Shown here: positions 1-64,000 of the stretch, piece after piece | Layout: each line of letters opens with the position of its first letter | Numbering within the stretch: the stretch's first letter is position 1 | DNA from: Ensifer canadensis | GTDB lineage: Bacteria > Pseudomonadota > Alphaproteobacteria > Rhizobiales > Rhizobiaceae | Direction: 5' to 3' | Length of the DNA: 64,000 bases | Assembly (NCBI RefSeq): GCF_017488845.2 | Contig: NZ_CP083373.1 | Location: forward strand, 372,001 to 436,000 | Translations under genes and position numbers: made by a program | Notes under the pieces: model-generated | Told to the model about the DNA's origin: nothing | Databases searched by the model: none | What the model saw: only the letters and a program-made list of their open reading frames with translations

Positions 1-752
1 TCTGCAAAGGCCAGGTTCATGAGCGGCATCAGTTCGCGGTGCAGGGCCAGCGCCTCTTCGGTTTTGCCCGAGGAGGCGAGGTCGAAGAGGTGGCGCCAGG
101 TGCGCGGCAGCAGGTTGGCCGTCACGACGATACCGCCCTTGGCGCCCGCGGCGACATGCAGCGGAAACAGCGTGTCTTCGCCGCTCAGAACGGTGAAGGA
201 GGTATCCACCCCCGCTACGACCCGCAGGTAGTGATACATATCTGTGTTGCAGGCCTTCATGCCGATGATGCGTTCATGGCGCGACAGCTCGTGCATCACG
301 TCCGGATCGATAGCGATGCGGGTGCGGTAGGGGATTTCGTAGATTAGAATCGGCAGGGGCGAATTGTCCGCATAGCGCAGGAAGTAATCGCGGATTCCGG
401 CCTGGCTCGGGTTGGTGTAGTAGGGCGTGATCACGAGAAGCGCATCCGCACCCGCGGCGGCGAAATCCCGCGCGGCATCGAGCGCGTCATGGAAGCCGGT
501 GTCCAGCACGCCGGGGACGACCGGTCCGCAGCCGGCCATTGCCTTGGAGCTCATCTCGACGAATCGGTTACGTTCACTGCGCGACAAGGCGCCGTATTCG
601 CCGGTGCCGCCAAGCGGCACAACGCCGTCGACCCCTTGCTGCTTCAGCCAGGAAAACAAAGCGTCGGCCGCTTTCACATCAATGGTATCGTCACTCTGAA
701 CCGGTGTCACGAGCGCCGGTAGGATGCCGCAAAGGCCTGTGGAGTCGAGCAT
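1..752 (-). CDS. DapA-family aldolase/lyase, partial
   Basis: The frame opens at an ATG read leftwards from 752 and runs off the window edge after about 250 codons, so the C-terminus is missing. It is a class I TIM-barrel lyase of the dihydrodipicolinate synthase / N-acetylneuraminate lyase family. Visible marks are the GGTGEYG loop near residue 50, the YEIPYRT segment carrying the barrel tyrosine, and GMKACN with the Schiff-base lysine. The family cleaves or condenses 2-keto acids with aldehydes in the cytoplasm. It is the last visible gene of a leftward operon, 120 bp after a fused permease, beside an FAD-dependent hydroxyacid dehydrogenase and a LacI regulator. A catabolic aldolase is therefore more likely than lysine biosynthesis. 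The substrate cannot be read from sequence. Confidence 0.9.
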   Translation of the reverse strand, partial: MLDSTGLCGILPALVTPVQSDDTIDVKAADALFSWLKQQGVDGVVPLGGTGEYGALSRSERNRFVEMSSKAMAGCGPVVPGVLDTGFHDALDAARDFAAAGADALLVITPYYTNPSQAGIRDYFLRYADNSPLPILIYEIPYRTRIAIDPDVMHELSRHERIIGMKACNTDMYHYLRVVAGVDTSFTVLSGEDTLFPLHVAAGAKGGIVVTANLLPRTWRHLFDLASSGKTEEALALHRELMPLMNLAFA

Positions 753-872
753 GGTCATTCCTTTCATGCGATGGTACCGCGACGGAAAAACGTGGAGGCG
801 GTTTTCCGTCGATGCGGTGATAGCGGGGTAAGGGAAGCGGCCCGTATGAAACGGGGCGGGCCGCTCCGGAAT

Positions 873-2642
873 TCAGCGGGCCAGACTTCGCTGGCGAAGG
901 CGATCCGCGATGAAGATCAGCGCCGAGATGAAGACGAGCAGGCAGGTGGAGACCGCCGCGATGACCGGCGAGACCTGTAGCGTCACCTCGTCCCAGAACT
1001 GCTTGGGTAGCGTCGCATTCAGCCCACCCGACGAGAACAGCGCGATGGTCAGCTCATCGAAGGATGTGGCGAAGGCGAAGAGGAAGGCAGAGAACATGCC
1101 CGCCGCGAGGATTGGGAACGTGACGTGGAGGAGGCTTCTTGCCGGATTCGCGCCGAGACTTTGCGCCGCGAGATCGAGACGCGTGTCGTAATTTCGCAGC
1201 ACCGCCACCATGGTCATCACCACGTAGGGAACGCAGACTACGGTATGGCCGATGATCAAGCCGAGTGAGGTGCCGACGAGGTTCAGTTCTGCGAAGACGT
1301 AGAACAGGCCGACGGCGATGATGATGCGCGGCGCGACGATCGGCGACAGCACGAAGGCCAGCAGCGCCGCCTTGCCGCGTATCTGGGCACGGGCAAGCAG
1401 GAAGGCCGCCGGAACGCCGATCAGCATCGACAGCACGCCGGCGCCGAGCGCGACCGTCAGCGAGCGCCACAGTGCCTGCTTCCAGACTGGCGTGTTCCAC
1501 ATCTGCCAGTACCATTCGGTGGTGAAACCGGAGGGCGGCCAGTTGAGACCCGACTGGCTGAAAGAGATCGGCACCATCAGCAAAGCGGGCAGGCTGATGA
1601 GGATAAGGATCGTCCAGACGAAGGCGGTCAGCGGCCATGGGGTCTTGCCCGCATCGCTGCTCTTGCTGCTGGCGGGAAACAGAGCGATCAGACGGTCGCT
1701 CGCATCGCCGACCACCGCCAGCACCTTGGCGCCCGCGCGCCGTGCTGCGGTGTCGCGGTTGGCGTTCGTCGCGGCGCTTTCGCCGGTCAGGCTCGCAAAG
1801 CCGAAAATCCGGTCGTAAAGGAAGAAGACGATCAGCACGACGACAAGCAGCAGGACGGAAATCGCCCCTGCCAGTCCCCAGTTCAGGGTCTGCTGTACCT
1901 GGTCAATGATGAGTTGCGTGATCATCGTCTCGAACCGGCCACCGAGCAGGGTGGGCACGATGAAGAAGCCGATGGCGGTGACGAACACCATGATCGCGGC
2001 GGCGGCAACGCCGGGCACGGACAGCGGGAAATAAACCGTCCAGAAGGCGGAGCCAGGGCGCGCGCCAAGCGTGGAGGCCGCGCGCGGCAGGTTGCGGTCG
2101 ATGTTCTCCATGACCGCGAGCATCGTCATGACCGCCAACGGCAGCATGGCATGGACCATGCCGACCAGCACCGCGCCGAGGCTGTAGATCAGGTTTGCAG
2201 GACGGTCGATAATGCCGACGGACAGGAGGAATTGGTTGACCACGCCGTTGCGGCCGAGGATCACCACCCAGGCGAAAGCGCGCACGAGAAAGCTCGTCCA
2301 GAACGAGAGCAGGACGAGGAAGATCAGCCGGCTCTTCATACGTTTTTCGGTGCAAGAGATGAGGTAGGCTACCGGATACCCGAGCACCACCGACAGGAAC
2401 GTGGTGATGAGAGAGATCTTCAGCGTGATCCACAGGACATTCAGATAGAGGCCGGAGGCGAAGAGCTGCTTGTAGGCGGCAAGCGAGAAGCCGTCGGCGT
2501 CGAAGAAGCTCAGCGACAGGAGCCGGCCGACCGGGTAGACCAGGAAGGCGATGAGCAGCAGCAGAAGCGGCGCGATCATCAGCCAGTTCTTGACCCAAGT
2601 CGGCAGGGGGGCTGCATGCGGGCGGTTTGGAGCCGTGCTCAT
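873..2642 (-). CDS. ABC importer permease, two fused MetI-type domains (PotB-PotC-like)
   Basis: This 589-residue inner-membrane protein is about twice the length of a normal PotB or PotC subunit and contains two complete permease halves, each with its own EAA-type loop (residues start near AASTLGA and AAQSLGA). The halves are joined by a polar linker. I take the ATG at 2642 because it sits 4 bp after the stop of the ATPase gene with GGGAG just upstream. The longer in-frame extension overlaps the ATPase gene. It would form the membrane channel as a single chain with the adjacent ATPase and binding protein. Class: spermidine/putrescine/iron-type importer. Substrate unknown. Confidence 0.93.
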   Translation of the reverse strand: MSTAPNRPHAAPLPTWVKNWLMIAPLLLLLIAFLVYPVGRLLSLSFFDADGFSLAAYKQLFASGLYLNVLWITLKISLITTFLSVVLGYPVAYLISCTEKRMKSRLIFLVLLSFWTSFLVRAFAWVVILGRNGVVNQFLLSVGIIDRPANLIYSLGAVLVGMVHAMLPLAVMTMLAVMENIDRNLPRAASTLGARPGSAFWTVYFPLSVPGVAAAAIMVFVTAIGFFIVPTLLGGRFETMITQLIIDQVQQTLNWGLAGAISVLLLVVVLIVFFLYDRIFGFASLTGESAATNANRDTAARRAGAKVLAVVGDASDRLIALFPASSKSSDAGKTPWPLTAFVWTILILISLPALLMVPISFSQSGLNWPPSGFTTEWYWQMWNTPVWKQALWRSLTVALGAGVLSMLIGVPAAFLLARAQIRGKAALLAFVLSPIVAPRIIIAVGLFYVFAELNLVGTSLGLIIGHTVVCVPYVVMTMVAVLRNYDTRLDLAAQSLGANPARSLLHVTFPILAAGMFSAFLFAFATSFDELTIALFSSGGLNATLPKQFWDEVTLQVSPVIAAVSTCLLVFISALIFIADRLRQRSLAR

Positions 2643-2646
2643 GGGG

Positions 2647-3747
2647 TCATGCTCCCGCGTTGCCGGTGATCGCCACGGCGTCCGTGCCATGCCAGGAGAG
2701 GGCGACCACATTGCCAATGCGGAAGGTCTGGCCGCTGGCGCGGGTCGGGAACGCGGCGAGCAGATCTGGAAGCTCCTCGTCGGAGGCTTTCATGTAGACC
2801 TTGGTCAGGCTTCCGGTCACCATCACATCTGTCACGGTGGCGCCCAGCCTGTCGTCGTCACCATCCTTGGCCAGTTCGATCGAGAGGTTCTGCGGGCGGA
2901 TCATGATGTGGATGGTATCGCCGGTGGAAACCTTGCCATCGGCAAGGGCGCGGGCCTTTACGGCGCGCGATCCGATCGCGAGCGCGATCTCGTCGCCGGC
3001 AATGGCCTCGACCTTGGCGGGCAACAGATTGGACTCGCCGAGGAAATCGGCGACGAACAGCGTCTGCGGGCGGAAATAGAGATCGCCCGGCGTGCCGAGC
3101 TGCTCGATCCTGCCAGAGTTCATCAGGCAGATGCGATCCGACATGGTCATCGCCTCTTCCTGGTCGTGGGTCACATAGACGATCGTCGCGCCGAGTTCCC
3201 GGTGAATGCGTTTGATCTCGAGCTGCATGTGTTCGCGCAACTTCTTGTCGAGTGCACCGAGCGGTTCGTCCATGAGAATGATGGAGGGGCGGTAGACCAT
3301 GCAGCGGGCGAGCGCCACGCGCTGCTGCTGGCCGCCGGAAAGTTCCTTTGGATAGCGCTGTGCGATATGCGGCAGGCGGATCATTTCCAGCGCCTCCTGC
3401 GCGCGGCGGCGCGCCTCTTCGGCCTGAACCTTGCGCATCTTCAGCGGGAAGGCGATGTTTTCCAGAATGGTCATATGCGGGAACAGCGCGTAGTTCTGGA
3501 AGACGACGCCGATATCGCGCAGATGCGGTGCGCTATAGGTCACCTCGTCAGTGCCGATCAGCACCGCGCCGCCATCGGGGCGGGCAAGGCCGGCAACAAG
3601 GCTGAGGAGCGTCGTCTTTCCCGAGCCAGACGGCCCGAGCAAGGTGAGGAATTCGCCCTCGGCGACGGTGAGGTCCGTCTCGGCGAGTGCGACGAACTCC
3701 CCGTAGCGTTTGGAGAGCTTCTGCACGGTCAGGCTGGATGAAGACAT
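2647..3747 (-). CDS. ABC importer ATPase, PotA-like
   Basis: This 366-residue cytoplasmic ATPase energises the adjacent fused permease. It shows Walker A GPSGSGKTT near residue 38, the Q-loop VVFQNYALFP, the LSGGQQQR signature near 136, Walker B IILMDEP near 156 and a C-terminal TOBE-like region. Length and order match PotA/UgpC-type subunits. It follows the binding-protein gene by 66 bp and precedes the permease by 4 bp, so the three are almost certainly co-transcribed leftwards. Confidence 0.95.
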   Translation of the reverse strand: MSSSSLTVQKLSKRYGEFVALAETDLTVAEGEFLTLLGPSGSGKTTLLSLVAGLARPDGGAVLIGTDEVTYSAPHLRDIGVVFQNYALFPHMTILENIAFPLKMRKVQAEEARRRAQEALEMIRLPHIAQRYPKELSGGQQQRVALARCMVYRPSIILMDEPLGALDKKLREHMQLEIKRIHRELGATIVYVTHDQEEAMTMSDRICLMNSGRIEQLGTPGDLYFRPQTLFVADFLGESNLLPAKVEAIAGDEIALAIGSRAVKARALADGKVSTGDTIHIMIRPQNLSIELAKDGDDDRLGATVTDVMVTGSLTKVYMKASDEELPDLLAAFPTRASGQTFRIGNVVALSWHGTDAVAITGNAGA

Positions 3748-3813
3748 GGCGGCCCCGTTGGGTGGTAGTAACTTGAAGGGCGGGGCCCGCTCGCAATCGA
3801 GCCCCGCATTCGA

Positions 3814-4896
3814 TCAGCTGAGGAGCCAGCTGTTGTAGCGCTCGATGACGGCCGCCTGGTTGTCGAGCCAATATTTGGCATCGATCTGGATGCCGCGTGC
3901 GATATGTTCGGGATAGGTCGGCGAATCCTGGGCGACCTTCGCGTCGATCATGTCGAACACTTCTGGCTGGGTCACGCCGGCTGCGAAATATTCCATCAGG
4001 GCCGCCTGGCGCTTGACGTCGGAGGCGAACTTGATGAACTCGCGGCAGGCATCCGCATTCGGCGTGCCGGCGAGGATCGACCAGCTGTCGAGGCCCCAGA
4101 TGTTCTGGTCCCAGACGATCTCGACGGGCGCGCCGGCCGTGCGTGCAGACTGGGCTCGGGAGACCCAGGTCGGGATCAGATCGACTTCGCCGGAGGTCAG
4201 CATCTGCTCGACCTGTGCGCCGCTCGTCCAGAACACCTCGACATTCGGCTTGATGCGGTCGAGCGTCTTGAAGGCGCGGTCGATATCGCAGGGGTAGACG
4301 TCCTTGGCGGCGATGCCGTCGGCCATCAACGCCTGCTCGATCGTGTCAAAAGGATGCTTGCGCAGCGCCCGGCGACCGTCGAAACCCTCAACATCATAGA
4401 AATCCTTCCAGGATTTCGGCGCTTCGCGACCTTCGAACGCATCGGTGCGATAGGCGAGCACTGTGGTGTAGACATTGTTGCCGACACCGTATTCGGACAT
4501 GTACTGCTTTGGCAGGGTCGCAACCACGGGGTCGCTTTCGAGGCCGTGCGGCTCGAGATATTTCTTGTCGCCGGTCGTCAACATCAGGATGGCCGGCTGG
4601 CTGATCTTTGCCATGTCCCAGGTGTAGGAACCGGCATCGACCATGGAGCGGATCTGCGCGGTCGGCTCGGCATTGGCCTGCACGCCGACCACCTCGATCC
4701 CCGTCGCTTCCTGGAACGGACGGTAGAAAACGGCGCCGTAGGCCTTGGTATAGATGCCGCCGTCGTCGCGCACGACGATACGCTTGCCCTCGGCGCGCGA
4801 TGGCGTCCAGATCGCGGGGGCGGCGAGCGCGGCGCCCGCGACGGCGGTGGTTTTCAAGATCTGGCGACGCGACCAGCCCTGTTTCAAGATGCTCAT
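3814..4896 (-). CDS. Periplasmic substrate-binding protein, PotD/family 1-like
   Basis: A 360-residue exported binding protein. The N-terminus carries a twin-arginine signal (SRRQILK at residues 9-15, then a hydrophobic stretch and a small-residue cleavage site before EGKRIVV). The start is set by GAGGAG seven bases before the ATG. The mature part resembles extracellular solute-binding proteins of the spermidine/putrescine and Fe(III) groups. It delivers ligand to the permease and ATPase encoded downstream. It lies between the FAD dehydrogenase gene and the ATPase gene in the LacI-linked operon. The ligand is not predictable; the neighbouring enzymes suggest a hydroxy- or keto-acid-related compound. 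Confidence 0.92.
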   Translation of the reverse strand: MSILKQGWSRRQILKTTAVAGAALAAPAIWTPSRAEGKRIVVRDDGGIYTKAYGAVFYRPFQEATGIEVVGVQANAEPTAQIRSMVDAGSYTWDMAKISQPAILMLTTGDKKYLEPHGLESDPVVATLPKQYMSEYGVGNNVYTTVLAYRTDAFEGREAPKSWKDFYDVEGFDGRRALRKHPFDTIEQALMADGIAAKDVYPCDIDRAFKTLDRIKPNVEVFWTSGAQVEQMLTSGEVDLIPTWVSRAQSARTAGAPVEIVWDQNIWGLDSWSILAGTPNADACREFIKFASDVKRQAALMEYFAAGVTQPEVFDMIDAKVAQDSPTYPEHIARGIQIDAKYWLDNQAAVIERYNSWLLS

Positions 4897-4974
4897 GCCT
4901 GTTCTCCTCTTGCACTGTTTCGTTGCTGATGCCGGCTCTCTGGCCGATACGGGTGGACTTGCGGAACCGCCGGT

Positions 4975-6402
4975 CTATGTCGCCGGCGGAAGGAGGCGGC
5001 CCGGGTTGAACAATCCCCTGGGATCGATGGCCGATTTGATGGCGCGCATCAGGGTCAGGTCCGCCGGCGTCTTGTAGCGATCCATTTCCTTGAGCGAGAC
5101 CTGGCCGACGCCATGCTCGGCGCTGAACGTGCCGCCCAGCGCATGCGCGACGTCATTGATGGCGTGACGAATGGCTGTTGCGATCTCGTTGCGCTTTTCC
5201 AGCGCGTTCCAGTGCTCGAACGAAAAGAACGGAATGAAATGGACATTGCCATCGCCCATATGGCCGACGATGACCAGCGCCGCTTCGGGAGCCAGCGCAC
5301 GAACGGCTGCGCCGGTGCGGTCGATGAATTCGGCCGTGGCCGAAACCGGGACGGCGCAATCGGTGGTCAGGCCGACGCCAGCCTTCTTGTTGGCCTCCGA
5401 GACGCTGTGGCGGATCTCCCAGAGAGCGGCGCGCTGGCCGTCGCTCGCGGCGATGACCGCATCGGCGATGAGGCCGCTTTCGAAGGCCCGTTCCAGAACG
5501 GACTGCAAGGCCCCGTCGAGATCTTCCTCGCCGCCGGTGTCGGACAGTTCGACCAGGAGATGCCAGTTGTGTTCGGTCTCGAGCGGCGCGCGGCGCTGCG
5601 GCACATGACGGACGACGAGATCGAGCTGCGTGTGGTTCATCAGCTCGAAGCCGGAAAGCTTCGCGGCGTTGCGCTCCTGCATCAGCGTCAGCATGCGGAC
5701 AGCGGCCTGAGGATCGGAAAGGCCGATCCAGGCCATCGCATGACGCGTGGGCAGGGGATGCAGCTTGAGGACGGCGGCGGTGACGATGCCGAGCGTTCCC
5801 TCGGAGCCGATGAACAGGTGCTTGAGATCGTAGCCGGTGTTGTTCTTACGCAGTGCCTTCAGGTCCGACCAGATGGTGCCATCCGGCAGCACCGCTTCAA
5901 GCCCCAGGACGTTCTCGCGGGTATTGCCGTAGCGAAGGACGGATGTTCCGCCGGCATTGGTGGCGATAGTGCCGCCAATCTGGCAGGAGCCTTCAGCGCC
6001 GAGGCTGACGGGATAATAGCGGCCAGCCTCACGTGCGGCCTCCTGCACATGGGCGAGCACGCAGCCGGCTTCGATCTCCATGGTGTTGTTGACCGGATCG
6101 ACTTTGCGGATACGCCGCATGCGTTCGAGGTTGACGATGACGGGCGCAGGGCCGTCGGACGGCGGAACTGAACCGCCGACGAGGCCCGTATTGCCGCCCT
6201 GCGCCAGGACCGGAACCGCATGGCGATGGCAGCAAGCCACAATGGCGGCGACCTGATCGGCAGTCGCCGGCCGCGTGACGCACAAGGCCTTTCCCCGGTA
6301 GCGGCCCCGCCAGTCTTCGGTAGCAAACGCCATATCTGCGTCTTCGACGAGGATCGCATCCTTGCCGACGAGATCGACCAGTTCCTCGACTAGTGTCATC
6401 AT
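4975..6402 (-). CDS. FAD-linked D-2-hydroxyacid dehydrogenase (GlcD / D-2-hydroxyglutarate dehydrogenase family)
   Basis: A protein of about 475 residues with an N-terminal PCMH-type FAD domain (GGNTGLVGGS near residue 69, then GGTIATNAGG) and a C-terminal FAD-oxidase domain with GHMGDGNVHF and EHGVGQVSLKEMDRYK, typical of glycolate oxidase GlcD, D-lactate and D-2-hydroxyglutarate dehydrogenases. The family oxidises D-2-hydroxyacids to 2-keto acids. The frame extends further upstream to 6723, but I choose the tandem ATGs at 6402/6399 because GGAAACG precedes them and homology begins there. It is the first structural gene of the leftward operon; its keto-acid product could feed the DapA-family aldolase. 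Substrate unknown. Confidence 0.92.
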   Translation of the reverse strand: MMTLVEELVDLVGKDAILVEDADMAFATEDWRGRYRGKALCVTRPATADQVAAIVACCHRHAVPVLAQGGNTGLVGGSVPPSDGPAPVIVNLERMRRIRKVDPVNNTMEIEAGCVLAHVQEAAREAGRYYPVSLGAEGSCQIGGTIATNAGGTSVLRYGNTRENVLGLEAVLPDGTIWSDLKALRKNNTGYDLKHLFIGSEGTLGIVTAAVLKLHPLPTRHAMAWIGLSDPQAAVRMLTLMQERNAAKLSGFELMNHTQLDLVVRHVPQRRAPLETEHNWHLLVELSDTGGEEDLDGALQSVLERAFESGLIADAVIAASDGQRAALWEIRHSVSEANKKAGVGLTTDCAVPVSATAEFIDRTGAAVRALAPEAALVIVGHMGDGNVHFIPFFSFEHWNALEKRNEIATAIRHAINDVAHALGGTFSAEHGVGQVSLKEMDRYKTPADLTLMRAIKSAIDPRGLFNPGRLLPPAT

Positions 6403-6413
6403 GTCGTTTCCAT

Positions 6414-6453
6414 TTAATTGGTATGCGATTACTGTAATTGCTATACGATACAG
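6414..6453. promoter_or_regulatory. Candidate operator before the dehydrogenase operon
   Basis: An AT-rich patch just upstream of the dehydrogenase start contains the pseudo-palindrome GCGATTACTGTAATTGC (6425-6441, one mismatched pair). It also contains an 11-bp imperfect direct repeat, TGGTATGCGAT and TGCTATACGAT. The position suits a repressor site, most simply for the LacI protein encoded upstream. No experimental motif is known to me, so this is inference from position and symmetry. Confidence 0.4.
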
Positions 6454-6772
6454 ATGATCAACCCTCTTGGCAAGAGGCGGCGACATTCGCATAAAATGCG
6501 AGGTGATTTGTTCTCGCGGATAATCGTGAAAGGTGCAGTCGGTCCGAATGCGAAACGATGCAATGGCCGATAGCCCATCTGGCGACGCCGACCATGCCGA
6601 CGGGTCGGACGGCAAGCTCTTGAGCCGCAGCCTTCCGGCCGCGGTGCGCACCGACAGCGAAGAGATCCCGCCCGCGTCATCCACCCCATCGAGGAGGGGC
6701 AGTCCGGTCGACGGCGGCTCCATTCCGCTCGGTGGGCGTTTCGTGCTCGCTCAGAGCGCGATCAGCTGGGTG

Positions 6773-6816
6773 CTGCCTCGTCATGCCCGCTTGATCGGCG
6801 AGGCAGTGAAGCGGGC
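6773..6816. promoter_or_regulatory. Two interleaved perfect 8-bp inverted repeats (pseudoknot-capable)
   Basis: CTGCCTCG (6773) pairs with CGAGGCAG (6799), and GCCCGCTT (6785) pairs with AAGCGGGC (6809). The arms alternate, so the RNA could form an H-type pseudoknot or two mutually exclusive hairpins. It lies about 90 bp downstream of the LacI stop on the leftward transcript. It could be a terminator or attenuator of the LacI message, but no U-tract follows. Confidence 0.45.
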
Positions 6817-6906
6817 AAGTGGACGAATTAAGTCGCTCACCATGCCGGATAGCGAACCCCGAGGGCATTAGAGAGAGGCGAGGTCGCTTTTGGGTGCACG
6901 GCCTCG

Positions 6907-7965
6907 CTACGCCCGAGATGTTGGGCCCGTGCTTTCACGGGGGACGAATTCGACCGGCAGCAGCGCCGTGGAGGCCAGCGGCTTTCCCGAAATTGCATCG
7001 ACAAGCACTTCGACCGCGCGCGCGCCCATGGCGGCTCCGGGCGTGCGCAGGGTCGTCAGCGCGGGGCGAACATAGGCTGCGACGTCGAGATCGTTGAAGC
7101 CCAAGACAGAAAGGTCGTTTGGAACATCCAGCCGCAGCTCGATCGCCAGCTGTATCAGGGCGACCGCGATCACGTCGTTCACCGCGAAGACTGCCGTCGG
7201 CCGGTCCTCGCGCAACAATTCCGGTGCTGTTCGCTGGCGAACAGCCTCGACGGTGTAGTGCTCGGCCTGCCAAACTTCGACGGACAGACCCAATCTCGCA
7301 GCCGCCGCCTCGAAACCGGCGCGCCTGCGGACAGGGCCGGGCCAGCTCGGCTTCACGGTCATAATGGCGACGCGCCTATGGCCGAGCGCGGCAAGATGTG
7401 CCGCAGCTTGGTCTCCCCCGTCCTCGTCCGCCGCGGCGACGCCGCATATGAAATCGCGCTTACGGTTCTCCTGAAGCAGCGCGATGGGAACCTTCTCGGT
7501 CCGGGCGATGCGTTGCAGGCGTTCCAGCTGCGCTTCGGGCATCAGTTCCGTGCTGCAGATCAGCGCGTCGGCACGCCCTTCCCGGACCAACCGTATGGCT
7601 TCCATCTCCGCCGTTCCCTGCCGGGTCAGGACGGGCGTGACGTAGTAGCCGAGTTCGCGCGCTCTGTTGGTGGCCCCGTAGAGGAACATCCCGTGAAGCG
7701 GTTCCCAACCTTCCCGCATGCGCTCCTGCGAGAGGTCCGCGCCATCTTCCAGCAGCATCGCGATCATGCCCGATTGCTTTAGCCGAAGCGCGCGCGCGGC
7801 GGCGCTCGGCCGATAGCCAAGTTCGCTGATGGCGGCCTCGAGGCGTTGAAGGTTCTGGCCTCGTGGCTTGAAACGTCCGGTCAAGAAGTTGGAGACTGTT
7901 TGCGCGGAAACGCCGGCCAGGGCCGCGACGTCCGCAATGGTCGGGGGCTTCGTCTTCTTGTCCAT
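6907..7965 (-). CDS. LacI-family transcriptional regulator
   Basis: A 352-residue regulator. The N-terminal LacI helix-turn-helix is clear (TIADVAALAGVSAQTVSNFL at about residues 9-28, hinge helix near 50-60), followed by a periplasmic-binding-like effector domain. GGAA precedes the ATG at 7965. It is encoded at the head of the leftward uptake and dehydrogenase cluster, from which it is separated by about 500 bp, and probably represses that cluster until a sugar- or acid-type inducer binds. The effector is unknown. Confidence 0.93.
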   Translation of the reverse strand: MDKKTKPPTIADVAALAGVSAQTVSNFLTGRFKPRGQNLQRLEAAISELGYRPSAAARALRLKQSGMIAMLLEDGADLSQERMREGWEPLHGMFLYGATNRARELGYYVTPVLTRQGTAEMEAIRLVREGRADALICSTELMPEAQLERLQRIARTEKVPIALLQENRKRDFICGVAAADEDGGDQAAAHLAALGHRRVAIMTVKPSWPGPVRRRAGFEAAAARLGLSVEVWQAEHYTVEAVRQRTAPELLREDRPTAVFAVNDVIAVALIQLAIELRLDVPNDLSVLGFNDLDVAAYVRPALTTLRTPGAAMGARAVEVLVDAISGKPLASTALLPVEFVPRESTGPTSRA

Positions 7966-8225
7966 CTGTGTTCCTCACCCTGCTTTCGGCCAACCACCAC
8001 GTTAGTACGCGATCCCTCGGGCGGACAACGGTTTCGCTGTTTCGTCAGCCAAAGATTGCGACGGGCTATCTGTCAAACCTCCTCGCGCAATTCGGCCCCG
8101 CTTGCCCCGTTACAGGATTTTTCCGCGCCACCGCCCTTGTGTTTTTTCTATTTCGTAGCTCTAATGTTTATATCGTTAAAGTTTTTTCGGCAAGCGGCCT
8201 TTCAGCCTCTTGACCACGAGCAGCT
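7966..8225. other. Divergent intergenic region
   Basis: AT-richer DNA between the leftward LacI gene and the rightward dipeptide-type operon. It should hold the LacI promoter. I see no gene in it; the regulatory palindrome of the rightward operon begins at 8226. Confidence 0.5.
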
Positions 8226-8249
8226 TTCATATATCGTTTCGTATATGAA
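8226..8249. promoter_or_regulatory. 24-bp operator, copy 1 of the block B/D regulon
   Basis: Perfect 8-bp inverted repeat TTCATATA-N8-TATATGAA. The same 24-bp element recurs at 21128-21151 (22 of 24 identical, opposite orientation) and 26655-26678 (18 of 24). Here it lies 30 bp before a small ORF and about 230 bp before the permease of the dipeptide-type operon. The copy before the GntR gene at 26741 suggests that regulator binds all three. Confidence 0.75.
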
Positions 8250-8278
8250 GTGGCGAAATAAGCAGGGGAACGCGCGCC

Positions 8279-8479
8279 ATGAATGACGATAGACAGATTC
8301 CAGCACAGTACGGTCTGAACGAGCGTGGCGAAGCCGCCGAGGCGGCGAGCGCAATTGTGACGGTGATCGCAAAGGCGGCGGCCTGTCCCTTCGACGGGGT
8401 ATCAGCGCCTTGCGGCCAGCCCTGCGGCGGCTGCATCCGGCGCGGCCGCTTTCCCGACCGCCTGACGGGAGGGTTTTGA
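8279..8479 (+). CDS. Small cysteine-containing protein (leader ORF?)
   Basis: A 66-codon frame directly after operator copy 1. AGGGGA lies about 9 bp before the ATG, and its stop ends one base before the permease start, so the two would be translationally coupled. The predicted protein has cysteines at 36, 45, 49 and 52 (C-x8-C-x3-C-x2-C, within CGQPCGGC), a spacing that could hold a metal. I recognise no family. It could be a genuine small protein, a coupling leader peptide or chance. Position and ribosome site favour translation. Confidence 0.5.
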   Translation: MNDDRQIPAQYGLNERGEAAEAASAIVTVIAKAAACPFDGVSAPCGQPCGGCIRRGRFPDRLTGGF

Positions 8480-8480
8480 G

Positions 8481-9437
8481 ATGTTGAAAATGCTGGTGGG
8501 ACGCTTGGGCAGCGGCGCGGTGACGCTCATGCTCGTGTCCCTGATCATTTACTTGGCGACGATCGCGCTGCCGGGGGATGCCGCCGTTGCCGTCCTTGGC
8601 AAGACCGCGACGCCGGAATCGCTTGCCGCCTTCCGGGCCGAGCATCATCTCGACCAGCCGGCGGCGCTGCGCTACCTCGCCTGGATCGGCGATCTGGCGA
8701 CGGGCGATTTCGGGGTGTCGGTCGTCAGTGGGGAACCGGCGGGCGACCTGATGGTCAGCCGGGGGCTCAGGACGCTGACGCTGATGGCTTTCGCCGTCGT
8801 CATCGGCTTTCCACTTGGCACGGCCATCGGCGTCTTCGCGGCCGTGCGGCGGAACAGCCCGGCGGACCACGCGATTTCCCTCACCATGCTGGTGATCACC
8901 GGCATTCCGGAATTCGCGCTGGCGGTGCTGACCGTGCTCGTCCTCAGCACGACCGTCTTCCAGCTTTTCCCGGCCGTGTCGATCTATAATGCGGACCAGT
9001 CGATTTTCGCGCAATTCGACATGCTTGTCCTGCCGATCCTGACGCTCGTGCTGACGATCCTGCCCTACATCGCGCTCACCATCCGCGCGTCGATGATCGA
9101 GATCCTCGACAGCGATTTCGTGGCCATGGCGCGGCTGAAGGGCGTGCCGGAGGGACGCGTGGTGCTGCGCCATGCGCTTGCCAACGCGGCCGGTCCGCTC
9201 ATCCAGGTCTTTGCCGTCACGCTGGTCTACATGGCGGGCGGCGCCATCATCGTCGAGACAGTGTTCCAGTTCCCGGGACTGGGAAGCGCCCTGGTGGAAG
9301 CCGTGCGTAACCGCGATCTGGTCGTGGTGCAGGCAACGACGCTGGTTCTCGCAATAATCTATATCGGAGTGAACATCCTGGCCGACCTCGTCGTCGTCGC
9401 CCTCACTCCGCGTCTGCGCACAAAGGTGACGGCATGA
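8481..9437 (+). CDS. Dipeptide/oligopeptide-type ABC permease (DppB-like)
   Basis: A 318-residue inner-membrane permease with about six helices. It has the DppB-type N-terminus (first helix, then a periplasmic loop with ALRYLAWIGDLATGDFG) and an EAA-type loop near FVAMARLKGVPEGRVVLRHALANA. GGGAGG lies before the ATG. It overlaps the second permease by ATGA. With the DppC-like permease, the fused ATPase and the binding protein downstream it forms a peptide/nickel/opine-class importer. The ligand is not predictable from sequence. Confidence 0.94.
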   Translation: MLKMLVGRLGSGAVTLMLVSLIIYLATIALPGDAAVAVLGKTATPESLAAFRAEHHLDQPAALRYLAWIGDLATGDFGVSVVSGEPAGDLMVSRGLRTLTLMAFAVVIGFPLGTAIGVFAAVRRNSPADHAISLTMLVITGIPEFALAVLTVLVLSTTVFQLFPAVSIYNADQSIFAQFDMLVLPILTLVLTILPYIALTIRASMIEILDSDFVAMARLKGVPEGRVVLRHALANAAGPLIQVFAVTLVYMAGGAIIVETVFQFPGLGSALVEAVRNRDLVVVQATTLVLAIIYIGVNILADLVVVALTPRLRTKVTA

Positions 9438-10333
9438 CTGTCCTGCAAGCCCACGAAGACCATCCCGCACCCGTCGTCAGGAAAAAGCCCGCCGGCATCT
9501 TTCTTTCGACGCTCCGCACACCCAAGGGCCGCATCGGCGCAATCCTGCTCGGATCGGTCGTGCTGCTCGCGATCCTAGGACCCTGGCTGACCTCGGTCGA
9601 TCCCGAAGACCTTGTGGGAATACCCTTCGATCCACCCGGACCGGACGCCCTGTTCGGCACGGATTATCTGGGGCACGACACGCTGAGCCGGTTCCTGCAC
9701 GGTGGGCGCGCCATCATGGTGCTGGCGGCCATCTCGGCCCTTCTCGGCGTCGGGCTCGGCACGGCGCTCGGGCTGGTCGCGGCCTATATGAAGGGCACGG
9801 TCGGTTCGATCGTCATGCGGGCGCTGGATGTGCTCTTGTGCTTTCCAGCCCTCGTCCTCACGCTGCTCGTCGCCTCGATGATCGGCACCTCGCTGCCGCT
9901 CGTCTGCATCGTGGTGGCGCTCTCGCATGTGCCGCGCACGGCGCGCGTTATCTATGCCTCGGCATTGCAGCTCTCGGAGCGCGAATTCGTCGTCTATGCG
10001 GAGATGATCGGCGCCAGCCGCTTTGGCGTGATGCTGCGCGAACTGCTGCCCAATCTTGCCGGCCTCGTCGCGCTCGAACTGGGCCTGCGGGCAACCTGGT
10101 CGATCGGCATCGTCGCATCGCTCAGCTTCATCGGCCTCGGCGTCCAGCCGCCGGCCGCCGACTGGGGCCTGATGATCAACGAGAACCAGCCGGGCCTGCT
10201 GCTGCAACCCTGGCCGGTCCTCTTGCCGGTGGCGGCGATCTGCATCGCGACGATCGGCGCGAACCTCTTCACCGACGCCTTCAGCCAGAAAACCGCCGGC
10301 GTGAGCCGCAGCATTACCTCCGGGGGTGAGTGA
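9434..10333 (+). CDS. Dipeptide/oligopeptide-type ABC permease (DppC-like)
   Basis: A 299-residue partner permease. The N-terminal cytoplasmic tail and first helix are followed by the DppC mark PDALFGTDYLGHDTLSRFLHGGR near residue 70, and the EAA-type loop EFVVYAEMIGASRFGVMLRELLPN lies in the second half. The start codon overlaps the stop of the first permease, and its own stop overlaps the ATPase start, so the three are translated as a coupled set. Confidence 0.94.
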   Translation: MTVLQAHEDHPAPVVRKKPAGIFLSTLRTPKGRIGAILLGSVVLLAILGPWLTSVDPEDLVGIPFDPPGPDALFGTDYLGHDTLSRFLHGGRAIMVLAAISALLGVGLGTALGLVAAYMKGTVGSIVMRALDVLLCFPALVLTLLVASMIGTSLPLVCIVVALSHVPRTARVIYASALQLSEREFVVYAEMIGASRFGVMLRELLPNLAGLVALELGLRATWSIGIVASLSFIGLGVQPPAADWGLMINENQPGLLLQPWPVLLPVAAICIATIGANLFTDAFSQKTAGVSRSITSGGE

Positions 10334-12144
10334 TGAACGTTGCGCCGAACCACCTCAGCGCGCCGGCGGGCGAGACGCAAGTGGCCCTTCAGGTCGAGGG
10401 GTTGCGGGTCGATGTCGTCGGCTCGAAGATCAATATCGTTGCCGAAGTCAATTTCAGCCTGCGGCCGGGCGAGATCATGGGCCTCGTCGGGGAGTCCGGC
10501 TCCGGCAAGACCACGGCGGCGCTGGCGCTGCTCGGCTATGCCAAGATCGGCACGGCCATCACCGCGGGCTCGGTCCGCATCCGCGGCGTCGATCTCCTGC
10601 CGCTCCCCTGGCAGGAGATCCGCCGCCAGCGCGGACGCCTCATTTCCTACGTGCCGCAGGATCCCGGTGCCTCGCTGAACCCCGCCATGCGGATCGGGGC
10701 GCAGATGCTGGAGGCACTCAACAAGGATGGAAAAGACCCTGAGGCGACCGGCCGGATGGCGCAGGCGCTCGCGGATGTCGCCCTTCCGGCGACGCTCGAA
10801 TTCCTCAGGCGCTTTCCGCATCAGCTTTCCGGCGGCCAGCAGCAGCGCGTCGGCCTTGCCATGGCCTTCATCGGCCGGCCGGCTGTCGTCGTCCTCGACG
10901 AGCCGACGACAGGGCTCGACGTCACCACACAGGCCCATGTGCTGGCGACGGTCCGGGATCTGTGCGCGCGCTACGGCACGGCGGCGGTCTATGTCAGCCA
11001 TGATCTCGCCGTCGTGAACGATCTCGCCGACAGCGTGGCCGTCATGTATCTCGGCCGCATCGTCGAATCCGGGCCGACCCATCTCACGCTGCGCTCCCCG
11101 GAACATCCCTATACGCGGCTGCTGATCTCGGCGATCCCCGATCCGCTGGTCCGTCGCAAGCTGCGCGGCATCGCCGGCCATGCCCCCTCGGTGGCGAGCC
11201 GGGACGGCGGCTGCGTCTTCGCATCGCGCTGCCCGGACGTGCTGGACAGCTGTCGCCGCTCGGAGCCGCCGCTGCTGCGGCTCCATTCGGATGGGCACAA
11301 GGTGGCGTGCCTGCGCCGGCAGACGACGGATGATACCGTTCCGTTCCGGGTGCCGGACATCGAAGCGGCGGCGGAAAGGGCGGAAAAGCCCGTGCTGCTC
11401 GGCGTATCGGGGCTCGATGCCGGCTACGGCACTGTCCGCATCCTCAAGGGCCTCGACCTGGAGATACGGCAGGGCCTGTGCACCGCCATCGTCGGCGAAT
11501 CCGGCAGCGGCAAGACGACGCTCGCCAAATGTCTCGGCGGCCTGCACACAGACGCGAAGGGCAGCCTCCAGCTGCACGGCGAGACGCTTCCCTTTGGCAC
11601 CCGCCGGCGCAGCACGGAGCAGCGGCGCGCGGTGCAGTACATTTTCCAAAACCCCTACAGTTCGCTGAACCCGCGCCGCACGGTGCATGAGCTGATCGCG
11701 CAATCCATCGCGGCCTTCACAGAAAAGGGCAGGGCGCCGCGCCAATCGGTGGCCGACCTGTTGTCGATGGTGGCCCTCAACCCGCGCCTTCACGACCGCT
11801 ACCCGCAGCAGCTCAGCGGCGGCGAGCGCCAGCGCGTGGCGATCGCGCGTGCGATCGCAGCAGACCCGGAAATCCTGATCTGCGACGAGATCACCAGCGC
11901 GCTCGATGTCTCCGTTCAGGCGTCGATCGTCCAGCTTCTGAAGACGCTGCACCGGCAGTCCGGCACCACCATCGTCTTCATCACGCACAACCTCGCCGTC
12001 GTGCGCGCCATCGCCGACCGGGTCGCCGTCGTCAAATCCGGGGTGCTCGTGGAAGAGGGGCCCAGCGATGCCGTGCTCGATGCCCCGCAAGACGCCTACA
12101 CACAGAATCTACTCCAGAGCACGCCGCGGCTCTGGTGGAGCTAA
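10333..12144 (+). CDS. Fused double ABC ATPase (DppD-DppF-like)
   Basis: A 603-residue protein joining both ATPases of a peptide-type importer. The first half has GESGSGKTT near residue 55, a signature LSGGQQQR and Walker B VVVLDEPTTGLD, followed by the cysteine-containing C-terminal region typical of oligopeptide transporters (GGCVFASRCPDVLDSC). The second half has a second GESGSGKTT, LSGGERQR and a Walker B-like ILICDEITSALD, where E-I replaces the usual E-P. I start at ATG 10333, overlapping the previous stop by one base, with GGGGGTGA upstream. Fused forms of this kind are known in the family. Confidence 0.94.
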   Translation: MNVAPNHLSAPAGETQVALQVEGLRVDVVGSKINIVAEVNFSLRPGEIMGLVGESGSGKTTAALALLGYAKIGTAITAGSVRIRGVDLLPLPWQEIRRQRGRLISYVPQDPGASLNPAMRIGAQMLEALNKDGKDPEATGRMAQALADVALPATLEFLRRFPHQLSGGQQQRVGLAMAFIGRPAVVVLDEPTTGLDVTTQAHVLATVRDLCARYGTAAVYVSHDLAVVNDLADSVAVMYLGRIVESGPTHLTLRSPEHPYTRLLISAIPDPLVRRKLRGIAGHAPSVASRDGGCVFASRCPDVLDSCRRSEPPLLRLHSDGHKVACLRRQTTDDTVPFRVPDIEAAAERAEKPVLLGVSGLDAGYGTVRILKGLDLEIRQGLCTAIVGESGSGKTTLAKCLGGLHTDAKGSLQLHGETLPFGTRRRSTEQRRAVQYIFQNPYSSLNPRRTVHELIAQSIAAFTEKGRAPRQSVADLLSMVALNPRLHDRYPQQLSGGERQRVAIARAIAADPEILICDEITSALDVSVQASIVQLLKTLHRQSGTTIVFITHNLAVVRAIADRVAVVKSGVLVEEGPSDAVLDAPQDAYTQNLLQSTPRLWWS

Positions 12145-12167
12145 CCAGCCAAATGAGGAGTGAATAA

Positions 12168-13028
12168 ATGAGCACGATGCAAGCCCCCGACGTCAGCCAT
12201 CTGGTCGACCTCGAGCGCTACCCGATCGACGATCTGGCGAGCCCGAAGCGCCGTGAATTGATCGAGAATGCCAAGGCCTCACTGCGTGAAAGCGGCCTTG
12301 CCAGCTTTCCGGGCTTCTTGACCGAGAAGGGCTTGGCGACCTGCGTCGCCGAGGTGGAAAGCCTCAAGAGCAAGGCCTATGCCCGCGACCTCCTGCGCTT
12401 CATCTATCCGCAGGAAACGCTCGACCCGTTGCTGCCGGCCGACCATCCGTTCCGCAAGCCGCAGCCGCTGATCCAGCGCATGCTGTCGGCCGATATTTTC
12501 GATGGCGAGAGCGAGCTGCGCAAGATCTACGAATGGGGCGGCCTGCCGCCGTTCTTCGCGGAAATCCTGGACCAGAGCGTCCACCACATCGTCGATCCGT
12601 TCCTGTCGCTCGCCGTCATCATGATGAACAACGGCCAGACCCACGATTGGCACTTCGACGGCAATGACTGGGTGGTCACGCTCTTGTTGCAACGCCCGGA
12701 ATCGGGCGGCGAATTCGAGTTCGTGCCGCATACCCGGGACAAGGCAAATCCGGGCCTGGATCGTGTCGAGGCGGTGCTGCGCGGCACGTCGGAGGAGGTG
12801 ATCTCCGTGTCCCAGGATGCCGGTACGCTCGTGCTCTTCTACGGCGACCAGTCACTGCACCGGGTCGCGCCGTCCAACGGCACGCGCGACCGCATGGTGG
12901 CGGCGTTCTCCTACGACAACGCGCCGGGCTTCGTCTTCAACGAGAAGGTCCACATGAACGCCTCGGGACGCACGACGCCGCTCTACGTGTCGCCGCGGCT
13001 CAGCGCCATGGCGGATGCTGCCAACTGA
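12168..13028 (+). CDS. Fe(II)/2-oxoglutarate-dependent oxygenase, probable amino-acid hydroxylase type
   Basis: A 286-residue cytoplasmic enzyme. The iron-binding facial triad is visible: H162-x-D164 in the segment WHFDGND and H231 in SLHRVAP, with R242 about 11 residues later placed to hold 2-oxoglutarate. This is the double-stranded beta-helix arrangement. The general pattern recalls the family that includes the BesD amino-acid halogenases and related lysine hydroxylases, but here the carboxylate ligand (D164) is intact, so hydroxylation rather than halogenation is expected. The family link is from memory and moderate. AGGAGTG precedes the ATG. It sits inside a peptide-type importer operon, between ATPase and binding protein, so the substrate may be the imported compound or a product of it. 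Confidence 0.8.
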   Translation: MSTMQAPDVSHLVDLERYPIDDLASPKRRELIENAKASLRESGLASFPGFLTEKGLATCVAEVESLKSKAYARDLLRFIYPQETLDPLLPADHPFRKPQPLIQRMLSADIFDGESELRKIYEWGGLPPFFAEILDQSVHHIVDPFLSLAVIMMNNGQTHDWHFDGNDWVVTLLLQRPESGGEFEFVPHTRDKANPGLDRVEAVLRGTSEEVISVSQDAGTLVLFYGDQSLHRVAPSNGTRDRMVAAFSYDNAPGFVFNEKVHMNASGRTTPLYVSPRLSAMADAAN

Positions 13029-13071
13029 ACCTGCAAAATTCCTGATCACTCCAAGGCCGAAGGAGCCGGTG

Positions 13072-14634
13072 ATGAAACCTACTTTGCTCATGCCCGCAAT
13101 GGTTACACGACGCAACGTCCTCCTCGGTGGGGGCATTGCCGCCGCCACGGTGCTCGCCGGCCCCTCCCTCCTGCGGAGCGCTTACGCGACCGACAATGCC
13201 ATCCCGAAACGGGGTGGCACCTTCCGGGTCGGCGCGGAGGACGCGAGTTCCAAGGACAATATGGACCCCGCGCTCGCCTTCTCCGGCTTCGCCGCCATGA
13301 TGTGCCGGGCGATGTACGATTCGCTCGTCAAGGAGGATGCGACCGGAAAACCCTACGATTCGCTCGCGGAGGTCTTCGAGCCTGACGCCACGGCGCAGGT
13401 CTGGACCATCCGCATCCGCGATGGCGTGACCTTCCACGACGGCAAGGCGGTGACGATCGATGACGTCATCTTCTCCATCACGCGCGCCATGACGACGACC
13501 GGGTCCCTGGCTGCGCGCAACCTCGAAGCCCTCGATCCCAAGGGCATCGAAAAGGACGGCAAGCATACGGCGCGTCTGCGCCTCAAGTATCCCTATTCTT
13601 TCTTCAAGCAGGCCTTCTTCCATCCGTCCCTGTCCATCGTTCCCACCGGCTTTGATCCGAAGAAGCCTGTCGGCTCTGGGCCGTTTAAGTTCGTCTCTTT
13701 CGAGGACCAAAAATTCATCGCCGAGCGCAACCCGAACTACTGGCTCGACGGAAAACCCTATCTCGACCGCATCGAGGTGATCGGCTTTGCCGACGCGACC
13801 ACGGCGCGGATGAACGCGCTGATGAGCGGCCAGATCGACGCCATGCCGAACCTCGCCTTCACGCAGGCGAGAACCATCGAGGGACGCGAGGACATCAAGC
13901 TGCTTTCGGCAGCCGGTGCCTCCTTCGAGCCCTTCACCATGCGGGTGGATCAGCCGCCGTTCAAAGATCCGCGCGTGCTCGAAGCGTTCAAGCTGATGGT
14001 CGATCGCGAACAGCTCTTGCGCAACGTCTATGCCGGGCGCGGGCGGATCGGCAACGATCTCGGCTGGGCGCAGGATCCCTACTACAATGCCGGCATCCCA
14101 CAGCGGGCCTATGATCCGGACAAGGCGAAATTCCTGCTCAAGGAAGCCGGCCAGGAAGGCCTTGAGATCGAACTGTATCCCAGCCCCGAAGCCCCGTGGA
14201 ACTCCGCGGCGGCGCAGGTTCTCGCCCAGCAGGCCAAAAAGGTCGGCGTCACCATCAAGCTGGCGGCCTCGGCCGACCTTTCCAGCTTCTACGACCAGAA
14301 ATACCTGAAGGTCGAGTTCAGCCAAGACATGTTCGGCCCCAACCCGCTGTCGGTGACCGCGGGCTATTCGCTGCTGCCGGATTCGCCCTACAACGAATCC
14401 CACTGGAAGGACGAGAAGGCGGCCGAACTGTTCAAGCTGGCTTCCTCCACCGGCGACAGCGAAAAGGCGCGCCAGTATCTCAATGACTTCCAGCAGCTCG
14501 TGCACGACAAGGCCGGCTGGATCGTCTGGGGTTTCCGCGACAGCCTGCAGGCCGTCACCGGCAAGTTCGGTGGGCTGGAGCCATCCTTGCGCGGCGTCAA
14601 TATGCACGACCTGTCGGGTGTCTGGGCGCTTTAG
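13072..14634 (+). CDS. Periplasmic peptide-type binding protein (DppA/SBP family 5)
   Basis: A 520-residue exported binding protein of the dipeptide/nickel/opine class. It has a Tat-like leader (TRRNVLLGG then a hydrophobic stretch and SAYA). The mature protein has the family order, including the VWTIRIRDGVTFHDGKAVT segment near residue 110 and GSGPFKF near 205. I choose the ATG at 13072 because AAGGAG precedes it; an earlier in-frame ATG at 13015 overlaps the oxygenase end without a ribosome site. It delivers substrate to the permeases encoded at 8481-10333. Confidence 0.94.
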   Translation: MKPTLLMPAMVTRRNVLLGGGIAAATVLAGPSLLRSAYATDNAIPKRGGTFRVGAEDASSKDNMDPALAFSGFAAMMCRAMYDSLVKEDATGKPYDSLAEVFEPDATAQVWTIRIRDGVTFHDGKAVTIDDVIFSITRAMTTTGSLAARNLEALDPKGIEKDGKHTARLRLKYPYSFFKQAFFHPSLSIVPTGFDPKKPVGSGPFKFVSFEDQKFIAERNPNYWLDGKPYLDRIEVIGFADATTARMNALMSGQIDAMPNLAFTQARTIEGREDIKLLSAAGASFEPFTMRVDQPPFKDPRVLEAFKLMVDREQLLRNVYAGRGRIGNDLGWAQDPYYNAGIPQRAYDPDKAKFLLKEAGQEGLEIELYPSPEAPWNSAAAQVLAQQAKKVGVTIKLAASADLSSFYDQKYLKVEFSQDMFGPNPLSVTAGYSLLPDSPYNESHWKDEKAAELFKLASSTGDSEKARQYLNDFQQLVHDKAGWIVWGFRDSLQAVTGKFGGLEPSLRGVNMHDLSGVWAL

Positions 14635-14650
14635 CCATCGCCAAAGATAT

Positions 14651-14670
14651 CGTGGCGCTCCGGCGCCACG
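14651..14670. promoter_or_regulatory. Hairpin between binding-protein and hydrolase genes
   Basis: Perfect 8-bp stem CGTGGCGC / GCGCCACG with a 4-base loop, 16 bp after the binding-protein stop and about 85 bp before the MBL gene. No T-run follows. It may stabilise the upstream message or reduce read-through rather than terminate fully. Confidence 0.5.
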
Positions 14671-14754
14671 CCCTGTTTCCTCCCCCGCCTTGCGCGCCGT
14701 CCGATCTTTGGGCGGTGCGCAAGCTCGGTTTCCCTTTCCCATGAGGCCCCGCCG

Positions 14755-15492
14755 ATGACACCGAACCGTTCAAGCCCTTCCGCCAATATCCGCGCCGAGG
14801 ACTGGTACGAGGTCGTGCCCTTCGCCGACGATGTCTTCCTGATCCACGAACCCTGGATCCATCCCTTCTTCCGCTGTAACATGTGGTTCGTGCGCGGGGC
14901 GGAACGCGATCTCCTCGTCGATACCGGCCTTGGCCATTTCGGCCTGCGGGCGCATGTGCCGCTGCTCCGCGGGCGGCCGATCGTCTGTGTATCGAGCCAT
15001 GCCCATTTCGACCATATCGGCAGCACCCACGAATTCGACATCCACCTTGCCCATCCGGCCGAAGCGGAGATTTTCGTCGATCCCCGGCCGGAATGGACGC
15101 TCGCCGCCGGCTATGCGAACGAGGACATGTTCATCGCCCCGCCGGAAGGCTGGGAAAGCGCCGCCTATCGCGTCAAACCGTGCCCGGCGACTGGCTTTGT
15201 CGAGGACGGCGACGTGGTCGATATCGGCGACCGGCGCTTCGAGGTCATCCACACGCCCGGCCATTCGCCGGGCGGCATCGCGCTGTTCGAGCGGGCGACC
15301 GGCACGCTGATCGCCGGGGACATTGTCTATGACGGCGACCTTATTGACGACACGTTCCACTCCGACAGGGCGGCCTATCGCGCCTCGCTGGCGCGTGTGG
15401 CGGATTTGCCCGTCCGCATCGTGCATGGTGGCCATTTCGCAAGCTTCGGACCGACGCGTTTGCAGCAAGTGGTCGCGGCCTACACAGGCTGA
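14755..15492 (+). CDS. Metallo-beta-lactamase-fold hydrolase
   Basis: A 245-residue protein with the MBL metal-binding set: HAHFDH at residues 82-87, the H170 histidine in HTPGHSPGG, D189 in AGDIVYDGD and a late histidine in VHGGHF. Two metal ions are expected. Such enzymes hydrolyse thioesters, lactones or similar bonds; no sub-family mark pins the substrate. It is the last gene of the peptide-importer operon and ends only 3 bp from the convergent GntR stop, so this is a tight operon boundary. Confidence 0.9.
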   Translation: MTPNRSSPSANIRAEDWYEVVPFADDVFLIHEPWIHPFFRCNMWFVRGAERDLLVDTGLGHFGLRAHVPLLRGRPIVCVSSHAHFDHIGSTHEFDIHLAHPAEAEIFVDPRPEWTLAAGYANEDMFIAPPEGWESAAYRVKPCPATGFVEDGDVVDIGDRRFEVIHTPGHSPGGIALFERATGTLIAGDIVYDGDLIDDTFHSDRAAYRASLARVADLPVRIVHGGHFASFGPTRLQQVVAAYTG

Positions 15493-15495
15493 GCG

Positions 15496-16164
15496 TCACA
15501 TAACCTCGCGCAGGTCGGCCGACGACTGGCGCAGATGGGCAACGATGCCGGCGCGGGAGGCCTGTGGATCGCCGGCCATGACCGCATCCGCCACCTGCTT
15601 GTGGAAGTCGCCGTCGGAGGATTTTGCGCGCAGGCGGTCGCGGCAATAGTACCAGAGCCGGACGCTGAGATTGAGATACTGGTTGAGCGAGGCTTCCAGG
15701 AAGGGGTTGTGCGCGGCGCGGTACAGGAGGCGGTGGAATTCCGTGTCGAGCGCGTTGATGCGCAGCGGGTGCGATTCTCCGAGCAGTGTCTCGACACAGG
15801 CCGTGATCGCCCGCCTTTCCTCGACGCTCGCACGCGCGGCGGCGAGTTCCGCCGCCAGCCCCTCCATCTCCACGCGGGCTTCCGTCAGCCATCGCTCGTC
15901 CGCCAAGTTGATCTCGCTGACGAAGGTGCCGCGCCGCGGATAGACGACGATCAGATGTTCGAGCGCCAAGCGCTTGATCGCATCGCGAACCGGCGTCAGG
16001 CCGACGCCGAGAGGACCCGCCAGATCCGCCTCGTTGAGCGGCGCACCGGGCGGAAGCGCAAGCGAGATGATGCGGTCGCGGATGCTCTCGTAGGCAAGGG
16101 CGACGGCCGGGGTCGCGCCGTCACGCTGATGTCTGCCCTGCACTTCAAAAATTTCAGATCGCAT
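15496..16164 (-). CDS. GntR-family regulator (FadR/FCD type)
   Basis: A 222-residue regulator. A winged helix-turn-helix fills about residues 20-90 (AYESIRDRIISLALPPG, then VGLTPVRDAIKRLALEHLI), followed by a helical FCD effector domain with the expected histidine-containing segments. It is divergent from the spermidine-type importer at 16285, with a 16-bp perfect palindrome between them. It most likely controls that importer and itself. It is convergent, 3 bp apart, with the MBL hydrolase gene. Confidence 0.92.
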   Translation of the reverse strand: MRSEIFEVQGRHQRDGATPAVALAYESIRDRIISLALPPGAPLNEADLAGPLGVGLTPVRDAIKRLALEHLIVVYPRRGTFVSEINLADERWLTEARVEMEGLAAELAAARASVEERRAITACVETLLGESHPLRINALDTEFHRLLYRAAHNPFLEASLNQYLNLSVRLWYYCRDRLRAKSSDGDFHKQVADAVMAGDPQASRAGIVAHLRQSSADLREVM

Positions 16165-16230
16165 CGGTTGTTCCTGCTCGCATCGATTTCCCAGAAATAG
16201 CGTTGACAGGCGCTGAGGAAAAGATACGTT

Positions 16231-16246
16231 AACTGAAATTTCAGTT
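16231..16246. promoter_or_regulatory. Perfect 16-bp palindrome, candidate GntR operator
   Basis: AACTGAAATTTCAGTT is fully symmetric and lies in the divergent promoter region, 67 bp from the GntR start and 38 bp from the ATPase start. Position and symmetry suggest the binding site of the adjacent GntR protein. It differs from the 24-bp element of blocks B and D, so the two GntR proteins probably run separate circuits. Confidence 0.6.
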
Positions 16247-16284
16247 GCACGGTTAAAAAAACTTTAGGCAAAGGGGATTGTTCG

Positions 16285-17337
16285 ATGTCCGCATCTCAAA
16301 GTGGCGTGGAGCTACGATCGCTGGTCTGTCGCTACGGGCCGGTGGAAGCCGTTCGCAAGATGGATCTTGTGATCGAGCCGGGCGAGTTCTTCACGCTGCT
16401 GGGGCCGAGCGGCTGCGGCAAATCCACGACCCTGCAGGCGATCGGCGGTTTTGCGCCGCCGGCCGCCGGCCGCATCCTCGTCGGCGGTCAGGACATTACC
16501 GGCCTGCCGCCGGCCCGCCGGCCGACGAATTACGTCTTCCAGAACTACGCCCTCTTTCCGCACATGAGCGTCGCGGAGAACGTCGAATACGGGCTGAAGC
16601 GCCGCAAGGTGCCGGCTGCTGAGCGGCGAGCGCGGGTGCTGGCAGAACTAAAGCGCGTCGGCATGCAGGATTTTGCCACGCGCTGGCCCGCGCAGCTTTC
16701 CGGCGGCCAGCAGCAACGCGTGGCGCTCGCCCGCGCGCTCGTCAATCGCCCGGCCGTGCTGCTCCTCGACGAGCCGCTTTCGGCACTCGATTTCCTCATG
16801 CGAAAGCAATTGCGCGAGGAGTTGAAGACGATCCAGCGCGAGGTCGGCACCACCACCGTTTTCGTGACGCACGACCAGTCGGAAGCCCTCAGCATGTCCG
16901 ACCGCATCGCCGTGATGAATGCCGGGCGGATCGAGCAAATCGGTACGCCGAGCGAAATCTACGAGCGCCCGAAGACGCGCTTCGTTGCGGAATTCGTCGG
17001 TAGCGCCAACCTGCTGCCGGGCAGGGTTGGGGCGAGCGGCTCCGCCGTCGCGCTCGATGCCGGCATTACGCTCCGGCTCGCCAGCTCCAGGGTCTGCGAG
17101 GGGCAGCGCTGTCTCGTCATGGTGCGGCCGGAGCATATGTGGCTCACGGATACTGGCGGCCTCACCGCCACACTCGCCAAATGCACCTATGTCGGCGACC
17201 ACCACGAAATCGTGGCCACGCTTGCCCATGGCGGTGAGCTCACGATCAAGCAGCGGGAGTGGCCCTCGCTTGCGCCCGGCGCCCTCTGCCACATCGCCTT
17301 CGACGAAACCAAGGTCCACGTCATTCCTGCGTCCTAG
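16285..17337 (+). CDS. ABC importer ATPase, PotA-like
   Basis: A 350-residue ATPase of the spermidine/putrescine class: Walker A GPSGCGKST, Q-loop FQNYALFPHMS, signature LSGGQQQR, Walker B VLLLDEPLSALD and a C-terminal TOBE-like domain. AAGGGG precedes the ATG. It heads a rightward operon of ATPase, cupin, binding protein and two permeases, behind a palindromic operator and divergent from a GntR gene. Confidence 0.95.
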   Translation: MSASQSGVELRSLVCRYGPVEAVRKMDLVIEPGEFFTLLGPSGCGKSTTLQAIGGFAPPAAGRILVGGQDITGLPPARRPTNYVFQNYALFPHMSVAENVEYGLKRRKVPAAERRARVLAELKRVGMQDFATRWPAQLSGGQQQRVALARALVNRPAVLLLDEPLSALDFLMRKQLREELKTIQREVGTTTVFVTHDQSEALSMSDRIAVMNAGRIEQIGTPSEIYERPKTRFVAEFVGSANLLPGRVGASGSAVALDAGITLRLASSRVCEGQRCLVMVRPEHMWLTDTGGLTATLAKCTYVGDHHEIVATLAHGGELTIKQREWPSLAPGALCHIAFDETKVHVIPAS

Positions 17338-17385
17338 CAGGCAATCCGAGCCGCCAAGCGGTCAGTATCATGCAAGAGGAACACT

Positions 17386-17775
17386 ATGCCAAAGGACAAC
17401 ACCAACGACACCGCCGCAAAGAGCGGCGTCCAGGTCATCAAGTTCGCCGATCCGGCTAACGACTGGCACGATTACGGCGACATGCCGGGCGACCGCACGC
17501 CGGGCAATCCGATCGGCCAGCACGCCTCCGTTTGGAAATCGGACGATGGCCGCGTGACGGTCGGCCTCTGGCGCCGCGACGCCGACTTCGGCGACTTACT
17601 GGGCACCGGCCAGTGCTTCGACTTCGTCATCGAGGGCGACGTGACGGTGACTGACCAGCATGGCCGAGCCCATGTCGCCAATTCCGGCGACCTGCTCATC
17701 TACAACGAGGAGGACGAGGGAAGCTGGGAACAGCCCGGCCCGATCCGCAAGATCTTCATCCACGTGCGCGACTGA
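17386..17775 (+). CDS. Small cupin-domain protein
   Basis: A 129-residue single-domain cupin-like protein. The second half shows a beta-barrel pattern with the glycine-centred turns DFVIEGDVTVTDQHGRAHVANSGDLLIYNEED, resembling cupin motif 1 and the following strands. Several expected metal ligands are not obvious, so binding or sensing is as likely as catalysis. A good ribosome site (AGAGG) precedes the ATG. It lies between the ATPase and binding-protein genes of a spermidine-type importer, so it may act on the imported compound. Function is not predicted. Confidence 0.8.
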   Translation: MPKDNTNDTAAKSGVQVIKFADPANDWHDYGDMPGDRTPGNPIGQHASVWKSDDGRVTVGLWRRDADFGDLLGTGQCFDFVIEGDVTVTDQHGRAHVANSGDLLIYNEEDEGSWEQPGPIRKIFIHVRD

Positions 17776-17806
17776 CAGTATCACCGACCATAAAAGGGGA
17801 ACGTCC

Positions 17807-18928
17807 ATGAACAGTTATCGCTTCACGGCCAATCGCCGGCAGGCCCTCAAGCTCATCCTCGCCGGAGCGGGCGTGATGGGTGGCCGGTTCGCCATTCCCT
17901 TCTCCGCGGCCCGTGCCGCGGAGAGCACCATCGTCTGGGCCGCCAATGCTGGCGAATGCGACCCGGCCGATATCGCCCGATTTAAGGAAGCAACGGGCAT
18001 CACGGTCGACTATCGCGAGGTCATCTCCGATGCCGACCAGTTTTTTGCGAGTGTGCGCCCGCAGTTCACCGCCGGCCTACCGATCGGCTACGACGTGCTC
18101 TGCATCTCCAGCGCCTATACGTCCTTCTATGCGGAGAACGGCTGGCTCGAGCCGCTCGATCCCGGAGCGCTTCCGAACGTGCAGAAGAACCTGCTGCCGA
18201 GCCTCAGATCGGTAAAGCATGCTGACGTGGCGATCCCCTTCGACTTCGCGCCCGTCGGCCTTGCCTTCAACCGTGCCCATTTCAAAGAGGGGCTGCAATC
18301 CTGGGGCCAACTGCTCGATCCGGCAGTAAAGGGCAAGGTCGGCCTCTATGCCACGCCCGTCGTCAATGTCGCGGCCTGGGGGCTCTACCTCAAGTCGGAG
18401 GGCAAGGTCGACAACGTTCCCGCCGAGATGACGCTCGAAGAAGCCATGGAAGTTCTGGCTTTCCTGAAACCGCATATCGAAAGCGGGCAGCTGTTGCCGG
18501 CGCAGGGGGAGAATGCGGGGCAGAAGCTATCGAACGGCGATCTCATCGCCGCCATGGCGCCGCCCGTCAACATCTCGCAGCTCGATCCGAAAAAGGTCGG
18601 CTTCGCCGTGCCGAACGAAGGCGCCCCCGCCTATGTCGACCGGCTCGGCATTCCGAAGGGTGCGGCGAACCTGGAGGCGGCGCTCGCCTTCATCGACTGG
18701 TGGTTCCGGCCGGAAAATGCCGCGAGCTTCTGTCGCTACACGCTGCAATATCCCTATGCCGTCGGCGTCAAGGAAGAGCTTGCGAAGCTCGATCCCGCCC
18801 TTGCCGCCAATCCACTAATCTTTCCGCCCGCCGATGTGCTCGACCGGCTGTTCCCCTATCCGGCGCCCTGGGATCAGCGCGAACGTGCCCAGATCGCCCG
18901 AACATGGACGCAGATGATCAGTGGCTAA
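17807..18928 (+). CDS. Periplasmic binding protein, PotD-like
   Basis: A 373-residue exported binding protein of the spermidine/putrescine group, with a signal sequence containing NRRQALK and a hydrophobic stretch ending at AARAAES. The ATG at 17807 is preceded by AAAAGGGG; longer frames overlap the cupin gene and lack a site. It feeds the two permeases that follow, the first of which starts inside its last codons. Ligand class: polyamine or similar cation, by family only. Confidence 0.93.
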   Translation: MNSYRFTANRRQALKLILAGAGVMGGRFAIPFSAARAAESTIVWAANAGECDPADIARFKEATGITVDYREVISDADQFFASVRPQFTAGLPIGYDVLCISSAYTSFYAENGWLEPLDPGALPNVQKNLLPSLRSVKHADVAIPFDFAPVGLAFNRAHFKEGLQSWGQLLDPAVKGKVGLYATPVVNVAAWGLYLKSEGKVDNVPAEMTLEEAMEVLAFLKPHIESGQLLPAQGENAGQKLSNGDLIAAMAPPVNISQLDPKKVGFAVPNEGAPAYVDRLGIPKGAANLEAALAFIDWWFRPENAASFCRYTLQYPYAVGVKEELAKLDPALAANPLIFPPADVLDRLFPYPAPWDQRERAQIARTWTQMISG

Positions 18929-19964
18929 GGTAACCTCCGCCCAAGACGCCGGTCGGCCGGTGCGCTCTTTCGGGGTGCGCGCCGGCTGGCCGGAAATGTT
19001 GCCGACGCTCTTCTGGCTCGCGGCCCTTTTGGTCGTGCCGCTCGTCTATATCCTGCGCATGTCGTTCAGTGCCGATCCCTTCGCGCTGACGGCAACCGGC
19101 TGGTCGATTGCCAACTACGTGGATTCCATTCCCTTCTACTGGAACAATCTGCTCAATTCGGTGCTGATCGGCCTATCGGCGACGCTCCTCGCCTTCGCGA
19201 TCGCCATGCCGGTCGCTTATGGCATTTCGTTCTACGGCAGGCGTTGGAAGACCGTGCTGCTCTTCGCCTTCTTTGCGCCGTTCCTCACGAGCTACCTCAT
19301 TCGTATCGTCGCTTGGCAGACCCTGCTCGGGACCAATGGCCCGCTCTTCGGTCCGCTCCAGCAGTTCACGGGCCTTGAAGTACGGATCCTCGGAACGCCC
19401 TTCGCCGTGGTGGCGGGCCTCACCTACCAGCTCGTGCCCTTCGTGTTGCTGCCGCTCTACACGGCTTTCAACCGGGTTGATCGCACGCTCTGCGCGGCCG
19501 CCGACGATCTCTACTCGCAGCGGTGTGGCCGAACGGGTGCTATCCTCGGTGCGGCTGGCGGGTTTTCGATCGGCCTGTTGCTGGCGTTCGTCTTTTTTGG
19601 CTGGGGTGGCTTTGTCGCGCTGGGGCCGGTGCTGTTCGTGCTTGCCGGGACGGTTCTCGGCGGCACCATCGGCGTCACGATGACGGAGCGGTTCGCGCTA
19701 ATCGTCTTCCCGCTCAGCCGCAATGGCTTTGTCGCTGCGGCGGTCCTGTCGTTCATTCCGGCGCTCGGCGACTATGTTAACGCCGCCCTTCTCGGCGATA
19801 TCCGCACGCAGATGCTCGGCAACGTCATCCAGGCGAAGTTCCTGGTGGAACTGGACTATGCCGGGGCAGCCGCGCTTTCAGCCACGCTGCTGGTCGCCGC
19901 GATGATGTTGCTCACCCTTCTCCTGCGTCTGATCCGCGGTACGGAGCTTCTCGATGTCGTCTAG
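18921..19964 (+). CDS. ABC permease PotB-like with a large insertion in the EAA loop
   Basis: A 347-residue permease starting at GTG 18921, overlapping the binding-protein stop by 8 bases. The N-terminal three-quarters are an ordinary PotB. In the usual EAA loop, a DLYA-x(10)-LPLS-type stretch is expected between AAADDLY (about residue 198) and FPLSRNG (about 263). Here that gap holds some 50 or more extra residues, glycine-rich and hydrophobic, looking like one or two membrane segments. The normal continuation FIPALGDYVNAALLG then follows. The loop normally docks to the ATPase, so coupling could be altered. The frame is open throughout, so this is not a frameshift. Confidence 0.88.
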   Translation: MAKVTSAQDAGRPVRSFGVRAGWPEMLPTLFWLAALLVVPLVYILRMSFSADPFALTATGWSIANYVDSIPFYWNNLLNSVLIGLSATLLAFAIAMPVAYGISFYGRRWKTVLLFAFFAPFLTSYLIRIVAWQTLLGTNGPLFGPLQQFTGLEVRILGTPFAVVAGLTYQLVPFVLLPLYTAFNRVDRTLCAAADDLYSQRCGRTGAILGAAGGFSIGLLLAFVFFGWGGFVALGPVLFVLAGTVLGGTIGVTMTERFALIVFPLSRNGFVAAAVLSFIPALGDYVNAALLGDIRTQMLGNVIQAKFLVELDYAGAAALSATLLVAAMMLLTLLLRLIRGTELLDVV

Positions 19965-20790
19965 CACCACCAACACGCGGGAAGGATGGGCTGTCAAGCT
20001 TGTGATCGGGCTGGCGCTGGTCTTCATGTTCGCGCCCGTCGTCACGATGATCGTCTTTTCCTTCAACGATCCCGGTGGGCGCTTCAACTACGAGCTCGGC
20101 ACCTTCTCGCTTGCGGCGTGGCGCAGCCCTTTCGCCGTGCCGCAGCTCGGGATGGCGCTCGGCAACAGCCTTATCGTGGCGGCGGTCTCGGCGCTGCTTG
20201 CGGCGCTTCTTGGCACGCCGGTCGGTTTTGCGTTGGGCCGGCGGCAATTTATCGGGCGCGGCGCGGTCTCGGGCCTCACCTTCATTCCGCTCGCGACCCC
20301 GGAAGTGGTGCTCGGCGCGGGCATGCTGATCCTCTTCGTGGCCACGGCGACGATCCCCTTCCTGAAAACCCTGACGGGCGGTCTCTTCTATCCGCTCGGG
20401 TTTCCGAGCGTCATCGCCGCGCACACGACGCTGGGTCTCAGCTTCGTGATTATCAATGTGCGCTCCCGCGTCATCGGCGCCGGCGTCACGCTCGAACATG
20501 CCGCGCGCGATCTCGGCGCCTGCGGTTTCACCGTATTCCGCACAATCTGGCTGCCGATCATCCTGCCGGGCATCCTCTCCGGCGCGCTGCTGGTCTTCGC
20601 GATCTCGCTCGACGATTTCGTGCTAACCAACTTCACCGCCGGTGGAACGACCATGTTCCCGACCTGGCTCTACGGCCTGATGCGCCGCGAGCTGCCGCCG
20701 CAGATCGCCGTGGTCGGCACGCTGATCTTCCTCGTCTCGCTCGGCCTCGTCGCCCTTTCGGTAAAAATCTCGGGGCGTCAGCCGGCCTGA
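19954..20790 (+). CDS. ABC permease, PotC-like
   Basis: A 278-residue second permease of the spermidine-type importer, with about six helices and a normal EAA-type loop (EHAARDLGACGFTVFRTIWLPIILPG). It overlaps the PotB-like gene by 11 bases. It ends 17 bp from the convergent 87-aa gene, which marks the operon end. Its normal length contrasts with the enlarged partner permease. Confidence 0.93.
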   Translation: MSSSTTNTREGWAVKLVIGLALVFMFAPVVTMIVFSFNDPGGRFNYELGTFSLAAWRSPFAVPQLGMALGNSLIVAAVSALLAALLGTPVGFALGRRQFIGRGAVSGLTFIPLATPEVVLGAGMLILFVATATIPFLKTLTGGLFYPLGFPSVIAAHTTLGLSFVIINVRSRVIGAGVTLEHAARDLGACGFTVFRTIWLPIILPGILSGALLVFAISLDDFVLTNFTAGGTTMFPTWLYGLMRRELPPQIAVVGTLIFLVSLGLVALSVKISGRQPA

Positions 20791-20807
20791 CGCCCTACCA
20801 ATCGCCG

Positions 20808-21071
20808 TCAGTCCCGGTCGAGCCGGCGGCTGACGCGCCAGCGATCCTCGCCCCGGTTTTCCAGCAGCCACGATTTTTGCGCGATCGCCGTTCCCTTGCC
20901 GGTCCTGTAGGCGTCGATCCTCAGTGCGATCCGACCCTCGTCCAGGCGCTCGACGCGGGCGCCTGCCACCTCTCCGTCGCTGAACTCCACATGCACGGGC
21001 CCATCCTGCGGCAATGCCTCGGCAACGACCGGGCAGCCCGGGTAGGCGTGGCTATCCATTATTCTGATCAT
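20808..21071 (-). CDS. Small conserved-looking protein of unknown function
   Basis: An 87-residue frame with AAAGGAG eight bases before the ATG at 21071. Composition is acidic and basic mixed with no membrane helix. The C-terminal part (TGKGTAIAQKSWLLENRGEDRWRVSRR) looks like a beta-rich small domain. I recognise no family. It is divergent from the cyclotransferase-like gene and separated from it by operator copy 2, whose left end is 57 bp from its start, so it is likely in the same regulon. Confidence 0.6.
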   Translation of the reverse strand: MIRIMDSHAYPGCPVVAEALPQDGPVHVEFSDGEVAGARVERLDEGRIALRIDAYRTGKGTAIAQKSWLLENRGEDRWRVSRRLDRD

Positions 21072-21127
21072 GCTCTCGCTCCTTTCGAATGATCGCAGCC
21101 GAGGGGTGTCTTGACCACGCATATTTC

Positions 21128-21151
21128 TTCATATACGAAACCATATATGGA
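21128..21151. promoter_or_regulatory. 24-bp operator, copy 2 of the block B/D regulon
   Basis: Same element as at 8226, read in the opposite direction: 22 of 24 positions agree, and the shared core is ATATGGTTTCGTATATGAA-like on the minus strand. It lies in the divergent gap between the 87-aa gene (57 bp away) and the cyclotransferase-like gene (77 bp away) and could control both directions. Confidence 0.75.
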
Positions 21152-21228
21152 GACGTGGCCAACGGCGATCTCCGATGCAACGCAACAAAAATGGGCGCAG
21201 TTTCCACCGCCCCATGGAAGAGGTTTTT

Positions 21229-21729
21229 ATGTACTACTTCGCCTATTGCACATGGCTGCACGACATCGAGGTCTCTCGTTTCATGCCGGAGGCAAAGCCG
21301 GTCACCAAGGCCTATGCGGCCAACCATGCGCTGCGCTTCCACGCCGCAGGCGATCGCACTGACCGAGGCTGGTGCCATTTCCTCAACACGGCGGATGCCT
21401 GGGGCGAGCGCGCCTATGGCGTCGTCTTCGAACATGACGAGACGCATTTCCAGGAGGATTACGACGACTTCGAGCGCTGCTGTATGACGGTCTACGGCGA
21501 GGACGGCAAGCAATACGATTGCTGGACCTATCGCCTGATCCGGCCGGGCATCGCCATGCGTCCGCCGAACTTTTACTGGGAGCACATCCCGGCCGGCATG
21601 AAGCAGTGGAACTTCTCGCCGGAATACATCGCAAAGGTTCAGGCGGTCTTCGACAATGCTGCCGAATGCCCGCGCGCCGACCGGCCGAACCCGTCGAAGG
21701 TGCCGGGCAAGGGCGCCGATACGCGCTGA
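21229..21729 (+). CDS. Gamma-glutamylcyclotransferase-fold protein
   Basis: A 166-residue protein of the GGCT/AIG2-like fold. The order of elements fits the family: YFAYCTWL at the start where YGSxL is usual, the proline-containing MPEAKPVTKAYAANHALRF, then AYGVVFEHDE with following acidic residues where the catalytic glutamate belongs, CWTYRLI, and a final W-x-F-S-x-E-Y-I helix. Family members cyclise gamma-glutamyl groups to release 5-oxoproline. The glycine-serine pair of the nucleophile-binding loop is replaced, so chemistry may differ. The ATG at 21229 follows GGAAGAGG; an upstream in-frame ATG lacks a site. It leads the amino-acid transporter operon. Confidence 0.75.
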   Translation: MYYFAYCTWLHDIEVSRFMPEAKPVTKAYAANHALRFHAAGDRTDRGWCHFLNTADAWGERAYGVVFEHDETHFQEDYDDFERCCMTVYGEDGKQYDCWTYRLIRPGIAMRPPNFYWEHIPAGMKQWNFSPEYIAKVQAVFDNAAECPRADRPNPSKVPGKGADTR

Positions 21730-21811
21730 CAACCGCGGCGGCGGCGCCAGTTGCCGCCGCCGCCTTTCCATGCGGACTGCAAACAAGATCAACAATGACA
21801 GGGGTAACGCA

Positions 21812-22678
21812 ATGAAACATGGGATCATCCGCACGTTTGTACTGGCGGCTGCGATGACGGCGGTCGTCGCCGGCGCCGCGCAGGCCGGGGCGGGGGCGAA
21901 GCTCGTGCCCGAGGCCGTTCGCCAGGCAGGCAAGATCACTGTAGGATCGCAGCAGACCTTTCCGCCGATCGAATTCCGTGAGCCGGGCGCAAGCGAGGTG
22001 ACGGGCGCTAGCTCCGATCTCCTGCACGAGATCGCCAAGCGTCTCGAGCTGAAGCTCGAGTATGTGCAGGCCGAGTATGCGGCCCTCATTCCCGGTATCG
22101 AAGCCAAGCGCTTCGACGTCGCCTCCGGCGGAATCAGTGACACCGAAGAGCGCGAGCAGAAGCTCGATTTCGTGAACTACATGTTGTCCGGCGGCTCGGC
22201 CATGGTGCGCACCGAGGATGCGGACAAGTACAAGACCATCGCGGATTTCTGCGGCAAGTCCGTCGCTACACTGCTCGGCAGCCGCGTCATCATGGCGAAG
22301 GTCGAGGAGGCATCCGCCGCCTGCACGGCCAAGGGTGAGGCGGAAATCCGCGCCGAGCAACTTCCCTCGGCACCCGATGCCCGCATGCAGCTCGACCTCA
22401 AGCGTGTCGATGCCTATCTCGGTGACTTTCCCGCACTCGTCTACATGAGTGGTCAGTTCCCGGGCAAATACTCCATCGTCGGCGGTAACTACATGCTGAC
22501 GCCCTACATCACCTCCTGGGGTTTTTCCAAGGACAACACCGGCCTTCGTGATGCGGTGAAGCTGACGCTACAGGAAATGCTGGCTGACGGCGGCTACAAG
22601 AGCATCATGGACAAGTGGGGTGTTGGCGGCGCCCTGCTGCCGGAAATTACCGTCAACCTGCCGGCCAGCAAGCGCTGA
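21812..22678 (+). CDS. Periplasmic amino-acid binding protein (SBP family 3)
   Basis: A 288-residue exported binding protein with a Sec signal (MKHGIIRTFVLAAAMTAVVAG, cleaved near AQAG). The mature protein has the family 3 pattern: KITVGSQQTFPPIEF, then ASSDLLHEIAKRL and FDVASGGISDTEER. AGGGG lies nine bases before the ATG. It delivers a polar amino acid or small derivative to the HisM-type permease that follows. Confidence 0.93.
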   Translation: MKHGIIRTFVLAAAMTAVVAGAAQAGAGAKLVPEAVRQAGKITVGSQQTFPPIEFREPGASEVTGASSDLLHEIAKRLELKLEYVQAEYAALIPGIEAKRFDVASGGISDTEEREQKLDFVNYMLSGGSAMVRTEDADKYKTIADFCGKSVATLLGSRVIMAKVEEASAACTAKGEAEIRAEQLPSAPDARMQLDLKRVDAYLGDFPALVYMSGQFPGKYSIVGGNYMLTPYITSWGFSKDNTGLRDAVKLTLQEMLADGGYKSIMDKWGVGGALLPEITVNLPASKR

Positions 22679-22693
22679 CGGGGAGGAAGGGTC

Positions 22694-23542
22694 ATGGCCA
22701 TGACGAACCGTCTTTCTGCCTCGGAGCTCCCGATCGTGCATCGACGCCGCTGGGGAGCCTGGCTCCTCGGCGCCGTCGCGCTGGCGCTGGTGGTGACGAT
22801 CGTTCATGCGGCTATCCGCGCGCGGATCGTCAACCTCGGCGTCTTCGCCGACTACATCTTCGATCCGCTCATCGTCATGGGGGCGGTCAACGCCCTCATG
22901 CTCGGCACGCTGGCACTGTTCATCGCCACTGCGATCGGGTTCGTGGCCGCGCTGATGCGGGTGAGCGGCAACCCCATCCTGGTCGCGATCTCCTCGACCT
23001 ATGTCTATCTCTTCCGCGGCACGCCGATGCTGATCCAGCTCATCTTCTGGTTCAACGCGGTGCCGATCATGTTCCCCTCGATCACCATCGGCCTGCCCTT
23101 CATGGCCGAACCGCTATACTCGACGCCGACGACCTCACTCGTGACGCCCTTCCTTGCCGCGCTCGCCGGCCTCAGCCTTGCGGAAGGCGCTTACATGAGC
23201 GAGATCATTCGCGCCGGCATCCTTGCGGTCGACAAGGGCCAGCGGGCGGCGGCGACCGCGCTCGGCATGACCCAGCCTCAGGTGCTGGCGCAGGTCGTTA
23301 TTCCGCAGGCCAGCCGCATAATCATCCCGGCGGCGGGCAACCAGTACATCATGCTCTTGAAATCGTCGTCGCTTGCCTCGGCCATTGGCTATCTCGAACT
23401 CTTGCGCGTGGCGACAGACATCTATTCGTCGAACTTCCAGGTCGTCGAGCTGCTGGCCGTCGCGGCCTTCTGGTATCTCGTCATGACCGCCTTCGCGACA
23501 GCGATCCAGACCGTCCTCGAAAAGGTTTTCCCGCAAAGATGA
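22694..23542 (+). CDS. Polar amino-acid ABC permease (HisM/GlnP-like)
   Basis: A 282-residue inner-membrane permease with the polar amino-acid pattern FRGTPMLIQLIFW and the EAA-type loop ADKGQRAAATALGMTQPQVLAQVVIPQA (reading KGQRAAATALG). GGGGAGGAAGG precedes the ATG. It overlaps the ATPase start by ATGA. It is the only permease gene of this importer, so it would work as a homodimer. Confidence 0.94.
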   Translation: MAMTNRLSASELPIVHRRRWGAWLLGAVALALVVTIVHAAIRARIVNLGVFADYIFDPLIVMGAVNALMLGTLALFIATAIGFVAALMRVSGNPILVAISSTYVYLFRGTPMLIQLIFWFNAVPIMFPSITIGLPFMAEPLYSTPTTSLVTPFLAALAGLSLAEGAYMSEIIRAGILAVDKGQRAAATALGMTQPQVLAQVVIPQASRIIIPAAGNQYIMLLKSSSLASAIGYLELLRVATDIYSSNFQVVELLAVAAFWYLVMTAFATAIQTVLEKVFPQR

Positions 23543-24330
23543 GCATCGCACCCGAACATTCCCACGCCGTTTCCGTGGTTGGCGTCTCCAAAAAATGGGG
23601 AACCGTCTCGGCCTTCACCGATGTCAGCTTCGACGTGCCGCAGGGCGAGGTCGTGGCGCTGCTCGGTCCCTCAGGCGCCGGCAAGTCCACGCTGCTGCGC
23701 TGCGTCAACCATCTGGAAACCATCTCCGCCGGCCGCATCTACGTGCACGGCGATCTGATCGGCTACCGGCTGGGCGATCAGGCGCTTTACGAACTGTCCG
23801 ACGCGGAGATCAGCCGCCAGCGGCAGAAGATCGGCATGGTGTTCCAGCACTTCAACCTGTTCAAGCACATGACGGCGCTCCAGAATGTCATGAGCGGACC
23901 AGTCCATGTGCTAAAACGGCCGAAGGCAGAAGTGGGCAAGCTGGCGATGGACCTGCTCGCCAAGGTCGGGCTTAAGGCCAAGGCGGATGCCTACCCCTCG
24001 GAGCTATCCGGCGGCCAGCAACAGCGGGTCGCCATCGCTCGGGCTCTTGCCATGCAGCCGCGCGTTCTGCTGCTCGACGAGCCGACCTCCGCGCTCGACC
24101 CGGAACTCGCTCAGGAAGTCGTCGAGACGATCCGCAAGCTGGCGGAGGAGGGCCAGACGATGCTGATCGCTACCCACGACATGGCCATCGCGCGCGAGGT
24201 GGCCGACCGGGTGATCTTCATGGAGGGCGGGCGTCTCGCCGAAGACGCGCCGTCCAGCGAATTCTTCACCGCACCGAAGAGTGACCGTGCCCGGCAATTC
24301 CTGGCGCGACTCCTGCCTGCGGTGCACTAG
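23539..24330 (+). CDS. Polar amino-acid ABC ATPase (GlnQ/HisP-like)
   Basis: A 263-residue ATPase: Walker [11 protein letters not shown]-loop [11 protein letters not shown], signature LSGGQQQR, Walker [15 protein letters not shown]. The true start is the ATG at 23539 overlapping the permease stop; a longer open frame runs through the permease gene in another phase and is a shadow. It drives the importer of the cyclotransferase operon. Confidence 0.95.
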
Positions 24331-24447
24331 GGCAATTCTGGACGTAAAACCAAAGCACTGCCGGTCCGACCTCACCATTCCCCGATCCGCCTGCGCGATT
24401 TCCGCGCCGGCGAAGCCTTGTCCGCATTCCGAAATAAGGAGCCCGCC

Positions 24448-24885
24448 ATGACCGGAATCTTCCAGCACCTGCATCACGTTTGCATCCTCGTCCACGACCT
24501 GGAGAAGACGGTTTTCTATTACGAAAGCCTCGGCGTCGGTCCTTGGTTCGACTATCCGAAGAAGGGCACCTATGTCGAACTGGAGGTGCCCAACAAAGCG
24601 GCTTCGGATGCCATGCGCTACAAATGCTGCGACCTCGACAATGTGCAGCTCCAGCTCTGCCAGCCCGGTGAGCTGGACTCCCCACAAAAGCGGTTCCTCG
24701 ATGAGCGCGGAGAGGGCGTCTACCATCTGGGCTTCGAAGTCGCCGACCGGGACGCGGCGGAGGCAAACGGCCGCGCGCTTGGGCTTGGCGTGATTGCCCG
24801 CGGGAAAAAGACCGATGGATCGGGCTTTTGCTATTTCGACACGCGGGAGAAGGCGGGCACCGTGCTCGAAATCCGAAAATCGTGA
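24448..24885 (+). CDS. VOC-family (glyoxalase / methylmalonyl-CoA epimerase-like) protein
   Basis: A 145-residue vicinal-oxygen-chelate protein. The first strand carries the metal histidine (LHHVCILVHDLEKTVFYYESLG), the middle shows EGVYHLGFEVAD with a second ligand position, and the end (KAGTVLEIRKS) carries the expected glutamate. Members are metal-dependent lyases, isomerases or dioxygenases. AAGGAG precedes the ATG at 24448. It follows the amino-acid ATPase by about 120 bp and overlaps the exporter gene, so it belongs to the same operon. Reaction unknown. Confidence 0.85.
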   Translation: MTGIFQHLHHVCILVHDLEKTVFYYESLGVGPWFDYPKKGTYVELEVPNKAASDAMRYKCCDLDNVQLQLCQPGELDSPQKRFLDERGEGVYHLGFEVADRDAAEANGRALGLGVIARGKKTDGSGFCYFDTREKAGTVLEIRKS

Positions 24886-25823
24886 GACAGGCGATAGCGC
24901 GCATCTTTTCCATCGCGGGCCCCGAAGTCGCTTTGCGCGCGCTATTCCGCGGGCGCGAGAGCGTCGTGCTGTGCCTGACCGCCATGTTTCTATTTGCGGC
25001 ATCAGACGTCATCGCCAAGCATCTATCGATGACCTTTCATCCCTTGCAGATTGCTTGGTTCCGCTATGCGGTGGCGCTCTTTTTTCTTGCAGCGATTTGC
25101 CTGCGCTTCGGCAGACCGACGCGAAGTGTGTTTGCGTCAGCACAACTCGTTCGCGGCCTCGGCATGGCCGGTGCAACGATCTTGCTGGTGGCGGCCCTGC
25201 GCCTGCAGCCGATGGCCGAAGCGACGGCGCTTGTCTTCATTTCCCCGTGCCTGGTCACACTGCTTTGCGTACTGATACTCAAGGAGAGAGTGCATGTCTG
25301 GCAGTGGGTTGGCCTTATTGGCGGTTTGCTGGGAGTTCTGGTCATCCTGCGTCCCGGATTTGCCGGCTACAATCCCGCGGCGCTTTTCTCTATCGCCTCC
25401 GCCGCCTGCTGGGCGACGGCCCTGGTCATGACGCGAAGGGCGGTAGTCGCCGACAGCCTGACGACGACACTTGCCTATTCCGCCCTGACGGGTTTTGTGC
25501 TTTTGACTGGCACGCTGCCCTTCGTCCTCCATACCATGACGACCGTTGATATCGCCCTTTCGGTCGCGATGGCGTGTCTGTGGCTGGCGGCGCACGTCTC
25601 CATTGCCTTCGCCTATCGCCGACCCGAGGTACACGTCTCTCGGTTGGCGCCGATTTCCTACACCCACGTCCTCTGGGCCGTCAGTTTCGGCTACCTCGTC
25701 TTCGGCGCGATACCAGACGGCATGACGATCATTGGTGCAGGGCTGATCATCGCCAGCGGCCTGGTGGCGCACAAAGCGCAGGACAAGCCGCTCGTAACCC
25801 CATCGGAAAGGACTTTGTCATGA
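24882..25823 (+). CDS. DMT-superfamily (EamA) transporter
   Basis: About 313 residues with ten predicted membrane helices in two EamA repeats (first helix SVVLCLTAMFLFAASDVIAK). I choose the GTG at 24882 overlapping the VOC stop; an in-frame ATG near 24984 would cut the first helix. The ribosome site is weak, so translation probably depends on coupling. EamA carriers usually export amino acids, metabolites or drugs. Placed next to importer genes and a ProC-type reductase, it may expel an end product or excess amino acid. Confidence 0.88.
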   Translation: MRQAIARIFSIAGPEVALRALFRGRESVVLCLTAMFLFAASDVIAKHLSMTFHPLQIAWFRYAVALFFLAAICLRFGRPTRSVFASAQLVRGLGMAGATILLVAALRLQPMAEATALVFISPCLVTLLCVLILKERVHVWQWVGLIGGLLGVLVILRPGFAGYNPAALFSIASAACWATALVMTRRAVVADSLTTTLAYSALTGFVLLTGTLPFVLHTMTTVDIALSVAMACLWLAAHVSIAFAYRRPEVHVSRLAPISYTHVLWAVSFGYLVFGAIPDGMTIIGAGLIIASGLVAHKAQDKPLVTPSERTLS

Positions 25824-26629
25824 CGCAGGTTCTGCTTATCGGTGCGGGCAATATGGGGTTCGCCATGCTGCGAACCTGGATCGGGATGGAGGGCCATCGT
25901 TTCGCGGTCGTCGAAGTCAATGAGAGCTTGCGGCAGCGGGCGGAGAGCGTCGGCGCGCAAGCCTATGATGCCGTGTCCGACCTGCCGGTGGATTTAGCGG
26001 CAAATGTCGTGGTGATCGCGACCAAGCCGCAGGCGGTCGCCGATGCGGTTGCAGACAGCCGAGCCGTTCTCGGCCAAGACGGACTGCTAATGTCAGTCGC
26101 TGCCGGCATCACCATCGATGGCATGCGTCAATATGCGGGGGAGGGACCTGCCATTGTCCGCTGCATGCCGAATACGCCCGCGGCGATCGGCGAAGGCATG
26201 GTCGTCTGCTGCGCAAGCGCGAATGCGCGCTCGTCAGACCGCGCGCTCGCACTGAGCCTGCTTTCAGCCATTGGCCGCGTTGCGTTTATCGAAAACGAGA
26301 GCTTGATGGACGCGGTGACGGCAATGTCCGGTTCCGGACCGGCCTATGTCTTCCATCTGCTAGAAGCCTTTAGCGCGGCGGGCGTCGCGGCTGGCCTGCC
26401 AGAGGACCTCGCCATGACGTTGGCCAAGCAGACCGTCTTCGGCGCGGCGAAGCTGGCATTGGCGTCGGGTGCCGATCCAGCCGTCCTTCGTGAGCAGGTG
26501 ACAAGCGCGCACGGCACGACGGCCGCCGCTCTCTCCGTGCTGATGAACCCGGAAGTCGGCTTGGCTGTTTTGTTTCGGCGCGCTGTCGAGGCGGCACGGC
26601 ACCGCTCGTTGGAGCTCGGTGCCGAGTAA
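25820..26629 (+). CDS. proC: Pyrroline-5-carboxylate reductase-family enzyme
   Basis: A 269-residue NAD(P)H-dependent reductase. The Rossmann motif GAGNMG is at residues 8-13, and the C-terminal family signature appears as MSGSGPAYVFHLLEA with VTSAHGTTAAALSVL. ProC converts 1-pyrroline-5-carboxylate to L-proline; relatives in catabolic clusters reduce other cyclic imines. The ATG overlaps the exporter stop and AAAGGA precedes it. A second proC in an accessory operon, next to a cyclotransferase and amino-acid importer, suggests a dedicated rather than housekeeping role. Confidence 0.92.
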   Translation: MTQVLLIGAGNMGFAMLRTWIGMEGHRFAVVEVNESLRQRAESVGAQAYDAVSDLPVDLAANVVVIATKPQAVADAVADSRAVLGQDGLLMSVAAGITIDGMRQYAGEGPAIVRCMPNTPAAIGEGMVVCCASANARSSDRALALSLLSAIGRVAFIENESLMDAVTAMSGSGPAYVFHLLEAFSAAGVAAGLPEDLAMTLAKQTVFGAAKLALASGADPAVLREQVTSAHGTTAAALSVLMNPEVGLAVLFRRAVEAARHRSLELGAE

Positions 26630-26654
26630 GTGTTTGAATTCCGTCGCTCGTTGC

Positions 26655-26678
26655 TCCATACACGAAATGATATATTTG
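26655..26678. promoter_or_regulatory. 24-bp operator, copy 3, before the GntR gene
   Basis: Matches copy 1 at 18 of 24 positions when read on the minus strand (core ATATATCATTTCGTGTATGG). It ends 62 bp before the GntR start, as expected for autoregulation, and follows the proC stop by 25 bp. Confidence 0.7.
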
Positions 26679-26740
26679 CTCGCGCTGTGGCAGGCGGCCT
26701 CACCCAAAGCAGGCCTGGTGATTTGAAAGGAATTTAACCA

Positions 26741-27391
26741 ATGGTTTCACGGAAGACTTCGGCGGGCGAATTCATCGCTTCGGATGTTCGCAATCGCCTT
26801 CGTAGCATGATCCTTGGGGCGGAACTGAAGCCGGGGCAGAGGCTGGTCGAAGATGATCTGTGCGAGCGGTTGAATGTCGGGCGCACGCCCGTGCGTGAAG
26901 CACTCCTCCTACTTCAGGGCGAGGGGTTCCTGAGCCGCGAACGCGGTTGGGTTGTCGAGACGATCGATCGAAGCCAGGTGCACGCTATCTTCGAAAGCCG
27001 CGCCGCCATCGAAGCGGCGACCGCGAGGCTCGCCGCACGCCATGCAGAGCCCGGCGAGCTCGAAGCGCTGGCGCTTCTGATCGAGGCCATGGAGCCCGCC
27101 GAATCCTTGACACGCGGCGAACTCAACACACTCAACACGCAATTCCACAAGCTCATCGTTACGGCGTCTAAGAACATGTTTCTCGGACAGTTCCATGAGC
27201 GCACCCAGTTCCATTATTGGATGCTGCGAGTACCCATCCTGTTTTCAGAAGCCGAAATTAAGGAAACCAACCTGCAGCATCGCCGCATTCTCGACGCGCT
27301 GGTCAAGGGTGATGAGGACGAGGCCGAACGCGCCGCTCGTGACCACGTCGAAGCGACGATGGCGATCGTGGAGCCCGCCATTCAACTCTAA
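26741..27391 (+). CDS. GntR-family regulator (FCD type) of the block B/D regulon
   Basis: A 216-residue regulator with a winged helix-turn-helix (LRSMILGAELKPGQRLVEDDLCERLNVGRTPVREALLLL, about residues 18-60) and a helical FCD effector domain with the metal-site histidines spread as usual (HKLIVTASKNMF, then HRRILDALVKGDEDEAERAARDHVEA). The ATG follows AAAGGAATTT. Its own promoter carries operator copy 3, and copies 1 and 2 lie before the other two transcription units. It is therefore the best candidate for the regulator of the dipeptide-type and amino-acid-type operons. Confidence 0.92.
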   Translation: MVSRKTSAGEFIASDVRNRLRSMILGAELKPGQRLVEDDLCERLNVGRTPVREALLLLQGEGFLSRERGWVVETIDRSQVHAIFESRAAIEAATARLAARHAEPGELEALALLIEAMEPAESLTRGELNTLNTQFHKLIVTASKNMFLGQFHERTQFHYWMLRVPILFSEAEIKETNLQHRRILDALVKGDEDEAERAARDHVEATMAIVEPAIQL

Positions 27392-27515
27392 TCGGCTTGC
27401 GAAGCATCATCGGGGTTCCGGTTTTGTGCTCCCAAAGCCACATAATGTATCGACTGAATGCCAATCCATCGGACGATTGATGATGCGTGAACGGATCCAC
27501 GATGGCGCAATGGCA

Positions 27516-27872
27516 CTACGCCGATAGGCGTGCCTCCGCAAAGTGGTCGGCGGCTTCTTCCAGCACCTCTTCTGCCCATTGGTTGAGACTCTTTCCCGAA
27601 AGCTCGGCAGCAAGAGCTGCTCGGCGATGGACCTCCGGAGCGACCCGAAAAATCATCTTCCCAGAATAGGGCCGCTGAGGCTCTTTGCCGATTTTCTTGC
27701 AGGTGTCGAGATAGTCATCGACTGCCTCATGGAAGGCTTTCTTGAGTTCAGCGACGCTGTCACCGTGAAAGCCGATTACATCGGAAATACCTGCAATCTT
27801 GCCGAAAAACACTTCGTCGTCAGCGTCGAACTCGATGCGAGCGTGATACCCGTTGTAGGCCATGGTATTCAT
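27516..27872 (-). CDS. hicB: HicB-family antitoxin
   Basis: A 118-residue protein with the HicB partial RNase H-like fold at the N-terminus (GYHARIEFDADDEVFFGKIAGISDVIGFHGDSVAELKKAFHEAVDDYLD) and a ribbon-helix-helix end (FRVAPEVHRRAALAAELSGKSLNQWAEEVL). It appears intact and starts by overlapping the end of the HicA-like frame, the normal hicA-hicB order. Its partner toxin seems damaged, so it may be an orphan antitoxin. Confidence 0.9.
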   Translation of the reverse strand: MNTMAYNGYHARIEFDADDEVFFGKIAGISDVIGFHGDSVAELKKAFHEAVDDYLDTCKKIGKEPQRPYSGKMIFRVAPEVHRRAALAAELSGKSLNQWAEEVLEEAADHFAEARLSA

Positions 27873-28231
27873 GGCGTTACTCCAATCTGCATCAGGAACT
27901 CGCGAGCATCGCGCACCTGATAACGCTTTGCTTCCTTGTCCGGATGAGGTCGATGGAAACTCGCAATGATGCCGTCTTTTTCAAACTTAACGCGGGAACC
28001 ATTCCCCTCAATTACGTTCGCTCCGGCAGCCACAAGCAGGTTTTGCCGCCTGTCGATCAGCCCCGGCACCTTGATCGTCGATGCGATCAGGTTCTGCCGC
28101 GTCTGCACGAAGTCACGCACGAGTGCGCCGATCTCCTCGGCGGGCGTGGAGGCATCAAAGGCGAGATTATAGGTCACGGTTCCGGTGTTGGAGGCACCAA
28201 GCGCGCTGACAAGACGGAAGCCGACGCGCAC
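27869..28231 (-). pseudogene. HicA-like toxin end fused to unrelated sequence
   Basis: The last 50 or so residues (LLVAAGANVIEGNGSRVKF, then HRPHPDKEAKRYQVRDAREFLMQIGVTP) are a HicA toxin C-terminus. The first 60 residues (RLVSALGASNTGTVTYNLAF and onwards) do not belong to HicA and continue in frame from the end of a broken hicB upstream. The native hicA start is missing. I read this as a deletion or recombination junction; a functional fusion is possible but unlikely. Confidence 0.65.
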
Positions 28232-28234
28232 CTG

Positions 28235-28640
28235 GCGGACGTCTTCTGGCAGGGTGATGTTTACGCGAACGGCTCTTTTGGCTTCCGCCTGACGCCAACT
28301 AGAATTTCAACACCGTCCTGGTTCTCCGCGTCTGCCACAACCGCCTCCAGTGTAGAAGGCTCGGGAATTGCTTCGCCGTCTTCGGCTAGCCCTTCAATGT
28401 GTAGAGACAAGGCTTCTTCGGCCATAGCTCGCGCATCTCGAGGTCGGTGCGGCGGTGATCAGGCCCGGAAAGTCGGGAAAGGACACGCCGTAATCGCTGT
28501 CGGCATCCTTATGGATCAATCCGATATAATTGCGCATGTTCATTACCTCAGCTTAAGTCCTGCTTGTTTCTCGATACTCTTCAATGTTCCGATCGGAATG
28601 TCGAGACGCTGGTCCGGTCCGCGTCCTTGCGCATTGTGAC
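28235..28640 (-). pseudogene. Degenerate second hicA-hicB pair
   Basis: From 28640 leftwards a frame encodes a HicA-like tail (DIPIGTLKSIEKQAGLKLR, stop at 28543). It is followed by a HicB start at 28536 (MRNYIGLIHKDADSDYGVSF) that soon leaves frame. HicB homology continues in a second frame (ARAMAEEALSLHIEGLAEDG) and then a third (AVRVNITLPED). At least two frameshifts therefore separate the pieces. The gene pair is dead and merges into the chimeric frame downstream. Confidence 0.7.
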
Positions 28641-28773
28641 CACGGCATCGGAAGCGTCCCGCCTTCACGGAAAACCGAACTGACGGGCGATATGTTCGCG
28701 CCCGCGCGGTTTTCTCGGCCCATGCCCGTCGCCGTCTCGTTCCCGATATCGGCCCGAGGCTCTTGGGACCGTC

Positions 28774-29199
28774 CTATTTAGTCACCGTCAACATGGCGTG
28801 CATGCCGGCTTCATAATGGCTCTTGATGTTGCAGAGGAGTACGTAGGAGCCCGGCGCAAGTTTCGCTTTTAACTGACCATCGGCACCTGGCTTCAGCTCG
28901 GAAACTTCGCCCATGCTTTTGAGCTTCTTCTCGTCGACCCGCCCTTTGGCGGCATCAACCACAATTTGCTGATCGGCCGACTTCAGCTTCACAAGTACTA
29001 CCTCATGTTCTTCCGTAATGGCGTCGTTGTGGACGAGAAATGTCGCCTCGCCGGCCTTGATCGTGGACTGGTCGAGAGTCAGGGTCATCGGACCACCAGC
29101 TTCGCCACCCTCTGTGACCTTGACGATGGTTGCGGCGAATGCAGGCGTTGCAAGACAGACAATGGCAAAGACGGCAAATGTGTTCTGGAGGTATCGCAT
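28774..29199 (-). CDS. Exported cupredoxin-like copper protein
   Basis: A 141-residue protein with a Sec signal ending at AFAAT. Type 1 copper ligands fit H65 (EEHEVV), C123, H128 and M133 (CNIKSHYEAGM). The fold is that of small plastocyanin-like electron carriers in the periplasm. AAGGAG lies eight bases before the ATG. Its neighbours are a universal stress protein, a metal P-type ATPase and a cytochrome c fragment, which fits a metal or low-oxygen stress island. The redox partner is unknown. Confidence 0.88.
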   Translation of the reverse strand: MRYLQNTFAVFAIVCLATPAFAATIVKVTEGGEAGGPMTLTLDQSTIKAGEATFLVHNDAITEEHEVVLVKLKSADQQIVVDAAKGRVDEKKLKSMGEVSELKPGADGQLKAKLAPGSYVLLCNIKSHYEAGMHAMLTVTK

Positions 29200-29852
29200 G
29201 CGGAGTTCTCCTTTTTGAATGGGCAGCTTTGAGGTCTAGAGGGATGCTGAAAGGCACCGGAACCTAAGGGCCTGGTCCTGTCGGTTTCCTGTCATTCTGT
29301 CGAATTGCTGGGTACGGACTTCGAGCGCGTTGCGTACGCGTAGTCATCGCTAGGACGGGTAATGGGATCTCGAATTCACCAGCGTGCTCCGCCCAAGCAA
29401 ACCGGCTATCGCCAGTGCGGCGGCCGAGAAAAGGATCGCTCACCTGGCGATCCGACGTCGAAAGCGCGGGTCACAGTCATTTGCGATGATGACGAAAGGC
29501 ACTAGGACCTTAATCGGGCCACGCATCAGAAAATGCATGAAGAATATCTTTCGCGCGCCGAACTCTACCTCCGGCATCTCCGCGGCGAGCGACGATTGCG
29601 CAAACCATTGCACCGGCAAGAAGGCTAGACTCATCCCCAGAGCGGGGATTCTGCGGGGCGATCGGCCATTGACCCGCCGCCGGGGTTCGTCGGCATGAAT
29701 CAGCGTAATATGAAACAACCTCGAGGGTCAGGTCCCGCAAATACGTCGTCATCGACCGGTCCAAACACGACTTCGACAGCACACTTCAAAGGTCTATACA
29801 TCCGTAGGGCGATTTGTGTTGTCCACGGCTGATCTCACGCTGGCGGGTGAGT
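29200..29852. other. Stretch without a supported gene
   Basis: About 650 bp between the cupredoxin and universal stress genes. A leftward frame at 29440-29718 has one hydrophobic segment but no ribosome site or recognised homology. I treat the stretch as non-coding or decayed. Confidence 0.5.
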
Positions 29853-30377
29853 TCACCGCACTATCGTGACCGAGCAAAGCGCCTGTTGTGCGACCTTCTG
29901 CGAGACGCTTCCAAGCAGCATCCCGGCTAACCTTCCCAGCCCACGGCTGCCGACGACGATCATGTCTGCACCAATCTCGTTCGCTACGGCGAGAATGGTC
30001 TCAGCATAGTCGCCAGGTTCGACCCGCGTGTGCACGTCGTTGACGCCAAGAGTTCGTGCACGTTCCGCCGCATTCTCGACAATGCGTTCTCCGAGCACCG
30101 ACCTCGTCTCGCCAATGCCGCCTTGCGAACTTTTGAATAAATCGTGCCTCGAGGAGAGGGCGCGCTCTTGCCCAGGCATCGTGATCGCCGAGACACGCCG
30201 CACCATATGCTCGGCTCGTGCAAGTTGGCTTGCTTCCTCGGCCCTCACGGCGTTCAATATGACGTGAAGGATAGTAACGCGCGCGCCCGGACCCCTTGCG
30301 ATGTTGGCTGCCATCTCCACGGCCTTCCAAGCCGTATCGGAGCCGTCTGTTGCAACAAGAACGTGTTTGATCATCAT
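29853..30377 (-). CDS. Universal stress protein (UspA family)
   Basis: A 174-residue single-domain Usp. The N-terminal strand HVLVATDGSDTAWKAVEMA and the C-terminal ATP-binding pattern G-x2-G-x9-G-S (GSRGLGRLAGMLLGSVS) are present, so it is the nucleotide-binding type. CGGAGGG lies just before the tandem ATGs. An FNR/FixK-like box is centred about 50 bp upstream, suggesting induction when oxygen is low. Confidence 0.92.
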   Translation of the reverse strand: MMIKHVLVATDGSDTAWKAVEMAANIARGPGARVTILHVILNAVRAEEASQLARAEHMVRRVSAITMPGQERALSSRHDLFKSSQGGIGETRSVLGERIVENAAERARTLGVNDVHTRVEPGDYAETILAVANEIGADMIVVGSRGLGRLAGMLLGSVSQKVAQQALCSVTIVR

Positions 30378-30422
30378 CGTCCCTCCGGTTCAGCAAGTCT
30401 CCCACAACTGAGGCGGAATGTA

Positions 30423-30436
30423 TTGATACTGGTCAA
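30423..30436. promoter_or_regulatory. FNR/FixK-like box upstream of the universal stress gene
   Basis: TTGAT-ACTG-GTCAA matches the consensus TTGAT-N4-ATCAA at nine of ten positions. It lies 46 bp upstream of the universal stress start, a typical position for activation. In rhizobia such sites are bound by FixK, FnrN or Anr-type proteins. Confidence 0.6.
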
Positions 30437-31244
30437 AGGACTGCAAGCGTACTTCGAAACCTGGGCTGACGTCGCGGCGAGCGCCAAGGCGCCGGATAAT
30501 ACGGACAGCGCGGCTGCGGCCACGCAGACTTGGCATCGGCATTCTTGATGCCGATCAATGTAGGCTCTCTGGTCGCGTTCCGGATCGATTTCCGCAAACT
30601 AGTTTTACGATACTTGCGACCGACAGCCGGGCATAATTTCTATTCTTCTGCACCAAAAAATCTCAGGCGAGCCTCAGCTTGGCACGCTGCGGGGGAGGGC
30701 GCAGGCGGCGGTGTCAGCACTGTGCTCCGTGTCGCGTGTGAGGTTGGAACCGCTTACGCTGTCCACAAAGTTATCGATGTCCGTTCTCATTATAGCTCTC
30801 AACCTCACCATTGACGTTTCAAGCCTCGCTGAGCGCCCATTTATGGGCCGTCGTGTTCGATCGGGCCCCTTGATGCGCGCCATTGACGAACGGAATGCGA
30901 TTAAACAGCCGAGCGCTATTGCGCCGAGAACTTCGAGGAGCGCTATCTTTCATAGGACGTCATTTAACACCTGTGACGACACCTTCTCGCTGGTGTCACT
31001 GGTGTCGGCCGGTCTTGGCATCGGCTTTGCGTCGGAGTGGAGGGGCGGTCTGCGAATTTTGATCCTTGAACCTGCGATCATGCCCATCGGATAAATGTCG
31101 TGCTCCAATTGACGTGGCGCAAGGAAACCGGTCCGCACTATTGGTAGTTTGTCGCATGTTCATACGACTGCACTTGAGCGCCAAAGCGCGGACGCAAACC
31201 CGTGCCTTGCCTCGGATCTCCTGCTTCTCGAAAGGAGAACGAAC
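30437..31244. other. Non-coding or decayed stretch with a LysR fragment
   Basis: Mostly without a supported gene. A frame at about 30996-31040 encodes SLVSAGLGIGFASEW, the effector-domain core of a LysR regulator, within otherwise meaningless sequence. A closely similar piece lies at 47461. Confidence 0.5.
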
Positions 31245-31606
31245 ATGACTACAGCAAAACTTGCATATGTGGCGATTGGCGCCACGCTCCTAGCAAACAG
31301 CCCCACGCCATCCTTGGCTCAAACAGCCCCCGCCGAGAAACAAGATGCGCGGCCGGGTTACTCTGAGATGATGCCTGGCGAGATGATGGGGGGAGGCAGC
31401 GCGGCATGATGGGTGGCATGCGCCAAAACATGATGCAAGGCCACATGATGAAGATCATGTTTGCCGTTGCCGATGTTGATGGCGACGGCGCCCTGTCGTT
31501 CGACGAAGTCACAACGATCCACAAGAGGATCTTCGAGACGGTCGATGCGAACAAAGACGGCAAGGTGACGCCCGAGGAGATGCAGGCCTTCATGCGCGAT
31601 CAATGA
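31245..31606 (+). pseudogene. Exported EF-hand protein, interrupted by a frameshift at a G6 run
   Basis: AAGGAG precedes the ATG at 31245. The first 50 residues include a Sec signal ending near LAQTAPA and a methionine-rich segment. The frame then stops at once after six consecutive G (31388-31393). In the next phase the protein continues: MMGGMRQNMMQGHMMKIMF, then two EF-hand loops, DVDGDGALSFDE and DANKDGKVTPEE. Adding one G restores a single protein of about 120 residues. It could be a mutation, an assembly error or a slippage-prone switch. The protein would bind calcium in the periplasm. Confidence 0.75.
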
Positions 31607-31953
31607 GGCCTTGAAACCGGCTTTTTCGCCGGCATGCGGACCATAAAAAGGTCTGGAGAGCCGGTTCCGTCCGTTCGCAAACGTCCCCACACGCGGCTCC
31701 GCGCCTGTGTAGCTGGCGCAATGCCTGCATCGTAGTGAAAACAATTGCTCACCGTTTGTCGTTGCGCTCAAAAAACGAGGGCCGTGGTGACAACCAGCCC
31801 CTTGTTTTTGCAATCGATAATACGGTTTCCAATATCGAGTTGGCATTCTGATGCAGGGTCGTAAATTGAACTTCATTCCCGGCGGTTTGTCGCCCTCCGC
31901 ATCCGGCAGTCTCGAATTCCCTTGGCACCGCAGGCGCCGGCTTTGTCCAGCCA

Positions 31954-32439
31954 CTACAGCTTGTAGCCGATCTTTCGGAGCAGGTCTTTCCGCCACGCGA
32001 TGTCCGCATCGGTTTCGAAGCCCAGCGGTGAGGCGCCATCCACCACGCCGAGCACGCCGCGGCCCAGTTCAGTTTGCGCGACGATCACCTGTGTCGGGTT
32101 GGCAGTCGCACAATAGATGCGACAGACCTCTGGCACCGCACGCACCGCAGCCAGCACGTTGATGGGAAAGAATCCGTCGCCGAGGAAGATCAGGAAAGTG
32201 TGGCCGGCGCCAATGGCCAATGCGTTGTCACGTGCCAGGGCAAGCTCGGCTTCGTCATTACCCGACCAACGCACCAGCCGCTTACCGGAGGCCTCGCAGA
32301 AGGCCAGCCCGAAGCGGATGCCTGGAACCGCGCCCACCAATGCCTCGTGGAGATCTTCCACGGTCTTGATGAAATGCGACTGGCCAAAAATGAAGTTGGC
32401 GGCGTCCGGCTTGACGATGGGCACCACGGTGAGTTCCAT
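31954..32439 (-). CDS. Adenosine-specific kinase family protein
   Basis: A 161-residue protein of the small family described as adenosine-specific kinase (COG1839/DUF355 type), known mainly from archaea and scattered bacteria. The match is to the overall pattern (VPIVKPDAANFIFGQSHFIK, HTFLIFLGDGFFPINVL, RIYCATANPTQVIVAQ). AAGGAG lies before the ATG at 32439. It stands alone on the minus strand among stress genes and may salvage adenosine. Catalytic residues are not assigned here. Confidence 0.8.
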   Translation of the reverse strand: MELTVVPIVKPDAANFIFGQSHFIKTVEDLHEALVGAVPGIRFGLAFCEASGKRLVRWSGNDEAELALARDNALAIGAGHTFLIFLGDGFFPINVLAAVRAVPEVCRIYCATANPTQVIVAQTELGRGVLGVVDGASPLGFETDADIAWRKDLLRKIGYKL

Positions 32440-33531
32440 GGCTGCGCTCCTTCAAGGTAGGCAACGCGATGGTAGGTAGGCCCACAGAAGGCGATTTCAA
32501 GCCATCACATGCGGCCAATTCGCCCTCCGCGCCGCCACCGGAGGGCCAGAGCGCGGCTCGCCTACCGTGACTTCGAAATGATCCGCGCGACGCAACGGTG
32601 GCTGGTGAGCTGGATCAGGCTGCCCGACGACGAGAATGTCGAGGTCGGCGTCGGCCCAGTCGGCTTCAGCATCGTTATCTGCGAGGAGCTTGCTACGTCC
32701 GCAATGACGAGGGTTCAGACCCGAGGTCCGTATTGCACTACATGGCGCGCGAGGCGCGCGCCAGCAGGACACCGGTCAATGAACCTGCGAAACCGAGGTG
32801 GGCCAGATATTGCGTGATGACCGTGCTGTAAGTCAACATGCCGACAAGGCGACCGCGCGCTACCCAGGACGGACTAACCGATAGATCGACAGTCGCCGAG
32901 ATGAGCAATGGCTGAGTCAATGTCGTCGCGCCGCGATATAGGAGCGAGTGAGCGAAAGGTTGGGCATTCGGGAATGGTGCGGTGCCGCCAGGAACGTTGC
33001 AAGGGTGGCCTCATCGAAGCGCTCAGCTTCGGCGATCTGTGCGAATGTTGGAACAGTGTCCGAACCTTGACGTTGCTCGGGTGCCACGACGTGACACCCG
33101 CTGCACCAGCGCTTCAAGCGGGTGGTCACTCGGCTATCAATCTATGACGCCACATCCAGAGAAACGCGCATTGATGCGCGTCAAAATGCGCGGCCCAAAC
33201 CGATCTCAATCTCGTCGTTTGTCAACGAGCGATGCCGCTTGCTTGAGGGATGTGCTTCCAATCGATTGATAGTGAACTTTTCGTGGAAATCAGCATCAGC
33301 AAACAACGCACGGTTCGCCGCGTCGCGCTGGTGGAGGTTGTTCGCAGACGGTGTCGGCCTTGCTTGCATGGAATTTGTGATCACCAACTCCATCCAGATA
33401 CACCCGATGGCGCTTGTCTATTTCGATCGGCTGCACGATAAGGGCCGGTGGTGGTCGGCGTGTGGTGATTAGGTTTGAGGAAAGACCGAAGCTCCATTGG
33501 CGGCCCTCGCTACCTTCTGGAAGATATGCAC
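32440..33531. other. Decayed stretch with a cytochrome c fragment
   Basis: About 1.1 kb with no intact gene. It contains the haem-motif frame listed separately and short frames with no support. The sequence looks like eroded coding DNA. Confidence 0.5.
32917..33126 (-). pseudogene. Cytochrome c fragment
   Basis: The leftward frame encodes RWCSGCHVVAPEQ, a C-x-x-C-H haem attachment motif, followed about 45 residues later by SRMPNLSL, placed as the methionine ligand. This is the core of a class I cytochrome c. No signal peptide is present; the frame begins with a GTG immediately before the haem site, so the 5' part is lost. It cannot be exported or matured in this form. Confidence 0.7.
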
Positions 33532-35418
33532 TTACGAATTTGCCGGGGCAGGCGAGGCCGATCCTTCGGTGGAGGAAATGTTTGACGGCCCACTCAAGGC
33601 TCGCAAAGCGTTAACGATCGCTGCGATGTCTATCCCTTCCTGCAAAAGGGCGCCGGCGACCGGAGTTATGTATCCAAAGGCCGCAAAGACCATCGCGATC
33701 CCCGACAAAGCCAGACCGACAACGATGCTTTGCAAGGCGATTCGCCTTGTACGCCGTGCGATCATGACAGCATGAGGTACGCGATCAATCCGATCGACCA
33801 GGATCACGACATCCGCAGCTTCTGACGAGGCGGTCGCCCCGCGGGCACCCAGGGCGATGCCAATATCAGCCGCAGCCAGTGCCGGCGCATCATTGATCCC
33901 GTCACCCACCATCATCGTCGGCTGGCGACGTTGTTCGGCCGCAACGGCTGCAAGCTTTTCGGCCGGACTACGATCGGCATAGACCTCGTCGATCCCAAGG
34001 GAAGATCCGACGATGCTGGCGGTCTCGGCGTCATCGCCGGTGACCATGATGATACGCGAAATGCCGGCTGCATGAAGCTGAGCCAATGCGGCCGGCGCCT
34101 CAAGGCGGATTGCGTCCGCCAAAACGAGGAATGCAGCGATCCGACCGTCCACGGACACATAGATTGCGAGTCCCGAACTGCCTTCCCTAGCTGATGCAAC
34201 CGAACAGGCCCATGCCGGTACCTCTCCATCTGCAAGGACAAGGGCACGCGACCCGGCGCGCACATGCCTACCCTCGACAATGCCCTCCAATCCGGAGCCG
34301 CGAAACTCCCGGACATTTGTCGGCGATGACAGTGGCATTCCCTTCGCTCGCGCCAAGGCAACGATGGTCTCGGCCAGAACATGGTGTGAGGCCTGCTCGA
34401 GGGATGCGAGAAGGCGCAAGATTTCTTCGGCGTCGCTATTTGGCGCCGTTTCGAAGAAAGTTATGCGTGCCCCGCCTTCAGTCAATGTCCCCGTCTTGTC
34501 GAAAATGACAGTGCGGACAAGGGCAAGCGCCTCGAGCGCGGAGCTTCCCTTCATCAGGACGCCCGCGCGTGCGGCGCGCGAGACGCCGCCGATGAAGGCA
34601 ACGGGTGCGGCGAGAATGAGCGGGCAGGGAGTGGCGACAACGAGCACGGCGAGTGCCCTGATGCGATCACCCGATAGCCACCACGCAAGACCTGCAACGA
34701 GAAGCGTCGCTGGCAAAAGCAGCAGGGCGAAACGATCGGCTATTCGGATGAACGGTGCCTTGGCGGTCTGTGCCTCTTCGACCATACGGACAATGCCGGC
34801 ATAGGTGCTCTTACTGGCTGGGGCAGACGCTCGATAGTGGAACGCCTCGCCGGCATTGACGGTGCCGCTTCTAAGGTGTTCACCCTTCCGCCGAATTTCC
34901 GGCAAAGGCTCGCCGGTCACGGCGGACTCGTCAAGCTTGGCCTGTTCATTAAGAAGGTGCCCGTCTACGGGCAACAGCTCGCCGGCTCTTACCAGCAAGT
35001 CATCACCTACGACGATCTCTCCAGCCGCAATGTCCGTTACTTCGCCCTCAGCGACCTTGTGGGCAATGCGGGGCGTTCGATCACGAAGCGACCTCAGGTC
35101 GCGTTCGGCTTTGCCGCGTGCGTAATCTTCCAGCAGGTTGCCGCCAGTATACATCATGGCGACCACCACACCCGCGAGTGGCTGCCCCATGGCGATCGAA
35201 GCTATCATCGCCACGAGCGCTATGGCGTCCACACCCATCCGTCCGACCAGGAAATCGCGCACAATCGTGATTGCGAGCGCTGCGACCACCGGAACTGTCG
35301 CGCCGCTCCAAATGAGGTCGGGTGCCAGCGGCCAGCCGAAGTATTTTACCAGTAAGCCGGCAAGCATGCCGGTTAGAGCGACCGCCAGAAATGCAAGGTG
35401 GAAGAAACCCGCTCTCAT
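33532..35418 (-). CDS. Heavy-metal translocating P-type ATPase (P1B)
   Basis: A 628-residue P-type ATPase with the metal-site motif ATPCPL in a membrane helix, the phosphorylation site DKTGT, the actuator motif SAVTGEP and the hinge GDGINDAPAL. It has no N-terminal HMA or CXXC domain, unlike many CopA and ZntA proteins. The C-P-C-like core is truncated to T-P-C-P-L, typical of several P1B subgroups, so the metal (Cu, Zn, Cd or Co) is not assigned. GGGAGGTG lies before the ATG. It probably exports metal across the inner membrane. Confidence 0.94.
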   Translation of the reverse strand: MRAGFFHLAFLAVALTGMLAGLLVKYFGWPLAPDLIWSGATVPVVAALAITIVRDFLVGRMGVDAIALVAMIASIAMGQPLAGVVVAMMYTGGNLLEDYARGKAERDLRSLRDRTPRIAHKVAEGEVTDIAAGEIVVGDDLLVRAGELLPVDGHLLNEQAKLDESAVTGEPLPEIRRKGEHLRSGTVNAGEAFHYRASAPASKSTYAGIVRMVEEAQTAKAPFIRIADRFALLLLPATLLVAGLAWWLSGDRIRALAVLVVATPCPLILAAPVAFIGGVSRAARAGVLMKGSSALEALALVRTVIFDKTGTLTEGGARITFFETAPNSDAEEILRLLASLEQASHHVLAETIVALARAKGMPLSSPTNVREFRGSGLEGIVEGRHVRAGSRALVLADGEVPAWACSVASAREGSSGLAIYVSVDGRIAAFLVLADAIRLEAPAALAQLHAAGISRIIMVTGDDAETASIVGSSLGIDEVYADRSPAEKLAAVAAEQRRQPTMMVGDGINDAPALAAADIGIALGARGATASSEAADVVILVDRIDRVPHAVMIARRTRRIALQSIVVGLALSGIAMVFAAFGYITPVAGALLQEGIDIAAIVNALRALSGPSNISSTEGSASPAPANS

Positions 35419-35561
35419 GCAATCCGCACCTCCCGCTGTCCATTCCGAGGCTCAGGCGATTGTGCCGCAATAGAGTACCGGCGCGGCAGCCCCCGGTTGA
35501 CCGCTCGATGCCGAACAGCAGGCCAAGCGTCCCACCAAGCAGCAGGCTTCGAAGCAGTTGT

Positions 35562-36330
35562 TCAATGTACCATGAGAACCGGCACTGACGGGGTCTCGAG
35601 CATCGAGCGGGTTAACCCGCCAAAAAACCCGCTCGCGCATTCGCGAATGGCCATAGGCGCCCATCACCATCACCATCAGCTCTGCCGAGGCGTCCCGCGC
35701 GTATCGGTTCAGCACTTCGTCAATGCTGCGTCCCTCGCTTGGCACCGCTCGACGGCGACCGAGACGCCATGGCGAACAAGGTATGCCGCGATGTCGGCGC
35801 CGGGTTCTTCGCCATTGCGACCGTAGCTGGCGCGGGGATCCACCATCGTGACCTGCACGTCATCTGCGCCTGCCAGAATGCCCATTGCCTCGCGGGCCGC
35901 CCGAGCCGCCTCGAAACCCGAATCCCAAGCCAGCACGACTTTTTTCGGAGTAAGTGTCGCGGTTTTGCCTCTGGGCACGATCAGTATCGGACGTGCGGAA
36001 CGAAACAACGCTCCATCGAGCGTGCGGGAGCGTAGTTCCGGATCGGCCATCAGCCCATCGCCGACAAGCGTGAGATCGCAATAGCGCCCCCTCTCTCCGA
36101 TTTCGTCGTCTGCCCAGGCAATTTCTGCGTACATCGTGGCGACGTCGAAGGATATTCCCGTATGATCCAGGATCGCTTTTGCCTTTTCCACACATGTCTC
36201 CAGCCTGACGATATCGCGCTGCCTTTCATCGAGCCAATCGACGGACACACCAGCTGCATATTCGCCAATTGGCGGAGGTGACGCGAGTTTGACAATCAAC
36301 AGTGAAAGAATGCTTCTCCCGCGCTCGATC
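35562..36330 (-). pseudogene. Broken universal stress protein gene
   Basis: The middle (DWLDERQRDIVRLETC through PKKVVLAWDSGFEAARAAREAMGIL to YLVRHGVSV) is a clear Usp domain. The end is split over two more frames: RYARDASAELMVMVMGAYGHSRMRERVF, then ETPSVPVLMVH ending at 35562. The start of the gene is also missing. At least two frameshifts make it non-functional. It lies behind the metal ATPase gene. Confidence 0.75.
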
Positions 36331-36655
36331 ATTCTGGCTCCGGGTCTTGGTGCGCAAGGCGGTGACGTCAGCAGCATACATGCCCTTCGTGGAACACAGC
36401 AGGGCGATCTTTTAGTTCCGGTTTCGAGCGGTCCCACTCGCGCCGAACATCGAGGCATTTCTATCGCGGTCTATCGAGCGGCGTAAGCAACAAGCTCGCC
36501 ACGCTGAATGAAGCAACACACCACCCCCATCAAGCGGGAGCCGCCCACGCGGGCACGATTCCCATGATGAAGAAAGAAGCCGAAGAAAATGTGATGAAAA
36601 GCGCTCACAGGAGTTCGTGCGACTTTAACGCCGAACTCTTGCAACGTAACAAGCT

Positions 36656-37816
36656 TTAGGAGCCTTGCAGCCGCAAAAACCGCCGGTCGACCATGGTCAG
36701 GGCAAGTGAAGCTGCCAAACTGATACCGAGAACGATCATGGCGCTAGCGGTGCCAGCCACTTCCAGCTGCGTTGCCGCGATGGGCAAAACAACCAGGATA
36801 GCCAGATTGTTGAGGCTTTCAGAAACTGCCAGAACCTGACCTTTGTCAGCGTCGCTGCGGGTGGCGAGCATGGACGTGCTCGCTGGCGCGGCGAGGCCAA
36901 GCGCAAATCCCCAGATGACAAGACAGACAAGCCCTCCTGTTAAGGGAAGGGGCGCGAGCATGAATGTGCTGACCGCCAAAATAAGAAGTGCGAGGGCTAC
37001 AACGAGCGTCACGTCGTCTTTTCGGCAAAGGCGGCTGACGGGGCCGATGCCGAGATTACCAATTGCAAGCCCGAGGCCGAACGCCGACACCGAAACTCCG
37101 ACTGCGCCAACACTTAGGCCGTGACGTAATCGAAGCACTTCGCCGGCAAGAAGGAAACCAGCCACTGCCGTTCCGTTCCATAGACCTTTTGCAAACAGCG
37201 GACGAGTGATACTTCCTCGAACAATCCAGGCAAGCCGCTTCGGCTTTTTTGCTGGACGGCGGGACGGTTGAGAGGGGATCACACGCTGCGCGATGATGAA
37301 GGCCACTAGGCATCCAGTCGCGGTAGCATGAAAGGGTGCGCGCCAGTCGAAGGCGTCCGTCAGGATGCCGGCAAACACCGGACCAGCTACTATTCCGAAG
37401 GTCATGCCGATCATGACGACTCCCATGGCGGCAGATTGCCGGCGAGCCGGGACGATATCAGACACCAACGCGAAGGCTGTCGGAATGAGCGCCGCCGATG
37501 CCACCCCCCCAAACATCCGCAGCGCGATGGCTGCGCCAAAACTTGGAGCAATCGTCAACGCTAGGCCATCAACTGCGAAAAGGACAAGGGAGACTAAAAG
37601 GAGACGGCGACGGTCCATGCGATCAGACAGAAATCCGAAGATTGGAGCCGCGATAGCATAGGACAACGCGTAACTGGACACGAGCCAGGATGCGTGTGCG
37701 GGCGTTATGTCGAAAGCCTGCGCGAGTGGCGCAAGCATGGCAGACAGCATGAACTCGGTCGCTCCGACGAAAAAGACGGCGAGAGCAAGAATATGCAAGA
37801 GAATTCGTGAGGGCAC
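36656..37816 (-). CDS. MFS transporter, drug-efflux (DHA) type
   Basis: A 386-residue membrane protein with twelve predicted helices and the MFS loop 2-3 motif GFLSDRMDRRRLLL near residue 60. A GTG start at 37816 is preceded by GGAGG at a good distance. The family exports drugs or metabolites by proton antiport; the substrate is unknown. No regulator gene is adjacent. Confidence 0.9.
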   Translation of the reverse strand: MPSRILLHILALAVFFVGATEFMLSAMLAPLAQAFDITPAHASWLVSSYALSYAIAAPIFGFLSDRMDRRRLLLVSLVLFAVDGLALTIAPSFGAAIALRMFGGVASAALIPTAFALVSDIVPARRQSAAMGVVMIGMTFGIVAGPVFAGILTDAFDWRAPFHATATGCLVAFIIAQRVIPSQPSRRPAKKPKRLAWIVRGSITRPLFAKGLWNGTAVAGFLLAGEVLRLRHGLSVGAVGVSVSAFGLGLAIGNLGIGPVSRLCRKDDVTLVVALALLILAVSTFMLAPLPLTGGLVCLVIWGFALGLAAPASTSMLATRSDADKGQVLAVSESLNNLAILVVLPIAATQLEVAGTASAMIVLGISLAASLALTMVDRRFLRLQGS

Positions 37817-38619
37817 GAATATCCTCCATCAATGTCGTGTTGAGAGGTAACCGGCGCGCGAGTGTTTGCGGTCGCAAACATAGCACCGGAGCAAAGTCGA
37901 ATGGGGGAATTTGGGGGGGCGACCGTACGCCCGCACGCAGGAAGAGCCTGCTATTGGTCTGCTTCTTATCTCAATGTGGATGAGAATGGAAGGCCACTCC
38001 GATGATAGAAGCTGTTGGACAGCCGTTACTCGAACCCCGCGTAGTGGCGAATATGCGACGCTCAATCTCGGCTACGGCCAATCTGCGGTTTCCTTCACAC
38101 GGTCTGGATTTGAAGAAATGGATGAAGTCACACATGACGGCCACACCGAATTTCCAGACGATGGCGCAATCGAGATCGTGTTCGCTTACGACAATGGCGA
38201 CGAGGCCGTTCTAAAGGCCAAACCAGGGACTTCTTCAACAGTCTGCTATCTTCTTTCATGGTTCGCCCTCGCTAAGCGTGGGGCTCGGCTCCGGCCTATC
38301 CAGAGCAACCCCCGAATTCAGCTTACCGCGGGGGCGGCCACCTTCACCCCACGAACATACGGTCTTCTGTAACGGGTTCTCCCGAGTCAATCCCTTGTGA
38401 GCTTAATCCCTCGCCGAGTGCTTGCTTCTGTCCGCAGTCGGCGCTGGGCCGCTGCTGTATGGGGTCTGCTGAGGACCGGCTGGCCAATCTAGGAACGCGC
38501 AGTCACCTGAGTGCTGCTTGCCGTATGGCGGCCTAACCCTTCCATCGTCCCGGCGAAGGGACCTTGCTCCGGGCGGCTGATGGTGGTGCCCGCCCGAAAG
38601 CTGTCCTGTTGTCTCCGGC
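37817..38619. other. Stretch of about 800 bp between exporter and transposase
   Basis: A rightward segment near 38110-38250 encodes DDGAIEIVFAYDNGDEAVLKA, which looks like true coding sequence, but the frame has no convincing start and runs into unrelated sequence. I do not recognise it. The rest, next to the transposase, is probably the IS110 element's non-coding end. Confidence 0.4.
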
Positions 38620-39657
38620 TCAGGCGGCCATTGCTGGCGCGGCCTTGTGGGGAATGAAGTTGGTTTTATCCCGGAGCATGTGATGCAACACCACCGCCAG
38701 CTTGCGGGCCAGCGCGACACGCGCCTTTCTAGGCCCCGCACGTCTGGCGACCGCCAGTGCCCAACACTTCAGATCGGAGCCTTTGACCGGTCGCGTGAGG
38801 ATGACGTTGGCCGCCTCGTAGAGCGCGGTTCGCACGCCCACATCGCCGATCTTTGAAATGCGACCGCTATAGTCGGTTTCGCCCGATTGGTACTTCTTCG
38901 GCGTCAATCCGAAATGCGGCCCCACCGCTCGGGATGATCGGAAGCGCTCGGGAGCGTCGATGGCCGACACAAATGTCAGCGCCACCAGGACGCCGACGCC
39001 GGGCGTCGTCATCAACCGAAGTGCGTTGTCGTCCTGACGAGCCATAGCGCGCAGTTTGCGCTCAAAACCTGCAAATTCGTCAGCAAGTGTGTCGCGCACC
39101 TTCAATAGCGACGCGGCGATCGCCTCCAGTGTCGGATGACCCTCAATCAGCTCGCGGATCCGTGCCGCATAGGTGCGTCGCGTCGTCGGCCCGACCTTGA
39201 GGCCGAAGCCGCGCAGAATGCCCCGGATGCTCATCTCGATGTCGTGAAGCTTACCCTGAATGAGCTTGCGGGCGGTCAGCAGCGCACGCACCTCCTGGGC
39301 CGGAAGGGATTTGCAGTGGACCGGTCTGAACCAGCCAAGCCGCATCAACTGCGCAATGCCCCGTGCGTCCTTCTTGTCGGTCTTGACCGGCATCGTCTTA
39401 AAGGCTGCCCGCACGTGGCGCGTCTCAATCAGCTCGACCGAAAGACCTGCTTTCACCATCCCGGCATGGAGCCACTGCGACAAAGGGCCGGCCTCCAGAC
39501 CAATTCGCTCCATCGCCACGCCGTGCTCGCCGAACCAGGCGATCAGCGCATCGGGTTCGCTGAGGATCTTTGCTTCCCGCACAATGCGGCCATCCGCATC
39601 CACCACGCACACGCTTGAGCATTCCAATGACACGTCGATGCCGGCATACTGCTTCAT
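38620..39657 (-). CDS. IS110-family transposase
   Basis: A 345-residue transposase with the DEDD (RuvC-like) N-terminal domain: YAGIDVS with the first aspartate, GLEAG near residue 57 and TDKKDARGIAQL near 93. The C-terminal transposase_20 part contains TPGVGVLVALTFVSAI and the ending GVRTALYEAANV. It appears complete. IS110 elements lack terminal inverted repeats, so I cannot fix the ends of the element; its non-coding regions are likely within about 38400-39750. Confidence 0.93.
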   Translation of the reverse strand: MKQYAGIDVSLECSSVCVVDADGRIVREAKILSEPDALIAWFGEHGVAMERIGLEAGPLSQWLHAGMVKAGLSVELIETRHVRAAFKTMPVKTDKKDARGIAQLMRLGWFRPVHCKSLPAQEVRALLTARKLIQGKLHDIEMSIRGILRGFGLKVGPTTRRTYAARIRELIEGHPTLEAIAASLLKVRDTLADEFAGFERKLRAMARQDDNALRLMTTPGVGVLVALTFVSAIDAPERFRSSRAVGPHFGLTPKKYQSGETDYSGRISKIGDVGVRTALYEAANVILTRPVKGSDLKCWALAVARRAGPRKARVALARKLAVVLHHMLRDKTNFIPHKAAPAMAA

Positions 39658-39891
39658 GGTCGTCTCTCCGTGATGCTATGGAGCAGGCCATTCCTGACTC
39701 CGCGACACCATCATTGTGAGGGACGACCACCAGCCTTTCAAACCTTGCTGGCTGGGCACCGCCCGTTACACCATCTAGTGGCAGCGAGAGGTCTCCGCGC
39801 AGCCGATGTTGCCGCTATGGAGAACCTAACCGAAGTGCATCATGTATCATCTGGATTGTGCGCTGCGGCCGATCCTTGAGAATGTGCCGTT

Positions 39892-40947
39892 TCATCGCGC
39901 CGTACTTTCGCGAACCTGAAGCTCGAAGCCCAAGTCGACGATCGGCGATTCAATTGGCCGGCCGGCAAGTCGATCCAGCACCATCTGCACCGAGCGCCGG
40001 CCGATTTCATAGCGCGGCGTGCGTACGCTGGTGAGCGACGGATAGGCGACGTGCATCATGTCGAGATCGTTGAAGCCGCAGATTGCCATGCTGTGCGGCA
40101 CGGCGATACCCGCCCGCTGGCATTCGAACAGCACGCCCATGGCAAGGTCATCATTGTTGCAGAAGACCGCATCAAGATCGGCGACCTTGGCAAGCGCATC
40201 GGCCAGGAGCGGCGCACCGAGCGATACGCGTGAAGGCGTCAGCGTGGTGGTTACCAGCTTGGGATCAAAGAGCTGAGCGGTCTCCAGAGCCGAGCGGTAA
40301 CCGGCGAGGCGACGCTGCGAGCGAGGATCCATTCGCGCGCCGATGAAGCCTATACGGCGATATCCAGCCTCGATCAGATGGTTGGTCGCCGCCTTACCGC
40401 CATCGAAGTGGGAGAACCCGACCAGCATATCGACCGGATCGTCGCCATACTCCATGATCTGCACGATAGGGCAATCCGCGCTCTCGAGCAGTTTGCGGGT
40501 CGTTTCGGTCTGGTCGATGCCGGACACGATCAGCGCCGATGGCCGCTGGCTCAAAAACATCCGCATCAGCCGTTCCTCTTCCCGGGGCGAATAGTGGGTA
40601 TTGCCCATCTGTATCTGCAACGGACCGTCGCCGAGCTCGTCATAGATGCCTCTCACCGTGTCGGCGAAGACGATGTTTGTCAGTGACGGCACGAGAACAC
40701 CGATCACATCGGCTCGGGAGGAGGCGAGCGCGCGCGCATTGGGGTCGGGCGCATAGCCGAGCTGGACCACCGCCGTATCGATCTCCGCGCGCAGTTCGGC
40801 CGAAACCAGCGACGGATCGCGTAGCGCGCGCGACACGGTAATCGCGGCAACCCCTGCCAGCTTTGCGACGTCGGCTATGGTTGGCCTCCCACTGCCGCGT
40901 CGGCTTGCCTTCCGGCTCTGGTCTTTGGAAGTGATGTCGTCCTTCAC
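39892..40947 (-). CDS. LacI-family transcriptional regulator
   Basis: A 351-residue LacI protein (helix-turn-helix TIADVAKLAGVAAITVSRAL near residues 22-41, then a sugar-binding-like effector domain). It starts at GTG 40947, overlapping the tautomerase stop, with AGGAG upstream. It is the last gene of the leftward tautomerase/SMP-30 unit and probably regulates this unit and the divergent ribose-type importer through the TAGCGCTA sites at 42137 and 42263. Confidence 0.93.
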   Translation of the reverse strand: MKDDITSKDQSRKASRRGSGRPTIADVAKLAGVAAITVSRALRDPSLVSAELRAEIDTAVVQLGYAPDPNARALASSRADVIGVLVPSLTNIVFADTVRGIYDELGDGPLQIQMGNTHYSPREEERLMRMFLSQRPSALIVSGIDQTETTRKLLESADCPIVQIMEYGDDPVDMLVGFSHFDGGKAATNHLIEAGYRRIGFIGARMDPRSQRRLAGYRSALETAQLFDPKLVTTTLTPSRVSLGAPLLADALAKVADLDAVFCNNDDLAMGVLFECQRAGIAVPHSMAICGFNDLDMMHVAYPSLTSVRTPRYEIGRRSVQMVLDRLAGRPIESPIVDLGFELQVRESTAR

Positions 40948-41168
40948 GTCGACTCCTGCTGGCTGCGTGAGCGCAGGGTCCCGACATCGATGCGGCCGAC
41001 ATACCAGTTCCCTGCGTCCACCTCATCGAAGACGACGGAGATTTCGCGCTCGGATAATCCGGTTGCCTCGGCAATCGCGGCAGTGACCTGGCTGCTGATT
41101 GCCGCCTTCTTGGCCGCAGGATCGTCGGCGAGGGTCTCGCCCACGATGGTGATCCGCACGAACGGCAT
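40944..41168 (-). CDS. Tautomerase-family protein (4-oxalocrotonate type)
   Basis: A 74-residue protein with the catalytic N-terminal proline directly after the initiator methionine (MPFVRITIVGETLADDPAAKK), as in 4-oxalocrotonate tautomerase relatives. It would isomerise an enol/keto intermediate. CAGGAGG precedes the ATG. It overlaps the LacI gene and follows the SMP-30 gene, so it is part of a small sugar- or acid-catabolic unit. Confidence 0.85.
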   Translation of the reverse strand: MPFVRITIVGETLADDPAAKKAAISSQVTAAIAEATGLSEREISVVFDEVDAGNWYVGRIDVGTLRSRSQQEST

Positions 41169-41183
41169 GGCTGGCCTCCTGCC

Positions 41184-42095
41184 TCAGTCGAGTCTTGCGC
41201 CGTTGACCATCAGCCGAACGGCATAAAGCGAGCTGGTGGCGCAGATGTAGAGGATGTTTCGCTTAGGCCCGCCGAACACGCAATTGGCGGTGTTTTCCGG
41301 CACTCTCACCTTGCCGAGCAAGGTGCCGTCCGGGTGGTAGCAATGGATGCCGTCGCGGGCGCTTGTCCAGATCCGCCCTTCGTCGTCCAGGCGGAACCCG
41401 TCAAAGAGGCCTACGGTGCAATCGGCAAAGACCCGCCCGCCCGATATCGCGCCCGGCTCGTTCACATCGAAGACGCGCATATGCGCAGGAAGGTCGGGCC
41501 CATGCGTCCGGCCGGTGTCGACGACGTAGAGCTCTTTTTCGTCAAGCGAAAAGGCGAGGCCATTCGGCCGCACCATGTCGGTAATGACGGCCGCAACCGC
41601 GCCCGTCGCCGGGTCGACACGATAGACGTGGCAGGCGCCGATTTCACTTTCGGCCTTGTGGCCCTCGTAATCGGACTCGATGCCGTAGGCGGGATCGGTG
41701 AACCAGATCGACCCGTCTGATCGCACGACGACGTCGTTCGGCGAGTTGAGCCGCTTGCCGTTCCAGCGATCGGCGACGGTGGTGATGCTCCCGTCATGTT
41801 CGGTGCGGCTGACACGGCGGCCACCGTGCTCACAGGTCACCAGACGGCCATGCCGGTCGGTGGTATTGCCGTTCGCGAAGTTCGACGGTTGGCGAAAGAT
41901 GCTCACATGCCCGTCGGTTTCGTCATAACGCAGCATCCGGTCATTGGGGATATCCGACCACACCAGATAGCGCCCGGCGGCGAAATAGGCCGGCCCTTCG
42001 GCCCAGCGACACCCCGTGTAGAGCTGTTCCACTCGGGCGCTGTGGTTGACCAGGCTGGCAAAGCGCTGGTCTACGATCTCGAAATCCTCGGCCAT
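41184..42095 (-). CDS. SMP-30/gluconolactonase-like lactone hydrolase
   Basis: A 303-residue six-bladed beta-propeller of the SMP-30/gluconolactonase family. Metal-site elements include GCRWAEGPAYF (with the glutamate), NSPNDVVVRSDGSIWFTDP and MVRPNGLAFSLDE followed by VDTGR. The family opens sugar lactones. I choose the ATG at 42095 with GAGGG just before it. It is the first gene of a leftward unit with the tautomerase and LacI genes, opposite a ribose-type importer, so it may process a lactone formed from the imported sugar. Confidence 0.88.
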   Translation of the reverse strand: MAEDFEIVDQRFASLVNHSARVEQLYTGCRWAEGPAYFAAGRYLVWSDIPNDRMLRYDETDGHVSIFRQPSNFANGNTTDRHGRLVTCEHGGRRVSRTEHDGSITTVADRWNGKRLNSPNDVVVRSDGSIWFTDPAYGIESDYEGHKAESEIGACHVYRVDPATGAVAAVITDMVRPNGLAFSLDEKELYVVDTGRTHGPDLPAHMRVFDVNEPGAISGGRVFADCTVGLFDGFRLDDEGRIWTSARDGIHCYHPDGTLLGKVRVPENTANCVFGGPKRNILYICATSSLYAVRLMVNGARLD

Positions 42096-42136
42096 GGGTA
42101 CCCTCATGCGGCAACGATCGCACTCTGACCGCTGCA

Positions 42137-42150
42137 TGATAGCGCTAACA
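42137..42150. promoter_or_regulatory. LacI-type operator, left copy
   Basis: TGATAGCGCTAACA, a near-palindrome around TAGCGCTA with the central CG typical of LacI-family sites. It lies 41 bp before the SMP-30 start. Confidence 0.65.
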
Positions 42151-42262
42151 TCACGGAAGTGAATAGCCCTTCCTCGATCGGTGTCGACCGTCGCCGAAAT
42201 TCAACTGAAAATTGGGAAGTTCGGTTCTCGGTAATCCGCAAATGTTACTTTACAATTTTTTG

Positions 42263-42276
42263 TGGTAGCGCTACCT
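42263..42276. promoter_or_regulatory. LacI-type operator, right copy
   Basis: TGGTAGCGCTACCT contains the perfect 12-bp palindrome GGTAGCGCTACC and shares the TAGCGCTA core with the left copy, 126 bp away. It lies about 170 bp before the binding-protein start. A pair at this spacing could allow looping by a LacI tetramer or control the two directions separately. Confidence 0.7.
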
Positions 42277-42444
42277 AATTAAGAGACAGCGGTGTTTTCG
42301 GGAGGAGACCAGAGCGCCTCGTCAATGGTTGAAAGCAGGCATCCAGCGTGCCGGTGCCAGAGAAGTTCGTGCCGTTCCGGGGGAAGGAGTTCCCTCTCGA
42401 ACCGGAGAACAAAATCAGCGGCGCGCCAATGGGAGGAAATGTCG

Positions 42445-43569
42445 ATGGTGAAGTCACTCGCTGGCGGCATCGTTGCTGCCACTGCCTTTTTCATGTTGGG
42501 ATCGGCCGCCTACGCAGAGCCGGAAGTGGTTTCAGGGCCCGCGGCGGAGCCGGAATGTTTCGCGCCCTGGTCGGCAGACACCAAATTCTTCAAGTTTCCG
42601 AAAAAGGACGGCCCATACCGCATCGCTCTTGCGAACGGCTACATTGCCAACACCTGGCGTATCCAGATGGTGCAGACAGCCAAGGCCTATGCCGCTCAGC
42701 CCGACGTCGCGGCCAAGCTGAAGGAGTTCAAGGTCGTATCGACGGGTGAGGACGTGCCCGCCCAAATCTCGGCGATCAACAACTTCATCGATTCCGGCTA
42801 TGACGCCATCGTCGTCAACGCCCAGAACCCGACGGCATTCGCGCCCGTCATCAAGCGGGCGAAGGAAGCCGGCGTGGTGCTGGTTGCCTTCGATAACATC
42901 CTCGACACCGAGGACGCGATCAACGTGAACGTCGACCAGAAGGGGCTCGGCGGACTGTGGGGCGAATGGCTCGTCAAACATCTGCCGAATGGCGGCAAGG
43001 TACTCGAGGTGCGCGGTGTGGCCGGAACTTCGGTCGACACCGACCGTCACGATGGGATCCATGAGAAACTCCAGGCATCGGGCAAGAAATTCGAAGTCGT
43101 CGAGGTCATGGGAAAGTGGGATGACGCGGTGGCCCAGAAGGTGACGGCGGATGCGATCGCCACCAGCGGTCCCTTTGACGGCATTACCGGTCAGGGTGGC
43201 GATACCGGCATCGTCCAGGCGATGATCGACGCCAAACATCCGTTCGTGCCGTTTGGCGGCGAAACCGAAAACGGGTTTCGCAAGTTCTGCGCAGCACATG
43301 CCGCCGACGGCCTGAAATGCTCGTCGGCTGGAACCGGACCCGCACAGGTGGCCGTTGCCATCAAGACGGCGATCGCCGCGCTCGAGGGACAGGTGGTGCC
43401 GCAGTCGGTCAAGTTGCCGTTGGCCATTGTCGAAGATCCGAATTTCAAGGAGGGCCAGGATTACTTCCAGTCCGAATCCGACAATTTCTTCGTCGGTAAT
43501 TCCTTCCCTACCTGCGGGATTAATTTCTCCGCCCAGGAGATCATGAAGCAGAGCAAGGAAAACAAGTAG
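42445..43569 (+). CDS. Ribose-type sugar-binding protein (SBP family 2)
   Basis: A 374-residue exported sugar-binding protein with a Sec signal (MVKSLAGGIVAATAFFMLG, cleaved near YAEPE). The mature part has the periplasmic-binding family pattern ISAINNFIDSGYDAIVVNAQNP and GVVLVAFDN. GGGAGGAA lies before ATG 42445 (another ATG is two codons earlier). It is longer than RbsB because of an N-terminal extension (PECFAPWSADTKFFKFP). It feeds the two permeases encoded downstream. Confidence 0.93.
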   Translation: MVKSLAGGIVAATAFFMLGSAAYAEPEVVSGPAAEPECFAPWSADTKFFKFPKKDGPYRIALANGYIANTWRIQMVQTAKAYAAQPDVAAKLKEFKVVSTGEDVPAQISAINNFIDSGYDAIVVNAQNPTAFAPVIKRAKEAGVVLVAFDNILDTEDAINVNVDQKGLGGLWGEWLVKHLPNGGKVLEVRGVAGTSVDTDRHDGIHEKLQASGKKFEVVEVMGKWDDAVAQKVTADAIATSGPFDGITGQGGDTGIVQAMIDAKHPFVPFGGETENGFRKFCAAHAADGLKCSSAGTGPAQVAVAIKTAIAALEGQVVPQSVKLPLAIVEDPNFKEGQDYFQSESDNFFVGNSFPTCGINFSAQEIMKQSKENK

Positions 43570-43580
43570 GTCGATCAGGA

Positions 43581-43614
43581 ACGGGCACCGCACAGCCAGC
43601 CGTGTGGTGCCCGT
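43581..43614. promoter_or_regulatory. Long intercistronic hairpin after the sugar-binding protein gene
   Basis: ACGGGCACC and GGTGCCCGT form a perfect 9-bp stem, extended inwards by a G-T pair and CAC/GTG, to about 13 bp with an 8-base loop. It begins 11 bp after the stop and ends just before the ATPase ribosome site. Such hairpins commonly protect the binding-protein message and lower expression of the downstream genes. Confidence 0.7.
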
Positions 43615-43642
43615 CGTCCGTAACGGTTTCCCGGAGAGCGCA

Positions 43643-45184
43643 ATGGAAAATGGCGGACCGCTCTTTTGCATGGAGGGGATATCGAAGCGCTATGGTGGGG
43701 TTCGCGCGCTTGAAAATGCCGCGCTGTCGGTCAGGGCAGGGGCCATCCACGCCGTACTCGGCGAGAACGGCGCCGGAAAGTCGACGCTCATCAAGATCAT
43801 GGCCGGCGTCGTGGCTGCGGACGAGGGCCAGATGACGCTCGATGGACAGCCGGTGAAATTCGCTTCGCCGGCTGCCGCCAACGCCGCCGGGATCGTCTGC
43901 GTTTTCCAGGAGTTGTCGTTGATCCCAGAACTCAGCGTTGCCGACAATATCGTCATTTCCAATCCGCCGACGCGGTTCGGCATGATCGACCGCAAGGCCC
44001 AGAGGCGCCTGGCAGAGGAGGCGCTGGCGCGCGCCGGTGCCGTCGACATCCATCCTCTGGCTCTGGTCAAGGATCTGCCGCTGTCGCGCAAGCAGATCGT
44101 CGAGATTGCCAAGGCGCTAGCGCGCAAGCCGCGCATCCTCATCCTCGACGAGGCGACATCGGCGCTGACTGCGGCCGACGTTTCGAAGGTTTTTGCAGTG
44201 CTGAAGCGATTGCGTGCGGAAGGGCTGGCGCTTGTCTACATCTCGCATCGAATGAACGAGATTGCGGAACTTGCGGACGACTGCACGGTGTTTCGCAACG
44301 GCAGCAAGGTCGCGAGCTACGCGGCGGGCTCCAAGAGTGACGGCGAAGTCATCGAGATGATGATCGGCCGTGAGTATCACAGCGTCTACCCTCCTAAACC
44401 GGGCCGGCTTGCACAAACTGCGCCAGTGCTTGAAACACGAAATCTGTCCTGGGCGGACCGGCTCCACGACATCTCGTTTTCGCTCCGCTCGGGCGAAATC
44501 GTCGGTCTTGGCGGGTTGGACGGGCAGGGGCAGCGTGATCTCCTTCTAGCGCTGTTCGGGGTCCTGCGCGGGCTGCGCGGCACGGTCCTCGTCGACGGCA
44601 GCCCGATCAGCATCAGCAGCCCCGCGCAGGCGCGCCGGCACGGTATCGGCATGGCGCTCATCCCGGAGGACCGTAAGACCGAGGGGCTGATGCTGCCGAT
44701 GACGGTGCGCGACAATCTCTCGCTTGCGTCGCTCGACCGGCTGACGCGCGGCGGGATCATCGACAGCGCGAAAGAGGAGAGCGCCATCAATCAGATGATG
44801 ACGCTGCTCGCCATCAAGGCGGGGAATATTGATGCGCCCGTTGGAGCACTTTCGGGCGGCAACCAGCAGAAGGTCGTCATCGCGAAATGGCTGATGCGGC
44901 AGCCACGCATCGTCCTCCTCAACGATCCGACACGCGGCATCGACGTTGGAACCAAGCAGGAGATCTATCTGCTCTTGCGGCGCCTTGCTGACGCGGGCGC
45001 GGGCATCCTGTTCTATTCGACCGACTATGCCGAGCTCATCGGCTGCTGCGACCGGGTCCTCGTGCTTTATGACGGGGCGGTGAAGCGGGAACTGGTGGGA
45101 GCTGAGATAACGGAGCGCGCCCTGATCGCGAGCGCGCTTAACATCCCGTCCGCGGAACCATTCCATCAGGAGCCCGCGCAATGA
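43643..45184 (+). CDS. Sugar ABC ATPase, two nucleotide-binding domains (RbsA-like)
   Basis: A 513-residue double ATPase of the ribose/galactose class. The first domain has GENGAGKST and the signature region LPLSRKQIVEIAKAL with LILDEATSALT. The second domain is degenerate at Walker A (GGLDGQGQRDLL), as usual for the family, and has LSGGNQQKVVIAKWL. I start at ATG 43643 after GGAG. It overlaps the first permease by ATGA. Confidence 0.94.
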   Translation: MENGGPLFCMEGISKRYGGVRALENAALSVRAGAIHAVLGENGAGKSTLIKIMAGVVAADEGQMTLDGQPVKFASPAAANAAGIVCVFQELSLIPELSVADNIVISNPPTRFGMIDRKAQRRLAEEALARAGAVDIHPLALVKDLPLSRKQIVEIAKALARKPRILILDEATSALTAADVSKVFAVLKRLRAEGLALVYISHRMNEIAELADDCTVFRNGSKVASYAAGSKSDGEVIEMMIGREYHSVYPPKPGRLAQTAPVLETRNLSWADRLHDISFSLRSGEIVGLGGLDGQGQRDLLLALFGVLRGLRGTVLVDGSPISISSPAQARRHGIGMALIPEDRKTEGLMLPMTVRDNLSLASLDRLTRGGIIDSAKEESAINQMMTLLAIKAGNIDAPVGALSGGNQQKVVIAKWLMRQPRIVLLNDPTRGIDVGTKQEIYLLLRRLADAGAGILFYSTDYAELIGCCDRVLVLYDGAVKRELVGAEITERALIASALNIPSAEPFHQEPAQ

Positions 45185-46161
45185 ACGACTGGCAGTATCG
45201 ACTGGCCGAGCACCGGGGCACGCTGACTGCGGTTGCGATCTTCGTGGTGATGTTCATCATCTACACGGCGAACCATCCGGCTGGTTTCACAGCCAACGTT
45301 ATTCAGACGGCTGCCAACAAGGGGGTGCTGCTCGCCTTTGTCGCGATGGCCCAAACCATGGTGGTGATAACCGCGGGCATTGACCTCTCCGTGGGCATGA
45401 TCTTCCTTCTCACCAACTGCCTGGCCTCATGGTTGGTTGTGGGCTCGCCGCTCGAAACGACCTTCGGCGTCGTTATCGTCCTGGCCGTCGGGGCTGTGTG
45501 CGGCGCGATCAATGGAGCCATCGTCATATATGGGCGGCTGCAGCCGATCGTGGCGACGATTGCGACGGGGGCGATCTATTTCGGTGTCGCCCTGTTGCTG
45601 CGACCATTTCCGGGAGGTTCCGTTAACGAGGGTCTGGCGGACGCCCTGACGGGACGGATATTCGGAGTCGTCCCGGCGAGCCTCGCGGCACTCGCGGCGG
45701 TGGTTGTGCTGATATGGGTGCCCTTCAGCCGGTCGGTCTATGGCCGGGCCGCCTATGCCGTAGGTTCATCCGAAACGGCGGCCTACATGTCTGGCATGCC
45801 GATCCGGCGCGGCAAGCTGCTTGCCTATACGCTTTCGGGCCTGGTGGCCGCCCTCGGCGGGCTGTTTCTCACTTTTTTCACGTATACCGGTGACGCGGCT
45901 TTCGCCAGCGGTAACGCCTACACGCTGTTCTCGATTGCCGCAGTGGTGCTGGGGGGCGTTTCGCTGTTCGGCGGCAAGGGCAGCGCCATCGGTGCCGTCT
46001 TTGGTGCGCTGGCGTTCCGCACGATCGGCGACCTTTTGTTCGTTTTCGATCTCGACCCGCTCTGGCAACCGCTTTTCCAGGGACTGATCCTGCTTGCGGC
46101 CATCAGCCTCGGCGCTCTGGCCCTTTTCCGGGTGCGCAATAGATTGGAGTGGTTCCTGTGA
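45181..46161 (+). CDS. Sugar ABC permease (RbsC-like)
   Basis: A 326-residue permease with eight to ten helices, carrying the family segment AMAQTMVVITAGIDLSVG and the EAA-like SSETAAYMSGMPIRRGKLLAY. Its start overlaps the ATPase stop and its stop overlaps the second permease, so the set is translationally coupled. Confidence 0.93.
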   Translation: MNDWQYRLAEHRGTLTAVAIFVVMFIIYTANHPAGFTANVIQTAANKGVLLAFVAMAQTMVVITAGIDLSVGMIFLLTNCLASWLVVGSPLETTFGVVIVLAVGAVCGAINGAIVIYGRLQPIVATIATGAIYFGVALLLRPFPGGSVNEGLADALTGRIFGVVPASLAALAAVVVLIWVPFSRSVYGRAAYAVGSSETAAYMSGMPIRRGKLLAYTLSGLVAALGGLFLTFFTYTGDAAFASGNAYTLFSIAAVVLGGVSLFGGKGSAIGAVFGALAFRTIGDLLFVFDLDPLWQPLFQGLILLAAISLGALALFRVRNRLEWFL

Positions 46162-47144
46162 GCGAGACGGCGATGACGCACGTAAACGGACGCAAGCCGA
46201 ACTTCCTGCGCAAACTCGATCCGGCGGTGGTCACCGCGTTCGGCTGCATCCTGCTGCTGCTTGTCCTTGGCAGCTTCTATTCGCGCAGTTTCCTGTCACC
46301 GGAGTATCTGCTGCAGCAATTGAAGGTGGCATCCTTCCTCGGCATCATCGCCACCGGCATGATGCTTGTCATCCTGCTCGGGCAGATCGACCTTTCCGTA
46401 CCGTGGACCGTTGCAACGGGCGCCATGATGGCCTGCGCGGCTGCCGCCTACGGTCCGGTCGGCACTGCTCTTGCCATCCCTTTCGGAATCCTTTGCGGGA
46501 TCGGCATCGGGCTCGTCAACGGCGTCGGGGTGGCATATCTGCGCATACCCTCGATGATCGTGACGCTGGCGACGAATGCCGTCGCTCAAGGGGTGATGGT
46601 GGTCTACACAGGCGGGTTCTCGCCGCAGGATTCCGCCACCGCGGCCATGCGCTATCTCTCCACCGGCGCCTTGATCCCCGGCATCCCGAATGTCGTCTTC
46701 ATCTGGGGGCTGGTCGGCACGGCGATGGTCTTCCTGCTGCGCCGGACGGGCTTCGGGCGGGCCGTCTACGGCATAGGCAATCGCGAACGGGCGGCCTATC
46801 TTTCAGGGATCAATACCCGCCGCATCGTGATGACCGCCTTCGCCGCCTCGGGCGGGCTCTCAGCCTTCGGCGGCGTCCTGCTGGCAGGCTATGCTTCCAA
46901 GGCCTCGCAATCGATGGGCGATGCCTATCTGCTTCCTGCCATAGCGGCTGTTGTTCTTGGCGGAACCTCGATCCTGGGCGGCCGGGGATCCTATCTCGGC
47001 ACTGTCGCCGGCGTAATCCTCATCACACTCCTGCAGTCAATCCTCTCCGTCACGCAGATGCCAGAGGCCGGGCGCCAGATCATCTACGGCGTGATGATCA
47101 TACTCATGCTTCTGCTCTATGGTCGTGCGCCAGCCAGCCGTTAA
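46158..47144 (+). CDS. Sugar ABC permease (RbsC-like), second subunit
   Basis: A protein of about 328 residues, paralogous to the preceding permease (IIATGMMLVILLGQIDLSVP; NRERAAYLSGINTRRIVMTAFAASG). I choose the GTG at 46158, which overlaps the previous stop and has GGAG upstream; an ATG follows five codons later. Two different permeases indicate a heterodimeric channel. The last gene of the importer operon. Confidence 0.92.
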   Translation: MSETAMTHVNGRKPNFLRKLDPAVVTAFGCILLLLVLGSFYSRSFLSPEYLLQQLKVASFLGIIATGMMLVILLGQIDLSVPWTVATGAMMACAAAAYGPVGTALAIPFGILCGIGIGLVNGVGVAYLRIPSMIVTLATNAVAQGVMVVYTGGFSPQDSATAAMRYLSTGALIPGIPNVVFIWGLVGTAMVFLLRRTGFGRAVYGIGNRERAAYLSGINTRRIVMTAFAASGGLSAFGGVLLAGYASKASQSMGDAYLLPAIAAVVLGGTSILGGRGSYLGTVAGVILITLLQSILSVTQMPEAGRQIIYGVMIILMLLLYGRAPASR

Positions 47145-47689
47145 GCTTGCTGAGAACAGAGGAAGCGCCACACGCATCCATCTGGCTTCACGCCAGGACG
47201 GCAGTCGATCCGGCAATGGGCTCGAAAGGCCAACCCGCGGGTTGGATGGCCGTCAAGGCCTATCGCCAGTCCTCACCTCGCTCTAGTTCGGATCGTACGG
47301 ACCTGCCGTCCGCCAGGCGCTCGCGGCAGAAAAGTCACGGAAGGATCTACCCTCGGCGATCTGTCCTCGTGGGTCGTGCCGCAAACGATTGACACGCGCG
47401 ACGACGGGTACCCGTTGGAAGAGCAACTGTGAAGACCGCAGAACGATGGAGGCGCTGTCGCTGGTCTCGGCCGGTCTTGGCATCGGCTGTGCGCCGGACG
47501 CTGGATCTACCCAACCGCAATTTGGACCTCAGGAAGGTGAGCGGTGTCGACTTCCGCATCGGGCCTGGGGTCGCCGGGAGCAAGGAAGATCCGACAGCCG
47601 CTCGCGACGACATCCTCGATATCGCCCGGTCGTTGGTCAGGTCGGGTGAGGGATTGGTTCTGGTTCCTGACACTCTGCAGACAGCACAT
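47145..47689. other. Stretch with a LysR fragment
   Basis: About 550 bp between the sugar permease and a leftward LysR gene. Apart from the decayed LysR piece listed separately I see nothing coding. Confidence 0.5.
47430..47660 (+). pseudogene. LysR-regulator C-terminal remnant
   Basis: Two frames together read as the end of a LysR effector domain: MEALSLVSAGLGIG in one frame, then LPNRNLDLRKVSGVDFRIG and DPTAARDDILDIARSLVRSG in the next. The helix-turn-helix part is absent. A similar core lies at 30999-31040. Confidence 0.6.
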
Positions 47690-48577
47690 TCAATCCTGAA
47701 ACACCGAGTGGCGCATGACTTCCTCTACGAAATCGGAAACGATACGAGAGGGTTGCCGATTGGGTGGCAAGAGTAGCAACGTCCTGAAATAGACCGCAGG
47801 CTCGAAGGGACGCAAGGAAAGGCCGCGACCCACATAGGGCTCGGCGGTCATGGGATTGACCATTCCAATTCCCATCCCAGCCTGGACCATTGCGCAGATC
47901 GTGGTCGAGTAGGGCGTCTCAAGAACCATCTTCGGCTTGATGTTTTCGTTGAAGAAAATTGTCTCTGCCGATCGCCGTGTCGTGTCTTCTGGCGACAGCG
48001 CTATGAACGCTTCGCCATCGATATCTTGGGGTCGAATGACGTCGGCTGACTCCAGCCGATGCCCTGAAGGCACGGCGATCGATACCCGATAGCGCGCAAA
48101 GGGGCGTACGTCGACGCCTGCAATATCGATCTCATCTGCCGCAAGCCCGACATCGAACTGACCGCTCGCAACGAGGTCTTTCACCACGGAAGACATCTGT
48201 GCCTGGAACGTAATTGCGACGTTCGGGTGTTTTTTTTGGAAACCGCTCAACGCGCGTGGCAGCACGTTGGTGCTCAGAGCCGAAAGGCTGGCCACCCGGA
48301 TTTCACCGGATCCGAAATCGCGGATACGGGCCGCTGCACTCTTGAGGTGGACCAGGCCTGAGAACGAGCCTTCCACCTCTCGGAAGAACATCTGTCCTTC
48401 GGAGGTGGGAAACATCCTGCCTTTCTCCCGGCGAAAAAGAGCAAAACCTATATCGCGCTCGAGCTCCTGGATCGCCTTGCTGACCGCAGGCTGCGAGATG
48501 CGAAGCACTTCGGCTGCGCGTGACGCGGTGCCGTTGGTCATCACTGCGTAAAAGACCTCGATCTGTCGGATGTTCAT
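47690..48577 (-). CDS. LysR-family transcriptional regulator
   Basis: A 295-residue LysR protein. The helix-turn-helix is at residues 3-62 (FYAVMTNGTASRAAEVLRISQPAVSKAIQELE), followed by the effector domain. I start at ATG 48577 although the open frame runs further, because the LysR fold begins there and AAGG precedes it. It is divergent from the PLP-lyase gene, with a T-N11-A type box in the gap, and probably activates the lyase and aap-type operon. Confidence 0.93.
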   Translation of the reverse strand: MNIRQIEVFYAVMTNGTASRAAEVLRISQPAVSKAIQELERDIGFALFRREKGRMFPTSEGQMFFREVEGSFSGLVHLKSAAARIRDFGSGEIRVASLSALSTNVLPRALSGFQKKHPNVAITFQAQMSSVVKDLVASGQFDVGLAADEIDIAGVDVRPFARYRVSIAVPSGHRLESADVIRPQDIDGEAFIALSPEDTTRRSAETIFFNENIKPKMVLETPYSTTICAMVQAGMGIGMVNPMTAEPYVGRGLSLRPFEPAVYFRTLLLLPPNRQPSRIVSDFVEEVMRHSVFQD

Positions 48578-48585
48578 CGTACGCA

Positions 48586-48610
48586 ACCTTATAACCAGGA
48601 AGAATAAGGT
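48586..48610. promoter_or_regulatory. LysR box (T-N11-A type)
   Basis: Perfect 7-bp inverted repeat ACCTTAT-N11-ATAAGGT, 9 bp from the LysR start and 79 bp from the lyase start. Symmetry, spacer length and location fit the recognition site of the adjacent LysR regulator. Confidence 0.7.
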
Positions 48611-48688
48611 ATCACTGTATTGATATTGGACGGAATGGGAATGCCCATGTTTAATCCGATCAAAGAAATCTCTCGGGAAGAAGGCAAG

Positions 48689-49885
48689 ATGAAAGATCTC
48701 ACCCAGTGCGTGATCACGCCGGACGTTGATATGGACGGTTTTGAAACGCTTGGCGCGGCGACCTATCGCGGCTCCACGATCGTGTTCAAGAACGCTGAAG
48801 CCTACAGGACGCGCGGCGAGCGGGGGCATCAGGGCTACACCTATGGTCTGTATGGCACACCCACGACGCGGACCCTGGAAGCAAAACTGACGGCGCTCGA
48901 GATGGGCGTGCGAACGTTCCTGGTCCCATCCGGGCAAGCTTCGAACTCGGTCGCCATGCTGTCGTTCTTGAGTACTGGCGATAGGATCCTGATTGCCGAC
49001 AACTCTTATCCTCCGGTTCGCGACTTCGCCAACCGCGACCTCGCACGCTTCGGAATTGAGGTCGCCTACTATGATCCGGTGGCGATCGACGATCTCGAGC
49101 GGCAAATCGATGGCCGCACCAAGATTGTCTGGTGCGAGTCCCCTGGCTCCACGACGATGGAAATCCAGGACCTTCCGAGGATCGCGCAAATTGCCCATCG
49201 CCATGGCGCACTCGTCGGCTGCGACAATACCTGGGCAACGCCGCTCAACTACAAACCCCTCACGCTCGGCGCCGACATCGTCACCGAGGCCCTAACCAAA
49301 TACGTCTCTGGCCACTCCGATGTGTTGATGGGCTCGATTACGGTGCGCGCAGAGGAGCACATCGTTCCCCTTCGCGCGACTCTCGGTCGCCTCGGCATCG
49401 GTGTTTCGCCCGATGATGCAACGCTTGTACTGCGAGGAATGGAAACACTTGGGGTGCGCCTCAGGCATGCCGCGGAAGGAGCTGCCGAGATCATTGCCCT
49501 GATTCAGCATCATCCCTTGGTCGAACAGGTACTTTACCCCTCGCTGCTGGATTTTCCGGGGCATGACATCTGGAAGCGTGACTTCCTCGGCGTGAGCGGG
49601 GTCTTCAGCGTGGTGCTGAAGCCTGAAGCGAGCAAACACGCTGCTGCGGCCCTCGACGTCCTGCGCACCTTTGCCATTGGTGCGTCATGGGGAGGAACGC
49701 GCAGCCTCATCGCACCCATGCCGGTCAAACAGAATCGTAGTGCCAGCCAATGGCATGGGGAGGATCTGGTTCTGAGGGTCAGCATCGGCTTGGAAGATCT
49801 GGATGACCTCAAAGCCGACATCGAAGCATTCCTCGCCGACATCGCCGAACGATCTGCGCCAGCGAAGGTCTCCAAGGCGAGCTGA
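48689..49885 (+). CDS. PLP-dependent cystathionine beta-lyase-like enzyme
   Basis: A 398-residue enzyme of the Cys/Met-metabolism PLP family. YTYGLYGTPTTRTLE lies near residue 50, LVPSGQASNSVAM contributes phosphate binding, GCDNTWATPL holds the cofactor aspartate, and EALTKYVSGHSDVLMG carries the PLP lysine. The family cleaves cystathionine or related C-S bonds; gamma-type relatives exist, so exact chemistry is open. GGGAAGAAGG precedes ATG 48689. It is co-oriented with an amino-acid importer, suggesting uptake and breakdown of a sulfur amino acid. Confidence 0.9.
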   Translation: MKDLTQCVITPDVDMDGFETLGAATYRGSTIVFKNAEAYRTRGERGHQGYTYGLYGTPTTRTLEAKLTALEMGVRTFLVPSGQASNSVAMLSFLSTGDRILIADNSYPPVRDFANRDLARFGIEVAYYDPVAIDDLERQIDGRTKIVWCESPGSTTMEIQDLPRIAQIAHRHGALVGCDNTWATPLNYKPLTLGADIVTEALTKYVSGHSDVLMGSITVRAEEHIVPLRATLGRLGIGVSPDDATLVLRGMETLGVRLRHAAEGAAEIIALIQHHPLVEQVLYPSLLDFPGHDIWKRDFLGVSGVFSVVLKPEASKHAAAALDVLRTFAIGASWGGTRSLIAPMPVKQNRSASQWHGEDLVLRVSIGLEDLDDLKADIEAFLADIAERSAPAKVSKAS

Positions 49886-49930
49886 AGACGTCTTCCAAAA
49901 TTCTCACAACCAAAAAAATGGGGAACCAAA

Positions 49931-50956
49931 ATGATACTGAAACTAATGAGCATGACCGCGATCTTCGTCTCTAGTCTAATCGTCGGGTCACCTTCGGCGT
50001 CCGCGCAAACGACACTTGCCAGCGTCAAGGCGCGCGGCTTTCTGAAATGCGCCGCGAGCCAAGGTACCGTTGGCTTCGGAGCTCCCGATGAAAAGGGCTA
50101 TTGGCGCGGCCTTGACGTTGACACCTGCAGAGCGGTGGCGGTCGCAGTCTTCAACGACAAGGACAAGGTGGAGTTCGTGCCCCTGAGTGGCCAGCAACGG
50201 GTGCCTGCTCTGCAAACCGGCGAAATCGACATCCTTCCGCGGACGTTCACCTGGACTCTGCGCCGCGATGCGAATGGACTCAACTTCACGACTCCGAACT
50301 ACTATGAGTTCACCGGCTTCATGATGCCGAAGTCGCTCGGGGTGACGAAAGTCGAGGAGATGGAGGGCGCCTCGGTGTGCGTCCAGACCGGATCGACGAC
50401 AGAGGTCGTCGCAAACGACGTCTCGAAAGAGCACAATCTTGGGCTTACGCCGGTCGTGTTCGAAAACAGTTCCGCATTGAGCCAAGCCTTCTTCTCCGGC
50501 AGGTGTGACGCGCTTATTACCGATGCCGCAGCGCTCGCATCGATCAGAGCCACAAAGGCCGAAAATGCCGACGACTATGTAATCTTTCCCGCTACCAAGT
50601 TCATGGACGCGCTCACGCCGGCGGTTCGTCACGGCGACGACCAGTGGCTCGACATTGTCAATTGGTCGATCCAGGCCCTGATCACCGGTGAACAGCTTGG
50701 GATCACGCAGAAAAATGTCGCTGAGATGGAAAAGTCGGAAGATCCGCGCGTCAAACGCTTCCTCGGGGTCGAGCCCGGAAATGGCGCCGCAATCGGTCTC
50801 GACGAAAAGTTCGCCGGCAACATCATCGCGAAGCTGGGCAACTACGGGGAGATGTTCGATCGCAACCTCGGCAAGGACAGTCCGCTGAAGCTGGATCGCG
50901 GTGCCAACCGGCTCTTTAGCGATGGCGGGTTGATGTTCCCGTTGGCGTTCCAGTAA
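49931..50956 (+). CDS. aapJ: General L-amino-acid binding protein (AapJ-like)
   Basis: A 341-residue exported binding protein with a Sec signal ending at ASAQT. The AapJ/BztA pattern is clear: FLKCAASQGTVGFGAPDEKG, WRGLDVDTCRAVAVAVFND, ILPRTFTWTLRRD and the C-terminal VKRFLGVEPGNG. GGGGAACC precedes the ATG. First gene of an aapJQMP-like operon behind the lyase gene. Confidence 0.93.
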   Translation: MILKLMSMTAIFVSSLIVGSPSASAQTTLASVKARGFLKCAASQGTVGFGAPDEKGYWRGLDVDTCRAVAVAVFNDKDKVEFVPLSGQQRVPALQTGEIDILPRTFTWTLRRDANGLNFTTPNYYEFTGFMMPKSLGVTKVEEMEGASVCVQTGSTTEVVANDVSKEHNLGLTPVVFENSSALSQAFFSGRCDALITDAAALASIRATKAENADDYVIFPATKFMDALTPAVRHGDDQWLDIVNWSIQALITGEQLGITQKNVAEMEKSEDPRVKRFLGVEPGNGAAIGLDEKFAGNIIAKLGNYGEMFDRNLGKDSPLKLDRGANRLFSDGGLMFPLAFQ

Positions 50957-50970
50957 CCTTGGAGGCCGGC

Positions 50971-51882
50971 ATGTTCTCGACACTGTTGGACAATCGCCAT
51001 GCTCGGAGCACCGCTCTCCAGGTCCTGTTGCTCGTGGGCTTTGCCAGTCTTCTTTACTGGCTGTGGTCGAATACCGCGAGCAACCTGGCTGAACGCGGCA
51101 TTCGCGTAGGATTCGATTACCTGGATCGGCAGGCGAACTTCCCCATCTCGGAAGGCATTCTGCCCTACGATCCATCCGACACCTTCGGCTGGGCCTACCT
51201 CGTGGGCCTGGCAAACACAGCCGCTATCGCGGTCCTTGCCATCGTCGCCTCGACCATTTTTGGTCTCTTAATTGCCCTGGTTCGCCTGGCCAACAATCCG
51301 ATCTCCTCCAAAATGGCCGGCGTTTTTGTCGGTGGTGTGCGCAACATGCCGCTGATCGTTCAACTGCTGTTCTGGTACGCACTCGCGACCACGCTTCTCC
51401 CGTCCCCGAGACTTGCGTTTAATCCAATCTCGGGCATCTACCTGTCGCTGCGCGGACTTTACGTCCCGTCGCTTTCTCTCGGACCGTACGGCGTCGCTTT
51501 GGTCCTTGCCTTCGCGGCAATCACGATGGTTCTCTGGTGTTTGATGAGGGGCCGCTCCCCGCTCGAGAGAAAAATCACACTTGGCGGCGTTCTCGTGGCA
51601 GCGATCATATTCGGGACAATCGTCATAGAGCCCTCGGTCAGCTTTCCGGAACTCAAGGGTTTCAACTTCGTCGGCGGTATGCGGCTCTCGCCGGAATTTG
51701 CGGCGCTGATGGTCGGCCTCGTCATTTACACATCAGTCTTCATCAGCGAGGTAATCCGCGGTGGGATCGAGGCCGTCTCCCGCGGTCAATGGGAGGCCGG
51801 CCGAGCCTTGGGTTTGTCAGAGCGGCAGACGGTGTTCCGGATCATCATTCCCCAGGCGCTCCGCATCATCATCCCCCGATGA
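50971..51882 (+). pseudogene. aapQ: AapQ-like permease, cut short by a one-base deletion
   Basis: GGAGG precedes the ATG at 50971. The protein is a normal AapQ permease through ISEVIRGGIEAVSRGQWEAGRALG, then ends at TGA (51880) after LRIIIPR. One C is missing in the run at 51873-51877. With six C the frame would continue PMTSQYLSTVKNTTLALAVGYP and onwards, the normal end of AapQ. That end is encoded in the phase of the following aapM gene, without an intervening stop. As written, the last helices are lost, so importer function is doubtful unless the base is an assembly error. Confidence 0.85.
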
Positions 51883-52088
51883 CCTCTCAGTACCTCTCGA
51901 CCGTAAAAAACACGACGCTGGCACTCGCCGTTGGGTATCCGGAACTCGGCCTCGTGGTGGGGACCGTGATCAATCAGACGGGACAGGCCATCGAAAGCAT
52001 CGCCATCCTGTTGGCCGTCTTCCTCACGATCAGCATCGCAGTATCGCTGTTCATGAATTGGTACAACACACATGTAGCAGGTGACCCG

Positions 52089-53198
52089 ATGACGAGCCTT
52101 GCGACAATGAACTACGCCATGGCTGCGACCGAGCTGATGGCGCCGCAGAAAGCACCGCCTGCCAAGCGCATGCCGATCCTGAAGCTTCTGTTTGGCGACA
52201 TGATGAGCGCCCTCCTTTCACTCGGCGCGGTCGGGGTGATCGTTTCGCTGCTTCCGGCCTTCCGATGGGCCGTGACCGATGCCATCTGGGCGACCGATGA
52301 TCCTTCCGTTTGCAGGTCGGGCGGAGCCTGCTGGGCGTTCATTGGCGCGAAACTTCGCTTCATCATGTTCGGTCTTTATCCACCCGATCAACAGTGGCGA
52401 CCTGTCGTGGTGATGTCACTCATCCTTCTCATGATCCTCGTCTCGCTTACTCCTGCGCTCTGGGGAAGAAAGCTCGCACTGGCCTGGACAGGCGCCGTCT
52501 GTGCGATGCTGGCTCTCATGTGGGGTGGCTTTGCAGGGCTTCCGCACGTCTCCACCGCCAATTGGGGCGGGCTGCCGGTCACGCTTCTTCTTGCACTGCT
52601 GTCTCTCGGGCTTGGCTTTCCCTTTGCGATCTTCCTGGCATTGGGGCGCCGATCGACGCTGCCGATCCCGCGCCTTCTTTCGATTGGCCTGATAGAAACG
52701 GTACGCGGACTTCCGTTAGTCGGTCTCCTGTTCGTCGCTTCGATCCTGCTGCCTCTGCTCCTACCTCCGGGCTTCGACATCGACAAGCTTGGCCGGACGC
52801 TCGCTGCCCTTACGATATTCTCCGCCGCCTATCTTGCGGAGGTCATCCGGGGAGGACTGCAGGCAATCCCGCCTGGGCAGAAAGAAGCCGCCAAGGCGCT
52901 TGGGATCCCGCATTGGAAGGCGATCCAGCACATAGTCCTGCCGCAGGCGATCCAAAAGGTCATCCCGCCGTTGACCAATACCGCCATCGTCATGGTGAAA
53001 AACACCAGCCTCGTCATGATTGTCGGTGTGTTCGATATGCTAAGTGCGGGCCGCTCGGCGGCCATGGATCCGGTTTGGCCGGCTCCCTACACTGAGGCCT
53101 ATCTGTTCGTCGGCCTGATCTACTTCGCGATCTGCGTCGGTATCTCCTATTACGCCCGTTGGCTCGAGATCCGGGTAAAGGCAAAGGATTATCGCTAA
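52089..53198 (+). CDS. aapM: General L-amino-acid ABC permease (AapM-like)
   Basis: A permease of about 369 residues with the second-subunit pattern of Aap/Bzt systems: N-terminal cytoplasmic segment, [32 protein letters not shown], and the EAA loop [29 protein letters not shown] (reading [10 protein letters not shown]). I start at ATG 52089 with AGGTGA before it. The frame is open further upstream into the AapQ end, so a fused AapQ-AapM is possible if the upstream deletion is an error. Confidence 0.88.
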
Positions 53199-53959
53199 TG
53201 TCTATCCATGAAGAGCGGGACGTCGATCAACCCGCGATCGTCATTCGAAACTTGGACAAGTGGTACGGAAACTACCATGTCCTGCGCAACGTAGACCTCT
53301 TTGTCAAGCCGCGCGAACGGATCGTGATCTGCGGTCCATCTGGGTCTGGAAAATCTACTCTTATCCGCTGCGTCAACCATCTTGAGGAGCATCAGCGGGG
53401 CGAAATCATCGTCAATGGTACCGCGCTCAACGAGAGTTTGAAGAACATCGACACGATCCGGCGCGATGTCGGAATGGTGTTCCAGCACTTCAACCTGTTT
53501 CCGCACTTGTCGGTCCTGGAAAATTGCGCACTCCCGCAGATACTGTCGCGCCGGACGCGCCGCAAGGATGCGGAAGAGCGCGCGATGCAGTTCCTGGAAC
53601 GCGTGCGGATTCCGGATCAGGCACGTAAATTTCCAGGTCAGCTCTCAGGTGGTCAGCAGCAACGCGTGGCGATCGCCCGTGCACTGTGCATGGCGCCCAA
53701 GGTAATGTTGTTCGACGAACCGACATCGGCGCTTGATCCGGAAATGGTCAAGGAGGTGCTCGACACCATGGTGTCTCTCGCCGAAGAAGGCATGACGATG
53801 ATCGTGGTGACTCACGAAATGGGTTTCGCTCGGCGGGTGGCCAATCGAGTGGTGTTCATGGACCAGGGGATGATTGTCGAAAGCAACGTGCCGGATGCCT
53901 TCTTCGATGCGCCGGCAAACGAGAGGACGAGACGCTTTCTCCAGCAGATTGTCCATTAA
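53198..53959 (+). CDS. aapP: General L-amino-acid ABC ATPase (AapP-like)
   Basis: A 253-residue ATPase: [49 protein letters not shown] precedes ATG 53198, which overlaps the AapM stop by one base. Last gene of the importer operon; a hairpin follows. Confidence 0.95.
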
Positions 53960-53967
53960 CTTCCACG

Positions 53968-53985
53968 TCTGCTTACTGAAGCAGA
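53968..53985. terminator. Weak hairpin after the aap-type operon
   Basis: Perfect 7-bp stem TCTGCTT / AAGCAGA with loop ACTG, 9 bp after the ATPase stop. Only a short T-rich stretch follows, so it is a weak terminator candidate. Confidence 0.4.
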
Positions 53986-54402
53986 GGCCCTTGTTGCGAC
54001 GAGCGACGAGGGCAGGCGGGAGACACATAGAACGCGCTCGGCTTCGGACGTGATTTAAGATCGTGCGGCGAATTTCCTCGAAGCTCTTGATCCGCTCCAT
54101 AGGGAATAAGTCCTTTCAGGCGGGCCCTCCGCATCGCTACGGAGCAGAGATTCCCACCGTTCCGCTCGACCAATATTATGCTGAATGTGTTATCGGCGGC
54201 CACTGGGTGGTTTCACGGTCAGTTGAAGTGACTTTCCGCACAAGACCGCGATCGTCGGTTCGATTCCGTTCAAGGCGAGGGATTGGAGACATCGGGCCTG
54301 GGCGGCATATTGCCTGTGCGGCCGCTACCGAGGGCGTCGTGGCGATACTGAGATATCTGCTGCTCATTCCGTTCCTAACCTTCTAGCCCGCCGGAGCTAA
54401 CT
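53986..54402. other. Intergenic stretch
   Basis: About 400 bp between convergent genes. I see no gene. A tRNA-like T-loop string near 54255-54270 has no matching arms. Confidence 0.5.
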
Positions 54403-55374
54403 TCAATCCTGCAAGGCCCAGTCCGCCACCTCCCAGCGCATCTGCCCACGGTCGGCGACGACACGGCCGAGCCCTGGGAAGGGCATGTGCGTGGCGGCAA
54501 TCAGCGCGCCTTCCGAGGCTGCGCGGGGGAAAAAGCGGTCGCGCATCGCTTTGGCTGCTGCACGGTCCTGCTCGAACAGGAAGAACACATCGGTCGCTCC
54601 CGGATGCACGACCGGAAAGATCATGTCCGACACCATGATGAGGCTCTTCCCTTCATCTTCAACCCGCACGCCGATATGGCCGGGTGTATGACCGGTCAGG
54701 TCGACGATCGAGACACCGCGCACAATTTCACGCTCTCCGTCAATCGCCTGGAGTTTCGGGTAGAGGCGCACCACCTCCTGCGCCATCTTAAAGCTGGTCT
54801 GCAGATAATCGGGCGCGCCGCTGCGCTTGGCCGGGTCGGTCCAATGCTTGACGTCGCGACGATCGATGTAGAGCTCCGCCTTGGGGTAGTTGCTCTTGCC
54901 TCCGGCGATCAGACCGCCCATGTGGTCCTGATGCATATGCGTCACGATCACCGCGTCGATCTGGTCAAGCTGCAGGCCAAGCGCACCGAGCGCCTGCGGC
55001 AGTTTGCCGGTCTGCCCGATCGAGCCCGCTGCACCGGCATCGATCAGGATGCGGCGCTCGCCATCATCGATGAGATACTGGTTGAAGAGGAACCGCACCC
55101 CACTCGGGCGGGCGGTGAACTGAGCGACTGCCGCCTGCTCCACCTCGGCCGGGGCGCGTCCCGGAAAATAGTCGAAGGGCATATCGGCATACCCGTCTGT
55201 CAGTGCCGTCACCGTGAAGCGACCGATGCGGATCTGCGCCAGTGGCGTAATGCTGACCGGCGTTTTGGTGGTATTCTGCGCTGCGGCAAGGGCCGGTGCG
55301 CCACTGATCAGTCCTCCCCCGAGGAGGCCGAGAGGAAGAGCGCTGGCAAAGGCACGACGTGAGAGTTGAGGCAT
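54403..55374 (-). CDS. Exported metallo-beta-lactamase-fold hydrolase
   Basis: A 323-residue protein with a Tat-like leader (LSRRAFASALPLGLLGGG, cleaved near ALAAA) and the MBL set HMHQDHMGG, the histidine in GHTPGHIG, the aspartate in VSDMIFP and a late histidine in ATHMPFPG. The leader indicates periplasmic location. Relatives include lactonases and other hydrolases with an added N-terminal region. AGGAGAAAG precedes ATG 55374. It is divergent from a LysR gene that probably controls it. Confidence 0.9.
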   Translation of the reverse strand: MPQLSRRAFASALPLGLLGGGLISGAPALAAAQNTTKTPVSITPLAQIRIGRFTVTALTDGYADMPFDYFPGRAPAEVEQAAVAQFTARPSGVRFLFNQYLIDDGERRILIDAGAAGSIGQTGKLPQALGALGLQLDQIDAVIVTHMHQDHMGGLIAGGKSNYPKAELYIDRRDVKHWTDPAKRSGAPDYLQTSFKMAQEVVRLYPKLQAIDGEREIVRGVSIVDLTGHTPGHIGVRVEDEGKSLIMVSDMIFPVVHPGATDVFFLFEQDRAAAKAMRDRFFPRAASEGALIAATHMPFPGLGRVVADRGQMRWEVADWALQD

Positions 55375-55511
55375 GACGTCTTTCTCCTGATCATTGGCAA
55401 TACGGGGAGCCGGCCGGCGTCCCCTGGAACGCCACAAAAGCTAGGATGTCCGAAACCAATAGGGTATCCTGCCATTTCAGGAACTTTCCTCTCAATTTCC
55501 GGAAGGATACG

Positions 55512-56408
55512 ATGGATCGGTTTGAAGCGATGTCGGTGCTGCTGGCGGTGGTCGACGCCGGCAGCCTCTCGGCTGGAGCGCGGCGATTGCATGCACCGCT
55601 CGCCACGGTCAGCCGCAGAGTCGCGGATCTGGAAAAGCACCTTGGCGTGCACCTGGTCCGGCGCACCCGCCGCGGCCTCACCTTGACGGATGAGGGCCGC
55701 AGCTTCGTCGCCGCGTCACGTCGTATTCTGGAGGAACTGGACGCGGCAGAACGGCAGGCCAGCGGCGACTATGGCGCGCTGCGTGGAGGGCTGCACGTGA
55801 CCGCACCGATTGCCTTCGGCGAGCGCCATCTGCTGCCAATAGCTTTGGAGTTCCTGAAGGAGCAACCCGATATCAACCTGCGCCTGACCCTCGCCGATCG
55901 GCAGCTAAGTCTGGCAGATGAGCACGTCGATGTGGCCCTGCGGATCGGACACTTGGCGGACAGCGCGCTGATCGCAACGCGCGTCGGCGCCGTCCGACGG
56001 GTGATCTGCGCGAGCCCCGACTATCTTGCCCACCGAGGCGTTCCGCGTCAGCCGGAAGACCTCAGCCAGCATGACGGCATAAGCTTTCAGGGCTTTGCGA
56101 CCGCGCCGGAATGGCGCTACCGCCGGGACGGCGCGGCCTTTACCATCGAGCCGCGCCCCAAATTCGCGGTCAATACGACGGAGGCTGCCATTCAGGCTGC
56201 AATAGCCGGTATCGGCATTATCCGCGTGCTGTCTTACCAGATCTCCGATCAGTTGCGCTCCGGTGCTCTGCACGAATTGCTGACGGACTTTGCACCGGAA
56301 CCGCTACCTGTGAACGTTATCCATGGACCAGTGGATCCTCTGCCGCTGAAGGTGCGGTGCTTCCTCGACTGGATCGTCCCAAGCCTACGCACGCAGCTGG
56401 CTTACTAG
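55512..56408 (+). CDS. LysR-family transcriptional regulator
   Basis: A 298-residue LysR protein (MDRFEAMSVLLAVVDAGSLSAGARRLHAPLATVSRRVADLE, then the effector domain). GGAAGGA precedes ATG 55512. It is divergent from the exported MBL-fold gene, 137 bp apart; the usual arrangement suggests it activates that gene in response to a small ligand. The DNA-binding part is of the AaeR/DsdC-like single-target kind by general look only. Confidence 0.92.
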   Translation: MDRFEAMSVLLAVVDAGSLSAGARRLHAPLATVSRRVADLEKHLGVHLVRRTRRGLTLTDEGRSFVAASRRILEELDAAERQASGDYGALRGGLHVTAPIAFGERHLLPIALEFLKEQPDINLRLTLADRQLSLADEHVDVALRIGHLADSALIATRVGAVRRVICASPDYLAHRGVPRQPEDLSQHDGISFQGFATAPEWRYRRDGAAFTIEPRPKFAVNTTEAAIQAAIAGIGIIRVLSYQISDQLRSGALHELLTDFAPEPLPVNVIHGPVDPLPLKVRCFLDWIVPSLRTQLAY

Positions 56409-56707
56409 CGTCCCGCTCACGCGCACCACCGTTGATGGCAGTGGGGCGCACCGGTGCGAATGCTGCAAGATGCGGTTGTCCTTCCCTAAGCGCCTAACAT
56501 GTCGTCTTCCCGGAAAGAGCCAAAGCTATTTCTAAGACTGAAATGGGGGCGCAATGCTACCGGGCCAATTCGGACGCTGGTGACCCGGGCTGCCGTTCGA
56601 TCCGCGACTAGTGCGCACAAGCTTAACAGCGTTATCGTAGCGGAGCTGATCCACGTTGTCCCGTTCCTGCGCTTGGTTTACCCAGGTCTCAATCGGGTTG
56701 ATCAAGG
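56409..56707. other. Intergenic stretch
   Basis: About 300 bp after the LysR gene with no supported gene. A leftward frame (56532-56732) has no recognised homology. Confidence 0.5.
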
Positions 56708-57451
56708 ATGCTGCGAGTGGGATGGGAAGCATTAGAGCTGTGGGGGAAAGACGCGGTTCGCATAGAACGGCTCGCTGGCGGGGTTGCCAATGACGTCTGG
56801 AGCGTGCACATCCACGGGCAACTTGCAGTCGGTCGTCTGGGTACCAGGAGCAACGCTGATCTGGCGTGGGAGGTTGAACTCCTCCGGCACCTTGACAGTG
56901 AAGGTCTGAGCGTGCCGGTGCCGATCCCGGCGGACGACGGCCGGCTATTCGCGGATGGCCTGATGGTTATGAAATACATGCATGGCGGACCACCCGAGAC
57001 TGAGGGCGACTGGCGTCGCGTAGCCGAGACCCTGCGCGAACTGCATCGTTTGACGCAAGGCTGGCCGCAGCGCCCAGGGTGGCAATCCTCGACGGACCTC
57101 CTGCATGCCGAGACGGGGACGAGGATCGATCTTGCCGCGATGCCGCCAGATGGCGTCGCTCGATGCCGCGCGGCATGGGCACGGCTTATCGGACGTAAGA
57201 CAAGCGTCGTCCACGGCAATCCCAACAACCCTGCCAACATCCGCATGACCACGGACCGCGTCGCACTGATCGACTGGGATGAGTCGCATATCGACGTCCC
57301 CGACCTTGACCTCGTCTTGCCCCATAATGCTGCCGATCTGGAAACCGGGGCGTATGACATCGCCGCGCAAGCATCGGCCGCATGGGAAGCCGCCGTCTGT
57401 TGGGATGACGAATACGCGAAACAGCGACTTGCCGAAGTTGGAGCGATCTAA
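56708..57451 (+). CDS. APH-like phosphotransferase with altered catalytic motif
   Basis: A 247-residue protein of the aminoglycoside/choline-kinase-like fold: GGVANDVWSVHIHG for the nucleotide loop, LMVMKYMHGG hinge, then HGNPNNPANIRM and ALIDWDESHIDVPDLDL. The usual catalytic motif is H-G-D-x-N-x-x-N; here N replaces the aspartate, while the metal-binding IDWDE is intact. Substrate unknown; antibiotic resistance should not be assumed. The ribosome site is poor (AAGG directly before the ATG). The gene stands alone next to an IS91-type element. Confidence 0.75.
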   Translation: MLRVGWEALELWGKDAVRIERLAGGVANDVWSVHIHGQLAVGRLGTRSNADLAWEVELLRHLDSEGLSVPVPIPADDGRLFADGLMVMKYMHGGPPETEGDWRRVAETLRELHRLTQGWPQRPGWQSSTDLLHAETGTRIDLAAMPPDGVARCRAAWARLIGRKTSVVHGNPNNPANIRMTTDRVALIDWDESHIDVPDLDLVLPHNAADLETGAYDIAAQASAAWEAAVCWDDEYAKQRLAEVGAI

Positions 57452-57815
57452 GCGACGATCGCTCATGTGAAGGGTTTCGGATGCCGGCTATCCACGTGTT
57501 GGCCTGGCGCCGGGCCGGCGTCCGAAAGCCTCCAGAGAAAGAACCCGCGGGATGGAGAGGGCAGTTTTCCGGTCTATGGGGATTTGTGGTTTGCGTTGGG
57601 TGCTGGTCGGCCGATCTGATGCGGCTGACAGGTGGCAACGATCCTATTGGCGTTTGTGCCATCCTCGTCGCCGCCGCGCATGCTGTGGCATGGTCGTTGC
57701 AGGGCGGTCGATTCTGGTGTGTTTGGTTGCGCCGTTTGATGCGGGCGCACGAAGTCAGGCTTCCGGGGACGATGAGGTCCCTGGGTAGGAATGGTGCGTG
57801 GCGGGCGAGTCGCGG
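57452..57815. other. Stretch downstream of the IS91 transposase
   Basis: About 360 bp with no supported gene. In IS91-type elements the replication origin end lies downstream of the transposase, so this stretch probably contains that end of the element. The exact border is not visible. Confidence 0.4.
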
Positions 57816-59024
57816 TCATGGCGTTTGCGCCCCGCTTGTTGAGGCGGCGGATGGCGGTGCTCGGGCGTCGTTGCCGCGCTCGATGGTCTCGATGATGATC
57901 ATGCGCCCGCCGCAGCAGGGACAAGATGGCCGCCAGTCGGCCTGGGCAGCGGCGTCGGCATCATCGGATCGGCGGACTTCAGGCTGGAGCGCGGCGAGAA
58001 GCATGCGGGCGCGCGCGATATTTTCCGCGCAGCCGGCGCTGGCAAGTAGTCCATAGTGGCGGATGCGGTGGAAGCCTTTGGGCAATACGTGGAGCAGAAA
58101 GCGGCGGATGAACTCATCTGGATCGAGCGTCATGGTCCGGTAGCGCTCATGCCCGTCGCGGCGGTAGTCCTTGACGCGGAACGTCACGCCGGTCTCGTCA
58201 AGCGCGATCAGCCGGCTATTGGAGATGGCGACGCGATGGGTGTAGCGCGACAGATACGCCAGAACGGCCTCGGGTCCGGCGAAGGGTGACTTGGCGTAGA
58301 CGAACCAATTCTTCCTTCTGAGCGGCACCAGGAATTTAACAAAGGTGCTGCGCTCGCTGAAGCGAGCATGATCGCCGAAGAACGTCAGCCGGCCGGCGGC
58401 ATGGGCCTCAGTCAGCTTCGCCAGGAAGAGCCGCCGGAACAGCCTTGAGAGCACGCGCACGGGCAGGAGGAAGCCGGGCCGGCAGGACACCCATCGCTCA
58501 CCATCGAGCGCGATGCCGCCGCCGGGCACGATCATGTGGACATGCGGATGATGGGTCATCGCCGAGCCCCACGTATGCAGCACGGCGGTGATGCCGATGT
58601 GGGCGCCCAGGTGCTTGGGATCGGCCGCGATGGTGAGCATGGCCTGCGCGGCGGCATGGAACAGGAGACCATAAATGACCGCCTTGTTGTGAAAGGCGAT
58701 GTCGGCGATCTCGACCGGCAGTGTGAAGACGACATGGAAGTAGCCGACGGGCAGCAGATCGGCCTGGCGCGCGGCGAGCCATTCCCTTGCCGCCGCATCC
58801 TGGCACTTGGGGCAGTGCCGATTGCGGCAACTGTTGTAGGCGATGCGGCTATGGCCGCAGTCCTCGCATGCCTCGACGTGACCGCCGAGGGCTGCGGTGC
58901 GGCAGTTCTCGATCGCCGCCATCACCTTCAACTGGCCGAGGCTCAAGTGACCGGCATGGGCCGTGCGCCAGGCGGCGCCATGACGATGGAAGATATCGGC
59001 GACCTCTAGGAGCGGACGGCTCAT
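57816..59024 (-). CDS. IS91-family HUH transposase
   Basis: A 402-residue rolling-circle transposase. The N-terminal zinc ribbon is visible (CEDCGHSRIAYNSCRNRHCPKC), followed by the HUH motif in HPHVHMIVPGGG, and the catalytic tyrosine in AYLSRYTHRVAISNSRL. A second cysteine pair (CPCCGGRM) lies near the end. It appears complete. Confidence 0.92.
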   Translation of the reverse strand: MSRPLLEVADIFHRHGAAWRTAHAGHLSLGQLKVMAAIENCRTAALGGHVEACEDCGHSRIAYNSCRNRHCPKCQDAAAREWLAARQADLLPVGYFHVVFTLPVEIADIAFHNKAVIYGLLFHAAAQAMLTIAADPKHLGAHIGITAVLHTWGSAMTHHPHVHMIVPGGGIALDGERWVSCRPGFLLPVRVLSRLFRRLFLAKLTEAHAAGRLTFFGDHARFSERSTFVKFLVPLRRKNWFVYAKSPFAGPEAVLAYLSRYTHRVAISNSRLIALDETGVTFRVKDYRRDGHERYRTMTLDPDEFIRRFLLHVLPKGFHRIRHYGLLASAGCAENIARARMLLAALQPEVRRSDDADAAAQADWRPSCPCCGGRMIIIETIERGNDARAPPSAASTSGAQTP

Positions 59025-59034
59025 CGCCGCCGCG

Positions 59035-59943
59035 TCACGCGCCCGGTCTGGTCTCGTCCTTTGCCAGAAGGCTGATCCGGTCGAGCGGGCTCATCACGGC
59101 GCGGATGGTCTTGGTGGCGACGCGGGCATAGAGCGCGGTCGTATCAAGTTTGGCATGGCCGAGCAGGACCTGGATGACGCGGATGTCGACGTCCTGCTCC
59201 AGCAGATGTGTGGCGAAGCTGTGGCGCAGCGTGTGCGGCGTCACCCGCTTCTTGATCTTGGCGGTTTCCGCGGCCGTATGGACGGCGCGGTTCATCTGCC
59301 GCGTGGAGAGTGGCGTGATCGGGCTGCGGCCCGGAAACAGCCAGCCCTGTGGCAGCATGACGCCGCGGCGCTTGCCCTCGCGCCACCAAGCGCGCAGCAA
59401 CTCGAGCAGTTGCGGCGACAGCATGGCGTGGCGATCCTTGCGCCCCTTGCCTTGCTCGACGCGGATCAACATGCGCGTCGAGTCGATATCGCTCACCTTG
59501 AGCGCCACGATCTCCGACACCCGCAATCCGGCGCCATAGGCCGTGCTGAGAGCAGCCTTGTACTTCGGCCCCGGTGCGGCTTCGAGCAGCCGCGCCACTT
59601 CCTCGATGCTCAGCACCAGCGGCAGCTTGCGCGGCTGATGGATCAGGGTCAGGCGGCGAGACAGATCGGGCCGGTCGATCGTCACGGTGAAGAAGAAGCG
59701 CAGCGCCGAGACCGAACTGTTGATGCTCGGCGGATGCATGCCCATCTGGGTTTGGTGCAACTGGAACCGGCGCAGATCTTCAGCCGTCGCCGTGTCCGGG
59801 GAACGGCCGATGAAGGTGGCAAGTGCCTTCACGCAACGGATATAGTCACGGCGCGTGTCCTCGGTGAAGCCGCGCATGGACATGTCTTCGATCATGCGCT
59901 CACGAAGCGCGCTGCCGGACGGATGTGAATGGGGGACGGTCAT
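59035..59943 (-). CDS. Tyrosine recombinase of the IS91-type element
   Basis: A 302-residue site-specific recombinase with an N-terminal core-binding domain and the catalytic set: arginine in GAGLRVSEIVAL, HTLRHSFATHLLEQ, the histidine in LLGHAKLDTTALY and the tyrosine at its end. GAGAGGAG precedes the ATG. It lies 10 bp upstream of the transposase gene and is a common companion of this IS group. Confidence 0.92.
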   Translation of the reverse strand: MTVPHSHPSGSALRERMIEDMSMRGFTEDTRRDYIRCVKALATFIGRSPDTATAEDLRRFQLHQTQMGMHPPSINSSVSALRFFFTVTIDRPDLSRRLTLIHQPRKLPLVLSIEEVARLLEAAPGPKYKAALSTAYGAGLRVSEIVALKVSDIDSTRMLIRVEQGKGRKDRHAMLSPQLLELLRAWWREGKRRGVMLPQGWLFPGRSPITPLSTRQMNRAVHTAAETAKIKKRVTPHTLRHSFATHLLEQDVDIRVIQVLLGHAKLDTTALYARVATKTIRAVMSPLDRISLLAKDETRPGA

Positions 59944-60272
59944 CGGATGCTCCTCTCAAGCTGAAGGTTGACCCCTTCATGCTCGGAGGTCTTCGTCCGC
60001 CCGTCACCTCTGATCGATCAAAGCCTCACCGATGCCGTCAACGAGGCACACGTCTCAAGGCCCGCGCCTTCCCTCCCGCGCGAGCGGGTTCGTTCAGTGG
60101 CGCATTGATGCCGTCAAAGCTTGGCTTGATCGACGTCTGCTTTCGGGAAGACGCCACTGCGGGCCCTACGACCGAAATGGGCGCGCGTAGTAGCCCGTTG
60201 CAACGTCTCGATTGTGGCATGTCAGTCCGCAAATGCGGCCACGCTAACAGCGGAGCCCCACGCTTCTTAGAT
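59944..60272. other. Stretch upstream of the IS91-type element
   Basis: About 330 bp with no supported gene, between the recombinase and a broken integrase. It probably includes the termination end of the IS91-type element. Confidence 0.4.
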
Positions 60273-60820
60273 TTAGGTGTGCTCCGCCAATTCCAGCGCA
60301 TCTTCGATGTCCACACCCAAATACCTGACGGTATTTTCGATCTTGGTATGGCCCAATAGGATTTGAATAGCGCGAAGATTGCCTGTCGCTTTGTAAATCA
60401 TTGCGGCCTTCGTGCGCCGGAGCGAATGCGTGCCGTAGTCTTCGCATCGCAACCCGATCGCGGTCGCCCATTCATCTACCAATCGAGCGTACTGGCGAGT
60501 ACACAGATGATCGGTATGGTCAACCCGACTGGGAAAGGCGTAGTCGTCTACTGTTCCGCCTCGCCGCTCAAGCCACGCAAGCAAACTTGCCCTCACGTCC
60601 GCCGTGATTTCGAACTGAACCGGACGGCCGGTCTTTTGCTGAACGACCATAGCGCGGGTTCGAATCTCTCGACCTGACTGTCGATTGCGAGATCAAACAG
60701 CGCGCGATCTCTCATACGCTCCTCCCGGTCTAGGAAGAAGCGGATTGCCCAAATCTGACGCTGTTTCAGAGGCTTCTTGACGCCGACCTTTCGGCCGACG
60801 TTCCATGCCGGTCGGCCCAA
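60273..60820 (-). pseudogene. Tyrosine integrase with internal deletion
   Basis: The C-terminal catalytic half is intact (HSLRRTKAAMIYKATG, LLGHTKIENTVRY). The N-terminal part (PLKQRQIWAIRFFLDREERMRDRALFDLAIDS) is in another frame. Between them the catalytic arginine segment expected after LAIDS is missing, so an out-of-frame internal deletion of perhaps 50 bases at about 60670 removed it. It cannot be active. Confidence 0.75.
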
Positions 60821-61005
60821 AGCGGCAGGATCCTCGCTTTCCGTGGATACTCATTTCCGTGTAGCCCACTTCGACGCCGGCAGTCACAAAGAAGGATGAC
60901 GGCTCGATGGAGGTGGAGATCGCCTGGACATTACCTCTTGCCACTTGTTGACTCACCCGCGGTTGAACAATAACTTGCGAACTCGGTCGTTAGGCTTGTC
61001 CTCAC

Positions 61006-62712
61006 ATGACGGATCAATCTCTTCAGCGTCGCCTTGCTGCCATCGTCGTTGCCGATGTGGTGGGATATTCACGTCTGATGGAGGCTGATGAAGTCGCAAC
61101 GCTGGCGAACCTCAGGGAACTCCGTTCTGGCGTTATCGAGCCGGCTGTGATGCGCCACAACGGTCGCATCTTCAAGGTCATGGGCGACGGTTTCTTAATC
61201 GAATTCGGTAGCGCGGTTGACGCTGTCGCAGCAGCGTTGGAAATGCAACGGGCCACCACTGCTGTTGAGGCTTCCGGAGACCGGCGCCTGCTTTTGCGTA
61301 TAGGCGTCAATCTGGGAGATGTCATTGACGACGGTTCAGACGTCCTCGGCGACGGCGTCAATGTCGCGGCGCGCCTCGAGACGCAGGCCGCACCGGGAGG
61401 TATCTGCATTTCAGCCAAAGTTCACGGCGAGATCGTCGGCAAGATCGGCGACCGGTTCTTTGATGCAGGCGAACGCTACCTAAAGAACCTGACTCGCCCG
61501 GTCCACCTGTGGCATTGGCCGGATGCGCTGCAGAGCATATTGCCGCTGCCCGAATGTCCCTCGATCGCTGTATTGCCGTTCACGAATATGAGTGGGGATG
61601 AAGCGGACGCGCCTTTCGTCGACGGCTTGACCGAAGACCTGATCACCGACCTTTCCCGTACGGCTGGCCTGTTCGTCATCGCGCGCAATTCCGTGTACGG
61701 CTACAAGGGCAAGCCGGTCGACGTACGGCTGGTCGCCCAGGAACTCGGCGTCCGCTACGTCCTCGAGGGGAGCGCCAGACGCGCAATGGGCCGTGTGCGC
61801 ATCAATGCCCAATTGATCGACGCGCTTGGCGGCCAGCACTTGTGGGCCGACCGGTTTGACAGGACCGTGGAAGATGTTTTCGAATTACAGGATGAAGTTA
61901 ACGCCAAGATTGTTGAAGCCCTCGTCGGCCGGCTGACCATCCCGACGCAGCGCAATCGGCCGAAGAACTTTGAGGCGTACGATCTGTGTGTGCGCGCCCG
62001 CCTCCTGACGGAAGAGTCGCCGCAAACTGAGCGTGAGGCCTATATGCTGCTCCAACGCGCGGTTAAGCTTGAGCCATCATATGCCGAGGCGGTCGGTCTG
62101 CTCGCCTATAACCGTTGGCTCGCCTGGACTCATTTCGGCGAACCCGAAGATCCTAACCGTCGGATGGCGGCGACGTTTGCGCAGAAGGCGGTCGACCTAG
62201 ATCCCAACGATGCCGGCTGCCGTTACGTTCTGGGGACCATTTTGGCTTATGAGCGGCGATGGGAGGAATCGGAGGCCGCCTTCGCCAAGGCCCTAGAGCT
62301 GGACCCCAACCACGCCGACACCTGGGCCGCCATGTCGGACATGTCCGTGCTGGACGGCAGGGTTGCCGACGGACTAGCGCAGATCGAAAAAGCTCTGCGG
62401 CTCAATCCCTATCCAACCTGCTGGTATCTATGTCATCTTGGGCAGGCGCAATACGCCGCGCGTGACTATGAGGCGGCAACCGCTACACTCCGCAGGAAAG
62501 ACACGTATCGTACCAACTCACGCAAATTCCTGGCTGCTGCGCTTGCGCAGTTGGGCCAGCGTGAGGAGGCGCGGCGAGAAGCAGAATTGTTCCTGATTGC
62601 CCACCCTCATTTCACGATCGGCCATTGGCTCAGCTCCCAGCCGCTGCGCGATGCATCTGTACGAGACCATTTTGTCGACGGCTTCCGAAAGGCTGGCCTG
62701 CCGGAGATGTGA
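61006..62712 (+). CDS. Class III adenylate/guanylate cyclase with TPR-like C-terminus
   Basis: A 568-residue protein. The N-terminal cyclase domain has the metal aspartates in VVADVVGYSRLMEADE and KVMGDGFLIEF and the segment DVLGDGVNVAARLETQA. A middle domain (SIAVLPFTNMSGDEADAPFVDGLTEDLITDLSRT) resembles the TolB-like region common in rhizobial cyclases, and TPR-like helices fill the last 250 residues. It converts ATP to cAMP in the cytoplasm, gated by the C-terminal parts. The ribosome site is weak. No effector gene is adjacent. Confidence 0.9.
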   Translation: MTDQSLQRRLAAIVVADVVGYSRLMEADEVATLANLRELRSGVIEPAVMRHNGRIFKVMGDGFLIEFGSAVDAVAAALEMQRATTAVEASGDRRLLLRIGVNLGDVIDDGSDVLGDGVNVAARLETQAAPGGICISAKVHGEIVGKIGDRFFDAGERYLKNLTRPVHLWHWPDALQSILPLPECPSIAVLPFTNMSGDEADAPFVDGLTEDLITDLSRTAGLFVIARNSVYGYKGKPVDVRLVAQELGVRYVLEGSARRAMGRVRINAQLIDALGGQHLWADRFDRTVEDVFELQDEVNAKIVEALVGRLTIPTQRNRPKNFEAYDLCVRARLLTEESPQTEREAYMLLQRAVKLEPSYAEAVGLLAYNRWLAWTHFGEPEDPNRRMAATFAQKAVDLDPNDAGCRYVLGTILAYERRWEESEAAFAKALELDPNHADTWAAMSDMSVLDGRVADGLAQIEKALRLNPYPTCWYLCHLGQAQYAARDYEAATATLRRKDTYRTNSRKFLAAALAQLGQREEARREAELFLIAHPHFTIGHWLSSQPLRDASVRDHFVDGFRKAGLPEM

Positions 62713-63485
62713 CAGCGGGTGGGGACAATCCGGACGCGTTCGAGGACTTGATCAACGGATATGCGCTGCGCGAGAACGGCGGTTTGGCGCCGGTCACGAT
62801 CTCGGCATCAAGCTCGGCCTGTGTCTTGCGCCAGTTTCCGAGCCAAGATCTTGGGCGGGTGCGTGGCCTGTAGGCGATTGGATCATCTACTACGAGCCGC
62901 GCAAGGTCGCCGCGACCCGCGGTTACTTTGGTGTTGCCAAGGTGACCGAGGTCATCCCGGACCCGAAGGCATCGGGCATGTATCTCGCAATCATCGAACC
63001 GGGTAGCTACCTCGACTTCATCAATCCGGTTGAATTCAGTGGAACCGAGGGTGAGGTCGAGAGTGGCGTTCTAAACGAAGAGGGCCGGATATCGGGCAGG
63101 GCACAGTCTGCGGTAAGGCCCATTTGGAGCGCGGACTTCAATCGCATCAATTATTCTCGCTCAGGTTAGCGGACCACCACCACCGAGCGAGGCCAAGTTG
63201 GGGACGTTGAGCGTCGACGGCCAACGGAAGGCGATGGGTTGGAACCTTCCGGTCCGCATGCGAAGGCATATGGCACTGGACGCAGACCAGCGCGACCCGC
63301 CCCGGTTTGCGGTCACTGGCGCTGTCCCGAGGGAGGCGCCCGGGGCAGAGGGACCCCAACGGGCAATCCGATGCACTAAACGGTGCTGAAGCGGCGCGAC
63401 GGCCTTCGCCTTGACGTGGGCATTTTTCACAAACATAGGATTAAGCAAGAAAATGTGGTAAGCGCCAGCCAAAGGGAAAATAATC
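62713..63485. other. Stretch with a broken HNH-type gene
   Basis: Contains the pseudogene listed next; nothing else with support. A plausible T-poor intergenic part runs from 63170 to 63485. Confidence 0.4.
62800..63169 (+). pseudogene. HNH-endonuclease-like gene, broken
   Basis: The frame GDWIIYYEPRKVAATRGYFGVAKV, then MYLAIIEPGSYLDFINPVEF and GVLNEEGRISGRAQSAVRP, resembles the N-terminal region of a group of HNH-type proteins in Rhizobiales (recognised from memory). The preceding QFPSQDLGRVRG lies in another frame, with the switch at about 62868. No HNH motif follows before the stop at 63169, so the C-terminus is also missing. Confidence 0.6.
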
Positions 63486-63719
63486 GTGAGTGAGCCGACC
63501 GTAGCAGATGCAACAAACCGCATTTATGAATCGCTCCAGGCGGACAATGCCGACATCGATGTGCATATCGCGACCCTCAAGGAAGCGTTGGTGCGGGCAG
63601 GTTTGAAAGAGGCCGTGTTCGACCCTGCTAAGCTCATGCAAAATAATCGTTCTGGCAGGAAGTTTATGCAGGCCTACTTTCGCCAGCGCGGCGTGACGGT
63701 GAAGTTCTCGGCTTCATGA
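63486..63719 (+). CDS. Small hypothetical protein
   Basis: A 77-residue frame starting at GTG with AAAGGGA nine bases upstream. It is predicted to be mainly helical and soluble (ATNRIYESLQADNADIDVHI, then GRKFMQAYFRQRGVTVKF). The basic end could bind nucleic acid, but I recognise no family. Confidence 0.6.
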   Translation: MSEPTVADATNRIYESLQADNADIDVHIATLKEALVRAGLKEAVFDPAKLMQNNRSGRKFMQAYFRQRGVTVKFSAS

Positions 63720-64000
63720 AGCTTCCATTGACGCCAGACAGGTCGCATTTGGACGGCCGGATCACCTTCAATGGCCTGACACCCAAGTTTCGACCCCGCC
63801 GCCGTTCCGGGCGGGCTGCCCAAGCAATTGGGTAGCGATCGGCCATAAATCAGTCATTCCAGCCCGGCCAAGTTCATATCTTGCCGAATGAACGTGTAAC
63901 AGAGGGAAATGGTAAAAAACTGGGTCATTGGTTCTGATCCCATCAAGGCGGGGGACGCACCCCGGACGGGGCGATATGTTGCCGGCTTCCGGCCGACTAA
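63720..64000. other. Right edge with a possible partial ORF
   Basis: An ATG at 63909 with GAGGGAA before it opens a frame that runs to the window edge (30 codons, MVKNWVIGSDPIKAGDAPRT). It may be the start of a gene continuing outside. Nothing else is seen. Confidence 0.3.

Follow-up and report, generated by a model that had tools for sequence, protein, structure and literature searches.

RTATAY boxes at a 12-bp pitch are predicted operators of one FCD-type GntR regulator in an importer cluster of Ensifer canadensis

Regulators of the FadR subfamily of GntR proteins are described as recognizing a palindromic consensus of GT/AC pairs, usually 2 to 3 nt apart (PMC4494728). For HypR, GntR, UxuR, MdcY, and others, the same source describes one palindrome as typical, in many cases accompanied by an additional, weaker half-site 7 to 12 nt off its center (PMC4494728). 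In E. coli NanR, the operator is (GGTATA)3, to which three dimers bind cooperatively; a defined spacing is needed, ligand weakens binding, and the cooperativity is mediated by a 32-residue N-terminal extension (PMC8012715). Here we analyze a cluster with two importers in a 64,000-nt stretch of Ensifer canadensis DNA (contig NZ_CP083373.1), referred to below as the window. The titles and abstract openings returned by our literature searches contained nothing evidently on this gene cluster, which comprises the following genes.

8279..8479, + strand: 66-aa Cys-rich ORF that opens the peptide-importer operon, partly conserved in Shinella
8481..14634, + strand: peptide-type importer (two permeases, fused double ATPase, family-5 binding protein)
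12168-13028, + strand: HalD-like 2OG-Fe(II) oxygenase, within the importer stretch
14755..15492, + strand: MBL-fold metallo-hydrolase
15496..16164, - strand: GntR2, a second FCD-type GntR (Pfam GntR and FCD; annotated GntR in Shinella)
20808..21071, - strand: 87-aa gene, transcribed away from the cyclotransferase-like operon
21229..21729, + strand: gamma-glutamylcyclotransferase-like protein, named from RefSeq annotation of orthologues
21812..24330, + strand: amino-acid-type importer (binding protein, permease, ATPase)
24448..26629, + strand: VOC/glyoxalase protein, DMT-type transporter (named from orthologue annotation), and ProC-type reductase
26741..27391, + strand: GntR1, a GntR of the FCD type (FadR subfamily) and the predicted regulator of the three arrays described below

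The peptide-type binding protein is similar to proteins that bind peptides and agrocinopine, and relatives of the amino-acid-type binding protein include ones that bind glutamine or basic amino acids. For the oxygenase, similarity is to lysine halogenases and hydroxylases, at E values of 6.5e-07 or weaker. The cyclotransferase-like protein has no Pfam or NCBIfam match in support of its name, and its predicted structure was unusable (mean pLDDT 36).

The initial annotation had proposed that a 24-bp operator, written TTCATATA-N8-TATATGAA, recurs at 8226-8249, 21128-21151, and 26655-26678 (copies 1 to 3), and all three sequences are present at these positions of the window. The agreement it gave, 22/24 between copies 1 and 2 and 18/24 between copies 1 and 3, holds for the reverse complement of copy 1; with all copies in one orientation the values are 16/24 and 12/24. 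Copy 1 matches the written consensus at every fixed letter and copy 2 has one mismatch, whereas copy 3 matches at 11 of the 16 fixed letters and was missed by a window search allowing up to 3 mismatches (for which 0.02 matches per window are expected by chance). Inspection of the three sites revealed near-palindromic 12-mers centered on (G/A)TATA(C/T), that is, RTATAY boxes, arranged as follows together with the nearby promoter-like sequences.

8210..8237, + strand: promoter-like TTGACC-16-TATCGT, a consensus match only, whose 3' part is overlapped by the array
8226..8249, unstranded: predicted peptide-importer operator array, with boxes at 8229-8234 (ATATAT) and 8241-8246 (GTATAT), 12 bp apart
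21111..21116, + strand: TTGACC, -35-like
21119..21148, unstranded: predicted operator array of the cyclotransferase-like operon, with three boxes at 21119-21124 (GCATAT, one mismatch), 21131-21136 (ATATAC), and 21143-21148 (ATATAT); the overlapping copy 2 (21128-21151) starts 57 bp before the ATG of the 87-aa gene
26655..26678, unstranded: predicted operator before gntR1, with a degenerate box at 26658-26663 (ATACAC) and a box at 26670-26675 (ATATAT), 12 bp apart

A consensus promoter scan returned a promoter-like pair at copy 1 only and none at copies 2 and 3. The TTGAC preceding the array is kept in 16/22 cyclotransferase-like promoters and absent in the other 6/22 (L064, L065, L078-L081). 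We also considered the conserved TTTATATCGTTAAAG block (8167-8181) as a further box and dropped it: much of the block recurs beside the LacI gene in genome G168, and because neither the importer nor the array adjoins LacI there, a LacI site is the likelier identity.

We compared the arrays across 23 syntenic loci carrying GntR1. At least two exact boxes at a 12-bp pitch precede the cyclotransferase-like gene in 22 of the 23, and a third box (up to one mismatch) is present in 20 of the 22 tabulated loci; in the 23rd locus, from the actinomycete Nonomuraea, the boxes before this gene are degenerate. The site before the peptide importer was found in two loci only, the window and Shinella (L046, where the array is also kept). 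Before gntR1 itself, a degenerate array occurs in 9/10 loci of its clade; in L035 a 2-bp deletion disrupts the pitch, and L040-L044 have no exact box pair at this position. The genes travel together as well, with the cyclotransferase-like gene and GntR1 found in each other's vicinity in 12/12 named genome loci and 6/6 fetched plasmid records, joined by the importer in 11 of the 12 named loci (L040 being the exception). Conservation in orthologous clusters, the absence of which the initial annotation had named as refuting its proposal, is thus present.

Spacing between boxes is strict. In 511 kb from 22 syntenic loci we counted 43 box pairs with a 12-bp spacing and 10 with a 24-bp spacing, counts that are not independent events because close relatives were retained (L037/L046; L042-L044; L045/L047; L080/L081). 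Other spacings up to 40 bp gave at most 4 pairs each, save 10 self-overlaps at 2 bp, and in ten Markov simulations no more than one pair at 12 bp arose. Left outside this count were loci duplicating genomes that were already represented (L031-L033, L067, L068), some short loci, and the Nonomuraea locus. No box pair at 12 bp occurred around 28 paralogous FCD regulators, whose loci total 98 kb. Judged by these sequence comparisons, the conserved unit is the RTATAY box repeated at an exact 12-bp pitch and not a 24-bp inverted repeat.

Within the 8.09-Mb genome, a search for the written consensus with up to 3 mismatches returned copies 1 and 2 (0 and 1 mismatches) and three sites with 3 mismatches. 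Because a reversed control pattern also yielded five matches, copies 1 and 2 alone stand out genome-wide. Exact two-box sites number only two in this genome (G000), both inside the window. When one mismatch was allowed, the two-box search gave 25 matches versus 20 for the reversed control; therefore, copy 3, which has one mismatch, is not rare genome-wide and rests on its position and conservation, and no extra regulon member can be claimed in this genome.

Over 394 genomes of the family, one or other of two array patterns was found in 9/9 genomes with GntR1 versus 6/385 others (Fisher 8.7e-15), an association that is partly circular in that the first pattern was written after the loci of six of the nine GntR1 genomes were known and the second after arrays were known in every one of its five GntR1 genomes. 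With the six known genomes removed and the first pattern used alone, the blind subset gave 2/3 GntR1 genomes versus 2/385 (p = 2.4e-4). In one of the six family genomes with an array pattern and without GntR1 (G053), the array adjoins a different FCD regulator and also a gamma-glutamyltranspeptidase; thus, the box is not exclusive to GntR1. The suggestion that the three sites answer to one regulator, the GntR protein at 26741, is upheld by this co-occurrence and by box pairs that are present in nearly all syntenic loci and absent from those of the paralogous FCD regulators. We consider it very probable that the three sites are arrayed operators of a single autoregulated factor, GntR1, whose dimers would repress until a ligand releases them. 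Because the array travels with one regulator gene, the 18.5-kb importer cluster is most likely one co-regulated unit.

Several other readings of the sites were weighed against this one. The initial annotation framed the site as a 24-bp unit, and a true inverted repeat of that length could be bound by one dimer through widely spaced half-sites, as with an IclR-like or similar protein. Full TTCATATA-N8-TATATGAA sequences do occur in copy 1, in L064, and twice in L065, the last two being distant loci. However, the outer arms TTC..GAA surround the box pair in only 5/22 cyclotransferase-like promoters, whereas all 22 retain two exact RTATAY boxes at the 12-bp pitch and most have the third box; flank positions fit the inverted reading (94/228) and the direct reading (97/228) about equally, and no IclR-type gene was recognized among the ORFs scanned, which were part of those in the window. 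With arms so seldom kept, we regard the inverted repeat as an unlikely functional unit. A global AT-rich element, such as a UP element, a dispersed repeat, or a site for IHF or a nucleoid protein, would account for boxes that are AT-rich and placed at promoters, but not for a strict pitch, co-occurrence with GntR1, two exact sites in the entire genome, or control loci without 12-bp pairs. The genome-wide search suggested earlier as a check for a dispersed repeat thus speaks against one, and we reject chance or dispersed repetition and rate a global element as extremely improbable.

The remaining candidate lies within the cluster. The gene for GntR2 sits between copies 1 and 2 and adjoins the peptide-importer operon, and its product is of the same FCD class, so that it might bind all three sites; this regulator does not figure in the initial annotation. 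Yet GntR2 (E<=1e-40) occurs in 3/394 genomes, two of them with arrays, and is missing from 13 of the 15 genomes holding an array pattern; in seven of the nine GntR1 genomes, arrays are present without it. The converse case is seen in G168, which has GntR2 (83%), the oxygenase, the hydrolase, and a spermidine-type importer while GntR1 is absent at E<=1e-50: the genome has no match to either array pattern, and the 54 kb fetched from it contain no box pair even with up to one mismatch. GntR2 also has a separate conserved sequence, distinct from the arrays:

16231..16246, unstranded: conserved palindrome AACTGAAATTTCAGTT before gntR2, presumed GntR2 operator

Its palindrome, as ACTGAAATTTCAGT, is kept before the 44%-identical GntR2 of G314. 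Mostly absent from array genomes and furnished with a palindrome of its own, GntR2 is very unlikely to be the common regulator.

For GntR1 operators, we propose the following model. Neighboring boxes would most likely be bound cooperatively by GntR1 dimers, one per box (two in all, or three at the cyclotransferase-like promoter), and by analogy with E. coli NanR these could cover the promoter and so repress it. A ligand derived from the imported compound may then bind the FCD domain and release GntR1, and the two importers would be expected to serve, in coordination, the uptake and processing of one nitrogenous compound. The model assigns a candidate regulator and a precise operator to an uncharacterized importer cluster common to distant bacteria, along with a spacing rule that can be falsified, and the array can be used as a search probe for more genes of the pathway.

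How does this locus compare with the described systems? GntR1 scores above the cut-offs of PF00392 (53 bits) and PF07729 (84.5 bits), which places it in the FadR/FCD subfamily. Its best NCBIfam match is PhnR_burk (TIGR03338), aligned over residues 14-206 at 109 bits against a cut-off of 271.5, and no phosphonate genes were recognized among the scanned ORFs of the cluster. The NCBIfam NanR model (NF003011) gives 64.8 bits against a cut-off of 260, below the level of a NanR equivalog, and the top-scoring match to solved NanR covers the FCD part only (residues 86-208). The box GTATAC, found in 9/22 cyclotransferase-like promoters, fits the published FadR-subfamily consensus of the GT-N2-AC form (PMC4494728); in the window's arrays the perfect GTATAC is absent, A-T replacing G-C at one or both ends. 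Unlike the regulators that use GT-N2-AC sites, the arrangement here is two or three boxes at a fixed 12-bp pitch. Shared with NanR are the FCD type of the regulator, a short TATA-containing box repeated up to three times, fixed spacing, and location at the promoter. The box differs, as the pitch (12 bp here) probably does, and GntR1 does not have the 32-residue N-terminal extension: its GntR domain begins at residue 14, with about 13 residues preceding the helix-turn-helix. A broader reading, which we offer as possible but rather doubtful, is that FCD-type GntR proteins include a class without a NanR-like extension that forms short phased arrays on RTATAY boxes 12 bp apart. Such a class would be conserved across alpha- and betaproteobacteria and as far as an actinomycete (Nonomuraea, with degenerate boxes before both genes), its array would be shared by at least one other FCD clade (that of G053), and it would govern how a gamma-glutamyl-type or related amino compound is imported and processed. 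Since distant bacteria have kept the pitch, altering it would be a direct test of cooperation between neighboring GntR dimers, a question that has been worked out structurally for NanR.

The gene cluster with the three elements occupies 8.2 to 27.4 kb of the window, on contig C4 (782 kb), one of the 6 that make up the 8.09-Mb genome. It comprises the following features.

8226-8249: copy 1 of the 24-bp element, before the peptide-type importer
Peptide-type importer with a HalD-like 2OG-Fe(II) oxygenase and an MBL-fold hydrolase
15496-16164, minus strand: gntR2, the second FCD-GntR gene
16231-16246: AACTGAAATTTCAGTT, perfectly palindromic, upstream of gntR2
Spermidine-type importer
87-aa gene, divergent
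21128-21151: copy 2, before the cyclotransferase-like gene
Operon for a cyclotransferase-like protein, amino-acid importer, VOC protein, DMT-type transporter and ProC-type reductase, followed by gntR1 at 26741
26655-26678: copy 3, before gntR1
26741-27391, plus strand: gntR1, encoding the FCD-type regulator GntR1

The name “cyclotransferase” comes from the RefSeq annotation of orthologues; the protein itself (21229-21729) matches no Pfam or NCBIfam family. Among 14 aligned orthologues an N-terminal M-x-YF-x-YCTW is conserved, at the position where YGSNL is usual in the cyclotransferase family, and an invariant DDFER is retained. The peptide-importer operon begins with a 66-aa Cys-rich ORF (8279-8479), which is partially conserved, and unannotated, in a Shinella locus (L046). 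At 8167-8181, Shinella conserves the block TTTATATCGTTAAAG. Much of it also recurs next to the LacI gene of another family genome, G168, where the importer does not adjoin LacI; the block is probably the LacI operator.

All three elements were found where the initial annotation had placed them. Its written 24-bp consensus fits copy 1 with no mismatch and copy 2 with one, but copy 3 at only 11 of 16 fixed letters, and the reported agreements of 22/24 and 18/24 are reproduced when copy 1 is taken from the opposite strand (16 and 12 on the same strand). Searched genome-wide with up to 3 mismatches, the consensus occurs at five places, namely copies 1 and 2 and three sites at 3 mismatches; a reversed control pattern also gave 5 matches. 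The exact pattern of two boxes, each an RTATAY hexamer, occurs in this genome at copies 1 and 2 only. With one mismatch it gives 25 matches versus 20 for the control, and copy 3 by sequence alone, or any further site, is therefore indistinguishable from background.

We drew relatives of GntR1 from GTDB genomes, with 12 loci at 72-93% identity, from plasmids (7 records found, 6 fetched) and from further genomes. Named bacteria with GntR1 are Rhizobium, Pararhizobium, Shinella, Ochrobactrum and Brucella, alongside other Rhizobiales. The cyclotransferase-like gene and GntR1 occur together in 12/12 genome loci and 6/6 fetched plasmid records, and the importer joins them in 11/12 (the exception being L040) and 6/6. 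Conversely, GntR1 (E<=1e-30) is present in seven of the eight plasmid records carrying the cyclotransferase-like gene; in the eighth, from Nonomuraea, the same cluster holds a 42% relative.

When 15 cyclotransferase-like promoters were aligned, they showed an invariant TTGAC (16/22 once 7 more distant loci are added) followed by AT-rich boxes, which are RTATAY at exactly 12-bp pitch. The 22 loci total 511 kb and contain 175 RTATAY sites. Two sites are separated by 12 bp in 43 cases and by 24 bp in 10; setting aside self-overlaps at 2 bp (10 cases), every other spacing up to 40 bp occurs at most 4 times, and ten Markov-1 simulations yielded 0 or 1 pair. The promoter comparison in related clusters bore out the conservation expected of a shared operator: each of the 22 tabulated cyclotransferase-like promoters carries two or more exact boxes, and 20/22 add a third (<=1 mismatch); the set includes Roseomonas, Azospirillum and the betaproteobacterium Variovorax. 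The Nonomuraea locus (14.5 kb), fetched after this count, contains only two RTATAY, one located 55 bp upstream of the cyclotransferase-like gene, the other about 52 bp upstream of GntR1. Both have degenerate partners at 12-bp pitch (one and two mismatches); as arrays these are suggestive only. At copy 1 the array overlaps a promoter-like TTGACC-16-TATCGT; a consensus promoter scan called none at copies 2 and 3.

The same sites could be read as a 24-bp inverted repeat, whose complete form is also present in the distant loci L064 and L065. Because each box is near-palindromic, direct and inverted readings fit equally outside the cores: across 38 distinct sites (228 positions), flanks agree at 94 positions as inverted, 97 as direct and 103 with each 12-mer as its own palindrome. 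The third box, together with TTC..GAA outer arms in only 5/22 cyclotransferase-like promoters, leads us to favour an array of 12-bp units. As to which protein would bind this array, GntR2 is an unlikely competitor of GntR1. It occurs (E<=1e-40) in just 3/394 family genomes, and G168, which retains GntR2, LacI, the oxygenase, the hydrolase and the spermidine-type importer, lacks GntR1 at E<=1e-50, has neither array pattern genome-wide, and shows no box pair with up to 1 mismatch in three fetched stretches (54 kb). ACTGAAATTTCAGT stands in the gntR2 promoter of the window, of two Shinella loci and of G168, and in G314 it precedes a 44% relative; this retention points to a separate box for GntR2. 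The palindrome at 16231-16246, whose core is kept in Shinella, in G168 and before the 44%-identical GntR2 of G314, probably gives the cluster a second and independent operator.

GntR1 (E<=1e-50) is found in 9 of the same 394 genomes. The pattern TATACGAANNNNTATAYG has matches in 8, including 6 with GntR1; an exact three-box pattern matches 9 genomes, 5 of them with GntR1. Either pattern is present in 9/9 GntR1 genomes versus 6/385 others (Fisher 8.7e-15), a partly circular comparison: the first pattern was composed after viewing loci from 6/9 GntR1 genomes, the second once each of its five GntR1 genomes was known to carry an array. Without the six viewed genomes, TATACGAANNNNTATAYG still occurs in 2/3 GntR1 genomes versus 2/385 others (p = 2.4e-4). 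In these two blind matches, G301 and G314, GntR1 is only 45-47% identical, and the pattern lies in the same cluster, between the VOC and cyclotransferase-like genes. Not one pair at 12 bp occurs in the 98 kb of sequence from 28 paralogous FCD-regulator loci. The single regulon proposed initially is most likely right, with its operator corrected and GntR2 added as an unlikely competitor: we predict that an FCD-GntR protein controls its own gene and the rest of the regulon through a phased multi-box operator. This judgement draws on copies 1 and 2, on the orthologous promoters and on the blind subset.

In 9/10 loci of the window's clade, gntR1 is preceded by ATACAC or GTACAC with an RTATAY 12 bp further on; in L035 a 2-bp deletion disrupts the pair. 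Where gntR1 lies inside the operon (L040-L044), no exact pair precedes it. Shinella L046, the sole other locus with the importer promoter to compare, retains the copy 1 site. Relatives have extra arrays before a VOC gene (L064, L065), a family-3 binding protein (L041), a binding-protein-like ORF (L045) and AsnC-type regulators (L047, L080), which suggests lineage-specific regulon growth. In the last two, the box pairs at L047 8798 and L080 13886 directly precede the AsnC-type genes; these genes lie near branched-chain-type importers on Agrobacterium and Azospirillum plasmids. A triple RTATAY array in genome G053 (L100 1501-1530) lies between another FCD-GntR gene, whose product differs from GntR1 (29% identity), and a gamma-glutamyltranspeptidase gene.

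No paper on the cluster's regulation was evident among the open-licence matches listed. From the neighbouring cyclotransferase-like protein, ProC and amino-acid and peptide importers, the ligand is guessed to be an amino compound, perhaps a gamma-glutamyl-linked one. The array, its pitch and its position at promoters are evident in the DNA itself. Judging from the FadR-subfamily consensus (PMC4494728), each box would be one dimer site. GTATAC, the perfect box, is present in 9/22 promoters and absent from the window's arrays. For NanR, PMC8012715 describes three dimers binding a triple repeat cooperatively, with ligand weakening the binding. By analogy, neighbouring GntR1 dimers may cooperate and repress, through contacts that must differ from those of NanR, since GntR1 is without the NanR extension.
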